From assembly GCF_905475395.1 (NCBI RefSeq), contig NC_058337.1, positions 130,407,960-130,471,959 of the forward strand: a stretch of DNA of 64,000 nucleotides. Direction: 5' to 3'. Under the pieces are notes generated by a model. The model worked only from the letters and a program-made list of their open reading frames with translations, had not been told where the DNA came from and did no database searches. This document shows, in pieces, positions 1-64,000 of this stretch. A program made the position numbers and the translations under genes. Position 1 is the first letter of the stretch. Each line of letters begins with the position of its first letter. This stretch comes from Chrysoperla carnea. Taxonomy: Eukaryota > Arthropoda > Insecta > Neuroptera > Chrysopidae.

Positions 1-13
1 AATGTAAACGGTT

Positions 14-354
14 TTATGCCATGTGTGTTTGTACCATCTAGGCATATACATATCTGTAGTATGACGGAATACATCCGTTTAGTAATGCATCTAAGCAAGA
101 GGTATTATATACATGTGTTGTTAGACTACAGATACGATACGACAGATCTTCTGTTGTATGTATGCAGAGAGTGGGAGTTTTGTTGCATACTTACTAGTTA
201 TCTGTAACTAAAAAACTCCCACTCTCCAAGCGTCTTCCAACTAATGTTCAATACATGTATATAATACCTCTCGCTTAGATGCATTACTAAACGGATGTAT
301 TCTGTCATACTACAGATATGTATATGCCTAAATGGTACAAACACACATGGTATA
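14..354. mobile_element. Hairpin MITE-like inverted repeat
   Basis: The arms at about 14-121 and 250-354 are inverted copies of each other with only a few mismatches. Both contain the block ATACATCCGTTTAGTAATGC. An inner palindrome (168-182 against 210-224, built on GAGTGGGAGTTTT) nests inside the loop. No coding capacity is visible. A short element made almost wholly of inverted repeat is typical of a MITE or foldback element. The family and target duplication were not identified. Confidence 0.7.
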
Positions 355-3300
355 TGAGGGTGTGGCTTAGAAAATATGGCTGATTTTATCGCTGTAGGAT
401 TGTGTGTGATTGTAGTTTCAAAATCTTAATTCAGAGTAGACTTGAAACAGTAGAAATGAATTTATGTTTCACTTACAAAAATTACGAAAATAGTTTTAAA
501 AATCAGAAAATAGTTCTTTATAAAACAAAAAACAGAAAATAATCCGTATAAAAAAACTGTTAAGAGGAGGTACCTTAATTATTCCGCTTTCGATATTACG
601 AAAATCAAGGCAGATATCGAAAAATTTCATTCTTATTTTTCATCTACATTCTTGAAGTTTTAACAAAATTCACCATCAAAGTTGAAAATAAGATAAAAGT
701 AATTTCAACCCTAAATCTACCCTGCTCGTACATCCCTTATATGGATGGAGAAACTTTATTTTTTCTTTTCTATGTCAATGGTAATATGTTTTCTTTCTAT
801 TATAAAGTTTGTTTTCATTAATTCCAAGGGAATATTATCAAAAAATTTCATAACATGTCGTTTTTTGAGATTTCATAAAAGCTCATATAATATTATATCG
901 ATTTTTTATAAATTTTTTCTTAAAATTTGCATTGATACATACCTAAAATTTTAACCACATATTCTTTGAGAAAAAGTATACCTTTGCCTAAAAAAAGATA
1001 TAACTATATTCCTTTTGTACCTTGGTACATTATAAATGTAGCGCTTACTTTTTTTTATTTATTCGGATTTTCTGAAAATTTAAGGTATTAATTTTAGAAC
1101 TTAAATACTTTGTTGATTCTTTAAAGAATTTTAGTTTTTACTGTATGAAATAATTGTAGTATTAATTTAAAAAAGACATACTTCTGATTTAGTAGTCAAC
1201 CCAGTATATTGGTACATACGTATATACGTTTGGCTTAATTAGGATATTTGTTATGACATAACATAAAAAATTGTACGGTACTTACTTTAAATTATCCCTG
1301 TTTTCTTAAACTCCTGATAACTTCTACAACTCAATTTTTTCAAAGCTGTCTTATCTTAATAAAAAAAATCTTTAACTTTTGATAAATTTTATAAAAAAAA
1401 TTTTGTATTTTCTCAAAATTCATGGCAACCTGAATCGATTGAAAAAGTTTTAGTTTCCTTGGTAACCTACATGTCGGTTTTTGGTGTCTGTTGTTTTTTT
1501 TTTTTTTTTTAACGTGCGATAAGGAAAATAGTTCCAAAAATGTTTGTTTTTTAAAGAAATTTAATTGAATCTATTGATTTTATGCTGATTTTATTTACAA
1601 ATAAATGAGGAATACTGGGCTTAACAAATTTTTTAAAATAATTTTTGTGTTGAACCACTGATTTATATCATTTTTCAATTGGTCAGTGCACGACAAACAT
1701 ACCACATACCACCAATAATATATATTAATAATAAACATGGTATTAACCCATACATACATAAAAGAGAGGTCAAGAGGCCGTTTCTTTCATTTATAGTTTA
1801 TTATAGATTTTATATAAACAACACTAAATTACACTTAATATACTGGTGTAGCACTCACTATAAGAGAAGTGAAAGTGATTTTAATTCTTTAATAATATTT
1901 TATACAGTAAATTATAATATTTATAATATTATTTGATTAATAAAAAAATATATTTATATACAAATATATAAACTTCAGTCAAGTGTGTAAATGAATGATG
2001 TGTTATCCATCTTATTAAAGGATTCGGTAGCCATAACATATGCAACTCCTTCATACTATAGATATATTATATTTTCATTTCAATTCTTACAGTATTGTAA
2101 AAAAAGTTTTGGTTTATTGCACGGTACATACATATAAACCAAATATATGCTTTATTGTCAAGTAATGAGATATTTTTGGCCTTAAAATACCACGCAACTA
2201 CAAAAATGTATAATATATTGTGTGAAAGTGATGCTTATAAATGTGATAATATAGATATCCCTCTTCAATCATCAACACTCTAATTATAGTCGTCTCTGTT
2301 CATCAAATGATGGATATTCGATGAACTTAAAATTTTGTTTTTATAGCATCGACAGCCTTATATTTTTATGGTATTATTATAAACTACAAGATTGTTTAAA
2401 TATTTTAGATAGTTTTTTTATCACACTCTCTAGATTTTTTGATATAGAAATATCCAATTGAAAAGGATAATCTATATGATTCATCCTTTTTTCAGCCAAA
2501 TTTGAACGATAAAATAATAATAAAAAGCCCGATGATCTAGGAATCTTTGTGATTTTTGGAAACTTTGTTAAATAAAGTTTTATAATAAAGTTTTATTGAA
2601 ATCCCTAGTATTATTCAATCCTTGCATATCTCCATAAAAGAAGGGCAAACAGGCTCATACAGACATTTCGGTTCATCCCTGAACGATATCCCATAGTTTC
2701 ATTAACTTCCGATTTATTTCCATCAGGAACTACCTATCGATTGACCGATTATTTTTGCAAGTTGATCAAAGATTTACGACGACAGATCAAATAGTTTTTT
2801 TCAGAATCCAAGGAACCGTTTTGTAAAATCACATTTAAAGTATAAAGTTTTTTCGCGTTAACTTTTCTTAAGAATTTCTCAGAAGCCCAAAATTTATATG
2901 TGAAACAGTCTTTAGAACAGAATCAAATTTATAGTGAAAGGGATAAATTATGTTTTAAAATATTATAATTGTTATTTGATTTTTTTTCATTCTTTCAAAT
3001 TATTTGTTCAAATGTTTTAGTGTGTGTTATTGATAATATTCTTTCAAAAATAATAAAAATTGTTATTATTATTATTATTATTATTATTTATCAATTGCTT
3101 TATTTTTAATAATATTTAAATATTAGTTTTTAAGAACTGTAGCTTTTTATTTTAAAACCTACAACAAATGACCCCTTTTACGAGTCACGAAAACATTTTA
3201 TATATTTAAATTCGTTTTTAGTAAATGTTATACATTTTTTTTTTATGTTGTTCTTAAAAAAAAATTCAAAAACAATATAACGACTTTCAAATTCAAGTGT

Positions 3301-3688
3301 TTTAACTTTCAAATTCAGGGGTACCTATTTATTGATTTGTAATTCTTAGAGATTTTTTAATCGATTGTGCCAAAATCTTTAATCAGAGTCGATGCCAATG
3401 TAAAGACCAAAGAAAGATAAAAACTGGTATAATTTTACTTATGAATCTTTATCTTAAGACTGTTGGCATAACAGAAGTAAAAGCGCAAATACATTAAGGT
3501 TGTTCGAACATTCGCTCCAATTTTACGGTTTTTTATGTAAATGATTAATTGCTAAAAATATCTATCATCGCTTTTCGACTCTCGCATCATTTATATCCTG
3601 TATTGCAAATTTTATAAGATAAAAGTGCTGCGGTCGATTTAGCTGTCTCATCCAACTAGTTTACAATGAACTGAAAACTTAGTTCAAA
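355..3688. other. AT-rich intergenic stretch, no gene seen
   Basis: No open frame here has coding character on either strand. Positions 560-700 belong to a small dispersed repeat family also seen at about 5755-5930, 6835-6960 and, in opposite orientation, 32110-32300. A TTATTA microsatellite lies at 3062-3090. Confidence 0.5.
3062..3090. repeat. (ATT)n microsatellite
   Basis: About nine uninterrupted trinucleotide units are read directly from the sequence. Confidence 0.9.
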
Positions 3689-4260
3689 ACAAGTGAAAAC
3701 AAACAATTGACTGAATTAAATGTTGAAATACCATGTATAGACAGTGTTGATTACTCTGTCAAATTACATATACAAACATGTCACACACATCTAACTGATA
3801 TGCCCATATAATACTACAATTTGCGCATAATATACGCTCTCACGCGTAAACAATGATGTTAACGAAAAAATGTTTCAAACAAAAGTTATTTATTTTTTTA
3901 TAAGGAACATTTTTTCTAACACTAACGGTTTACCAAATGGTTCCAACAGACCCAAGACTCAATTGAGCTATGTCGCTTATTTACGAACTCGACCTCACTT
4001 TTTACGTCCTCAGCACGCTATAAAAATTTCAGCTTGATATCTTTTTTCGTTTTTGAGTAATCGTGATGACAAACGGACAGACGGAAGATGACAGACGACA
4101 GACAGACAGACAACCAGAAATGGACTAATTAGGTGTTTTTATGAACACCTATACCAAAATTTTGTTCATGGCATCAATATTTTCAAGCGTTACAAACTTG
4201 GGACTAAATTTAGTATACTTTGGTATATTTCATAAACATGGTATAAAAATTAAACAATTA
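3689..4260 (+). repeat. Dispersed repeat family R1, copy 1
   Basis: This copy begins with GTGAAAACAAACAATTGACT and continues through TGTTTCAAACAAAAGTTATT. It then runs through the block around CTCACTTTTTACGTCCT and a GACAGACA tract, and ends near GGTATAAAAA. The same order of blocks recurs at eight other places in the window in both orientations. No open frame is visible. The class is not determined; a non-autonomous transposable element is the simplest reading. Confidence 0.7.
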
Positions 4261-5100
4261 TTTTTTCATAAATTATTCATAAATATAAAAATTTCTTGAA
4301 TGAAAAGAAAAGCCTTCAAAATTGAATATAAATATGAATAAATTTTCTTCTATTAATTGACGTATAGTAAAATCGTGAAAGAATAATACTACAAGAATAC
4401 CACTTTTATCTAAAATAAATCAATCTTTTTTTTTTCTTCAAATGTGATAAACAGGATAATATTTTCCGTGTGAAAAACCTTGACTAACTTAACTTTATTT
4501 CATACAGATAAATAGATTTCCGTTAAAATTAAAATATTAGCATAAAAAAATGTTATACATTTAATAATATAGGTAATAATTATTAAATATTATTGTAGAC
4601 TATAACTGTGTTCTTGGTATAGGAACTCGATTTAAATATAATTATAATATCAAATTAATTAGCAAATAAATTATTCCATTGATTGCTATGTTAATCAATA
4701 TCGTTTTTTTTTCATTCATGGCGGAATTACAGGGTGCTTTGAAACTTATGCAAGATTATTCTAAAAATTTCTGTCAGAAATTCTAAACGTCAGTTGACAT
4801 TTGGCTCGTTGTGTTGACGCAAACAAGTCTCCACACTTTCGCGAAGTAGCATGATAATGTGGAGGTGATACTGTGATGTTTCGCCTGTCCTCGCCTTGCC
4901 TCTCCCGACTTCTCTAAAAATGCGTTTTTTTTGTACTCGAGTCAAAAGCAAAAAGAAGAATCCAGATGAGTACTCAGAGCATCATCTCCATATTCTCGTG
5001 ATTAATTGTGTTGGTTAGTAAGACCATAATATGGTAGTATGTGCTTATTCGGTAAACTTTGAGGAGTATACCTTGTGAAAGTTCGGATGAGAGGTAAGTG
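4261..5100. other. Intergenic, no gene seen
   Basis: AT-rich sequence up to about 4720, then a slightly more GC-rich piece (4720-5100) without a convincing open frame. The latter may belong to the LINE-like remnant next to it. Confidence 0.4.
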
Positions 5101-5144
5101 AAAAATCCAACTCCAGTTGCTAGAATACGGGAGGAAGCCAGGTA

Positions 5145-5480
5145 TTAACACAACAAATGATCTATTGTCCCTTCTACGTCATTGCATTTCCTACAATGGT
5201 TGCCGTTGCTGCGAGCCTCCTTATTTAGAGTTCTTTTTTCAACAGTGATTTCTTGTAAACTAATGTCTGGTAGTGACACGTTCTTTTTATAATTCAGTAG
5301 TTGCCAGGTCATGCTGGTGTGAATTCTTGACCATGACGTCCAAGGATGGCGTAAGCATCTCAATATTGTCATACCTTCCCATCTATTTTTTTTGAGGATA
5401 TTATCACGTCTTTTAACAGGGTCTTTTCCTGCTTTCAGCTTGTCTAATCTGCGCGCCCAACTGTTTTCACTTACATTTCC
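5145..5480 (-). mobile_element. LINE-like 3' coding remnant
   Basis: A minus-strand open frame runs from about 5480 to 5145 without a plausible start. Its end has a C-x2-C-x9-H-x3-C cluster (around HCRKCNDVEGTIDHLLC), followed directly by a stop. Such a Cys/His cluster is common at the C-terminus of non-LTR retrotransposon ORF2 proteins, usually with more residues after it. No reverse transcriptase block is visible nearby, so this is a short fragment at best. It could instead be an exon of an unrelated zinc-binding protein. Confidence 0.4.
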
Positions 5481-5744
5481 GTACTAAATTCAGTTTTTGA
5501 AATATCGAAACCTTAAAATAAAAAATTTAATAATTTAGAAGAAATCATACGCAAAATATAATTTTTAGACAAAAAGCAAGAAATTCGTTAATACAAAAAT
5601 GAATTCCTTTTCTATAGTTTTGGAGCTTTCCATATTCATTATAAGAAAACTATTGCAATTGCTAGCTACTAAGACATACTTTTGCTGAAATTGGTATCCA
5701 AGCCTTTCTGTCCAAATGTAGATTTTAACCGATAAAATTTATTT

Positions 5745-6985
5745 CTTCTATAAGTGATTTTCTCTAAATTTTTAGACATCAATATTTCAAAAACTATGGT
5801 ATATATCGAAAAAATTTACTCTTAATTTTCGTCGAATGTTCCCAAGCTCTAACTGAATTCACTCTCAAAATTTGAAACATGGGTCTCAAAAATGTTCATG
5901 CATTCATTTTTTTGAGAACGCTTTTAAGTCAAAGCTTGGATATCAAAGGGCATTGCATGAAACAGGTCGTATGCAAAATTGTGATTTTATAGAATCAAAT
6001 ATGTGTCGAATTCCATGCTTATACTCATAACAACCTGTATACTTCTAATATTTGCTCTATTTTTAATTTTGTATAATTAATTTCATAAAAATACCAACAT
6101 ATATTTATTTAATATGACAAAACTATTAAAGTTAGCTCTAAGCTTGCTAGGTAAGTGGTATTCAAGAACAATTTTTTTTTTTTAAACAACAACCTTGCAC
6201 AATGATAAATTGATTCTGATTGATAAATGATTTTTAGATATAGATCAAACAATATTTACGTTAAGATTTTAAAACAAAAAACACTTTATTTTTGTTTGAT
6301 TCAAATGTTATTATTTATATTGATCAATATCTAATTTATGTTTCATGGTCGAATTGATAATGTAATAATATATTCCTGTTGTTCTCAAGTCAAGTGAGCA
6401 TTATTCTATATTTATTGTTAATGGTTGTCATGAGCAGACACTATATGAAGATGAATTTTCCTTTGAATTTCCAAGGAAATGTAATTATTATTACTATTTA
6501 TTCAACCATATATCGGACATCTTTGTTTAATTATTAATTTTACAATTATAATTCTAAAAGTAATCGAAAGTATGCAAAAAAAAATTAAGGGGGCACTAAG
6601 AAAAAGTTTGTGAACTACAACGGCTTGGTTTTGAGACATCAGACAATTGAATTTTTTTCAAACAAATTTTGTGTCATCAATTTTTAAAGTGAAAATTCTT
6701 TGCAAAAACACTCTTATTCCAAGCATTCTTAAAAATTAGTTTAAGGACCTTACCAAAAAATTACGTTTTCTTAGGTTCATCTTTAAATCCAGTTTGGCAT
6801 TTCTGTTGAGCAAATAATTATTTATTTTATAAGTGATTTTCTCTAAATGTTTAGGCATCAATATTTCAAAAACATCGAAAAATTTTACTCCTAATTTTTG
6901 TCTAATTTTCCCAAGTTCTAACAGAATCCACACTCCAAATTTGAATCGTAAGTCTCAAATATTTTCATACACTCATTTTTTTGGA
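5745..6985. repeat. Pair of diverged direct repeats
   Basis: Positions 5745-5940 and 6830-6985 are recognisably the same sequence in the same orientation. Both pass through GATTTTCTCTAAAT, a TCAATATTTCAAAAAC block and an ATTTTTTTG[AG] end. They belong to the small family also seen at 560-700 and 32110-32300. The 0.9 kb between them shows no gene. Confidence 0.6.
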
Positions 6986-7876
6986 AAAATCCTAAACGGC
7001 ACAGAACGTCCTTGGGAACGTCCGTTAAATTGACTTCTTTTATGTAGTAGGTAATTGCTAAAATAATACCGAAGCAAGGAAAAGTCTGATAAGCAAGCTG
7101 ATGCTAGCGTTAATTCTTTGTTTTGTTCCAAACTTCGATTCAAAGTGACTTTACAGCTAATCTGAAGACTAACCACTCTTTTAGGAAACTTCACCAACGC
7201 TCGTAAAAGTTGCGGTGATTGATTTACACAGTGAAAAATCGAATAATTCTACTCTTCGTGTTCTTAAAGGCTGCTTTTCATTTCTCTTAGGGATTCACAT
7301 TGATAATATTTACAGAGATAAAACTGTTATTTAATAGACATTTCTATCTCTTGCCCATTTCGCTTCTCGAGTCTATTTGCCAATCAAGATCTGGAACAGA
7401 AATAAAAATTATTTAAAAAAACTGGTAAATCGATTTATTTAAAACATTCCTGTTGCCCATTTCATTATCGATATGAAACGTTTGAAATAAATAATCAATA
7501 ACTCAAGATATCAAATTTTTGTTATATTATTTGCGAAAAAATCATGATATATTGTTAAAAAATAGATTCAAATAATGAATGGAATATAAGTGACTTTATT
7601 GATGACATTCACTGTAAATAATTGCAGTTTGTTAGGACTTTGAATAATGTTATTAAATCAGATGACATTGTCATTTTTTTGTATTACTTATGCATTAAAA
7701 TACAAATTAAAAATGTAACAAATGTACAGTTATTTAATTATAAAGTTTCTACTAATTAATATGTACCATTGAGGAAAATTATACAAAAATCCTAGAAATT
7801 TATTATAAATATGTGCAGAGAGATTAAAACAGATTAATTGTGTTGTTGTACGTTAAATGAATTTTAATTGTATATA

Positions 7877-8057
7877 CATTAGAGTCTCGTTGATCCGAAC
7901 ATTCGATAAACCGAAACGTCTAAAAATCTATAAAATCTATACGATCCCAGTAATCAGCTTGCCACTTTAAAATCTATACGACCGCAGTAATCTGAACAAA
8001 CCCAGTGGACCGACATATCCTGTTTTTAATGAAGTCCGAACTGTCGAGAGTCTACTG
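7877..8057. mobile_element. pogo/Tigger-like MITE
   Basis: This 181-bp element has imperfect terminal inverted repeats starting CATTAGAGTCTCGTTGATCC on the left and CAGTAGACTCTCGACAGTTC on the right, the latter read on the other strand. It is flanked by TA on both sides. TA target duplications and a CAGT-type terminus are known features of pogo/Tigger elements. Nothing is encoded inside, so it must have been mobilised in trans. Confidence 0.7.
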
Positions 8058-8096
8058 TATGAACAAAGCAAGTGGTATATACCGATTAGAAGGTAT

Positions 8097-8331
8097 CTCG
8101 TTAACCATATAAAGTGTATGAAGTGAGAAGAGTTTTTATGGACGTTCTTATGTATAAAACAAAGTGGGAATGTGTTACTGTGTGTAATTGGTATTGTATG
8201 TGTACAATTTCAAGTGATGAGTCTGACCGGCTGGGTTCATGTATACACATATAAGTCCCTCTTTGTTTTATACATAAGAACGTCCATAAGAACTCTCCGT
8301 ACTTCATATAATATAAATGGCTAACGATATG
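8097..8331. mobile_element. Hairpin MITE-like inverted repeat
   Basis: Arms of about 70 bp are inverted copies. Both hold TTATGGACGTTCTTATGTAT and continue into a shared AAAACAAAG; the outer ends read TCGTTAACCAT and, reversed, TCGTTAGCCAT. The central 80 bp is unique and non-coding. The duplication of the insertion site is unclear because the flanks are TA-rich. Confidence 0.7.
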
Positions 8332-9579
8332 GTTTGCAAACAGTATACTTATCCCACTGGAAATTACAAATTATAAACGATGGTCTTACGAATTCCACTA
8401 ACTTTTTGTGCTTAGTAAATGATGGTTTTCTTTCAGAACCTTTCGTATGTTCTAAGCTGGCCACATCAATCTAAACAGTAGTCAAAATATCCATTTGTGG
8501 AAAAAATGTATTTTTTATATCTTTCATTTATTATGATTTAAGATAAGGTGACCAATAATACTCTAAAGATACGATTTCTTCTATCGATTTTTCAGCGAAT
8601 TGGTTTTGTTTTGTAAAATTCAAACCTACATCTGAAAAGTTCATAGAGATAAAAAAATTTTGTAGTTGTAAAATGAAGATTAAAATAATTTAGAAAAATC
8701 AAACAAATTTGAAGGATTTGTGACGGCGAAAAATTGATATGAAAATCCGTTGACCTTCGAAAATCGACCTTTCCGGTGGGAATTATATATCGAACAATAT
8801 ATGACCAGCATTTGGTTAAATTCTTTCGAGCTTTTAGAGATGAGGCAGCTGCACTTTATACCTTCGACGATGTCTTTGTTCAAAACTGTAATTTTATTTA
8901 AACTAGTTCAATTTTGACTGCAAGATTGTAAAATGACGTAAATTTTATCTTTCTTTTTATTTATACTATCTCGTTCATTTCTATGATTTTTGACGAATTT
9001 GTCATAAAAAATTACTCGCCATTGAAATAAGAAAGATAAATACCTACTGAAAGAATTTACCGAAAAAATTCATTTTCATTAAAATCAAAGTGAATGGGTT
9101 TTTAAACAATTTATTAAAATAGTTTCAATAAATGTTAATAAAAAAAAATTAATTTAAAATAAAAACATTCAATAAAAAAAAATTAATAAAACAGATTAAA
9201 TACATTTTTATAAGTTATAATTTAAATAGTTTAATTATACATAAACAAGTTTTTTTTACAACTGCATCAATAGATTTTTTCTATCCATATATTTATAAAA
9301 TAAATCTACATTTTTGAAATAGTTTAGATGAAAAATAAATAAAAAAAAACGCACAACCACACAGCGATGTTGTTAAATTATGCACTATAATAGGTCTAGA
9401 GTCAAATGTAGCAATTGACACTCAATTAAGAACGGTTGGAAAGGACTTCGCAATATTAGATAGGAAATTGGTTTTTTGTGAAACTTTTTCTAACCCTCCC
9501 TAAAATGTTCATTCTGATCCAAACCTCTCACAGCTACAAAAATTTTTAACGAGTAGTTTTCGAGCTACAGGCGATCAAA
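8332..9579. other. Intergenic, no gene seen
   Basis: Mostly A/T runs with no frame of coding character. A minus-strand frame at 8680-8883 has no recognisable motif and is taken as chance. Confidence 0.5.
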
Positions 9580-10240
9580 GCTACACTCTCTATCTCTATA
9601 TATTATAAATGCGAAAGTAAGGATGTTTCTTTGTTTGTTTGTTTGTTGCGCTTTCATGCTAAAACTAGCGAACGGTTTTTAATGAAACTGTACAGAAATG
9701 TAGCTCATACATCAGAATAACACATGAGCTATAATTTATAAAGATATATTTAAAAAAAATAAAAAAGTAACATTTAATCTGACATTTACTATTTTAAATT
9801 TTTACAGAAATCTGTAATTTATGATTCAAAATGATGATTATAGATAGAGCAGATCTATAATCATCATTTTGAACCATAAATTAAAGTATTCTGTAAAAAT
9901 TTAAAATAGTAAATTTCAAACCACCATGATTAGGAAAATAGCTTTTCAAACCACCGCCAAAATTTTCTTCAGATCGTTCTGATCAAAAGCTCTCACGGCC
10001 ACAAAATTTTTGAACGGGTAGTTTTCGAGCGACGGATTGTAACTGCTACGGAGATTTTGATCAGAACGATCCGAAGAACATTTTGGAGATGGGTTGAAAA
10101 AGTTTCACAGAAAGCCATTTTGCTTGTCATATACTAAAATTATAATATATTCGCCCGTAGCTCGAAAACTACGTTGATCCTAGACTGGTAAGCAAAATAA
10201 CATGCAATTGTGTGTTACAAGTTTTTACTCTATAAACACT
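9580..10240. repeat. Repeat cluster with internal palindrome
   Basis: The sequence around 9590-9690 (CTATATATTATAAATGCGAA, then GTTTGTTTGTTTG) is of a kind commonly dispersed in insect genomes. A clean palindrome covers 9784-9914, with arms of about 60 bp meeting at GATAGAGCAGATC. On either side, a block with TTTTCGAGC and CTCTCAC[AG]GC[CT]ACAAAA is present twice (about 9520-9575 and 9985-10035). The cluster looks like overlapping remnants of one mobile family. Confidence 0.5.
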
Positions 10241-11146
10241 ACACGTTCATCGCCAATCGCCAGGAAGTGTAATAAATATTCTTTAAGATACAATCGATAT
10301 ATCTTTTATCGATTTTTTTTTTACTTATTGAATAAATTAATTAATTACTTATTATAGAATGACCATAAGTAAATAATATACAATGCATGCTAATTTTTTT
10401 ACTTTATTTTCAAAAAAAATGGATAAACAAAGCAGCATTAGATATAACGGTCAGACATTGGAGCCGTACAAGCGTACTTTTGAATACTTAGCAAAAAATT
10501 ATAATCATTGAGCCAAATGTGAATAAGCGAGCTTTAAGAGAACGCAGTTTTTTTTTGCTTATCGAGGCATGTCACTAAACCATGTTTCTTGTTCGCTATC
10601 CTACCAGTTTTCAGATCTGTAGTAAAAGGAAAAAAACATTAAATATATTTTAAGATTATATTTTTCTAAAATATGTCAATTACTTACGAAAAGTTCTTGT
10701 CTGATACTAAATTTGGAAGCGTGGAAGAAGGAACGTGGAATTTTATTTATTGAAAGTTAAATAGAGTATAATCCTGGCGTCGAATTTTCCATATTACTCA
10801 TAAAAATGTCAGACTAGACTCGATACCATGACAAAATTTGAAAGTGAAATTAAAATTGATTAAATTGCATTCAAAGGTTGCCCATCTCATTTTAGGAAAA
10901 CTAAGTTGTATGTGTAATCTCTATGGCGATACCCACGTATGACGTCACTACTGGATATAGTCCTTTTTATATAATTTGGAATTTTAAACGTTCATATCTT
11001 GCATACTAGTAAAGATTTTTAAAAACCAACTTCACTTTTCTATTCGTAAAGTGAGAATTCTTCATCTGAAGTGATAAAAAAATTTAGTCCCATTCCTTAT
11101 TGTTAAATTTATTAGGAAGCTAATTATATTCATATTTTTGTTACAG
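10241..11146. other. Intron or upstream sequence of the 11-13 kb gene
   Basis: No coding signal is visible. This stretch lies directly before the first exon I can support for the Ser-rich gene and ends in its acceptor (TTACAG at 11141-11146). It is therefore probably intron sequence. Confidence 0.4.
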
Positions 11147-13153
11147 GAAGTTGATTATAGCAAACGTAAAAAATTAACTACACCTCGTTCTAGTCGAAGT
11201 CCAACACCGGAACGTTTAACAAATACGTTAACACGTTCATCTAAGCATCAACAATTGAATAAGCAACAATCGCCTCCACCAGCATCAAACTCATCAAACA
11301 ATTGGTTTAAATCGTTAGATCGAATTACACGAAAAAATAAAAAATCAAATTTGGTTGTGCAATCGGATATCTCAAAAGTAAGTAAAGTTTACCGAACTAG
11401 ACAAATAAAAATCGAGGCAACAATTTTCTGGGATTAGTTTCGTAACAATTTTTTTTAAAGAAATCGATAAATTCACATAACTGATTTACTCGAAAATCGA
11501 AAAACCTTTGGATAGAATCGAAAACAAAAGTAGTCGGGATAAAAACCATTATTTCCATAACTTTTCTAGTCATTCGAATACCATCTTAGTGCTCACATAG
11601 TTTCTGAGATTTCGACATAATGGCACCAGCAAACAGAAAGAAATTATGGCCGCAGTTATTCGCCATAATCGCCACGATATGCGTTCTTGAACATATTTTT
11701 TTAACTTATGGAAAAATATAAAATAAACTTCTATAATTTAAATTTTTTACTTTCATAGATTTCTGAAACAGAAGTATCAGATCCAGATTCAACATCACCA
11801 CAAAAACCACAAAAAAATTTACGATTTTTCGGTGACACCGATGCTGAATCCAATAACGATAGTATACGTCAAAAGGGCACTTCTTACAAACAGCGATCAT
11901 CGTTAAATCATAACAATACGTCAACGCTAACGCGCACATCACCACATCGAAATTTAACTGATATCGATGAACAAATCGTTGATAGGAAGGATAAAACAAA
12001 GTTATCTGGTAAACCACCAGTATCACCATACGAGCCACGTATATTACGTGGTCATTCACGTAATGGTCATACATCAGATACATTGGATGGAAGACGACGT
12101 GCTGGAAGTGATTCAACGCTAAAACGTTTAAAACGTAACGATAGTTTACTGGAATCGAGTGAAGGCGATAGCAGTCAGCAGTCCCAACGAAGTGTAGTTT
12201 ATTTACATGCAGCAACAGGTTAGTATTTCGGAAAACCATACAAAAACCTTCTAGTATGCAGAGGGGTCCTTTTAATTTATTACAGCTTATAGCTCGTATT
12301 GGATCTAGTTCTTCGGGTTGTTTTAACAGTCAATTTAGATTCTAAAAGATTGAAATATAATAAAACTTAATGAATACTCAACTTTCAAATAAGACTCCCT
12401 TTTTATGAAATCCTGTAGGTATAGAAAATATGTTCTAATCTATTTAATTTTACAGTTGGAGATATACCAGGACCTGGTGATTTTGCACGACGACGAGGAG
12501 CATCTCGCGAAGAACTAAGTTCAATAGCATCATCTCGCGTTGTAACACCCCAAGTAAAAACTCTATCACGTTCATTCTCCGTACTAGCACCATGGAAACC
12601 ACGACATTATCGTGAAAGCTACAATATCGATTATTCCCAACAACCAGTTCAACCCCGTTCAAAATCATCCACATCAACAGTAAAATCTAAAATCGATGCA
12701 AAAAATTCACGTAATGGTACTTCATCAACTTTAAATCGACGCAGTAAATCAAAAGATAATGTCTCAACATTAAGTCGAAAATCTCAGTCACGTGATAATG
12801 TATCTAAGTCAAAGGATGACATTTCATCAAATCGTAGTACATCAACGTTGAATCGTAAATCCAAAAGTACTGAATTTAATGAACGAAAATCACGATCCAA
12901 AGATAATTTAGCATCATCCACACTAAATCGTCGTGCAAAAGATGGATCAGATGGTTCTATGTATAAGAAAAACGAGAAAACTGCTTCTTCACGTGACAAT
13001 AAGAAAAGTATGTCCTTGGAATCTTTGGGAAGTAATAGACGAAATAGCAGCAGTGATAAGGAGAAAGAAAAACGTGATCGAGTATCACGATCTGTATCAA
13101 TGCCAAAAGAAAAATCAGCTGGATGGTTTAGCAAGAAATCTTCCAAAAAATAA
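11147..13153 (+). CDS. Basic Ser-rich protein, last three exons (partial gene)
   Basis: Three exons join in frame: 11147-11377 (phase 0 at both ends), 11759-12218, and 12456-13153 ending in TAA. All have GT-AG borders: TTACAG before the first, AAA|GTAAGT, CATAG|ATT, CAG|GTTAGT and TACAG|TTG. Together they give 462 residues. The piece is rich in Ser, Arg, Lys and Asn and has no membrane segment or signal peptide, which suggests a disordered cytoskeletal or signalling scaffold. Visible landmarks are WFKSLDRITRK in the first exon, VVYLHAATVGDIPGPG at the second junction and SFSVLAPWKPRHYRE in the third. The last 170 residues repeat a motif like STLNR[RK]SKS-x-x-S[KR]DN and end in GWFSKKSSKK. The 5' exons are not seen. 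I do not recognise the orthologue. Confidence 0.85.
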
Positions 13154-15274
13154 ACTAACCTCTATAATAGAAAAAGTCTTTTAAGATGATTGCAAAAGTG
13201 TTGACGTTAGTGAGACCAAAAAAGATAACTTTTAATATATTTTCTATCTTCCTTTTTAACTCGCACTGTCGTTCTAAACGTCACGCTTAAGTAGTCTTTA
13301 TTTTATTTGATAAGTTTTTAAGACATTTTTGGAGGAGGCTATTAAAATAAAGCTAATATTTCTTCTAGAAGAAAAAAAGTAGAATAAGCTCCGGTGATTG
13401 AAAACGATTATGATAAAATTGAATTTTTAGTTTCGGAAACTCAAAAAAGTCAGGGGGAGACCTTCCAATCAGACATGCTTCGGGACCAAATCTATGATGG
13501 AACACATTTTGCTTCTCCTAGACTCTCTTTCGATCCGGTTTGGACGATTCGTCTATACCACTAGAAAGAAGCCAGACGGAAAAAAAGTTTATAGCATTTT
13601 TGAATCACCTTTAGCTTAAGGATACTCAAACATGGTCCGGGCCAAGTCTATGATGAAATTTTGCCTCTCCTGGATGCTTTTTTGATCTGGATGGATCTTC
13701 ACCACTCGTGTTTATTTTTGATTATCGATTTTTTCAAAACGAGTTACTGCGAGAAAAGAGAAAAAGTTATTTCTGCGTTTTTCTTTTAAATTAAAAATTC
13801 CTGGTAGTTTTCGGAAATTTAGAAAATAGATCAACATTATTTGCAAATCCTCTTGATTTATTTCAGAACTTGGACTAGATTGATCTAAGAATCGAAATTA
13901 AATTCGGTTTTGGAATTAAGGTAGGCCTCGTTATGGCAAAAACTTTCAAGCCATTCCGAAAAAATGTCTTAGCGTACACAAACACAGTGCCATTTACATT
14001 TGAAATTCTCTCTTTAAATTTTTTTAAATTTAAATTTAGAGACGAATGGAAAAAAAAACCTTAAAACAAAGGAAATGTTGTTCCTGGCAAAAAAAAAACT
14101 ATCAAATAAATATATTTTTTAATAATTTTATCCCAAATAACAAAATAAAATCCAGTAGTCATGATAAATTTTCGTAAGTTCTATGTAAATAATGTAAAAC
14201 CATTTTATCTTTTTAAAACGTTGAAAATTTATTTAACTTCGAATACTTTTCCACTTTCTTTTAATTAAACTAAATTTAGAAAATAAGATTCGATAATTAT
14301 GTAGTCAAAATATAGAGTTATTAGATTGTTAATTAGCATTCCATTAAATAAAACAGAGATAAATGATCCAGAATTTTATGCTAAAACAATACAAAACGGT
14401 GCTAATTTTGTTTTCTGGTTTTGCCTTTTATTTCCAGTACTTAATATATATTTGTTTTATTCTTACCAATTAAAAACCTCCCAAAATAAATAGAAATATA
14501 AAAATATATATTGTATGCCATAACGAATTAATAATTTAAATAAAAAAAAATGTTATTATTTTTATAAATTCTCATGTAAAAATTTTGAACAGAAAAAATT
14601 GTACTAAACGATATTTTTGATTTAATAAATAATTTACATTTTAATTTGCTTGATCATATAATTTTTACCCGACTGTGAAGGAGTGGTTATGTTTTTGTAT
14701 GTATGTATGCATGTATTTTTGTTTGTTTGTAAATTTCTTGATTACCTCGTATCTTCCAAACAGCTCGATGGATTTTGACAGCTATGGTATCGTTGTAATC
14801 GCCTTTAAAAGTCAAGTGACCTAAGATAGTGTGCTTAAAAGACAAAAATAAAATTTAGAGTGGATTATAAATATATAAGATGACAAATATAAGTTATATG
14901 TAGAAAAAAACTAAAAATAAAAATTAGGTTTTTCGTTGTCGAGAGTCCCGATGTCCACTAAAAAGTCTAAAAAATATATAATTATAAAAATAAAAAACCC
15001 AACTGCGTTATATAAAATTGGAAAAGAAAGTAACAAGTCCAATGGTTTACATAGCGTCTTCAACAATCGGGGTCTATTATTGGGAAGATTTGAGCTGGTA
15101 TAGATTTTGATGGGCCCCGAATGATAAAAAATGATTTTTCACAAATTTTACTTGAAAAACGAAATTTTAAGAGGCAAATTTTAAAAAAAAAAAGGAACTT
15201 TTTTATTTTTTGTAGTGATAAGACGCTCACACTATCTCGTTCAGCTTGGTACTATCAGAATAGTTATAAAATAA
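13154..15274. other. 3' flank and intergenic, no gene seen
   Basis: The 3' flank of the Ser-rich gene includes AATAAA-type signals (for example near 13345). Two diverged copies of a block lie at about 13470-13545 and 13630-13700; they share the order CGGG[AC]CCAA, TCTATGATG, TTTTGC and TCTCCT. Sequence around 14670-14830 (CCCGACTGTGAAGGAGTGGT, then TGTATGTATG) looks like an old dispersed repeat. No coding frame is supported. Confidence 0.45.
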
Positions 15275-16002
15275 TCACACTATAAATATATATATATAAA
15301 AAGAGAGTGTTTGTTTGTATGTCCCCGATTTTTCCTAAAACTAACCATTGACCATCGGTAGGGGATTATGTCATTGGGTAGCCCTTAGGCTCCCATTGTG
15401 AATAAGGGAGGTTGGTGGGGGTGGAATTAAAAATGATCTAGGAATTCATAGAAAATAGATTAAAAAAATAGTTCTAATAGTACAATAGGCCCCACTGCCA
15501 ATAGTACAATTTTCACTAGATGGCGCTACTGGCGCAAATGTCTTTCGATTTTTCTCGAAAATTCTGGAATGTTCCATGGATTTCTATCGAATTTTCTAGA
15601 ATTTTCTCGAACATTCTGGAATATTCTATGGATTTCTATCGAATTTTCTAGAACTTTCTCGAATATTCTCGAATGTTGTATGGATTTTTATTGAATTTTA
15701 TCAAACTTTCTCGAACAATCTGGAATGTTCCATGGGTTTCTGTCGAATTTTCTCGAACATTCTGGAATGTTCTATGGATTTCTATCGAATTTTCTCGAAT
15801 ATTCTGGAATGTTCCATGGGTTTCTATCGATCTTTCCCTTACTTTTCCGTACACACAAAGAGTGTAGACATAATATTGGGATCGGGCAAAAAAATCTTAC
15901 TAATCCGTACACACAGAGGGAATTAAAAAAAAAGTCTTTCATTTAACAATTTTGATATTTAAATGTGCAAAAACAACCCAGCGAAGCGGGTTTAACAGCT
16001 AG
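15275..16002 (+). mobile_element. Non-autonomous Helitron
   Basis: The right end shows the Helitron signature: a GC hairpin CCCAGCGAAGCGGG (15978-15990 region), then TTTAACAG and the terminal CTAG, followed by T. The proposed left end is TC (TCACACTATAAATA), preceded by A, as expected for insertion between A and T without target duplication. Inside are a GTTTGTTTGTATGTCCCCG block and a minisatellite, but no helicase. The left end is less certain than the right. Confidence 0.65.
15555..15835 (+). repeat. Minisatellite inside the Helitron
   Basis: Six units of about 42-52 bp are built on GGATTTCTATCGAATTTTCT and TCTGGAATGTTC. The units are at about 15579, 15631, 15682, 15734, 15777 and 15819. 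Frames open on both strands through this stretch only because the repeat lacks stops. Confidence 0.85.
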
Positions 16003-16755
16003 TACTATTATAAAAACTTCGTGACATTGTCATTGATAATTTGATAATAAACTTGATAATGTCAATCAGTATAATAGGCCAATCAAATTAAGCATTGAAC
16101 GCTGCATCAAATCAGGTTTTTTTTTGTGATATGTTGTTTGTAGTGTAATGGTAATGTTAAATCCAAGTTTTCGACTGGTTTCGAAGAACTGGTTTCTCAT
16201 AAAAAATTGTATTATTCATTTTTAAGAAAGTTACATATGCAACAATTTTAGACCAAGCCAGTTCTTATACGACCGATATTTTCGGAGATACAGCTTTTCA
16301 AAGTTAGAAAGTTATAAGATTTTTCACAAAATTTCATCTTGTAAACCATTAAAGATAGAAGAAAAGTTAAATTAAAAAAAATGTTCCTTACAAAAAAAAA
16401 TTTTTTTTTTTTGTATGAATAAAACATTTTTAGTGGAGTCATCCGAGAATCCGGGAATAAGATTGTCAGATAGATCTATAAATTTGAGGGGAGCAGATAT
16501 TTTTAAATGAAGTGTTAGGCAGGAAAACAGTTATGATTGAAACTTTGCCACAATTCATGTTTGATGATTTTGAAAATAATAAAATGTTACATACTGCCGT
16601 TAAATAAATAATATCCCCTCCATTAGTTCGCAAACACTTTTCACGAAATGACCTTAGAATAATTTTTTTAGAATATTTTACTACAAATTATTAGCAAATT
16701 ATTTATTGATTGTATCTATAAAGTAACATACGCTCAAACTTTTCAAAATTTTCGG
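16003..16755. other. Spacer before the lipocalin-like array
   Basis: No gene is seen. It is the left border of the array. Confidence 0.5.
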
Positions 16756-16762
16756 TTAAATA
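16756..16762 (+). promoter_or_regulatory. TATA-like box of LL1 (TTAAATA)
   Basis: TTAAATA lies 84 bp before the LL1 start codon, in the context TTCGGTTAAATAT. The same GGTTAAATA occurs before LL5, the nearest relative of LL1. Confidence 0.5.
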
Positions 16763-16839
16763 TATTAAAATAAATTAAATAATAAAAATTTTTATGGTTT
16801 TTTTATCAATATTGAAAATAAACAAACATAAAAAAAATC

Positions 16840-18180
16840 ATGAATTCAATAAAATTATTTAATATCATTTTCGAATTGATTTCGATTTTGGCGGTAGTAA
16901 CGGGAAACTTAATTACTTTGGATGGGCAATGTCCATTTTCTCAACTGAAACCTGCAAGCATTGCCATTGTTCCGCTTGTAAGTACATTTTTTTTAAATAT
17001 TTTATTTGAAGAAGTCATATCGATTTTCTTTTTCATGAGAAAAAACTGTCTGAAAAAGTCCCAAAGAAAAACTAAGAAGAGGACTTATGAGAAAAGAACA
17101 CCCGGAAATAAAATCGATTGAACAATAATTCCTGGAGACAAATTTGTGTTTTTTAAAATGAGTTATCACAAACTAATGAAACTGATAAATAAGCAGTACT
17201 TTCTTTATATTTAGTTACGGAGTCTCTTTTCAAGGCATTTTCAGTGTCAGTGATACAAAAGATAATCAACACGATTAGATTCGTCGCCTTGTCGCTTATA
17301 TTCAGTCTGTTTAATTAATTAATGCTTTATTTTTATTCAATAGCTGAAGGGAAAATTCAATGCGATTGCTGAAACATCTATTGGTCCTATAAACCGAACT
17401 GATATAAGTGTGACATTGAAACAAACTGCAATAGATGGAGTTACAATTACAGATAGATTTCGATCAAAAGAAACTGGTCAGTGTAATGAGTTTTATCTAA
17501 ACATCAAAGCTTTCGGCCGGCCTGGAGTCTACGATGCACTTTATCAGGGTAATTAAATAATTTCTCGAAAGTCGCAGTTCTTTTTAAATTTTTTCAACCC
17601 GTCAGCACTCGCGTCTCGTCTCGTCCGGTAATCCTTAGTCGCATGATGAGTGATTTGCTCAAGCGTTCTGCACATGCGTCAATATCATAAATTATTTGAA
17701 AAACAAAAGTTTTTTATGTTTTAAATCGAGCGTGAATAAAATGGTCATAACGCGAGTGCTGATGAGTTAAATATCTAAAACTAATAATTTTGATATTTTT
17801 CTAGTTGCACCCAATACGAACTTTGTTGAATATAAAGCATACTTCTTATCACTTGATCCATTAACTTTAAGGGCTGTTGCAATCATATGCCACGATCTAC
17901 CAAATTATCAATATCAAGGTCAGATAACAAAACGCAATTTTTTAAATTATGAGTTAATCAATGTTATTAATAACTTTAAAAATTATTTTCAGTTGAAATA
18001 GCAGTCTTATCAGCTTTTACAATCGAATACGATAAAGTTACGCAAGCACAAGTTCGAAAATTATTAGAATATAATAATATTGGATATTTAAATCAATATC
18101 TTGTGGAAATTGAACAGAATCATCAATGTGATTTTTCAGCTCCAGAAATTATCGACTCCTTTATACCTTCATTAATCTAG
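16840..18180 (+). CDS. LL1, secreted lipocalin-like protein
   Basis: Four exons (16840-16977, 17344-17548, 17805-17918, 17993-18180) join in frame to 214 aa; the intron phases are 0, 1 and 1. The precursor has a signal peptide of about 22 aa ending VVTG before NLITLDGQCP. The segment LKGKFNAIAET at the start of exon 2 fits the lipocalin G-x-W region with Phe in place of Trp. Four cysteines (C31, C93, C143, C198) could form the two bonds usual in lipocalins, and N63-R-T is a glycosylation sequon. Exon 4 (VEIAVLSAFTIEYDKVTQAQ, then helix, then Cys) matches the end of insect lipocalins in layout. After the last Cys comes an acidic tail, DFSAPEIIDSFIPSLI. The start is fixed by the signal peptide and by homology to the other copies. 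Lipocalins bind small hydrophobic ligands; the ligand here is unknown. It could also be a novel cysteine-rich secreted family. Confidence 0.9.
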
Positions 18181-19125
18181 CCTAGCATTACTAATCATGC
18201 TAGCATTATTGCCTGGTATTTGAAGCATAATGTCCGTTATAGTTAAGTTCATAAAAACCTGATACATACTACTGTGAATAGTGAATCGTTTTGTAGCCAA
18301 ACAATTGAAAAAAAGTATTTTTTTTTAAAACTTTTTCTGTTAAAAACGCCCGATGTTCATTTTATTGATAATTATTTAAATATATTGAAACTAATATAAT
18401 AATCTTTTCTCTTGTATTTATTTGAAAATTATTCATTTAATTATCTTGTTTTTTTGCTAATAATTATAATAAACAATTTTACTATTATTTTTTAATAATT
18501 ATTATTAAAATTTTATGTACTTTTTTGGTCTGGGAGATGCACGGGAAAATCCGTATGACTGCTCGGAGATTTAAACACAAATCAAAAATGTTGCCTTAGA
18601 TAATTTTGCCACAAAAGCTCGTTACCCCAGTCAGGGATAGTCCCAAAACTGAATTCCGAGGAAACTTTTTCGACATTGCATTTCAAAAAATGAACAGGTT
18701 AATATTGATGGATTTTTCTATTTACTATTCGCACCAAATTTTGCCCACACACAACTTCATTCTGTCGTAGAGAGAAAGGTGGATTTACATCCCCAAAGTT
18801 TTCCAAAAGTCATGAATTTAATTACTGTGAAATTTGGTTCAATGTATTTGATTGCGTGTCTGTCTACCTATCTGATGTTGATTGAAAAATCTCCCTGGCA
18901 TTACTTTAATTTAGCGGGGTTTCAATTCCATCTGATTCTCGGTGCAAAACAGCACACTTTACGATATCTTGGCCTGGCTTTAAATTCTCGACGTAGGCGT
19001 CTCACACAAATTTTTTCCCGTTCACCTCCCAGACCAATTGTTATCTTATATTTTACATTTACAAAAGTAGCTTACAATACCCTTTTTGACAAATTTTTGA
19101 CATTAACAATTAATTTTGCAAATAT
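18181..19125. other. Spacer LL1-LL2 with shared upstream segment
   Basis: From about 18340 on, this matches the upstream regions of LL3 and LL4. All share ATAATTATTTAAATAT, a GGGAGATG[CT]-C block and the stretch before the promoter. The open frame running from 18779 into the LL2 signal exon is not a gene: its homologous stretches before LL3 and LL4 are not open. Confidence 0.6.
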
Positions 19126-19150
19126 ACGTCACATTAATTTATGTATAAAA
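19126..19150 (+). promoter_or_regulatory. LL2 core promoter: CRE-like site and TATAAAA
   Basis: TATAAAA lies at 19144-19150, 67 bp before the start codon. ACGTCAC sits at 19126-19132. The spacing and flanking ATTAATTTATGTATAAAA are kept before LL3 and LL4. Confidence 0.65.
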
Positions 19151-19210
19151 AAGAGAAATTTTAGGGTGATAGGACGTAGTTTGCATCATTTCAAAAATAA
19201 CAAAACAAAA

Positions 19211-21626
19211 ATGAATTCAATAAAACTATTTAAAATAATCGTTGAGATTATATCGATTGTAGCTTTAGCAAATGCAAACTTAGTTACGTTAGATGGAGAA
19301 TGTCCATTTTCTGGTATTAAACCTCCAGAAATTGCTGTTGTTCCATTAGTAAGTACTATTTTTAAATATTTTACCTAGCACAAGTGCAATACGATTTTTT
19401 AAACATATTCACATATCTATTTCATTCTGGAAAAATTCTTCATTGAGCCTGATTATTTTGGCTTGGAAAATTTTTTCAGGATCCCGTTTAAAACATGCTC
19501 CTGCACCAAAAAAAGCAGGTTGCGGGTGGGTTTAAACTAGTTTTAAACAAATAAGTGATATTGATCAAATCGCTACAGGAAAAATTTTATCATATAATTG
19601 GAGTCAAAATTAACAAAAAATGTTTAGTCATTTTTCTCTAACCCCCCAAAAACAACCCGGAAAATCACAAAAAAGTTTATCCAATTTTCCCGGGAGCTAC
19701 GTTGTGAAAAATGAAATTTTTCGAAATTTCCTGTTAATTTGACTTTATTTTGAGACAATTGGTGAAAATCCCATCTTTCTAGCATGTATAGAACAGAAAA
19801 TCGTTATTCAGAAAAAGTGAATCGTTACCAAACACTTTTATTAATGGGGAAACATTCAAATCTTGCGTTAATTATGAGACACATTTTTATTTATTTTGTT
19901 GCTCAGATTGAATTATTTTTGTTATAATTTTATTCAATATAGCTTAAAGGAAAATTTAATATAATTGCTGAAACATCCGATGGCCCTTTAAACCGAACTG
20001 ATTTGCAAATGCTGTTGAAACAAACCTCAAAAGATTCAGTCTTACTTACAAAAAGATTTCAATTTCCGGAAAATGAACAATGCTATGATATTAAAATAGA
20101 CATCAAAGCTACAGAACAGAATGGAGTCTATGATGCAATGTATCAAGGTAAGTAATATAATAAATTAATGGAGTTGTGTGGATGTCAGATTGAAGAAGGA
20201 TGTTCTTTAAAAACATCCACATATATCGTATATAAGAGGCTTAAAAACACAGTTATTCCAAAGTTTAAAGTTTTCACTCTGTCAGGCTCCATGGCTGACT
20301 ATCATTTATTGAAGCTCTAAGCTTAACGACATTAGAGATTTTCCCTTTGAATTGGGAGCATACACTTCAATCTAGCAACACTGCATTTAAGACGATTTCT
20401 AAAAAATTTATTACCAATAGTGAAGCTGAAACTGAAAATTATACATTATTTTTCAGTTGCACCTGATACGGAAGCTGTAGGTTACATGGGTTACTTTTTA
20501 GCTTTTGATCTACCCACTCTGTTTGCTGTTGGATTATTATGCCATACCTTACCAGATTCAAAATATCAGTGTAAGGGAACATAAATTTTTTATTTATTTA
20601 TGAATTATTATTGACGAGTAGGTGCATGGTCAAAATTAACGTCAGAAAATTGATGATACAATTTTTTTGCCGGACGCACTGTTTCCTTAAAACATTTAAA
20701 AAAAAAAAATTGTTGCTAAAAAACATCATTTTTAACAATGAAGCCGTGGGTTCAAAATGGTTTTTGTCAGCATCGTGCTTAGTGCAATTTTAAAAATTGG
20801 CAGTACATAGTCGGTGTGGTATTGAAGTCGTGTGAGTACGACTCCTGTAGTCCACACGACTAACTTCCCAGAGGGGAAAAGACTGCCAATTACGTAAAAA
20901 AAGGTCTTGTTAACATTTATAGATTATGTTTCGAACATGTTTTGCAGCTTATGCTTTAACGATCATTATCTCCGTAGATAAATGATGATTTTTCCATTTT
21001 TTTATTACCATTAAAAAACGGCTAAACCAACTCTAAAACAGTTCTTAAATACGTGATTACGCGTCGATTAAGCCCAGTCACGTGTTAATGTCGTTATTGG
21101 TTCGCGAGATAATCGAGACGAAAGAAACCGAACGAACATACCTACGCACATACAAATATACGCACACACGTACACACACACAGGCATCACATTGAAAAGG
21201 CTTGGTTTGGATATTAAAGTCTTGAAACCGTGGAAATATGTAAAACTGGAGGTTTTCAAAATCGGCCCCATTGCATTAACTTCCTCTGGGAAGTTAATAA
21301 ACAAGTAAACAGTAAATAAAATTGGATTATCAATTTATTCGCGTAAAAAAAGTTAACCAGACTGGACTATATAATATAATATTTGAAAAAATTATTTTTT
21401 AGTCGACATTGCAGTATTATCAGGAGCTACAGAGAAATATGATCAAGCTATGCAAGAAAGAGTTCAAAAAGTATTTAAAGATCAAAATATTGAGAATCTA
21501 TATGAATATGTTGTTGAAGTTCCTCAGACCCATAAATGTGCCTTCACTCCACAAGAAATATTCAGTTCTTTAATGCCTTCATCAGATGCTTTAATGCCAA
21601 GCTTCCCAAATTTAAATAGATCCTAA
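19211..21626 (+). CDS. LL2, secreted lipocalin-like protein
   Basis: The exons are 19211-19348, 19943-20147, 20457-20570 and 21403-21626, giving 226 aa. The start MNSIKLFKIIVEI is chosen by alignment with the other copies, although the frame stays open far upstream. Features seen are a signal peptide ending near NAN, then LVTLDGECPF, LKGKFNIIAETS, an NRT sequon, a NEQCYDIKI cysteine, LLCHTLPDSKYQ, and the last Cys in QTHKCAF. The tail after it is about 30 residues long. LL2, LL3 and LL4 share the FP-E-N-[ED]-QCYDIKI version of exon 2, which separates them from LL1 and LL5. Introns 1 and 3 (594 and 832 bp) are long; intron 3 holds a CA-rich tract near 21160. A poly(A) signal AATAAA overlaps the stop codon. 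Confidence 0.9.
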
Positions 21627-23592
21627 TAAAAAAATGTACAAAATAATTGAATTTTTGAAATAATTATATCTATATTTACCAATTTAAATCATGTTATTTA
21701 TTTTTACTTTGTATTTTTAAGATCCAATTTTAGCAACTAAATGTGAAATTGTCTACTCATACATTTCCTACCTTATCCTCGACCAATACCGGTTCACCAT
21801 AAGATTTGACCGGTCGGTTATTTAATTTAGGGGAATATTGGCTATAATGTTTTACCATTTGTAATCGTCTTATTTCTAGATTTTGGATAAAATTGGCTAC
21901 GTTTCTTTTCAGGGTTACAGACATTAAAAACATATGGAGTCACATTTTGGCTGAATAAGTTGAGTTTTCAAGGAATTTATCAGAAAAAAATTTGTTTGTA
22001 AAGTTTCCAAATTTTCACTTTCTTATGTTTGGAACTCCGTAAATTAGAATGTTATGAATACTTTCGCTTGTCTCAAAAGTCAAATGTTAGTTTGAAACAT
22101 TCCATTCACGATATGAATTGTTTAATTAACACTCAAATTGTTTTCTTGTTCTACAGAAATAACAGTTCTGTAAAAACTATGTAAAGGCTTTAAGGGGAAA
22201 ATTATGGAAAATTTAATCGTTTTTGCGAGCGAATTGTACAACAGCTCGAGTAAGCTTTGGATCTGCGTGATATCATCGTTGCTTGAGTTCAGCCAAGAAT
22301 ATAGGCCTTTGGATTACCAATTTTGGGGTTTTCTTTAGAATCGGGTGTATGTCAATAAACCTGCAACTAAAATCACCTTAAAGCTAACATCCGCCAAGTT
22401 ATAGCCTTAATAACATACGTTATAGAAAACTATATTGTTTTTCAGTTCAGTCCAAATCATTTGAAAATGAAGGCACTTACCAATAAGATGAACTTAATAA
22501 AAGCATGAAATAATTCTTATAACTTTAATGTAAAGTTAAATGTTAAAAAGCGTGAGGTGCCATTCTTATAAACTAATTGCAAGTCTACTCAATGGATGTC
22601 CGACACTTCATACTTTTTAACATTAAACTTTACATTGCAATTTTAATTATTTTATACTTTTTAGTCCGTTTTAATACACGTTTACATTACAATTATAATT
22701 ATTTAATTATTTAATAATTATAGTCCAAATTTAAAACTTGCTATCTTTGCAAAAGTATTTGTTATTTAAATTTTTTTTTTATTATAATCGACCGATGTAT
22801 TACATTTTATTTATAATTATTTAAATATATTTTGAATCTAATAATTAATTTATCTTTTATCTTGATTTATATTTATTTTATTTATTTTTTTGGGTAATTG
22901 TTATATTAAACGATTTTACTATTATTTTTTATTAAAATTTTATGCACCTATTTGGCCCGGGAGATGTCCAGAAAAAATTTGCATATTGTGACTGCGAGGA
23001 GTTTTTAGTACCAGCACAAAATATTGTCCTATTTGCGTTTTTTCATGGCAATTGAATCAATTCATACTCGTTACGAAAGTCAGGGATATCCTCTAAGCGG
23101 AAATATTTCTTAAAATATTTTTTAGACATGGTTGCATTTCGAAAAAAGTGTAAAAAAGTAATTAGAATTTTGGAATTTTTCTACTTTAACATTTTGAACA
23201 AAATTTCGTCCTATCGACTTTATTAACTAGTTGAGAAAGAGGGGGATTACACTCGCCAAGTTTCCCAACAGTTATTTCAAATTTGGTTCAAAGTATCTGA
23301 AAGAGCGATCATTACTACTACACATCTAATGTTTTGCGTTGCAACTATGGCAAAAACATTCCCCGACATTACTACAATTTAGAAAGATTTTATTTCCGCT
23401 TTGATTTTCGGTACAAAACGGCAGAATTAACCATATCCTTCCCTGGTTTTTAAATATCGACAGTGTCATGTCATACGAAGTTTTTCCCGTGCTCCTCCCA
23501 GCCAATTTGGCCATTTTGTTATCTATTTTTACATTTCGCAAACTGGTTTACTCTTTTTTTGCCTAATTTTTGGCATTAATTAGCATAGTCTA
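21627..23592. other. Spacer LL2-LL3
   Basis: No gene is seen. From about 22790 it enters the duplicated upstream segment also found before LL2 and LL4. Confidence 0.5.
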
Positions 23593-23693
23593 ACGTCACG
23601 TTAATTTATGTATAAAAGAGAAAAATTTTAGTTAGAAGGATGTAGTTTGGAAACGTTTAAAGTTTTTGCATCATTTCCAAAAACAAAACAAAA
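22790..23693 (+). repeat. Duplicated LL upstream segment (LL3 copy)
   Basis: This roughly 0.9-kb block is collinear with 18340-19210 (LL2) and 25825-26469 (LL4). The shared landmarks are TAATTATTTAAATAT, GGGAGATG, the block around GCAACTATG and the TATAAAAGAGAAAAA promoter. The LL3 and LL4 copies are clearly closer to each other. This shows that the amplified unit included promoter and gene. Confidence 0.7.
23593..23617 (+). promoter_or_regulatory. LL3 core promoter: CRE-like site and TATAAAA
   Basis: The palindrome ACGTCACGT lies at 23593-23601 and TATAAAA at 23611-23617, 83 bp before the start codon. Confidence 0.65.
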
Positions 23694-25154
23694 ATGAGTC
23701 CAATAAAACTATTTAAAATAATCGTCGAGATTTTATCGATTATAGCTCTAGCAAATGGAAACTTAGTTACGTTAGATGGAGAATGTCCATTTGCTCGACT
23801 TAAACCTCCACAAAATGCTGTTATTCCAATTGTAAGTACTTTTTTAACACATTATTTATTTTGCTGCTCAGATTGAATTATTTTGTTGCTTTATTTTTAT
23901 TCAATAGCTTAAAGGAAAATTTAATGTAATTGCTGAAACATCCGATGGCCCTTTAAATCGAACAGATGTACAAATGCTGTTGAAACAATCATCAAAAGAT
24001 TCAATTGTAATGACACAAAGATTTCTATTTCCCGAAAATGATCAATGCTATGATATTAAAATTCAGAGCAAAGCTTTAGAACGGAATGGAGTCTATGATG
24101 TCAAGTATCAGGGTAAGTCATATAAAGCATTATAATAGAGGCGTTATGATAATACCATATTGAAGAGACATTTTCCTTACGAAAAATTTCCATCCAGTAC
24201 TTTCGTAAATTTTCGAAACCCAAATAAATGGTCAATACTTATACAACTCTTTTACTACAAAAAAAAACTACATCTTTGCACGATTTCCTGCAAAACTACT
24301 TTAAGTTTTATGTCGTTTGGCCAGTGCAATCAGTAGTTCAAATAGAATTGCGATAATAGACTTAAGCTAGATCAAAGCGTTATATAAATAGATCGATATA
24401 AGAAAACCATAGAAATTTTTAACAATACTGTTGAAATGAATGAATGAACATGGGACAGAAAGGATGTTTTGTTTAATGTTTAATACATACTTGAAACTTC
24501 GCAAGTGGCTTCCCTTTAGCGAGTCTACGAAATTTCTCTCTTCGACTTTTTTCGAAAATGCTGCGATTTCAACTGAGCATGATAACATCATATTTAAACT
24601 ATCGACCTGGAAAAACGCAACAAGGAATTTTTCACGTTTGCTGAATTGTTTAATAATTATGTTATCAAGTGGTCATAGTGTCCGAAAAATTCCCTTTTTT
24701 AGACTGAAAACGCAGCACTTTCGTTTTCCGCCGTATAATATCTCAATTTGGGGGATTTAGCTCAAACTAGTACCACTGCTTTTCAGATGTTTAAAAAAAA
24801 GTTATTATGAATACATTTGTTTTTTCAGTTGCACCCGATACGTCTCCTGTAGGATTCACAGGTTATTTTATAGCTCTTGATCCATCTACTCTGTTTGGTA
24901 TTGGTTTATTATGTCATAATTTACCAGATTCAAAGTATCATGTCGACATTGCAGTATTATCGGGGCTGACAGACAAATATGATCAAGCTATGCAAGAGAG
25001 AGTTCAAAAAGTATTTAAAGATCAAAATATTCCGGAATTATATGAATATGTGGTTCCTGTTACTCAGAATCATAAATGTGACTTCACACCACAAGAAATA
25101 ATCGATTCTTACATCCCTCCACCAAATGCTTTGAACCCCTTTGAAAAACTTTGA
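23694..25154 (+). CDS. LL3, secreted lipocalin-like protein lacking intron 3
   Basis: There are three exons: 23694-23831, 23908-24112 and 24829-25154, giving 222 aa. The third is exactly the exon 3 plus exon 4 of its neighbours, joined at 24942/24943 without any gained or lost base (SKYHVDIAVLS). The other eleven genes all have an intron there. The remaining layout is normal: a signal peptide, LVTLDGECPFARLKPP, LKGKFNVIAET, an NRT sequon, a DQCYDIKI cysteine, LLCHNLPDSKYH, and the last Cys in QNHKCDF with a tail of about 25 residues. Intron 1 is short (76 bp), as in LL4. A poly(A) signal AATAAA lies about 15 bp past the stop. Confidence 0.9.
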
Positions 25155-25210
25155 AATTAATTGATAATAAATAAATATATTTAATATATTTACAAATGTC
25201 TACAAAGTTA

Positions 25211-25628
25211 TTTTTATACCCTTTTCTATTCTTTCTTATTCTTACCCCATTTCCGTTTGTCCATCCGCCCATCTGCCGATTAAAAAAACGATACAACATT
25301 GGTCAACTGGGTTTTGGTTCCGTAGGACCCATCTTGTAAACTGTCAGAGATAGAACAAAAGTTTATCTATAAAAAATGTTCCTTATATAAAAATTAACAA
25401 CTTTTGCTTAAAACATTTTATCATAAACAACATTCTTTATCCTTTAAAGCGCAAACCAGGCGCAAGTTATATAGTATACATTATAAGGGAATATCAGTTC
25501 TGTGTGGATATCAAAGAGTGGGTATCTTTCTTTACTTACATGTATGTCATAAAACAACAAACTATTCCGTAATCAACATTGTAATGGTATTTATATAATT
25601 AACTCAGTCAATTGTTTGTTTTCACATG
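25211..25628 (-). repeat. Dispersed repeat family R1, copy 2
   Basis: This is the reverse orientation, with GGTTCCGTAGGACCCATCTT, then GATAGAACAAAAGTTT, and ending in CAATTGTTTGTTTTCAC. It starts after TACAAAGTTATTTTTATACC, just past LL3. A copy sits at the same relative place behind LL4, so the insertion predates the LL3/LL4 duplication. Confidence 0.65.
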
Positions 25629-26369
25629 TTAACATTAAACTTTACTTCGGAATTATAGTTATTTATTGATTTTAAACTTTTAAAATGCGTTTTAATATCG
25701 TGGTCTTATTTCTAGTTTACCCAACAAATGTCTAACTGCACTCACCCTTTTTAACATTAAATTTTACATTTCAATTATAATTATTTTATAAATTTGTAGT
25801 CAAAATTTAAAACTTAATCGATGTATTACATTTTATTTATAATTATTTAAATATTTTTTGAATCTAATAATTAATTTATCTTTTATCTTGATTTATTTAT
25901 TTCAATATTATTTTTAATTAAAATTTTATGTACTTTTTTTATCCGGGAGATGCACCGAAAAAATCCGCATAATGTGATTGCGCGGACATTTTAGTGCCAC
26001 TTAAATATCTTGTCCTATTGGCCGTTTTTCACAGTAGTAGAATCAATACACACAAAATTTATTTGAATTTTGGATCAGAGTAGCTAATTCCATCACTATA
26101 TATCTAATGTTTTGCGATATGCAACTATGTCGAAAGAGTTTTCCCGATACGACTTTGGAAGGATTTTATTTCTGCTCTGATTCTCGGTACAAAACGACAG
26201 ATTTTATGATATCTTTGCCTGGTTTTTAAATATCGATACAATCATATGACACGAATTTTTTCCCGTGTACCTCCCAGCCCACTTGATAGTTGTGTTATCT
26301 ATTTTTACATTTCCCAAAACTAGTTAACACTTTTTTTGACAAATTTTTGGCATTAATTAACGTACTCTT
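25629..26369. other. Spacer LL3-LL4
   Basis: No gene is seen. From about 25825 it is the LL4 copy of the duplicated upstream segment. Confidence 0.55.
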
Positions 26370-26394
26370 ACGTCACGTTAATTTGTGTATAAAA
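26370..26394 (+). promoter_or_regulatory. LL4 core promoter: CRE-like site and TATAAAA
   Basis: ACGTCACGT lies at 26370-26378 and TATAAAA at 26388-26394, 82 bp before the start codon. The arrangement is identical to that of LL3. Confidence 0.65.
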
Positions 26395-26469
26395 GAGAAA
26401 AAATGTTAGTTAGTTGGACGAAGTTTGGAAACGTTTAAAGTTTTTGCATCAGCCAAAAAAAAAACAGAA

Positions 26470-28541
26470 ATGAATCCAATAAAACTATTTAAAATAATCG
26501 TCGAGATTGTATCGATTATAGCTTTAGCAAATGGAAACTTAGTTACGTTAGATGGAGAATGTCCATTTGCTGGACTTAAACCTCCACAAAATGCTGTTAT
26601 ACCAATTGTAAGTATTTATTTAAGCCCATTTTTTTATTTTGCGGTTCAGATTGAATTATTGTTGCTTTATTTTTATTACATAGCTTAAAGGAAAATATAA
26701 TGTAATTGCTGAAACATCAAGTGGTCCTTTAAACCGAACTGATATACAAATGCTGTTGAAACAATCATCAAAAGATTCAATTGTAATGACTCAAAGATTT
26801 CTATACCCTGAAAATGATCAATGCTATGATATTAAAATTCATAGCAAAGCTTTAGAGCGGATTGGAGTCTTTGATGTCAAGTATCAGGGTAAGTCATATA
26901 AAGCATTATAATAGAGGCGTTATGATGATACCAGATTGAAGGGAAATCTTCCTTAAGAGCATCTAGAAAATATTAATAGAGAACTTGCATTAATTTTATT
27001 TATCAGAAATCTCGGAAACGACTCGGTAGCACTGATTTTCAGATGTTTGCGAATTATTATGAATAAATTTTTTTTTAGTTGCACCTGATACGTCTCCTGT
27101 AGGATTCACAGGTTATTATATAGCTCTTGAACCACGTACTTTGTTTGGTATTGGTTTATTATGTCATAATTTACCAAATTCCAAATATGATGGTAAGAAA
27201 ATATAAACTTTTTATTTATTAATTAAAGAGAATTGAAAAAAATACACTCGAACCAGGACTCGAACCCGGACTTCTTGGATTCATGTCAAGCGCCCTACCA
27301 ATTAGGCTATTCGAGTTCTAGACACGAATGCAATTTTTTCAACTCAATGAATTTTTTTACTTTGTTATCCACTTTATTTATTATTATTACTTATTATTGT
27401 TGTTCACATTTAATTATGCACACAATATTTACATCATGGTCTGTTTGACTAATTTTGATATATAATATGTTACATTCAATCGTAAACTAATTTGACAAAT
27501 TCTTGTCTAGTAATCTTAATTAAAGAGAATCTTAATTCGAGTCCTGGTTCGAGTGTATTTTTTTCAATTCTCTTTAATTAAGATTACTAGACAAGAATTT
27601 GTCAAATTAGTTTACGATTGAATGTAACATATTATATATCAAAATTAGTCAAACAGACCATGATGTAAATATTGTGTGCATAATTAAATGTGAACAACAA
27701 TAATAAGTAATTTTTATTTATTGTTTTACGTCGGAGATTTGATGGTGTAATATTAGTGAACACCACTCATAGTAACCAAAATTTATCAAACCACGCCTCA
27801 TTGTTACAATGTATTTTTAGCTACAAGTTCCTTTTTTTTGCTTTTTTTTCGTATTTTTAACTAAAACGGTATGCCGGACATCTAAAAGTCAGACGACAGA
27901 AACTGAAGATTAGTACCTACGCCGCGTTAACTTGCCACGACCTTTTATCTTTGACCGTTTCCTACTAAACAAAAGGTCGTATATGGAAATATGGTCAAAA
28001 TATTGTGTTTTGCTTTTAGTTATTTGTGTTTTTGTAAGAGTTATTTCACGTATTTTCCAAACGTTTAAAAAATTTTACCATAAGGAATTTGTTAAAAGTC
28101 GAAAAACTTTTTAAAAAAATAAAAGTGGCTAAAACTCATCAATTTTATCAATGAAGCTGTGGCTTTATAAGTTTTTTATTTGATCACTGTGTTCAGCGCA
28201 ATTTTGTCTATGAAAATAATCAATAAAATTGTATAATTAATTTTCTGACCGAAAAAAGTTGATCCAACTGCTATTTTATAATATTTGAAAATTATTTTTT
28301 AGTCGACATTGCAGTCTTATCAGGACTTACAGACAAATATGATCAAGCTATGCAAGAGAGAGTTCAAAAAATATTTAAAGAACAAAATATTCCGCAATTA
28401 TATCAATATATGGTTCCCGTTCCTCAGAATCATAAATGTGACTTCTCTATGGAAGAAATAGTCGATTCTTTCAGACCTTCACCAGATGCTTTACCAGATT
28501 CAACAGATTCTACAGTCCCAGACCTTCCTATTTATTTATAA
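26470..28541 (+). CDS. LL4, secreted lipocalin-like protein
   Basis: The exons are 26470-26607, 26684-26888, 27079-27192 and 28303-28541, giving 231 aa. An in-frame ATG 45 bp upstream (26425) is rejected: it would place METFKVFASAKKK before the signal peptide, and the matching sequence in LL3 is 5' leader. The protein keeps LVTLDGECPFAGLKPP, LKGKYNVIAETS, an NRT sequon, a DQCYDIKI cysteine, LLCHNLPNSKYD and the last Cys in QNHKCDF. Its tail is the longest of the family, about 35 residues, rich in Asp, Ser and Pro. Intron 3 is 1,110 bp and has been invaded by a tRNA-derived SINE and a large hairpin. Poly(A) signals lie at 28550 and 28566. Confidence 0.9.
27245..27316 (-). mobile_element. tRNA-like head of a SINE in LL4 intron 3
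   Basis: Read on the minus strand, 72 bases fold as a cloverleaf. The acceptor stem ACTCGAA pairs perfectly with TTCGAGT. The D arm starts TAGCCTAATTGG (A box) and the T arm has CCGGGTTCGAGTCCTGG (B box). The anticodon stem has an A-C mismatch and position 33 is A rather than U, so a working tRNA is unlikely. Intact pol III boxes followed by an A/T-rich tail fit a tRNA-derived SINE. A 20-base piece of the same 3' end recurs on the + strand at 27536-27555. Confidence 0.7.
27387..27711. repeat. Large inverted repeat in LL4 intron 3
   Basis: The arms 27387-27530 and 27569-27711 are almost perfect inverted copies (about 144 bp, containing GTCAAACAGACCATGATGTA and its complement). They are separated by under 40 bp that holds the tRNA-like 3' end. 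A transcript of LL4 would fold into a long duplex here. It probably arose by an inverted SINE insertion or duplication. Confidence 0.8.
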
Positions 28542-28625
28542 GAACTTCCAATAAAAATTAAAACGAATAAATTTGTATTTTTGAAAAATTATATTTATAT
28601 TCACTAATTTCTGTAAAGTTATTTT

Positions 28626-28935
28626 TATACCCTATATATGAAATATATCAGGGTATATTAAATTTAGCCCCAAGTTTGTAAAGCTTAGAATTATTGAAGC
28701 TACACACAAAAATTTTGGTGTTGATAAAATCACCTTATTGGTCCATTTGAAGAGACCTATTTCCTCTTTCCCATTCATCAGTTCGCCCATGAGCTTGATA
28801 CCTCAAAATCGAAGAGTTATCGAGCTGAAATTTTTATAAGGTGTTCAGGACGTAAAAAGAGATTTGACTTCGTAAACGAGCAATATAGCTTAATTGGCTC
28901 ATGGGTACGTTGTACTAAATTTTGGTTTTCGTTGC
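28626..28935 (-). repeat. Dispersed repeat family R1, copy 3
   Basis: This starts TATATATGAAATATATCAGG and runs through AAATTTAGCCCCAAGTTTGT and AGAGATTTGACTTCGTAAAC. It sits behind LL4 at the position equivalent to copy 2 behind LL3. Confidence 0.65.
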
Positions 28936-29458
28936 GTGCTTAGTATTTGGAGGGAACAACTGATTAGATCGCAGCGCTACCATCTTAGAAAATTTGCAAT
29001 AAATTATTCGTAATTGTTTAAAATATGATTAATTATCAATTGTATCCATGTAAATGGTACGAGATACATATGAAATACCTACATATAAAACTTTGACTTG
29101 CTAAAAGGAGATGGGAAACAATCTTTGATCGCCTCTAGGCACATGCCAAGTTTGTCTTTCGGATAATCTACCTCTGTATACTCTGTAAACTCGATTTATA
29201 TTGGTAGGGACAATCAAATCGACGCGACGCCAGCGCTTTCAGTGGATATAGGTTTGCTTATCAAGGAAGCTGTTATAATTTTCAATCGTTTTTATTAGTA
29301 AGTGTACAGCGATGCCAATTAACACGCCCTCCAATAGTTTGTAAACACTTTGTATGTTATGACCTTATAATAGTTTTTTTTTTTTTTACTACAAAGAGTT
29401 TCGAAATTATTTATTGCTTTAATCCATAAAGTAAGGTTGATAGTTTCGAAATTTTTGG
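28936..29458. other. Spacer LL4-LL5
   Basis: No gene is seen. The part from about 29310 resembles the sequence before LL1 (CCCTCCA[AT]TAGTT, then CAAACACTTT), supporting LL1 and LL5 as sister copies. Confidence 0.5.
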
Positions 29459-29465
29459 TTAAATA
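29459..29465 (+). promoter_or_regulatory. TATA-like box of LL5 (TTAAATA)
   Basis: TTAAATA in the context TTTGGTTAAATAG lies 58 bp before the start codon, as before LL1. Confidence 0.5.
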
Positions 29466-29516
29466 GCGTAAACTTAATAAAAATTCATCGTATTTTTAAT
29501 AAATTAAATTATAATT

Positions 29517-30974
29517 ATGAACGCAAAAAGACTGTCTCTTTCCATCGTGCTTATTTCGATCTTAGTAGCTCTGGTAAATGGGAACTTAATAAAGTTGAAC
29601 GGACAATGTCCATTTAATCAACTTAAACCAACACCGATTGCTGTTACTCCACTAGTAAGTAGTTTTTACATAATTTAAATTTTTTATTGATAGAACATGA
29701 ACAGAAAAGATCGTTTTCTTTGGTTAAAGAACATTAAAAGGATAATGAAATTTTTTTAAGACAAGAAAATAATCAAGTAAATTTCGTCTAACTCCAAAAA
29801 GTTTGTTATTGTTCGCCGATTTCTCTGCCTATTGTGAACTGATTTTGGAAAATATTTGTTTGCTTGTTTGTTGTCTTTAACCTCACCTAAATTTTCGCAT
29901 ATCCAAGGGGCATATAGATTTAATTAGCGTAAAATTCCAAAACATAGAAAATTTTCTTTAGGTTTTCTTACAAAATCATTTCCCTAATCCATATTTCAAC
30001 ACTTTTCCACGTGCATTTCATCCCCATGCTTATCATTTACTGATAGCACGATCCTACATCATAGATTTCGTACAATGAACATACCAAAGTTATTTTAGTA
30101 ATACTGAAATTTTTTGATTTTTCGTCTAGATTTAGCTATTTAGTTATGTTTGCATTATTTTGTGTTTCAATAGTTAAAAGGCAGATTTTTTTCGATTGCT
30201 GAAACATCTTTTGGTCCTATAAATCGAACGGATATAAGCGTAACTTTGAAACAAATCGAAGAAGATGCAGTTGCAGTAAAAGGTCGATTTAAAGATATAG
30301 AAACTGAACAATGCGCAGAGTTTAACATTAATCTCAAATCTTTAAGCCAAAATGGAGTCTTTGATGCACAGTATCAAGGTACGTGTTATTAAAAATTTTA
30401 GAAAATTGTCCTAAATTAAGATCAACTCGACAAGTCTTTATTATTTACGACATTGTATCCTAAAAAAAATCATCAATAAAAAAAAGAAAGACTCTGACGT
30501 TTAAGTTTGTAAACAAAATTTAGTAAGCAAACTGAAACATTAATATTCCCTATTCAAACTAATAACTTTTAATTTTTTCTAGTTGCACCCGACACGAACT
30601 TTGTAGGATATAGAGCGTACTTTCTAGCATTAGATCCATTGACCTTACGGGGTGTTGCATTCATATGCCATGACCTACCAAATGGCAAATATCAAGGTTA
30701 GATTTAAGGAATGAATAATTTTTCAATAACATTACAATACCTGTTTAATAATCGAAAATTATTTTTAGTTGAAATTGCAGTTATATCAGCTTTTACAAAA
30801 AATTACGATATAATTACGAAAGCTGAAGTTAAAGAAGTATTAGAATATAATAATATTGGATATTTAAATCAGTATCTTGTTGAAATTGAACAAAATAATC
30901 GCTGTGAATTTTCTGCAGCGGAAGTACTCGATTCCTTTATACCGACATCGAAAGTTTTCTTGCCTGGTGCTTGA
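29517..30974 (+). CDS. LL5, secreted lipocalin-like protein
   Basis: The exons are 29517-29654, 30174-30378, 30583-30696 and 30769-30974, giving 220 aa. The signal peptide starts MNAKRLSLSIVLISI; the mature protein begins near NLIKLNGQCPFNQLKP. Exon 2 has SFGPINRTDISVTLKQ, nearly the LL1 version. Exon 3 has VAPDTNFVGYRAYFLALDP and FICHDLP. Exon 4 has YNNIGYLNQYLVEIEQNN, the last Cys, and the tail EFSAAEVLDSFIPTSK. LL1 and LL5 are thus closest relatives although three other genes lie between them. Intron 3 is only 72 bp. Confidence 0.9.
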
Positions 30975-32470
30975 TTCAAATTTTGTAGTTTAAAAATTAA
31001 TGGTAATGAAATTTTTAAGAAAATACTATTATATGTAATTAATTTATAATGATAAATAAAAATATAACTGCTAAAATAATTAATTGTTTAAATACCTTTA
31101 AATACCAGCCAATAGAAAATGTATGGGATCTTGCTGCGATGGGAGAGAGAGCAATAAATACACCATTTTTATTCTGGAAAATTTCAATAAGCAAACAGAC
31201 AGAAAAAATTTTTCAGTACAGCAAAAGAATAGAAAATCAAAGTAAGAAATATATTTTTTTCACTTACATCGAAACTTTGAGATCAGTTTTTTTTTTCTAT
31301 TGGAGTATTGATGATCAGTTTCGAGAAAAAGGAAGGAGGTCTTTTTTACAAAATTGGCGCAAGAAACTTGATTAAATCTGTCCTGAAAAAATTTCCCATA
31401 ATCCAATGAAACTTCCCTGAACTTTGATTTAATGGAAACGCCTCCCCCCCACCTCTCATTTTTCGATGATTTGATAATACTTTCAGTTTTCGCTAGTTAG
31501 CACGCTAAATTTTGCATAAACTATGCTTATTATCAGCATATTAAATAAACCGAGGTAAAAAACTCATTAATCTTTTTTTATAATTGTCTAATACTACAGC
31601 ATTTTGGTCTCCATTCTCCGTAAAAATTCATCCAAGAAGAAATGTTACATAGAATCCAAAAAATAAATTTTACCACGAATAAGAATTTATTTTGTCCAGA
31701 ACAGATCGAGTACAAAGTGTTGGATTAAAACAGATTTGAGTACTGCTTACTACCTTGAACCTTTGATTTCAAGCATGAGATTAATATTTGTTTTAAATGC
31801 TCAACTTTTTTTTATAGGTTAGTTTTTCCTCAAAAAAATTAAAAAAAGTGTATAAAAGGATTATGTACTCCTACAAATTTTTAATAAAGACATCATTGAA
31901 AATTGATATAAAATTCATAACCTAGGAGAAATCTCAAAAAGATAGAACATTATCAAAGTTTTTGATAATTTTCACTTGGAACGAGTGAAAACAAATATAA
32001 GAAAAACTTTTTAAAATAAACTAAACATATTATTAATGACATAGAAAAGAAAAAAACCAAGTATCTGTTTCCATATAAGGGTGATACGAGAAGGGTAAAT
32101 TCAGGGTTGAAATTATTTTTATCTTATTTTTAACTTTGATGATGAATTTTATTATAACTTCATGAATGTAGACAAAAAATAAGAATAAAATTTTTCGGCA
32201 ACTGCCTTGTTTTTCGAAATATTGAATGCTGAATAATTAAAGAAAATTTAATATTTTGAAAATTACGCCAGATATCGAAAAATTTCGTCTTATCTCGTCA
32301 AGATACAACATAATTCACTATCAAAGCTAGTCACATTATTTTTATACGCTCTTTTATAAATCAACGTGGAAATATTTTCTAACAAGTGTTTCCAGAATAA
32401 ACTGTTTAAAATGACTGTAGTAAATTTTATCTTCGGTTTATAGTGTAAAAGAATTTACATAATTTTTAGC
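30975..32470. other. Spacer LL5-LL6
   Basis: No gene is supported; an open + frame at 31049-31375 has no motif, homologue or splice context. A copy of the small family seen at 560-700 lies here in inverted orientation (about 32110-32300). This spacer separates the long-tailed genes (LL1-LL5) from the short-tailed ones (LL6-LL12). Confidence 0.5.
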
Positions 32471-32477
32471 TTAAATA
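32471..32477 (+). promoter_or_regulatory. TATA-like box of LL6 (TTAAATA)
   Basis: The context TTTTTAGCTTAAATACTG lies 64 bp before the start codon. It matches the block before LL8 to LL11. Confidence 0.55.
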
Positions 32478-32534
32478 CTGTAAAAATTTTGTGCAAAATT
32501 ATGTCATTTTTATTAAAACTACAAAGTAATAATT

Positions 32535-34982
32535 ATGAATTCAAAAAAATTAGCACAACTTTTTGTTGAATTAATTTCGATTGTCGCTGTAACAAATGGA
32601 AACTTTATTACGTTCGACGGAGAGTGTCCATCAGCGGATCTGAAACCATCAATGATAAATGTCCTTCCATTTGTAAGTAATTAATTTTATAAAATTTTCT
32701 AAAATAAAATTCAGCCTTTAACGGTACAAATCAGAGATTTAAAAAAATTTCGGTTCGAGAATACTTCATGTGACTCATCATGGTGTCCTTTTGGCAGCAT
32801 TTGTTTTGGAATTCGAAAGTATTTTTCAGAATTTTTTTTTAGAAAATTTTTCGCAAGACTATTAGTTGAAGCTACTAGTAAATTTTCAATTTTCTGTCTT
32901 TAAAGTTAGGGAGAAAATGGACACCAATTTTTTGCCTTAATTTGTAACTTCACGGGTAACCAGTGATGTTTACGAAAAATGTTTAAAACAAAAGTTGTTA
33001 ATTTTTTTATAAGGAATATTTTTTTACAATTAAAATTTTGTTCTATCTCGAACGGTTTGCCAGATGAGTCCAACGTAGAATATAGAATTCAAACACAGTC
33101 TTTACGTCCCGAGTACGCTATAAAAAATTCAACTCTTTTCGTTTTTACTTTATCTTGTTGCCAGACAGACAGGTAGATGATGTTGTTCGTATCATCAATA
33201 TTTCTAAGCGTTACAAACTTGGGACTTAAATTATTATACCCTCTTTTATATTTCAAACTCGCTACGATAGGCATATCGGATACGAAATTGATGGCAATTG
33301 TATAAAAGATACCATAAATTTATTTTAAATTTCTATAACTTTTTCTATATAGATTACAAACGTCGAGGTTAGTGCAATTGCTTTAACAGCTCCATTGTGT
33401 GGTATAAACCGGACCGACTATAATGCATTTTGGGAACACACCGATTCTGGTACAGCTAAAATTACAAATATTATTCGATCTACAGAAACTGGTGAATGTG
33501 CTACATATTTAGCTTATATTAAAGATATGGATCCTTTAACTGGAGCCTACGATTTACTTTATCAAGGTAATTCGAAATAAATTAGATTCTAGGGATTATA
33601 TCTTACAGTATTATGTAAATTGAATTTCACTCGAAATTCTAGAAGCTGTAGATTCTTATATTTCTTGGTAAGTAGAGCAAAAGTCTTTATGGGGGTGCAA
33701 AATTTTGCCATGATTACAAAAATTTTGAGTGTTAAACAATTTATACAGAGTTATTCACGTTATTCGATACGAAATATTACGGCAAAACTGCTTGATATTA
33801 AGAAAATTTTTCTTCTGTGATAGATGGAGGCTTTACATTTTAAAATTGTTTTCGTAATGTACAAGCTGTGGGAAAATATATAAAGATACTAGCGACTCGC
33901 CCCGGCTTCGCAAGGGTGCAATGCTGATACTAAATACACTACAGAAAAACTGTGAACGTTGTATATAAAAACATAGCGGCCCGCTCTGGCTTCGCACGGG
34001 TATAAAATATATAGCCTATATGATTAAAATCGATCCAGTAGTTTTGATTTATTCATTACTGCCCGTGGCCCGCACGCGTTAAATTTGGAGTAAAACAATC
34101 CCCCTTTCCCTATACCATGAAGATTTCCTGCTTAAAATGTTAAAATTATTTACGACATCACATTAGAAACCTCAAAAATAGCAGTACTTCTCCACTATTT
34201 AATGGATGTTATTATACATATAAACCTTCCTCTTGAACCATTCTATCTATTAAAAAAAACCGCATTAAAATCCGTTGCGTAGTTTCAAAGATTTAAGCAT
34301 ACAAAGGGACATAGGGACAGAGAAAGCGACTTTGTTTTATACTATGTAGTGATTAAGACTTACCTTAGTTACTAAAAATGTAGTAGCAATTTTAACGTAT
34401 ACATTTTCAAAGTCTATTTCCGTTATTCAAACCAAATTCAACTTGGAGTTTACTAATCGAGTGAGTTTTCTGTCGCATTGTGAGTACATATCTTATCACA
34501 GAAAAAAAATTTCTTAAATCAAGCAGTTTAGCCTTATCTTTTGTGTTGAATAATGTGAATAACCTTGTATAATCACAACTCTCGGGTCATTTCATTCGAG
34601 TATTTGAAAAATTATTCTAAAATTAACCCTAAGTTGACTTTTTTTTAGTTGCACCTAACACAAACTTCGCCGGATATAAAGTACACTTTTTATCATTCAA
34701 TCCATCAACGAAGACTGGCTCAGCACTTATTTGTCATAATTTACCAGATTCCCGGTACCAAGGTTAGTTATTTATGAAAATGATTGTAAAAAAATTTTTG
34801 AACAGAAATTAATAATTTACAAAAAAAATTTCTTTTTAGTTGAATTTACTCTATTGTCAGCATCATCATCAGAATACGATAAAGCTGCGCAGGATGAAGT
34901 GAAAACTGTATTAGAAACCAATAATTTAGGATATTTAAATCCATATATTTCTGGGATTGAGCATAGCAACAAATGTTATTAA
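32535..34982 (+). CDS. LL6, secreted lipocalin-like protein
   Basis: The exons are 32535-32672, 33353-33566, 34649-34762 and 34840-34982, giving 202 aa. The signal peptide runs from MNSKKLAQLFVELISI to TNG, followed by NFITFDGECPSADLKP. Exon 2 starts ITNVEVSAIALTAP, so the GKF motif is lost here. It has an extra cysteine directly before the sequon (LCGINRTD), giving five cysteines in the mature protein, an odd number. Exon 3 keeps LICHNLPDSRYQ. Exon 4 keeps VEFTLLSASSSEYDKAAQDE and ends two residues after the last Cys. Intron 2 hosts a Helitron and intron 1 an R1 repeat. This is the first of the short-tailed genes. Confidence 0.88.
32780..33262 (+). repeat. Dispersed repeat family R1, copy 4 (LL6 intron 1)
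   Basis: This copy contains ATTAGTTGAAGCTAC, GAGAAAATGGACACCAA, CAGTGATGTTTACGAAAAAT and GAGTACGCTATAAAAA, and ends near CTCTTTTATATTTCAAA. It is in the same orientation as copies 1, 7 and 8, and shares its left part with copy 8. Confidence 0.7.
33889..34352 (-). mobile_element. Non-autonomous Helitron in LL6 intron 2
   Basis: On the minus strand it starts TCACTACATAGTATAAAACA and ends with a GC hairpin (CCTTGCGAAGCCGGGG) followed by CGAGTCGCTAG and a flanking T; an A precedes the start. These are the TC...hairpin...CTRR ends of Helitrons inserted between A and T. A second copy of the hairpin end (CCCGTGCGAAGCCAGAGCGG) lies internally near 33979, so two 3' termini are arranged in tandem. No coding is present. 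Confidence 0.75.
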
Positions 34983-36272
34983 TATTTATTATTTTTATTG
35001 ATCCACCGAAATTATTCATTGTTTTCTATCTTCAATTTCTCTTTTCTGAAAAGTCAAATCCAAAATATATTATTTATAATTTCTTTAGTTTGTTTTCGCC
35101 TGTCCCCTCGAGATCTTTCTTATTTCTTTATCAAATTCCACGATTTACCCCTCATTTTAAAGTTTATGGAGCTGACTTATGCCGAAAAATAGACTTACGA
35201 TTTGAAAATGTACCGCTTAGAAAAAAACAGGCTAGAGAAATAATGTTTAGATATAATTTTGTTCATTATGAAATTTGTATATCATATCTGTAATAAATGT
35301 TGCCTATAAATAAAACGAAAGTAATTTACTCTTTTACATATTATTTATTTAATCTGTTTTTAGCCACGGATACCGTACCGCGGAATTCCGAACCTAGCTG
35401 AGCTATTAATTCCCATATTATTATATCCTGAACTGAAGTATAAATTTTTCAATTCTCTTAATATCATAAAAATTATTAATAATCGAAAGACTCTTAATGT
35501 TTATTGTATAAAGAAACAAAAATAATTAAGTTTTATTATACTTTAAGTGTAAAATTTAATATTTTTGTACCATGCATATATGAAATATACATAGTATATT
35601 AAGTTTAGTCCCAAGTTTGTAACGCTTAAAAATAATGATGCTAGGAAAAAAATTTTGTCATAGTGTCAAAAAAGATATCGAGCTGAAATTTTTACAGCGT
35701 ACTCAGGACGTAAAAAGTGAGGTCAAGTTCGTAAATGAGCATCATAGGTCAATTGGGTCTTGGGTCCGTAGGACCCATCTTGTAAACCGTTAGAGATAGA
35801 ACAAAAGTTTAAATGTTGTCAATTGTTTGTTTTCACTTGTTTGTATTTAAAATTTAGTATTTTTACACTTCAAGAATAAAATTTAGAACGTCTATATTTC
35901 CCTTGAAACTATAGACTTTTCCATTGAATCGGAGATCAAGAAATACTTAAATGGTTTTACCATTTGTTCAGCTTTTTCCTCTATACAGAGATAAAATCGT
36001 AATTATATATGAATTCTAAAAAAAATAGCTGGAGTTTTATGACCTATGTAGATATTTTTTTTGGCTGTTGAAGTATATATTTGGTTTTATATAATCCTCT
36101 AATAGCTTACGTCATTTTTATGTTTTCGAAAATATTATTAAGACCCTTTTTATAACTTCCTATAAGCTTCTAGTTGATATGATTTATCAGAAAAGACATA
36201 AATTTTTTGTTATCACAGTCAAAAATAATTATTATTTGAATATTTTTCATCTTTTTGTAAAAAATAACAATA
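34983..36272. other. Spacer LL6-LL7
   Basis: No gene is seen apart from the R1 copy at 35567-35845. An open frame at 34973-35293 starts inside the end of LL6 and has no coding signature. Confidence 0.5.
35567..35845 (-). repeat. Dispersed repeat family R1, copy 5
   Basis: This starts GTACCATGCATATATGAAAT and passes TTAGTCCCAAGTTTGTAACG, TCAATTGGGTCTTGGGTCCG and GATAGAACAAAAGTTTAAAT, then ends in a short TTGTTTGTTTTCACTTG. It is nearly identical to copy 9 over the shared part, which suggests a recent spread. Confidence 0.7.
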
Positions 36273-37448
36273 ATGTCATCATTATCGTTTATAAAAATTA
36301 TTGTTGGGCTTATTTTCATTGGTACGGCAGCTAATGGAAACTTAATAACCTTGAAAGGACGTTGTCCATTTGTCAATGTTAAACCATCATTGGTTAATAT
36401 TACTCCTTTCGTAAGTAGTTTCAAAAATTTTATTCATTATTATCTTGTTTTGTACCAACCTAGCTTTTGACTCTAGCAGGGGTGGATGATTTTCAGTCTA
36501 GAAAACACCAAATCAGAAATGTTTGGCTTAAATATTTCATTAATTCAACAGTATTTTGGCAAAAACACTTACTTAGCCAACTAAATCAATGATCAATCCC
36601 GATCCAAGTAGGGGATAGTTGCTCGGACATGCCGTCCCCTTGAAACTTCCTTGGAAATGCGATAGAATAATCCAAAACATGTGTTTGAGCAAAATACTCT
36701 ACAAATTCATCGACTATTTCAATTTATCAATTTTTTTTTTTTTCAAAATATCAAATATTTAAGATTTTAAGAGCCAAAAATATATGTTATGGTTTTTTAA
36801 AATAGTTGAATGGAGTATCCAGTGTGACATTTAATTCAATTGCGGAAACAGCTCCTTTAAGTGGAATAAATCGAACGGATATAACTGTGACTATGGAACA
36901 ACCCATACCAGGTATATTTAAATATACAAAACGATTTCGATCTAAGGAAACCGGCCAATGTGCGGAATTTTTAATTTTTATGAAAGCTGCTAATCAACCC
37001 GGATTTTACGATATGCTGTATCAAGGTTGGTTATCGCATTTCCTTTGTTCTTTTAAGGGATCTATCTTGTTTTTTAGAGAAAAATAATCAATTTTGGATT
37101 GTTTTTCTTTTTAGTTGCACCGAATACGAATTTTGTAAAATATTCCGGATACTTCTTAGCAATTGATCCAAAAAGTATAAAGAGTATTGGAATGGCCTGC
37201 CATAATTTACCGAATTCACAGTATCAAAGTAAGATAGATTAAAACTGATTTAACAAAAAATAATTAAACGTCATTAATATTTCCAAAAAAATATCTATTT
37301 TTTAGTTGAAGTTGCTGTATTGTCAACATCCACGTCAGAATACGATAAAGTTACACAAGAAGAAGTAAAAAACGCACTAGAATTCTATAATTTAGGATAT
37401 TTATATCAATATATTGTCGGAATTGAGAATAATGATAAATGTAAATAA
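36273..37448 (+). pseudogene. LL7, lipocalin-like copy with an apparent frameshift
   Basis: Exon-like blocks at 36273-36410, 36806-37025, 37116-37228 and 37306-37448 are in the usual order with usable GT-AG borders. Exon 1 has a signal peptide and NLITLKGRCPFVNVKP. Exon 2 has LNGVSSVTFNSIAETAP, SGINRTD and a GQC cysteine. Exon 3 is 113 nt instead of the 114 nt found in all other copies. The reading frame is lost after TNFV and soon meets TAG; with one more base near 37140 it would read as a normal exon. Exon 4 is intact and ends NDKCK. This is either a young pseudogene or an assembly error in an A run. No TTAAATA box was found upstream, unlike its neighbours. Confidence 0.7.
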
Positions 37449-38226
37449 AAATTTATTCTCTTATTTCAGATTTCAGGCCAAACTGATTGAAAATTAAATA
37501 AACATAAAGATTTTTTAATTAATATAATAAATAATTTTTTACCAGAACCTTTTTTCACGATTCGTCAAATAAGACTTTTATGTGTTTAAGGTTCAAGTAT
37601 GAATCTGTTCATTCCTAGGCTAACAGCTCATATAAAGCCTAAAAAAAATAAGATAATCATAAACATAAATCTCAAAATATTGGCAAATGATTTTCGGGTC
37701 TATTTTATGCGGGTCTGTTTCATTTGCGTATAGTTTTACCCAAACAGCTGAATGGATCTAATTATACAGATAAATAAACAACTATCTCTGTGGGTATTTT
37801 TGGTAATTTTTCCTTCTGGAAATATTTTTTATTATTATTATTTAAAAAATATTATTTATGCAATTTCGTCTCTTATTTTCACAATTTCTCAATTTCTAAT
37901 ACAGCAACTTTAATTAATAGTTATTTTTCAATTACTTCAATTTGACATTTACTATACCATTAACACGTCAAGAATTGAAAGCAAGTCGTATTCTAAATAA
38001 AACCGGCATTGTCAAGCAGATAATTCTATCGAAAATAAGCTAGTTCACGTGTGATTGAACATGGTGTGTAAGTCTAGTAAAGTGGAGTATATTCACTGCT
38101 TGAAAAACAAACCAGTAAATTTTTAGCCAACATAATCCCTTTTTTACAACTTTGTTTATTATAATTTTGTTCAATTTTATGACCAGATAAAAGTCAATGT
38201 ACGTTAATTATAATTAAAATTTTTGC
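37449..38226. other. Spacer LL7-LL8
   Basis: No gene is seen. A poly(A) signal for LL7 lies near 37497. Confidence 0.5.
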
Positions 38227-38233
38227 TTAAATA
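38227..38233 (+). promoter_or_regulatory. TATA-like box of LL8 (TTAAATA)
   Basis: The context TTTTTGCTTAAATATTG lies 84 bp before the start codon. The same extended block precedes LL9, LL10 and LL11. Confidence 0.6.
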
Positions 38234-38310
38234 TTGTGGAATTAATGCAAAATTTTGAAGTTCAGTTTTTATTCAAGGCTAAGAGAAACGCACATAATTA
38301 AATAATAATT

Positions 38311-39320
38311 ATGAATTCATTTAAATTATTCAAAATTTTGGTTGCTTATATTTCAATTGTTGCTGTTGCAAATGGCAACTTAGTTACGCTGGACGGACAA
38401 TGTCCACCTGCCAAACTGAATCCATCTAACTCGATTATTCCAGTGGTATGTATTTTTTTTAAACAATTTTCGATGTATGTTTATTATTTTTAGAAAAGGA
38501 AACATTCAAGGAAATTTGCATTTGTGTCAGTAGTTGAACAGATAAATTTACGTGTTTTTATAGATACCAAAGGCGATATTTACTCAACTTGCTGAAACAG
38601 CTCCAGAGAGTGGTATGAACCGAACTGATGCCGTTACAATTTGGCTGCAACGTCCCGAAGAAATAGAAATCAGAAATGTAGTTCGATCCAAAGAGACGGG
38701 AGATTGTGTTGTATATTCAGCATTTATGAAGGGTCCCGATCCAATGACTGGTGAATTTGATGCACTTTATCAAGGTAAAATCATAGTAGAAGTTGCTGGT
38801 TATACAGCTACTTGACTATTGATGCTATTATAGCAAGTAACTATTTCTTGAATGAACGATCTCAATAGGTACTCAATTCGAGAAAATAAGTTTTTGAATA
38901 CATGCAAAATTTTCTTGAATCAAGAAAGTATATACTTGATACCATGTTAAAAACTGAAACTGAAAAAATCAAAATATTAACTTTTTTTTCAGTTGCACCT
39001 GATACAGGTTTTGTTGGGTATAAAGTACAGTTTTTGTGGTTTGATCCATCATCTCTCACTGGAATTGCACTTGCTTGTCATAATTTATCCGATTCACAAT
39101 ACCAAGGTTAGATAACATTGCTATAGAAAAAATAAACTTTAACTATTTAGTAATAATAATTGATTTTATTATTTTAGCTGAAATTTTTGTATTATCAGCA
39201 ACTCAGACAGAATACAATGAAGTTATGCAAGAAATAGTTAAAGAAGTATTAGAAGAGAATAACATTGAAGTTTTAAATCAATACATGGTTAAAATCGACC
39301 ACGAAAACAAATGCTTTTAA
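38311..39320 (+). CDS. LL8, secreted lipocalin-like protein
   Basis: The exons are 38311-38445, 38564-38774, 38993-39106 and 39178-39320, giving 200 aa in only 1.0 kb, the most compact gene of the array. The signal peptide is followed by NLVTLDGQCPPAKLNP. Exon 2 starts IPKAIFTQLAETAP and has SGMNRTD and SKETGDC. Exon 3 has VAPDTGFVGYKVQFL and ALACHNLSDSQYQ. Exon 4 (AEIFVLSATQTEYNEVMQE) stops one residue after the last Cys. Exon 2 is most like LL6 in ending KDMDP/KGPDP-[LM]-TG, so LL6 and LL8 appear related. Confidence 0.9.
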
Positions 39321-41141
39321 AGATGAACTTTTTCGATACTAATAAGGTTTATATCTTTTAATTTTAAAAATTGTGTTCAGTCAAAAAGTATTATACGTGT
39401 AGATATTACAAACTTTTTTCTCGATTTCTAATTATTTTCTTTCAACCTTTTGTTGCTAAGTAAAAAGTTTACAATTAAATTAAGATGGCTGTCTTTGTAC
39501 AATATTGTAAAAATAGTGTACTAGATCATACAGCAGTGGTATAAACTCAAATAAGTATTAATTTTAACATGCTTTTAACTCAACTGTCCATTTATCACGT
39601 ATTCTGTATGATAATAGCATGATAATGAACATCTGTAATTCTGCATATAATAGACATGTCTCTTAAACTACTTATACTTTAAATATAATTGTTTAGGTTA
39701 AACAAAAAATTTAAATAACTTTGAGTGATTAGGTATATCTCAAGAATGAAGCGATCAATAGTTTTGGTTTTTTTTTTAAACTCACATGTACAAATTCAAG
39801 AATGTTCAGTTAGTTTTTTGAAAATATCTTAAATCTATTTTTTTTCTAGAATTAAAAAACTTGTTAAAAACACAAAAAAACGCAACCTTTCCAATGCTCT
39901 CCATGTTCCGAACTTTAATTGAATTTAACTCGAGTTAGAGACGGTCAATCGACTTGAAATTTTTTTTGTTAATGTATTATAATATTCCTAATAAGTACAC
40001 ACCAATTTAGAATTTTCTGTCGATATGCCCATAGCAAGACAACAACCATAATAGAAGTATCAGATAATAAATCATTTTGGTTTAGTGAAACGTACACACA
40101 GGTGGTCGAAGCATATATGTTTGTTACCAATTAATCTTGTATGTAATAAACAATGCAAAAGTTATTTTTTTCCAAAAGTTTTATAAAACAATTTATATAA
40201 TTTCAAATATGAAACAAAATAACAACTTTAGTTAAGGATGAACAAGCGCCTGGGCAATTTTGGATAAAGGGCTTGGTTTTTTTTTAAATGAAGTTGGACT
40301 AAGTCTTAATCAATTCTAAAAATTTAAGTGAGGTTGTCCAAAAGTAAGCATATTTAACATTGGTCGTATGGGAAAACCGTAGATGGATGATATGTTTTCA
40401 TAGATTTCTCCAAAACTAGTCGGTGGAAATTAAAAAAAAAAACTACTTAAATTACCGTTAAAACCTTAATAAATTATTGAAAACAAAAATCCAGTTTCCC
40501 CGTATACCCGGGTTTTGAATTTTTCTACATTTTTTATGTTTTTTAGAGCTTTTGTGGGATGTTGTCGAGTAAGCTTTACACTACAAATAAAAATTGTATA
40601 CATATAAAAATCTGATTTTTCATAGAACTTTTGATGAAAATCGTACAAATAACGTTTTCTTTTCCAAATTTTAAGAATTTTTACTCAAAAACTGAAGGGT
40701 TTAGAGAAAAATGGCTAAGAACATTTTTTGTTAATTTTAACCCAAATTATTTCGAAGCGATTCGGTTAATATTCCTTACTTGTTCAAAAAAAAATTTGTT
40801 TAAACAATATCCCTCCGGGCTACCCTCTGGCAACCTGCACTTTTACGTTCAGAAACATGTTTTAAACGGTATCCTGCAAAAATTTAATCATGCTCAATGA
40901 CTGATTTTGCCTAAATACAATTATTTCGTTGATAGTGGTTTATTAGATTTTATATAAAGTGATAAATATATACCTATTTGTTTTGTTTAATTACACCTGC
41001 TAATAACAGGATATATAAACAATTAACTATGTCACCTTTGTTTTTTTTTTTATGTAATCATATCATAACTCCTTTCCTATATTTTAATTAATATAAAAAT
41101 CCTCTAATATATCATCATTCATCATGCCCTTGAAATTTTGC
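39321..41141. other. Spacer LL8-LL9, nothing recognised
   Basis: This is 1.8 kb without a supported gene, RNA or named repeat. An open + frame at 40631-40900 lacks motifs. Confidence 0.5.
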
Positions 41142-41148
41142 TTAAATA
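41142..41148 (+). promoter_or_regulatory. TATA-like box of LL9 (TTAAATA)
   Basis: The context ATTTTGCTTAAATACTATG lies 82 bp before the start codon; ATGAAATTGA follows it, as before LL11. Confidence 0.6.
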
Positions 41149-41223
41149 CTATGAAATTGACACAAAAATTATGTTTTATATCAATTTTCAAGTCAACAAT
41201 CAAGTTCTAAATAAAAAATAAAT

Positions 41224-42573
41224 ATGAATTCAATAATATTAATAAAATTCATTGTTGTATTTATTTGTATTTTGGCGCTAGTGAAGGGAAACTTAATCAC
41301 ATTGGATGGACAATGTCCATTTGGTGATCTGAAACCTGCACCGGTGATTGCTGCAGCCCTTTTGGATAATGCCACATTTGTAAGTAGCCTATGCTATACT
41401 AACTCTTTGTCAAAATGCTTCCTGCTAAGAACATTTGCTTCGAATCTTCTTAAAGACGTGTTCCTTACGTCGTTAAATTTATTTTCATTTTATGGGAATC
41501 GTTAAAACCCATTTAAGATACAATTTGCCATAAATTATCGTTCAAGTTAGCAGAGAACTCAGTTTTATCTCTGATTTTTTTAATTTCATAGTTAACAAGA
41601 CAGACAAGTTTGGTGTTTCATGCAGTTGCGGAAACAGCGCCTTTGAGTGGAAACAATCTTACTGACATAAGTTCAATTTTGGAACATACTAAATTGCCAG
41701 ATAATCAATTGGGTGGCGTTAAATTTATAATACATTTTCGATCCAAGGAAACTAGCAAATGTGATCAGTATGAAATTATTTTCAAACCTACAATTCAACC
41801 TGGAGTCTATGATCTTCTTTACCAAGGTATAAGTTAACACGTTCAAATCGTCGTCCATTTCATTTCAAACTTTATTTGAAAAGTGAACAAAATATATCTA
41901 AATTAAATCTTCTGTTCTAGTTGCACCGAATGCAGACTTTGTAGACTTCAAAGGATATTTTCTGTCAATAAATCCGCAAACATTGACGGCTATTGGATTT
42001 ATTTGCCGCAATTTACCAAACTCTCAGTATCAATGTAAGAAAATTCAGAATTTAAAGAACTTGGCGTAAATAAAATTGATCGTAAATTTGTTAAAAGTGT
42101 CAATGGGCTCAAAGATCTTATTGTCTGAGTTGAAACATTGGCAATTAAACTCGCCAACGGAAACATATATCTGACGTGAAATTTGTCTGGGGGAGAACGT
42201 ACATTCAAAACTTTTTATTTTATTTTCAAAGGCCTATAAAAAAAACATTCTATAAAACATATCCCATTTCTGTAGACAAGATTCTTTCCCTAAAATTGAC
42301 TACTGTAGGCGTGTATCTATTATTTCCAATGTTTCCAACTTTGGGCCGAAATTAAGAGCGAAAGATTTTTTCGATTTAATTTATGCAGCGTTGTCCATTA
42401 AATTTCTAATAATTAAATTTTTATTTTTAGTTGAGATTGCCGTATTGTCTGGATCAACTATAGAATATAACAGAGGCACCCAAGAAGAAGCTAAACAAAT
42501 ATTAGCCTTCAATAATTTAGGACATTTAGCTCAATATCTTAGTCCAATTGAGCGCAAGACTAATTGTTTGTAA
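41224..42573 (+). CDS. LL9, secreted lipocalin-like protein
   Basis: The exons are 41224-41379, 41592-41826, 41921-42034 and 42431-42573, giving 215 aa. Exon 1 is 18 nt longer than the standard, adding ALLDNATF before the first intron. Exon 2 is 30 nt longer than in LL1. Seen are NLITLDGQCPFGDLKPAP, VFHAVAETAPLSGNN, an N-L-T sequon in place of N-R-T, SKETSKC, FICRNLPNSQYQ and FEIAVLSGSTIEYNRGTQEE; the protein ends NCL. The exon 1 extension and longer exon 2 are shared with LL10, making them sister copies. Confidence 0.9.
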
Positions 42574-42933
42574 ATTTATTTTCTTCGGCAAATATAGTCT
42601 ATTTTATTTGAATTTTTCTGCGTTGTTTTATTAATTTTGTATAATGAAAAATGTTAAAAAAAATAGCATAGCATTGTAAAAAAACTTGATTGATTTATTT
42701 TTTATCTTTCTTATTTCAAAGGCAATTTTCATTCAGTTTCCAACTTTTATTTTTAAGAGTTGTAGAATTAGTCAATCAGTAAGCGATTTCCGTTACTACA
42801 TTTATTTATCATTATCACTATTTTGATAATATAGACACAGGTGGTCAAAACACATGCTACCAATAAAACTCTTGGAATTAGAAGGTTAAATAAGTTGTTT
42901 TGCTCATAAATTAAACAATGTATAAACAGTCAA

Positions 42934-43030
42934 AACCGTTTATAACGACGAACCAGTTATAATGGCGAAATTGAAAGGTCTCAAGAGACAATCAAGAATA
43001 TCAGATGCATTTTTGACAAAACGTAAAGAC
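42934..43030 (+). mobile_element. pogo/Tigger-like terminus (fragment)
   Basis: CAGTCAAAACCGTTTATAAC followed by GACGAACCAGTTATAATGGC has the look of a Tigger-type terminal repeat (CAGT start, double TATAA motif). The matching right end was not found nearby, so it may be a fragment. Confidence 0.4.
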
Positions 43031-43198
43031 AAGCAACATAAGCGTACCCAACTTTTTTGTCCAAGGAGAGAGCAAAATCTTGCAACTGAATTTTAAAACA
43101 GATATTTTCAATCGATTGTGCTAAAACCTTGCAAACACGTTTATAGTACAGTTAAAGATGTTCCAAATAAAGGTAAATAAAAGAAACCGCTTGCATAG

Positions 43199-43467
43199 TG
43201 GGGCAAATGTTTTTACTTGTTTATAAACAATAAATTGTTAATTCAATGGAACGGTTAATGTTAAAGTTGACTTACAAAATTAATAAATAGGCAACTTGAA
43301 TTACGTATACGTTATACATGTATAATAGTTTTCGATTATTTGACAAACACTTAACATTTACGTCTTACAAGTTGCCTAATTATTAATTTTTTAAGTTAAC
43401 TTAAAATTGATCGTTTCTTTGAATTAATAATTTATTGTTTATAAACAAATAGAAATATTTGCGTCAC
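43199..43467. mobile_element. MITE with long inverted repeats and TA duplication
   Basis: The 269-bp element is flanked by TA on both sides. Its left end is GTGGGGCAAATGTTTTTACT; its right end, reversed, is GTGACGCAAATATTTCTATT. Both continue into TTGTTTATAAACAATAAATT. The arms are roughly 100 bp around a 65-bp centre. TA duplication points to the Tc1/mariner/pogo group. It lies between LL9 and LL10. Confidence 0.75.
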
Positions 43468-44058
43468 TAAGTCATTCGTTACTAATGATATTTGACACAA
43501 AAGGAACACATCCCTTGAGGTTTCAGCAAAATGTAAGCGTTTTCTTTCATTTTCCTGTATTAGTCGATTTTTGTAACATCTTGTACTGTACTATTAGTTT
43601 GAATGACAATGCATAGCTAGATAGGTGACTTATCCTAAGCATTTGCTGAAAAAATACGAATAAAATATGTAATTCGGATAACAATGAGTTTTTATGACAA
43701 AGCATGTTCTGATTTTCCTATCGCTTCCACCATATTTGATATCCATCTCTTTTTTACTTTGAAATAAACAGTTTAAATAAAAAATGCTTTTTTAAGGATT
43801 ATTTTAAGATTTTATGGTAATAAAAAGTAGAAAATAATTATTTTGCATTCTTCCATTCCCAAATCATCTCCTTGATATTTTTAATTGAACACCTCCAGCT
43901 TTGGCAAATGTTCATGCGCAAAAAAAGCACACTAAAAGTCTGTCTTTAAAAAAGTATTTTTTATTTAAATTTTTATTTCTGCTATAGCATGACTACTTCC
44001 CTATATTGAATGAACAGAAAAAAAAACTTTAATATAATCGTACCCTTGAAGTTTTTGC

Positions 44059-44065
44059 TTAAATA
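44059..44065 (+). promoter_or_regulatory. TATA-like box of LL10 (TTAAATA)
   Basis: The context TTTTTGCTTAAATACTAC lies 57 bp before the start codon. Confidence 0.6.
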
Positions 44066-44115
44066 CTACAAATAATTTTTGTAATTTTCATTAAGTTAAC
44101 ATCAAATAAAAAATT

Positions 44116-45633
44116 ATGAATATGAATTCAATAAAATTAATAAAATTCATTGTTGAATTTGTTTGTATTTTGACTCTAGCCAAGGGAAATTTAATTACTA
44201 CATATTCTGGACAATGTCCATTTGGTGATCTAAAACCACCGGGAGTGACTATTTATGAGATTTTGGATAAAATCACAATTGTAAGTTAATTTTCAATTTC
44301 TTATACGAGATAAGTATATTCATCTCCTTTATTTTCGACAGCCAGGTGTGCTAATTCCTTTCAATTCCGTTGCGGAAACAGTTCCTTTGGGTAGTGGTAA
44401 CAATCGTACAAACATTAGATCAATTTTGAAACGTGTTCCATTACCAAATTCTGCATCAGATGCCGTTATTATGATGAAAACTTTTAAATCTAAGGAAACT
44501 GATTTATGTGGTCAATATCAAATTATTTTTTATCCTACATCTCAGCCTGGAGTCTACGATCTTCTTTACCAAGGTAAGCTGATAAATTTTATGACATATC
44601 TAATTGTTATTTTGACCAACAGAAAATATTCTAGAATATAAAGTTGATTGGTAATTTATTATCAATCGAAGAAAAAGACACTTCTGAAAGACAATTTCTC
44701 AACGTTAGCTGCCTTCATAGCTACAACAAGCTAAAATCCAGGAAATTAAAGGCTTGATATCTTGAAGTACAGAGATCTAGAATCCTAATTTAGGTTGTCT
44801 TTCGCCATTTAAAATGAATTAAATATCGAAACAAAAAAAAAGAGGCGTTCAAAAAATCATAACACTTCCCGAAGTCGGGTAGAAATAGAAAATAACTTAA
44901 TACTACGATCCTTCTGTTTTAGTTGCACCGGGAGCAGACTTTGTGAATTATAAAGGATATATTTTATCATATAAACCAGATATTTTCTTGTCTGTCTTGT
45001 TTATCTGCCATAATTTACCAAATTCTGAATATCAATGTAAGTAAACCAAAAGGACCTTATGAAAATCAAATGGTAAAAGCCTTTCAGTTAAAATGCTCTG
45101 AAAAGTACCCGAAATAATTTTTATGAAGAATGATTTAATGTGAAATTTTCTGAAACTTTGGGAAATGTTAGTTTCATGTAAAATATTCAACGGGAAGAAA
45201 ACTTAAAAATTGATAGTTTTCGAGGTATTCGATCAAGAAGGTAAATATTTGAATGTCTCATATCTCTAAGAGATCTAAGACATTCTTTACTTCTTTTTGC
45301 ACAGCGGGACGAAAGTTGAAATTTTCTGCAAGTAGATGAGAAAAAAGGATTTGATCGATTTACTCTCTTACCGAAATCTGACCCCTTTTACGGAATTTTC
45401 AGCTAATACTGACAGAAAGCCTTTTTCCATGTAATTTTTTCATGTGCCATTATAACAAATTGTTATTTTTAGTTGAGATTAGCGTCTTGTCAGCAAATTC
45501 ATTAATATACAACAGTCAAATCCAACAAGAAACAAACAAAGTATTAGAAGAAAATAATTTACAATATTTTGCTCCATATGTTACTGCAATTAACCAACAG
45601 AATGGTCTAGATAAAAATTGTTTATTAGTTTAA
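44116..45633 (+). CDS. LL10, secreted lipocalin-like protein
   Basis: The exons are 44116-44280, 44342-44573, 44923-45036 and 45473-45633, giving 223 aa. A second ATG two codons downstream (44122) gives MNSIKLIKF, the form seen in the relatives, and may be the real start. Intron 1 is only 61 bp. The protein has NLITTYSGQCPFGDLKPP (two extra residues before the Cys), an EILDKITI extension like that of LL9, a SGNNRTN sequon, SKETDLC, FICHNLPNSEYQ and FEISVLSANSLIYNSQIQQE. The end, NGLDKNCLLV, has a few more residues around the last Cys than its neighbours. Confidence 0.9.
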
Positions 45634-46090
45634 AAATGTAATCTTTCCAACGGGAGTATCCATCCGTTGGTAAGAATTTTCTGTGTTTTTTTTAACTCCC
45701 AGTTTTAGTTTATTTAAACTTCCAGTGATGTTTTAAGTTTTACCAATTTTGTACATTGTAAACGAATTATCAATAAAGAAAGTTTTCTTTGTTTTATTTC
45801 CGAAAATTTTTACTGTTTTTACCAATAAGAAACACAAATAATTTTAGTTTTTGATAGAAAATTAGAGAATGTAAAACAATTATTGGACTTTTTTCCATGT
45901 GTAGAGGCGTTTGCTAGGTGTTTACTTAGCCCTCTAGCTAGGAAAAGACCACTACTATTTGGAAAGAAAACACAAGCATAAAATGTTAAGCCTACGTAAG
46001 CCTGTGTTAAATAACTATCGTTAAGCTTTTCCTCTATTTTATGATAGAAATAAAAGTACGTAATAAGACATACGTAATTGAAATTTTTGT
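45634..46090. other. Spacer LL10-LL11
   Basis: No gene is seen. A likely poly(A) signal for LL10 (CAATAAAG) lies near 45772. Confidence 0.5.
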
Positions 46091-46097
46091 TTAAATA
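46091..46097 (+). promoter_or_regulatory. TATA-like box of LL11 (TTAAATA)
   Basis: The context TTTTTGTTTAAATACCATG lies 79 bp before the start codon. Confidence 0.55.
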
Positions 46098-46169
46098 CCA
46101 TGAAATTGATTAGAATAACAGTTAGTAAATTTATTGTGATTTTTTAAAAGTACTCCATAAAACAAAATT

Positions 46170-47765
46170 ATGGCTTCATCAAGATTAGTACACACTATTT
46201 TTGAATTTATAACAATCGTAGCTATAGTAAATGGCAACTTAATAAAGTTTGATGGACAATGTCCATTTGATGATATGAAGCCACTATCAATAGATGCTGC
46301 TGAAATTGTACGTATCAAGTATTTGGATCGTTTTTAACTCAAGAAAAATTTGTATTAATTTTTTCTGAAATTGTTAACCAATAGCTACTTAAAGTAGTGT
46401 TTTGATGCCAGACAACCTGTTTCTCTAGTATTTTAAATGGTTATACAGTGCAATGGAACAAATAACGGGAAGAGAAAGTAAATTTCCCGATATAGACCAG
46501 AAAAGTCTTTCACGTACCATTTCATCGTCACTGATTAACAATTTCAGAAAAAAATAGCGTGTGCATTTCATAAAAAAAATACTCTCGGATTCCTATGGAA
46601 CAAAATTCCATAGTTGTCCGGAAATATATTCCGTTTCCTACTAAATGCAACTATTTTTCGCTAATTTGTTTTTACCCAGTTGGGCGGAGCACCTTTAACA
46701 ATGACGACAATTGCTGAAACAACTCCTTTAAGCGGTGCAAACCGGACCGATACAACTGAAATTTTGGAATTTATAAAGCCTGATATAGTTAAAGTTACAC
46801 TGATTTGTCGATCGAAAGAAACTGGTCAATGTGGTAAATTTTTTCTTCTTATGAGACCTTCGCATCAATCTGGAATATATAAGGGTCTTTACCAAGGTAA
46901 GTATCTAGATTTTGTCTATTCAAACAAAAATTGAATCAACATATCCCATGAAAGGAATAAACTGCATGATTTTTTATTTATTTATGCACTTGTTTTCTAG
47001 TTGCCCCAAAGACAAACTTTGCAAAATTTAAAGCAGCATTTTTATCATTTGATCCCGTAACCATGAAGTCTGTTGGATTAGCATGCCATAATTTACCAAA
47101 TTCCAAATTTCAAAGTAAGTAATTTATTTGTTACATTAGCTGGCAACGTTTTCGGGAGTTTATTTTATGACGGCATATAATTTCGAATATTTCCATTTTT
47201 ATTGAATTTCGGAGTAGAAATGAAATATGAGAATATATATCTGAAACCATTGCATTAAACGCGCTAGATGCGCTTTAGTAAAGAAATCGAATTTCTTTCT
47301 GGCAAATTACAATAAACTTCTCCAATTATAAAATGATAACTTTTATTAAAATTATTAGAACAGCATCTGAAGTGATGTTAGCAACGGCTTTGCCTAGAAA
47401 TTTAACTTATATTGCTAAAGACATGAAAAATTGTCTTAAAATGATTTTGAATTGAACGTTCTAGTAAACGCAAAAAACGTAACCGCTCTCAGGTACCGGA
47501 CGAACTTCTTGCTTTTCTATTTCCAATAAGAAATATCCGAAATCCAGCCGTGTTGAAATCAACTTTTCAATACTATCTTTTGCTAAAATATGATATTTAT
47601 TAAACTTGAAATAATCATTTTGTAGTTGAAATTGTCGTATTGTCAGCATACACATCAGTATACGATGAAGCCACTCAGGAAGAAGTGAATAAAGTATTAA
47701 AATTCAATAACCTTGAATTTGTAATTCCGTATGTTAAAGGAATTGAACAAAATAATGAATGCTAA
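46170..47765 (+). CDS. LL11, secreted lipocalin-like protein
   Basis: The exons are 46170-46307, 46680-46896, 47001-47114 and 47626-47765, giving 202 aa. The first donor is GTACGT. The signal peptide starts MASSRLVHTIFEF and the mature part NLIKFDGQCPFDDMKP. Exon 2 starts LGGAPLTMTTIAETTP with SGANRTD and SKETGQC. Exon 3 has VAPKTNFAKFKAAFLSFDP and LACHNLPNSKFQ. Exon 4 has IEIVVLSAYTSVYDEATQEE and ends with the last Cys as the final residue. The FDGQCPF-x-DMKP, TIAE[TS] and NSKFQ versions are shared with LL12. Confidence 0.9.
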
Positions 47766-48925
47766 CTGTATGATACATTTTGGCATCAGAAAATATCAAT
47801 CATCACTTGTTAATCACCTTTAATGCTCTGTCTAATATAGCCAGTAGTCAATAAGTCTAGAATTTTCGAACTCGAAAAACTGTTTTAGTTAAAGTATTGT
47901 TGGAATCAATTCCTTCCGTTCAAATATTTTTATATAAATACCTATTATATTAAAAGTCATAAATAAACATACACATTTAATTTTATTATGGGCCAATTTA
48001 ATTTTTATAACCTAAAACAAATATAAAGACAAAGGGTATAAAATGTCGGCACGAAGGAACTGTATAGTCTTGGTAAATTTTCTACAGATAACAATTGAGA
48101 TTATACTGCGACCACTACGTCTTTGTAAGTGAAAAACAAAATGAAACCAAATTTTTTTTCAGATAGTCACTCTGGGTAACATTGAACATCTTTTCACCTG
48201 TGTGTCCCTAATTTATAGAAATTAATGACAGGAATTGAGATTTAAGTGAGTTGTAAAGTATATAGATTATGTGAGAATCCGGAGATATAGCCCAAAAAAT
48301 GCCATGGCCCAAAGTTACATATGGATCTTGGGGAATAAATTGTATTTTTTTCGGAAATTAAAATTGTAGGGATGGAAAAATGATGGGCGAACGAATCCAA
48401 TCAAAATTTCATGGAAATTAGAATTTTGGGATTCTTTTTTTTAGTACAATCATAATAGATACATTTTCCTTCAGAAAATTTGCTACGAAGCATAATGAGG
48501 AAAAAATATATTCTTTTTTTATTAATTTATTACTTTTTAACAATATAATATGATATGAAAGCTGACAATGTTTTCGAAAATTTCTTTAATAGCGGCTGAA
48601 TTAGTGAACAGAAAATATCCTATCATTTATCAGATACACAATGACGATATTCGATTGTATTATGTATTCATAAACTGGTGGTTACATCTCTAAAAGACAG
48701 ATTAAGTCTATATATTTTATCGGTATTTTATTTCTGATTTTTAATAAATAAAATGAAATATCGTCATCACAAAGTATATTTCATGCATCACAATTCAAAT
48801 ATTGACTTTAGCTTCAACATAAATACATTAGACCTAGCAAAATCAAATCGACTTGAAATGTCAAGTTCGATTTATGAATATCGGCAAATAGTTTTTAAAA
48901 AAATTATCCATCTAATAAATTTAAC
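47766..48925. other. Spacer LL11-LL12
   Basis: No gene is seen. It lacks a TTAAATA block of the kind found before LL8-LL11; only ATAAATACATTAG near 48820 is comparable. Confidence 0.45.
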
Positions 48926-50025
48926 ATGAATTTAGTAACATTAGTACAAATTATTGTTGCATTTTCAATTGTTGTCACCGTGAATGGAAACTTACTTACG
49001 TTTGATGGACAGTGTCCATTTGCTGATATGAAGCCAGTAAAATACGTTGACAGATTTGTAAGTATTCTATTCATAAAATCATCTAAAGAGTCTATTTCCG
49101 ATTGTCCGTCTGCGAACACGATAACTCAAAAACGAAAAAAGACATCAAGCTGAAATTTTTATAGAGTGCTCCGTACGTAAAAAGTGAGGTCGATGTTCGT
49201 AAATGAGCAACATTGGTCAAGGGCTTATAAGCCGTTAGAGATAGAACAAAAGTTTACATGATAAAATTTCCTTATAAAAAAAATAACTAATTTTGTTTGA
49301 AACAAATTAATTTTTTTTACACAGTTGAGAAAAGCTCCTTTAACAGTGAGAACAATCGCTGAGTCGGCTCCATTAAGTGGTACAAACCGGACCGATGCAA
49401 TCGAGATTTTTCAAAAAGAGCTCGATAACATTATAGTTACACGTATAAGTCGATCGAAAGAAACAGGTCAATGTCACAGATTTTATCTTCTTATGAGACC
49501 TTCTGTTCCTCCTGGAATGTATGGTGCACTTTACCAAGGTAAGCTTTTTTATGTTGCTTGTTTAATGTCAGGCTTGAACAGAGCCTGACTAGTTAAAGAC
49601 TTGTCCATAAATGTGGTAGAGTCTTTGATAAAGAATGAAATATAATCTATTATAATATTTAAACTACACTCGCAAATTGAATTTGTGTTCTAGCTGCGCC
49701 CCATGCAAATTTTGAATACTCCAGATCAGCATTTTTATCATTTGATCCAATAACCATGACTTCTGTTGGATTATCCTGCCGAAATCTACCAAATTCGAAA
49801 TTTCAGAGTAAGATTTCATAAGTTAACACATAGAAAACAATTTTGTTTAGAGTGATGATGAATAGCTTCAATTATTTTTTAGTTGAAGTGGTTGTGTTGT
49901 CAACATTCAAATCAAGATATGATGAAGCAACTCAGGAAGCTGTTAGGAAAATTTTGGAATCGAATAATCTTGGATATATAAATATGGTTAGAATTGAACA
50001 CAATAATAGATGTTTGGTACCATAA
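48926..50025 (+). CDS. LL12, secreted lipocalin-like protein
   Basis: The exons are 48926-49057, 49325-49538, 49694-49807 and 49883-50025, giving 200 aa. It is the last gene of the array. The signal peptide starts MNLVTLVQIIVAF. The rest includes NLLTFDGQCPFADMKP, LRKAPLTVRTIAESAP, SGTNRTD, SKETGQC, AAPHANFEYSRSAFLSFDP, LSCRNLPNSKFQ and VEVVVLSTFKSRYDEATQEA, and the end NNRCLVP. In exon 3 the usual CHN is CRN, as in LL9. Intron 1 consists largely of an R1 repeat (49086-49306). No clear TATA-like box was found. Confidence 0.9.
49086..49306 (-). repeat. Dispersed repeat family R1, copy 6 (LL12 intron 1)
   Basis: TCTATTTCCGATTGTCCGTC, AACACGATAACTCAAAAACG and GTTAGAGATAGAACAAAAGT are all present. 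It fills most of the 267-bp intron, ending just before the acceptor. Confidence 0.7.
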
Positions 50026-50309
50026 CTTATCGGCGATTCTCTCACAAATGTATACATGTATATGTTGTGCCAAAATTACGATTTGTTTAAAATTCCGTCT
50101 AGGTCTCAACGAGGGAGTGCACACATCCTCCATTAATATTTTGTGTCTCCATTCTTCGATTATAATTCTTTTTGTTCTTTATTTATTTCGTTTGCTTATT
50201 TAAACTGTTTCGTAGATCTATATAACACTTTTGTTATTCTCCTTTGATATCCCTCTTTATCCTATCCAAAAACAATCTCTCTTTTCATATTCGTATTTCA
50301 CAGACTATT
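50026..50309. other. 3' flank of LL12
   Basis: No gene is seen. This is the right border of the array. Confidence 0.5.
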
Positions 50310-50805
50310 AATAAATAATAGTTTAAAAAAACTAAAAAAACACGCTTTTATAGCAAATCGAACTAAAAACTTAAAAATAATTTTTAATAACAAAGAGTTT
50401 ATATTACCGTAGCAGAAGGTTATACAATCAATCATAATTAATTACTTAAAAATAAAAATATAATAAAATTTAAGTTACAAACAGAATTATTAAATTCAGA
50501 GTGAAAAGTCGTGGGGTGCTTGACATATTAAAGGTTATACAATCATTCTATTGGCAACTATCTATGAGTGGAGAGTTATGGAAATGTAGTGAAATGCACC
50601 CCACGCTTTTCACTCTGAATTTAATAATTCTGTTTGTAACTTAAATTTTATTATATTTTTATTTTTAAGTAATTAATTATGATTGATTGTATAACCTTCT
50701 GCTACGGTAATATAAACTCTTTGTTATTAAAAATTATTTTTAAGTTTTTAGTTCGATTTGCTATAAAAGCGTGTTTTTTTAGTTATTTTAAACTATTATT
50801 TATTT
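50310..50805. repeat. Nearly perfect foldback (inverted repeat, ~210-bp arms)
   Basis: The arms 50310-50519 and 50596-50805 are inverted copies differing, as far as I can see by eye, at one substitution and one indel. They are separated by 76 bp. Both arms carry GAAGGTTATACAATCAATCA and end inside at GTGGGGTGC. The near identity indicates a young event. It lies directly beside a Helitron helicase remnant, so it may be part of, or inserted into, that element. Confidence 0.85.
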
Positions 50806-50864
50806 TATACTTTTTAGTACGATTTATCAATTAGTTTTTTGTGGATATGTGGTATTAAAATGTA

Positions 50865-51150
50865 TTACGAATCGTTTCGTAATCTATTCATCTCATTTAA
50901 TGCATCACTATTGCACGGGGTTTTTCCTGTTAACTTAGAGCAATCAAGTTCTTCAATGCGAATACCGTCTAAGGTTCTTACACGACTAAGTGCCACATAA
51001 GCTTGTCCAGCAGCAAACAGTCGTGAGCCTAGATAAATGACTGCATGATCAACTGTACAACCTTGCATTTTGTGAACAGTCGAAGCCCAACTCAGGATTA
51101 GTGGCAACATTCGTCTTTCAGCAGTTCCATAGCTACGCCCTCGTGGGTAA
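50865..51150 (-). mobile_element. Helitron (PIF1-type helicase) C-terminal remnant
   Basis: On the minus strand about 90 residues match the end of PIF1 helicases of Helitrons. They include [20 protein letters not shown] (the motif V/Va region), [16 protein letters not shown] (motif VI, Gln-x-Tyr-Val-Ala-Leu-Ser-Arg) and GIRIEEL, and the frame ends shortly after. The N-terminal side is cut by an R1 repeat at about 51141, and the first residues of the open frame come from that repeat. Rep and the rest of the helicase are absent. A domesticated PIF1 gene is unlikely given the truncation. Confidence 0.85.
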
Positions 51151-51412
51151 ACAGTGAAGTTTACAAAAAAAAATTTCAAACAAAAGTTGTTTATTTTTTT
51201 ATAAAGAACATTTTTTACATTTGAACTTTTGTTCTATCTCTAACGGTTTACAAGATGGGTCCTACGGACCCAAGATCCAATTGACCCATATTGCTCATTT
51301 ACGAACTTGACCTCAGTTTTTAGGTCCTGAGTACGCTATAAAAATTTCATCTTGATATCTCTTTTCGTTTATGAGTGATCGTGTTCACTCTCCTAGAGGA
51401 TATATGAAAAGA
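51141..51412 (+). repeat. Dispersed repeat family R1, copy 7
   Basis: The sequence includes CGTGGGTAAACAGTGAAGTT, then TTTCAAACAAAAGTTGTTTA, then CTATCTCTAACGGTTTACAA and GATGGGTCCTACGGACCCAA. Its left edge cuts the Helitron helicase frame, so it inserted after the Helitron. Confidence 0.75.
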
Positions 51413-51419
51413 ATATATT

Positions 51420-51625
51420 TATCCTGGCGGCCCTAACAAGGATAATGGGAATTATTAACGAATTATTGCATTGTCACCGGTTCTTGAGACGTATGCAAAG
51501 TTTCAAGTTAATCAGATGTTAGGAACCGGTGAAAATCGTGCTCAAAGATTCCGTTACATAGTTACATACATACAAACAAACAAACATACAGCCCAAGCTT
51601 ATAAAAGCGTGTTAAAAATGAGGTT
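51420..51625 (+). repeat. Old dispersed repeat 3' end
   Basis: CACCGGTTCTTGAGACGTAT is followed by CATACATACAAACAAACAAA and GCTTATAAAAGCGTGTTA. This type of tail is widespread in insect genomes. I cannot assign the family from sequence alone. Confidence 0.4.
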
Positions 51626-52519
51626 TAGTTATTCAAATTAATTTTTTTGTTTAGATTTTAGATTCTACTTTATTTTTACTATTGAACATCGTTTTTATTT
51701 AATTTTTGTACTAGGATTTTTGAATCTATTTTTATTCAAATAAATAAAACATTTTGCTTATAAATGATGGCCAGAAGAAATAACCTTCAAAACTCCCTGA
51801 TGTTTCTCAATTTACCTCTTTTTTTATACTACTTTATATTCTCAAACTGTTTAAGATGATATCTCAAAACTGTACGTTGAATGGCCTGTAAGCATGCTAA
51901 CTTCAGGCCGTATTTTCTATTTTTCACTCCTTGACCCAAATGTCACAACCGTGTAAGTTAAATTTTGATAAATATTGCAGAAACGTTAAATTTGACCCAA
52001 AATTTGAAAAGTATGGCCCAAAATTAGTGTAAATACAAACTTAGTTTATTAAAATAGGATAAAATTTGGGTGTGATAGAGCGAAATTAATTTTTTGGATT
52101 TTAATTACGTTATTGAGTATAATAAAAAATCAAAATTTTTGGATATCTTGTCCAAATTTTGTTCGATTTAAATGAAATTGTTGTTGAAACATAATAACTT
52201 TGGGTCGCATTTTTCTTCTAAATAAGTCGCTTAAACCTCTCCTTGGGCCAAATGCGGAACGCTTGATTGTTAAATTTTATATATGTGAATATATATATGA
52301 AATAAATATATATGTCGCTGATTAGGCCATGCCTAGAAGTTGATTTTAAAGAATAAAGTCACAAACATGGAAGTTTCAACATTCACAAACATGAAAGTGC
52401 AGCGTCAACTACAAACCTAACCACACAAATGTCAAATTATATCACTAGGTACATGAAGGTTATAAAGACCTTCATGACTAGGTACTTCAAGATAGGCCAA
52501 ATATGAAAATTCTTTCAAA
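51626..52519. other. Intergenic, upstream of TMEM234
   Basis: No gene is seen. A short direct repeat of ACTAGGTAC and CTTCA lies at 52440-52490, about 50 bp before the TMEM234 start. Confidence 0.45.
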
Positions 52520-53125
52520 ATGATTTTCGAAACTTGTAAGAATTTAAATTATATTCACAGTAAAATTAAAAACACTTTACATTGCACAATTTTTTTTGCA
52601 GTTATATTAGTATTAGTTGCAGTATTATGGGGATGTACAAATCCATTTATTAAAAGTGGTACCGTTGGTATCGAAAAGATTAAAGGAAAAACAAAATTTT
52701 CACAAATTTTATTAGAATTAAAATTTTTATTTACTAATTGGAAGGTTAGTTGTTACTTTTATATTATTATATTAATTATATTAATTTTCGTTCTTGGTTT
52801 TTAGTATATTATACCATTTTTAATCAATCAATCTGGCTCGTTGGCTTATATATTTGCGTTACAAATAGCACCGATGTCATTAGTTGTACCAGTCACAAAT
52901 TCTTTAACTTTTGTTTTTACTGATCTCACAGGAAAATTACTTGGTGAAAAATCACCTCCATTACGTTAGTATTTTAATAATAAACATTTCTGTTTTGTAT
53001 AATAAATAAACCATCTTGTTATTACAGGTACCTACATTGGTATGTTATTCATTTTATGTGGAACAACGCTGTGTGTATTAGACAAAGTATATCCGATAGA
53101 TGTCTCTAGTATACTAATGTTTTAA
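52520..53125 (+). CDS. TMEM234: Transmembrane protein 234 homologue
   Basis: Four exons (52520-52535, 52602-52744, 52805-52964, 53028-53125) give a 138-aa protein; all borders are GT-AG. The product starts MIFETFILVLVAVLWGCTNP and has four hydrophobic segments (about residues 5-20, 55-75, 78-98 and 108-125). It keeps the TMEM234 landmarks: LWG-x-T-x-P near the start, the PFL-[IL]-NQ-x-GSL-x-Y block, VP-x-x-NSL-x-x-x-FT, and G[KE]-x-LGE, followed by a final G-x-x-L-x-G-x-x-LC segment. The family is related to small EamA-type transporters and is membrane-bound; its biochemical role is poorly known. The first intron is 66 bp and free of in-frame stops, so retention would insert 22 residues in frame. 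I chose the spliced form because it restores the normal short N-terminus. An AATAAA lies near 53149. Confidence 0.92.
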
Positions 53126-55118
53126 ATCTTTTATGTTTATTTTTAAAATAAATAATTGTATGCATTATTTTTTATATAAATAAATAATTTTATTATTAAT
53201 TAAAATATTTTTATAACTTTCAGTTGTTATAATTTATAAATTTTATCATCTAGAATCTAGATTAATAGCTTCCGAAATATCGTCCAAAATCTTTCTAAAA
53301 ATTGGATTTAGCCGATATCACTGAAATTATTCGACCAAATGTTGTTAAATGCACTAAATGTTTGTAGTTTTGGGTCAATTTATTAAATTCTAAAACAAAA
53401 AGTTGTTTGTAATTACAAATTTTTTTCTCAAAAAGATAAAACTGAACAAGTTAGTATAGCAAGGTGAAATGCCATTTTGATGAAAATTGCAAGGATGAAC
53501 GTCCCCAAGATCCCGAAAGTGAACATATTCTATTGATAACTGGGAATTGAAACCCCACCAATTGGAGATAATAATTCGTACTATCTATAGAATAGGAAGA
53601 TAACTTAGATCATGTTTCCGTGAAATAAAGTAGATTGTTTCCATTTCTCTTTTAAAATTTATTGGAAAAAGTTTTAATATTTGTCGATTTATATCAAAAA
53701 GATCTCTCGTTTGCCAAAAAAAAAAATCTCGACCGATCCACTTTTTGAAATGAAATAGAAACGCCAACTTCTATAGAACTTGGTGATTTATTTTTTATAA
53801 AGTATCATTTGATTTCTTCAAGCTTTCCTTAAGTGCGCACTGCATTTCTGTTATTTTTAAACATTCCTGTGATTACCTTCTGCTAGTGCCAAGCGATTAT
53901 TTTCAAAATTAAAATTGATAAAAATTCATCTAAGAAATTCTTTGTGGTAAGAAGGTTACGCAATTATTCTATCCATCGAACATTCAATTAAACGAAATTT
54001 AAATTTTGATGATGCCATTGACACTCTTACTGAACAGAAAGCCCGAAAAAAGTTATTTTATTAACAACCATTTTGTTCTAAAACAAAAATTATGATTTCA
54101 GTCCACGCTCTTCAAATTAAAAGTAAGAAAATGAACCAAATATGATAGCGTTTTGTATACCAAGTTTACGTAGGGATTTATATAAATAACAAACTTTAAC
54201 GTTGGTTGAGCTTTTTTATTGTTGGTGGGTGAAGGAACCATCTGATTTATTTGCCACGGGCCTAGAGCGGTATAGTTACGCCACTGACATTATAGTGTTG
54301 CAATTTTTAATGACGTGCCATTGTGCTAATTAGAAAGGTCAACAAACAGATATTTTTACTTCGACAAAAGAAAACAGTAATAAAAATTGTTTATAATACA
54401 ATTAACTTTTAAAAAAATATACATTTTTGAAAAATAAAAGTGTGGTAATTCTAGCCAGACACTTATACAATCACTTTTCAGGTGTGTAAACATATGTAAA
54501 TTTTTATTCGAATTTCGTATGTTCATAAAAGTAAATTTAAACAAATTGAAAAAAAACAATCATATTAGTATCGGAAAAGTATTAAAATGTTATTGATAGA
54601 TCTGAAATGAGGTAAGTGTGTAAGTTTATTTTGATTTTTCATTCATATTCGAATTACTACATCTTTCATTCAACTAGATGGTAATCCAACTTGATTTTCA
54701 AAATTTTGAAAAGTGATGACATGAAAAATGGTGTCAGCCAAATAGTCGCCTCTGAACGTTCTGCAGCCAGGTAATTTTCTATGACTTTTCGCAAGTTTCG
54801 GAGGGCTATTTCGAATAACATGAAGGATGTCATTTTTAACGTAGTCCCATTTTGCAGATTTGTTGAAATAGACGCGGCTTGTAAGAAAGTCCTACAAAAC
54901 GAACTCCAATGAGATATTCTTGGCGGAGTCTTATCAAAGTTTGGTGTCTGTTACGACTTTCTCAATAAGCGGAAATATTTTATATTTTCCGTGAAAGGAA
55001 TTTCACAATAAATTTTATTGCAAAAATAATAATTCACCTTATTTACAAGACATATAAAATATTGTTTAAAACAATTTAATTATTTTTTCCTTTTATATAT
55101 AAAAATTTTTTTTAAAGC

Positions 55119-55149
<31 letters not shown>

Positions 55150-55733
55150 CTTACATAAACGTGGACAAAATATGATTAAATTAATATTATGTCACAAGAG
55201 CTTAGTAGTTACTGGCTTTCATGACCAAATCCTATTTAAAAATTCGTTTGAAAACATGTCATCTATGGCCTTAGGATTATTGTGTAAACTGAAACGAAGA
55301 TGAAAAAGCAGTGTTAGCATAGTTGGCCGACAGGATTATGTGTTCAGGGCTTAGATCATATATTTTTGAATTTTCAAAGGTTCAGGGCCGTAAAATTATC
55401 GTTTTTTTTTCAATTTATCGTACCAACAGAAAATTTTTTTAAAATTTTTTTTTTCAAGAAGTCGCCTTGTAACTGTAAGAGAGGGTTAAAGGGAAAAAAA
55501 TTAAAACAAACACTTTTTTAATAACACTTTATTATTTGTAATTTTAAATCTCTATGTAAAATAAAAACACTTTACAAAAATAAACTTTAGGGTTTTAAGG
55601 AACATAATGGTTATTAAAAATTATTAATAATAAAGTAACATAAACGTAATTTTTTTTTTGTAATTTAATAAAATACTACATAATACGTATAAGTAAGAAT
55701 GATACATAATATCACAAATATAAAATAATTATT
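53126..55733. other. Intergenic, no gene seen
   Basis: This is 2.6 kb with no supported gene. An A run of about 27 bp lies at 55123-55149. Frames on the minus strand (53585-53767, 54356-54559) lack motifs. Confidence 0.5.
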
Positions 55734-55901
55734 TCAACAGATAAAATCTAATTTTCTTTTTTTTTCAGTAGCAAACTTATTAATTACCGAATCAATATTA
55801 ATTTCAACATTTCGGTGTATGTATAAAAGAGCTAAACTTGAAATTCTTTCTTGGCCCATTGTTGCTCTCAGCCAATTTTTTATTATTTTAAGTGTTGAGA
55901 A

Positions 55902-56150
55902 GAGTTCCATGAACCTGGAACAGCCAAAGTAGCACAACCAGGTAAAATATACGGGGTTAATTAGTACTCGATTATTACTAATTAATTACCCAAAAATTGA
56001 ATTTATTACTCCATTTTTTTAAAAATTAACACCAGTTGTGCTGGCTTCCACCTGAAGCTAGCACAACAGCTTCAAAAAACTTCGTATTGGTACAAAAAAT
56101 TAGAACTCATTAATTACTAATTTATGACCATAAATTTTAATTTATTACCA
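55902..56150 (+). repeat. Left terminal inverted repeat
   Basis: This pairs with 58046-58294. Landmarks are CAGCCAAAGTAGCACAACCA, ACGGGGTTAATTAGTACTCG and CAGTTGTGCTGGCTTCCACC. Confidence 0.85.
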
Positions 56151-56159
56151 TTCTTCAAC

Positions 56160-57215
56160 ATGGTCCAAAATAGTGTTGAGACTGGCCATTCGAGAAAAAC
56201 TTATCGACAGCGTACGGAAATCCTGCTGGATGTCTTAGAAACCATCCGAACCCTCGATGAAAAAAAACAACAAATCGGAAACACAAATACGTTTACCGTA
56301 TCCACCGACATGTTCGTGACGGGGTTGGCTGAAGTTTTAATGAAGTCAACTCCTTCGAAAGTAGAAGTTACAACGTGCTCGAACGGTTGTCAAAAAGAAA
56401 ATCATGTCGTTGTAATTCATTTTGATGACCGATTAATAAAGTCACAAATGAATAAAATATTTGAGAACGATTCAATGACTGCAGGGAATTGTATTACCAA
56501 AGGATGCACCGGGATTACTACAACAACAGTTCTATCATTCGGTATAATTTTAATTATAAACAATTTTTACAAAAACTCGACATTTTAATATACTTTGATT
56601 GTTTAACTGTCTTTTGAACGGCGATGTGAGTTTCTCTGAATGTTTTATTGCCGGACAATAATATTTTCAAATTTCAGTTTTTTACATTCAATTCTATTGC
56701 AAGTTCCATCTAGTTCCATCTGTTCGATAAAATTTTCCATCGAAGCTTTTTCTTGTACTTTTTTTAAGATTTAAGATATTTTTAAGATGTTCCATTGGGC
56801 CTGAACTTCGATGGAAATGGATGGAATTTTTAACGCGGGTTGATGTAATCTTTCTTATTTCACTGATCATTTTCAAATCGCAATTATAGGTGACTTGTTG
56901 CTGCTGGAACCATATCGTTATAAAAACGAGTTCGAAACCAGCCTTTCTACATTCAAATTAAAGGATATACCAATAAATATTACTAATTCAGAAAACGAAC
57001 AGGACTACGTCTTTTCTGGGTTTGTTGCGTATCGCGGTTCGACAAACAACCTACGGACGTTCGAAAATTCCAAGTCGATAGGTCACCACTATGCTGTCTG
57101 CAAAAGGAGTCAAGAGTGGACATTGTACGATGATATGCTGCTAAAATCCAGTCGAGCGACGCAAAACAATTTCTATCCGGTATGCCTTCTCGTGTACAGA
57201 AAGATTGCTAAATAA
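56160..57215 (+). CDS. USP-like (peptidase C19) fragment carried by the element
   Basis: Two exons, 56160-56541 and 56890-57215, join in phase (G|GTATAA ... TTATAG|GTGAC) to give 235 aa. The C-terminal part has the USP His box: GHHYAVCKRSQEWTLYDD, with His193/His194, Trp204 and Asp208-209. A zinc-finger-like set of cysteines precedes it (C73-x3-C77, C111-x4-C116), as in the USP fingers subdomain. The segment between (DLLLLEPYRY) fits the strand linking them. The N-terminal catalytic Cys box of USPs is not seen, so it is probably not an active protease by itself; it might bind ubiquitin or be inert. Both frames are open, which suggests recent capture or selection. The start ATG lies just inside the left TIR. 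Confidence 0.7.
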
Positions 57216-57223
57216 AAAGTTAT

Positions 57224-57700
57224 TTGGAACCAAAACACTGGAACCAAAAATGGCTACAACTTTTACCGACTAAGCTCCATGCAATACGCGATAATATTTT
57301 CGACAAGCTACCAACCCTTGACCGCCAAAAATATTGTACAATCGTTAGATTACGGATTGGACACACGAACATGAGCCACATTCATCTCATAACCAAGAGT
57401 AACCCAAACCGATGCCAACACTGCAACGCAATAATATCGGTGAATCATGTTCTTTCACAATGTCAGGGATACCAGCATCAAAGAAACAAAAATGGATTAC
57501 CCTCGGAAGCCAAGGATATCCTCAATGATCCCAAATATTTCCCAAGTCTCTTCAAGTTTATTAAGGACAATGACTTAATTATATGAACCCATTTTGTATT
57601 AATAATAACACATGTAAATAATGTATAAGTCTCTGCGGTCGCTAATGACCTAGACGTTAAAAGCGACCTTAAATAAAAAAAAAAAAGAAAAAAAAAAAAA
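57224..57700 (+). mobile_element. 5'-truncated I-clade LINE
   Basis: The open frame from 57224 to 57586 is the end of a LINE ORF2. It starts in the segment after RNase H (HWNQKWLQLLPTKLHAIRDN) and runs into RLRIGHTNMSHIHLITKSNP. It ends with the CxxC-Hx4C cluster (RCQHCNAIISVNHVLSQC). A short 3' UTR (57587-57672, with GTCGCTAATGACCTAGACGT) and an A-rich tail follow. The flanking duplication is AAAAAGTTAT at 57214-57223 and again after the tail (57696-57706). The element is therefore a single truncated insertion into the larger transposon, immediately behind the stop codon of the USP-like gene. Confidence 0.9.
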
Positions 57701-58045
57701 AGTTATCATAATTAAAGACAATGGGAATTTCTATTTAATTTAATCCTCTTAGTCAACATTACTGAATGTTTCCATCTTGCATAATTAAAAAAAAAAAAGA
57801 ACTAGTTGTTACAGGTTTACGAGAAAACTAGGACAATTTTTATTTACTATAGAATTTTACAAGTAATACCTAAATTAAAATTTATGGTAATAAATTAGTA
57901 ATTAATGAGTTCTAATTTTTTATACCAATAGGAAGTTTTTTGAAGCTGTTGTGCTAACTTTCGGTGGAAGCCAGCACAACTAGCATTAATTTTAAAAAAA
58001 AAAATGGAGTAATAAATTCAATTTTTCGGTAATTAATTAGTAATA

Positions 58046-58294
58046 AATTAAAATTTATGGTAATAAATTAGTAATAAATGAGTTTTTAATTTTTTGTACC
58101 AATACGAAGTTTTTTGAAGCTGTTGTGCTAGCTTCAGGTGGAAGCCAGCACAACTGGTTTTAATTTTTAAAAAAATGGAGTAAAAAATGGATAAATTCAA
58201 TTTTTGGGTAATTAATTAGTAATAATCGAGTACTAATTAACCCCGTATATTTTACCTGGTTGTGCTACTTTGGCTGTTCCAGGTTCATGGAACT
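58046..58294 (-). repeat. Right terminal inverted repeat
   Basis: This is the inverted counterpart of 55902-56150. A second, more diverged copy of the same sequence precedes it in tandem at 57880-58046. Confidence 0.85.
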
Positions 58295-58397
58295 GTTGAG
58301 AAGCTACGTTCTGAAGACGCAACACTTACAGGCATTGTAGAAACTATGTGGAACGCTAGTTTGATGTGCGGAAAAATATCTGCATCGCAGATTGCAA

Positions 58398-58400
<3 letters not shown>

Positions 58401-58489
<89 letters not shown>
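58401..58489. repeat. (TA)n microsatellite
   Basis: An uninterrupted TA tract of about 89 bp. It keeps long frames of Tyr-Ile open on both strands, which are not genes. Confidence 0.95.
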
Positions 58490-58491
<2 letters not shown>

Positions 58492-59372
58492 GCACGTTTT
58501 TGAGTCAAAAAAACTTGCTTCCGGTATACCAAGTTCTCTGAATTTTGGAAAATTAAATGCGCGGAATGGGAAAGTCGGAATTCTCGTAACAGACTTAGAA
58601 GGATATTTAAATCTGATTTTCGATACAATAATTGAATTATGACTCTGGGAACTAACTACTACCGAAGATTTGATTTTGTTTTCTCTTTAAGATTCACCTA
58701 TTCCATTGTTTTTGTCAAACTTCAAATTTTATTTGAGACCCGATTTTCGTTTTTGTTTCCTGATTTCTGTGGCGGGGGGGTAGTTACCGCTATTACCCCC
58801 CCCATAAATACGCCCTTGGCAAAATAGTAAATAAACAATATTTAATTACAAAACAATATTTATTTTTCTAAAATAATTTAATTTTTCAATAAATTAGAAA
58901 GGCAAAGGCGTCTCACTTTAAATCACAAATATCTAAAATGATACATTAAATTAAAATATCTTCTTAATAATTAAATTATTAGCACTGTTTTAAACTTTAA
59001 AAATATTATCACAACTTGTTTATAAATGAAAATATCTTATTAACTATACCTAATTATAACATTTTTAAATGTTTAAAAATGTACACGGAAAGAACAAGAT
59101 GACACTGAATATTATCTCAGATTTCAGATAGTAGCTAGAAAAATCCAAATTATGCTGCGATGATTAGAAACTCAGAAAAGTTAATACGAGAGGGCAGCAT
59201 AGTGAAATTTCAATTTTGGTGGGAACATTTGAACAGAAAAAAATTATCGCAAAATTATGTTGCATACGTTGGATTATCGTACAATTTGGTCACATAACGA
59301 CACCTCTATGTTTTATCGTACGAAGGGTTAAATTATGTGATATGTACGATAATTATCGTACGAATGCTAACG
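58490..59372. other. Intergenic, no gene seen
   Basis: Possibly the diverged 5' part of the hAT element, but no transposase motif is readable. A G8/C8 pair with inverted layout lies at about 58775-58803. Confidence 0.4.
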
Positions 59373-59970
59373 CTGAAGTGAAAACAAACAATTGACTGAG
59401 TTAATTGTTGAAATACCCTGTATAGAAAGTGTTGAATATCAGTGCCTACATTTTATAATATTTTAAATAACCAACACAATTATGGAGGCCTTTCGGCCGT
59501 TATTTATTTGATTTTCGAAGATCTGGAAAGTATTTTCTAAAATTTTTTTTAGTTTTTCGACAATGATTTACAAGACCATTAGTTGAAGCTACCTGCAAAT
59601 TTTCAACTTTCTACCTTTTATATTTTTGGAGAAAATGGACACCAAAGTTATGTTAATTTGCGCCCTCACGGATAAACAGTGACGTTTACGAAAAAATGTT
59701 TCAAACAAAACCTGTTTAGTTTTGTCTACGAACCCAAGGTCCTGAGCACGCTATAAAAATTTCAGCTTGATATTTCTTTTCGTTTTTGAACGGACAGACA
59801 GACAGACAGAGAGACATACAGACAACCAAAACAACCAAAAATAGACTAATTAGGTGATATTATGAACATCTATACCAAAATTTAGTTCGTAGAATCAGTA
59901 TTTTTAGGCGTTACAAACTTGCGACTAAACATAACATACCTTGATATATATTACATATAAACACGGTATA
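59373..59970 (+). repeat. Dispersed repeat family R1, copy 8 (longest)
   Basis: This has all blocks in order. It starts GTGAAAACAAACAATTGACT, continues through CCATTAGTTGAAGCTACCTG and GAGAAAATGGACACCAAAGT, then ACAGTGACGTTTACGAAAAA, and ends in the AGACAGACAGACAG tract and ACATAAACACGGTATAATA. It defines a unit of about 0.6 kb. Confidence 0.7.
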
Positions 59971-61945
59971 ATAAAAAAAAAAAATCGTATTTTCCGCATT
60001 TCGCATTAGAATCTGTCTCGAGTATACAAAAATCGCTCGATCTATTGGTCAAGTTTTTTTGTCATTATGGGACTCTCACACAATGGCGGAGCAAGCTTGA
60101 AGATGGATAATAAATTGAGATTTGTATGTTGGTTGCCTATAATGTAATGTTCGTTGCATATAGTCAACTTTTAATTACGCAAATATGTTTATCTGTCTCG
60201 AAGTTAGTAAACAGCATAGTTGATTACTATACATTAGTAGTGAGAGTGACTGTCTATGTTTGTTTATATTAGCTTCAGAGTACGATATACATAGCTGTGG
60301 CTGTGATGACTGACTAATAACATATGATAGGTAGTAAAGTTGTAAAAATATTTTTAATACAATAAGCCAGACTGCTGAGTTGGCCAGATGGGTTTGCTCA
60401 GCAAGCCGATCAGTCAATGTATGCGCAAGAGTAGTTATGCTTGTGGTCGAGTTCGTGGTTATTCAAGTTAAGTTGATTGATTTCATTACAACAGCTTTCC
60501 TTTGTTGATATTTTGAAAGAAAATGTTAATAGTAAGCTAAAATAAATCAACTATAAAAGTATTTTTATTAAAAATATAACATAGCACGTAAATTAAATAA
60601 AATTGTTATTATAAACATTAAATTGACATATTTTTAAAACATATAAACTCTTGAAATATAAATTTAATTTAAAAATAATAATTTCATTTATTAAATAAAA
60701 TAATTTATGCAGAATGTGTTTGATGATTTTCTCTCAATTTAATGTATAAAATTGTTATTTTTTTTTTTAGTATATAAATTTTTCATTACAGTTTTCGCAA
60801 AATGTTGTGTTAAATTTAAAACATCAAACAAGAATTTATTGTTTTTTATTTTCTTTTCTTCTGTGATTGTAAAATCAAATCATTCATTCATTACGAGGCG
60901 ACTTATTTGATTTTCTTATAAATTATGATTAAAAATAATTATTGCTTTTAAAAATAAATTTATATGTTTTTTAAGTTTTGATTATGAAGGTGATTTAATT
61001 CTTTTTAGTTAATTTGAACAAGCATGGACGTATTCAGTTTTTGACTCCAGGGAAAGCAAACCAAGAATTTTTAGTCTACAGAGAGAGAAAACAGAAAATT
61101 TGACCTAAGAATACGGTAAATTCAACAATATTTGGTATAAACACATACTTAGCCAATTAAATCAATGAAAAATCTAAGTCGGTACACCCATGAATGGTAT
61201 AAGTTTCTGAGATATACGATTTACTTTTAGTCCTTATTTCAGAAATTGTTCGTCCAATCGTCAAAAGCATTTGTATTTTTTTTTGGTTAAAATGACTCAA
61301 AAAACGATTTTTATTCAATTCGGAAATAATTTTGTCAATTTTTAATTTTTTTTTTTCTGTGATGTGAGTTCATGGCCGACCGGTTACTCAAGCTTGGGAG
61401 TAATTGCTAGCGCTGCGAGCTGCGTGAATGAAGGCCGCTTGCCTTCTTGTCCTAGAGATGGAAGTACCTAAAGTTGTTGATTTGTCTGTAGTGGATTTGT
61501 TTTTAAACTTGGCATTTTCTATATTGCAAGTGGTAGGTATAGAAGAGATGAGATAAGTGAGATCTCGGTACGCTTTCTAAATGAATCAATGATTCTTTTA
61601 GTGAGTCAATTAGAACGAATCAGATTTCCGAGCGAAGTCGCAAGAAAATGCAAGTATGCTTTATATAACATTTTAATGATCTAGATAAATAACCTTTTAA
61701 ACAAATTTAAACAAGAAATCAAATTTTTGAAAAAATTTGTAACACTTTTTTTGACGTCACTTTGTAACGTCATTGTCGGGATGTATATCTGTTTCATATT
61801 AATTTTCCTAGAATAATATTTTTTTTTGTGTAATCAAATATTTACATTTCATAATTTTAAAAATTCGGTGTGAATAATCGAATAACCTCTATGTATTAGT
61901 TTTAAAAACATTTTTGGAAATTCCTTTCAATATGCGACAGTATTT
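59971..61945. other. Intergenic, no gene seen
   Basis: Very AT-rich in 60540-61010. No supported gene, RNA or named repeat. Confidence 0.5.
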
Positions 61946-62352
61946 ATACCATGTATATATGAAATATACATAGTATATTAAGTTTAGTCCCAAGTTGGTA
62001 ACGCTTAAAAATAATGATGCTAGGAAAAAAATTTTGTCATAGGTGTTCATAAAATCACCTAATTAGTCCATTTCCGGTTGTCCGTCTGTCCGTCCGTCCG
62101 TCTGTGAACACGATAACTCAAAAACGAAAAAAGATATCGAGCTGAAATTTTTACAGCGTACTCAGGACGTAAAGAGTGATGTCAAGTTCGTAAATGAGCA
62201 TCATAGGTCAATTGGGTCTTGGGTCCGTAGGACCCATCTTGTAAACCGTTAGAGATAGAACAAAAGTTTAAATGTAAAAAATGTTTCTTATCAAAAATTA
62301 AACAACTTTTGTTTGAAACATTTTTTCGTAAACATCACTGTTTACCTGTTAG
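61946..62352 (-). repeat. Dispersed repeat family R1, copy 9
   Basis: This runs from ATACCATGTATATATGAAAT through CCGTCTGTCCGTCCGTCCGT, CAATTGGGTCTTGGGTCCGT and GTTTGAAACATTTTTTCGTA to CATCACTGTTTACC. It is nearly identical to copy 5 over the shared stretch. Confidence 0.75.
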
Positions 62353-64000
62353 GCGGAAATTTTATAATATGTACTATACTTGATTATCAAGATAGTTTCA
62401 GTAGTTTTTCAATTCTCTTTAACTAACATTAACTGAACAAGTTATTTGTTTTTATAGTTTACGCCATTGTATCATAAAAATATCAATAAGACTTTGACGT
62501 TTAAATTTCTATACAAAATTTAATAAACAAACTTAAATACCTAATTTAAAAAAAGTACTTTGTAGTGTCAATATAGAGGTCATATTGGTCAACATGAAAA
62601 ACAGACGTACCTATACTATATTTAACCGACCAAAAAAACTAGGAGGTTATCAATTCGATTTTATGATTTTGTGAGAGTGTGTATATGTAACGCGATATCA
62701 TCATTTATTATGCACTAAATTTTTGAATTAGGCAGAGTATGCTTCAGTGATGGTTTCATATTAAGTTACTTTGGAGTTTTTGGGATCGTTGGACACGAAT
62801 ATCGCGCCAGATTTTCCTCTAAGGTACCTGCAGCAGTGGAAACCCCTGTCACCAGGTACTGGTGCCCGAGTCTTTCGGGATATTCTTGTTCAGCGTTCAA
62901 AAACACCCGAGTAACAAGTTAATTGGAATCAATTTCATTCCTAGTGAATTTAGTGTTTACGGTCAATTTAAAATGCTATTTAAAATGTTCATTGTTTATG
63001 CAAGTTGAATATTTGTATTTCTTATAAATCAATCTAGTTGACAAAATTTCCTGAAACTTTAACGAATCGAATGCATTCAAATCCGTCTTACTGTTCAAAT
63101 TTTTCGAACTTGGTCTGTTTTTAGTGTTTTGTTTCCGCGACTATTATTTAGGTACAAAATAATTTTTTTACTTTTGTGAATTTTTTTGATTCGGGTTCTA
63201 TTTTTTCTAAGTTTTTTGTAATGTGTATATTATATCTACCTACCTTTAGGAGTGGGTTGTATCGATATGCATATTTTCAACATTGTACATACGTTATATG
63301 TAAAATATTTACATGCATAAAATTATCGAAATCTCTCTCTGTTATTTTAGATCGACAATGATATTCTCTTTAAAAGTGATTTATTTTTCTAGTTATTCAT
63401 AATAAATAATAGTACAGACTTTGTGAGTGGCTTCGATTTGATGAGTTTGTCATACTTTTGTAACGATTCTCAGAAATTCTCCATTTCCGATATTGATTTT
63501 TTACGACCACAAGATTATGTTGACTAAATATTAAGATTATTTTTGTCCGACACATGTAATGCAGCATTGGTTGAATCCGACAGCACGTCCATTTAACAGG
63601 GACACATGACTAGTTTTCGTGGAAACGTTTAAGACGTTATATCCAGTGCAAAAAAAACACATTTTTTATGAGTTTTTTTTTTTTTTTTGGGAAGACATGT
63701 TTTTAAATAAATGTTAAACACGGTATACAAATGGAACATTTCTTTAATTTTAAGATCCCGTTGTTCGATATCAAAAATTTCATATGGTACTGCTCCTGCA
63801 GTAGGCGATCTTCTGGAGATGCCCGGAGGTGAGCACCATATGACTCGGATGATCTAAAAGTCCAGAAAATTGATTTAGTCGATATATGAATACAGGTATT
63901 ATTCGAAGGAATAGAAGTAGAAAAATTATGATTTTGACTAAATGATCTTCCAATAAAAAAATTCAAAATTATTCCAAAAATTTTCAACTTCGATTAATAT
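62353..64000. other. Intergenic, one doubtful exon
   Basis: A more GC-rich patch lies at 62780-62920. A minus-strand stretch of about 150 bp at 63720-63870 has two open frames of protein-like composition (one with SPEDRLLQEQYHMKF, the other with PYEIFDIEQRDLKIKEMF). I cannot choose between them or support splice sites, so no gene is called. Confidence 0.35.

Follow-up and report, generated by a model that had tools for sequence, protein, structure and literature searches.

A tandem array of twelve secreted proteins with a predicted lipocalin fold, hidden from sequence profiles

In the window, which is the whole 64,000-nucleotide stretch of DNA that was analysed, twelve similar genes (LL1 to LL12) follow one another on one strand, and the question is what kind of protein they encode. 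A first-pass annotation had read them as secreted, divergent lipocalins. Our analysis makes it likely that the locus is a tandem array of 12 secreted outlier lipocalin carriers, built of a barrel, a helix and two disulfides and diverged by duplication. Secretion and the carrier fold are well supported.

The exons of LL1 and LL2 alone served as tblastn queries for the genes, and the splice sites were set by hand at GT-AG, exon by exon. Twelve intact gene models were obtained at 16840-50025 on the plus strand, in line with the array of tandem copies described at first pass. They are given below, together with the TATA-like element of LL1.

16755..16762, plus strand: TATA-like GTTAAATA, 85 nt upstream of the LL1 start
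16840..18180, plus strand: LL1, 214 aa; exons 16840-16977, 17344-17548, 17805-17918, 17993-18180; gene model and fold model
19211..21626, plus strand: LL2, 226 aa; exons 19211-19348, 19943-20147, 20457-20570, 21403-21626; gene model
23694..25154, plus strand: LL3, 222 aa; exons 23694-23831, 23908-24112, 24829-25154 (3 and 4 fused); gene model
26470..28541, plus strand: LL4, 231 aa; exons 26470-26607, 26684-26888, 27079-27192, 28303-28541; gene model
29517..30974, plus strand: LL5, 220 aa; exons 29517-29654, 30174-30378, 30583-30696, 30769-30974; gene model
32535..34982, plus strand: LL6, 202 aa; exons 32535-32672, 33353-33566, 34649-34762, 34840-34982; gene model
36273..37448, plus strand: LL7, 204 aa; exons 36273-36410, 36806-37025, 37115-37228, 37306-37448; gene model
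38311..39320, plus strand: LL8, 200 aa; exons 38311-38445, 38564-38774, 38993-39106, 39178-39320; gene model and fold model
41224..42573, plus strand: LL9, 215 aa; exons 41224-41379, 41592-41826, 41921-42034, 42431-42573; gene model
44122..45633, plus strand: LL10, 221 aa; exons 44122-44280, 44342-44573, 44923-45036, 45473-45633; gene model (possible alternative start, in-frame ATG at 44116)
46170..47765, plus strand: LL11, 202 aa; exons 46170-46307, 46680-46896, 47001-47114, 47626-47765; gene model
48926..50025, plus strand: LL12, 200 aa; exons 48926-49057, 49325-49538, 49694-49807, 49883-50025; gene model

The reading frames were open in all 12 models (200-231 aa), and an array of pseudogenes was rejected for that reason. 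An in-frame GT-AG solution was found for each of the 35 introns (61-1110 nt), and the intron phases 0, 1, 1 noted previously were the same across the array. Exon 3 had a fixed length of 114 nt in every gene, and the others ranged over 132-159 nt (exon 1), 205-235 nt (exon 2), and 140-239 nt (exon 4, with the stop included). The claimed layout of four coding exons of shared size held for 11 of the 12 genes, but not for LL3, in which exon 3 runs straight into exon 4 (24942/24943) and the codon that is split in the neighbours is whole. The remaining two introns of LL3 were kept. Such a precise loss of intron 3 suggests that LL3 may have recombined with a reverse-transcribed copy.

Exon profiles made from the 12 copies themselves were run over the six frames of the window. 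They recovered 12 copies per exon, with the weakest E values being 8.8e-22, 5.8e-27, 8.1e-22, and 1.3e-19 for exons 1 to 4, and beyond these copies nothing better than E 0.023 was found in the window. Since the profiles matched only the 12 copies, no 13th copy or exon remnant is visible there. The array is confirmed as real and intact, and chance is excluded. The G+C content of the window is low (about 0.3), and TMEM234, an animal-type gene, neighbours the array (Pfam E 4.4e-41); both would fit an insect as the probable owner. Upstream of the starts, [CGT]TTAAATA or TATAAAA[AG] occurred at 59-85 nt in 10 of the 12 genes and was absent from LL7 and LL12. The corresponding frequency in random stretches was 5-7%, a comparison that is only descriptive because the motif was written after the 12 upstream stretches had been inspected.

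As for the origin of the copies, LL2-LL3-LL4, LL9-LL10, and LL11-LL12 each grouped in the protein tree and adjoin on the DNA, and LL6 paired with LL8 across LL7. Since the closest relatives are neighbours or near-neighbours, the gene appears to have been multiplied by tandem duplication, probably through unequal crossing-over. The upstream stretches of LL3 and LL4 are 77-91% identical, which indicates that the duplicated unit takes in the promoter region. Synonymous divergence was lowest for LL3-LL4 (0.19) and rose to about 1.3, which means that the growth of the array was spread over a long time. After a saturation cut (pS 0.62) that removed two of the 66 pairs, whole-gene pairwise dN/dS lay at 0.29-0.71 in the remaining 64, with none above 1. 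The whole-gene ratios reflect constraint, that is, net purifying selection, and not runaway change. For the signal peptide alone, the ratio in LL2-LL4 was 1.15 on 23 columns. Gall-midge salivary genes combine a conserved signal with a fast-changing mature part (PMC2955719, excerpt). A pattern of that kind was considered for the array and rejected, since dN was lower in the signal than in the mature part for only four of the six pairs tried and higher in the other two, which gives no consistent pattern.

The 12 proteins share 34-85% pairwise identity and 22 invariant columns. Their N-termini are hydrophobic in every case, with a mean hydropathy over residues 5-21 of 1.38-2.86, and the secretory signal peptide proposed at first pass is borne out by this measure of hydropathy. 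The four conserved cysteines that had been described (C31, C93, C143, and C198 in LL1) were present in 12 of 12. LL6 and LL11 each carry one additional mature cysteine, and LL9 and LL10 each carry one in the signal peptide. Past the last shared cysteine, 16-33 residues follow in LL1-LL5 and 0-3 in LL6-LL12. An N-x-T sequon stands at the modelled start of strand B in all 12 proteins. The GKF-x-x-IAET segment, which the first-pass annotation had cited in favour of lipocalins, is literal only in LL1-LL3, with GKY in LL4 and GRF in LL5. LL6-LL12 have lost GKF and retain only IAET, either as such or as a variant.

No lipocalin family was matched by any of the 12 proteins in Pfam up to E 10, as the first-pass annotation had foreseen, or in NCBIfam. 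The Pfam matches were five unrelated families with one protein each (best DUF6742, E 0.048), which were taken as chance, and those in NCBIfam were three unrelated bacterial families, again with one protein each (E 0.071-0.18). Among the profile matches to the PDB, none was significant by itself (E 0.7-0.97), and a search with only LL1 gave no PDB match at E<=10. When the array was compared with an ApoD profile of eight sequences, no significant similarity emerged: the local score without realignment was 17.5, which one of the 30 column-shuffled controls also attained, and the global score was -0.3, below all 30 shuffles. Two other option settings gave 20.0 and 25.0, both without controls. A search of viral contigs for relatives yielded six stretches that fit a pattern, none of which was confirmed.

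The motifs by which lipocalins are usually recognised were then read in the proteins. The G-x-W tryptophan at strand A is absent from all 12, and G-K/R-F/Y occurs there only in LL1-LL5; tryptophans occur only in LL6 and LL8, away from the strand A motif. TDY is absent from the modelled F-G loop in all 12, and this loop starts with D/N-P in nine of them. The loss of both motifs had been claimed beforehand and was seen in every protein. A literal TDY is found in LL6, but at strand B, and T-N-F stands in the modelled E-F loop of five proteins, where it may be what is left of TDY should the strands of the models be shifted. In kernel lipocalins, strand H ends with an arginine. The array has an invariant serine (S159) at this site with no adjacent arginine in 12 of 12, and none of the three kernel features (G-x-W, TDY in the F-G loop, and the strand-H arginine) was found in any of the proteins. 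Outlier lipocalins are a class assigned by structure or gene layout (PMC2254393, excerpt), and we place the array members in it.

The fold was examined by AlphaFold2 with two of the 12 proteins, LL1 and LL8, as queries; LL4 entered only as a row in their alignments. LL1 was predicted as an eight-stranded antiparallel barrel with a C-terminal helix packed outside, and the divergent LL8 gave the eight-stranded barrel and the helix as well, so that the predicted fold agrees with the lipocalin reading in both. For LL1, this is the fold that the first-pass annotation had named as support for its reading. In each of four structural comparisons of the models, all 50 of the 50 matches listed were lipocalins, which supports that reading further. 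Each model rests on six sequences from the window, and lipocalins were plentiful in the training data of AlphaFold2. We considered that the barrel might be an artefact of AlphaFold2 on an unrelated secreted family, for which the marginal or negative outcome of the sequence-only tests would speak; we hold this to be highly improbable. By the modelled barrel and C-terminal helix, the proteins would belong to the lipocalins in the wide (outlier) sense. On the LL1 model, the introns fall before strand A, at the end of strand E, and within strand H, and these positions and the exon lengths would be compatible with the layout of mammalian lipocalin genes.

The top structural matches among those listed were ApoD, sandercyanin, and crustacyanin. 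With bilin-binding protein and insecticyanin, these are the nearest folds listed, and all are lipid or pigment carriers. The proteins may thus be carriers for the animal's own use, taking up odorants, pigments, or lipids in the antenna, cuticle, haemolymph, or reproductive tract. The nearest folds and the net purifying selection both favour this possibility; nevertheless, a ligand does not follow from fold kinship, and its probability falls a little short of even. A different use would be as salivary or venom effectors that are injected into a host and mop up its signalling molecules, like tick or triatomine lipocalins. The whole-gene dN/dS, not above 1 in any of the 64 pairs retained, and the top listed matches, which are not salivary forms, speak against such effectors, and we consider them unlikely.

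The kinship with known systems was followed further through the cysteines. ApoD, sandercyanin, bilin-binding protein, and insecticyanin, the closest folds listed, have the barrel and the C-terminal helix in common with the array. ApoD is made with a signal peptide, bears N-glycans and four conserved cysteines, and has its coding sequence spread over four exons (PMC8530192, excerpt), and the array likewise has a signal peptide, four cysteines, four coding exons (11 of 12), and an N-x-T sequon. By eye, C31 and C143 sit at the first and third cysteines of ApoD. However, nothing in the array matches the second ApoD cysteine, which lies in the A-B region; the array has C93 at the start of strand D instead. 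Bridges of the ApoD or bilin-binding type link the N-terminus to strand G and the A-B region to the C-terminus, whereas the array has no A-B cysteine. It also differs from the ApoD group in its sequon, which lies elsewhere, in the kernel features that it lacks, and in sequence (11-16% identity in the matches listed).

Against alpha-2u-globulin, Equ c 1, Fel d 4, and glycodelin, the five alignments listed (E 0.7-0.97) place a cysteine opposite C93. The C93-aligned cysteine of these mammalian urinary, allergen, and related lipocalins bridges to a C-terminal cysteine, and these proteins are not known to have an N-terminal to strand-G pair. The disulfides of the array would most likely be C31-C143 and C93-C198. 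The cysteine plan would then seem a hybrid, ApoD-like in C31/C143 and mammalian-lipocalin-like in C93.

Tick outlier lipocalins (RaHBP2 and its relatives) also miss the motifs and were placed by structure or exon-intron layout (PMC2254393, excerpt), and intron positions and phases are kept within the group (PMC3695081, excerpt). Tick lipocalins form large multiplied secreted sets (PMC5622192, excerpt). The array resembles them, as far as these excerpts describe them, in being motif-less, multiplied, and secreted with kept intron phases. In contrast, the arthropod lipocalins listed in the excerpt of PMC2254393 bridge the C-terminus to strand B, and the proposed partner cysteine of the array is on strand D. 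Tandem expansions of lipocalin genes are represented by the mouse Mup cluster and the teleost ApoD clusters (PMC6381713, PMC6325677, excerpts). Unlike the array, these are vertebrate clusters. In the literature on lipocalin arrays and on gall-midge and insect lipocalin expansions, this set was not described among the matches listed, which covered open-licence articles only, by titles and abstract openings. The Mup and teleost ApoD clusters are recognisable by standard profiles.

To see where the copies differ, the loops were divided into those at the mouth and those at the bottom of the barrel according to the lipocalin topology. With two flanking residues per side, mean entropy was 0.97 bits for the mouth and 1.78 bits for the bottom, with nine invariant positions against one. 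A contrast of this size was reached by 1 of 110 circular shifts with two flanks and by 1 of 110 with three. With zero flanking residues, the contrast was weak, being reached by 16 of 110 shifts. The most variable strands were C (2.0 bits) and D (1.9 bits). Lipocalins usually carry their family motifs near the closed end of the barrel, and this closed-end pattern was not seen in the array. A variable wall with mouth loops that are alike would point to diverse cargo and a shared mouth contact; the copies probably differ in cargo and may share one mouth-side interaction.

The same contrast, together with the invariant sequon, would also be consistent with the fold serving as a scaffold and not as a carrier, the mouth loops binding another protein or a surface, so that the array members might act, for example, as glycoprotein ligands, inhibitors, or coat components. 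However, the contrast depends on the flanking residues, and the wall strands C and D vary as well, as cargo diversification predicts; we regard a pure scaffold as rather improbable. A bolder reading, tentative and on balance doubtful, is that of an unrecorded lipocalin subfamily with hybrid disulfides (the first bridge of the ApoD type, the second of the mammalian urinary type) and reversed conservation, in which the open mouth, with invariant residues and the invariant sequon around it, is the shared working surface, and wall and bottom vary per copy. If this is true, the carriers of the array would differ in cargo and dock to a single shared partner.

In the preferred reading of secreted outlier carriers, each gene would yield a pre-protein with an N-terminal signal peptide, as read from the sequence, and the mature protein of approximately 20-23.5 kDa is predicted, from LL1 and LL8, to fold into the eight-stranded barrel with its C-terminal helix. 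The barrel is probably held by the two disulfides proposed above, and an N-glycan is probably carried at the strand B sequon. Once secreted, the protein would most likely take small molecules, mostly hydrophobic ones, into its barrel and either sequester or deliver them, as its fold suggests. After duplication, changes would have gathered in the wall of the barrel (strands B-D) and in the loops at its closed end, and the mouth loops would have stayed similar.

The array is a real and intact lipocalin set, ordinary in kind and strongly disguised. The whole of it goes unnamed by Pfam (0 of 12), yet its fold is plain once modelled, and hidden lipocalin arrays may be undercounted where genomes are annotated by sequence alone. 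Lipocalin arrays are often taken as ecological interfaces in saliva, scent, or pigment. With 12 paralogues that are alike at the mouth and diverse in the wall, the array is a ready test of lipocalin mouth function. It will serve mainly as an example of how a gene family can escape sequence profiles and as a natural collection for such tests.

The mature proteins of the twelve tandem genes for divergent secreted lipocalins (LL1-LL12), that is, the products without their signal peptides, differed in their predicted charge. Those of LL7 (36273-37448) and LL12 (48926-50025) were basic, with pI values of 8.3 and 9.1, respectively, and those of the remaining 10 of the 12 copies were acidic (pI 4.4-5.7). 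LL7 and LL12 were also the two copies without a TATA-like box upstream of the start.

Another feature was located within the third intron of LL4, an array gene, by ARAGORN and Rfam.

27245-27316, minus strand: tRNA-like sequence, 72 nt

The ARAGORN call was tRNA-Ser TGA and the Rfam tRNA score was 53.6 bits; a length of 72 nt is short for a tRNA-Ser. Nearby lies a perfect inverted repeat of 145 nt (27386-27711). The tRNA-like sequence may be a tRNA-derived mobile element.

The following features flank the array.

11078-13153, plus strand: serine- and arginine-rich open frames, upstream
50310-50804: inverted repeat, arms 199 nt and 99% complementary, spacer 97 nt
50865-51233, minus strand: helicase-like fragment (Pfam UvrD_C_2, E 0.011, below cut-off)
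52520-about 53125, plus strand: TMEM234-like gene (Pfam TMEM234), at least three exons

The upstream open frames look like exons of a single gene, and three of them matched no Pfam family at E 0.1. The inverted repeat lies a short way past the array's end and resembles a foldback element, and we take the helicase-like fragment to resemble a Helitron or PIF1 helicase. The TMEM234-like gene, also downstream, matched Pfam TMEM234 over 148 residues (E 4.4e-41) when its exons were joined by eye.

Judged by eye, the region 55900-58690 apparently consists of nested mobile elements. Repeat-like stretches near 55900-56080 and 58090-58290 flank open frames, and these stretches and frames sit within a hAT-transposase-like remnant; a long TA microsatellite was likewise seen at about 58400-58490. 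The segment 58285-58686 (minus strand) presumably resembles a hAT transposase remnant.
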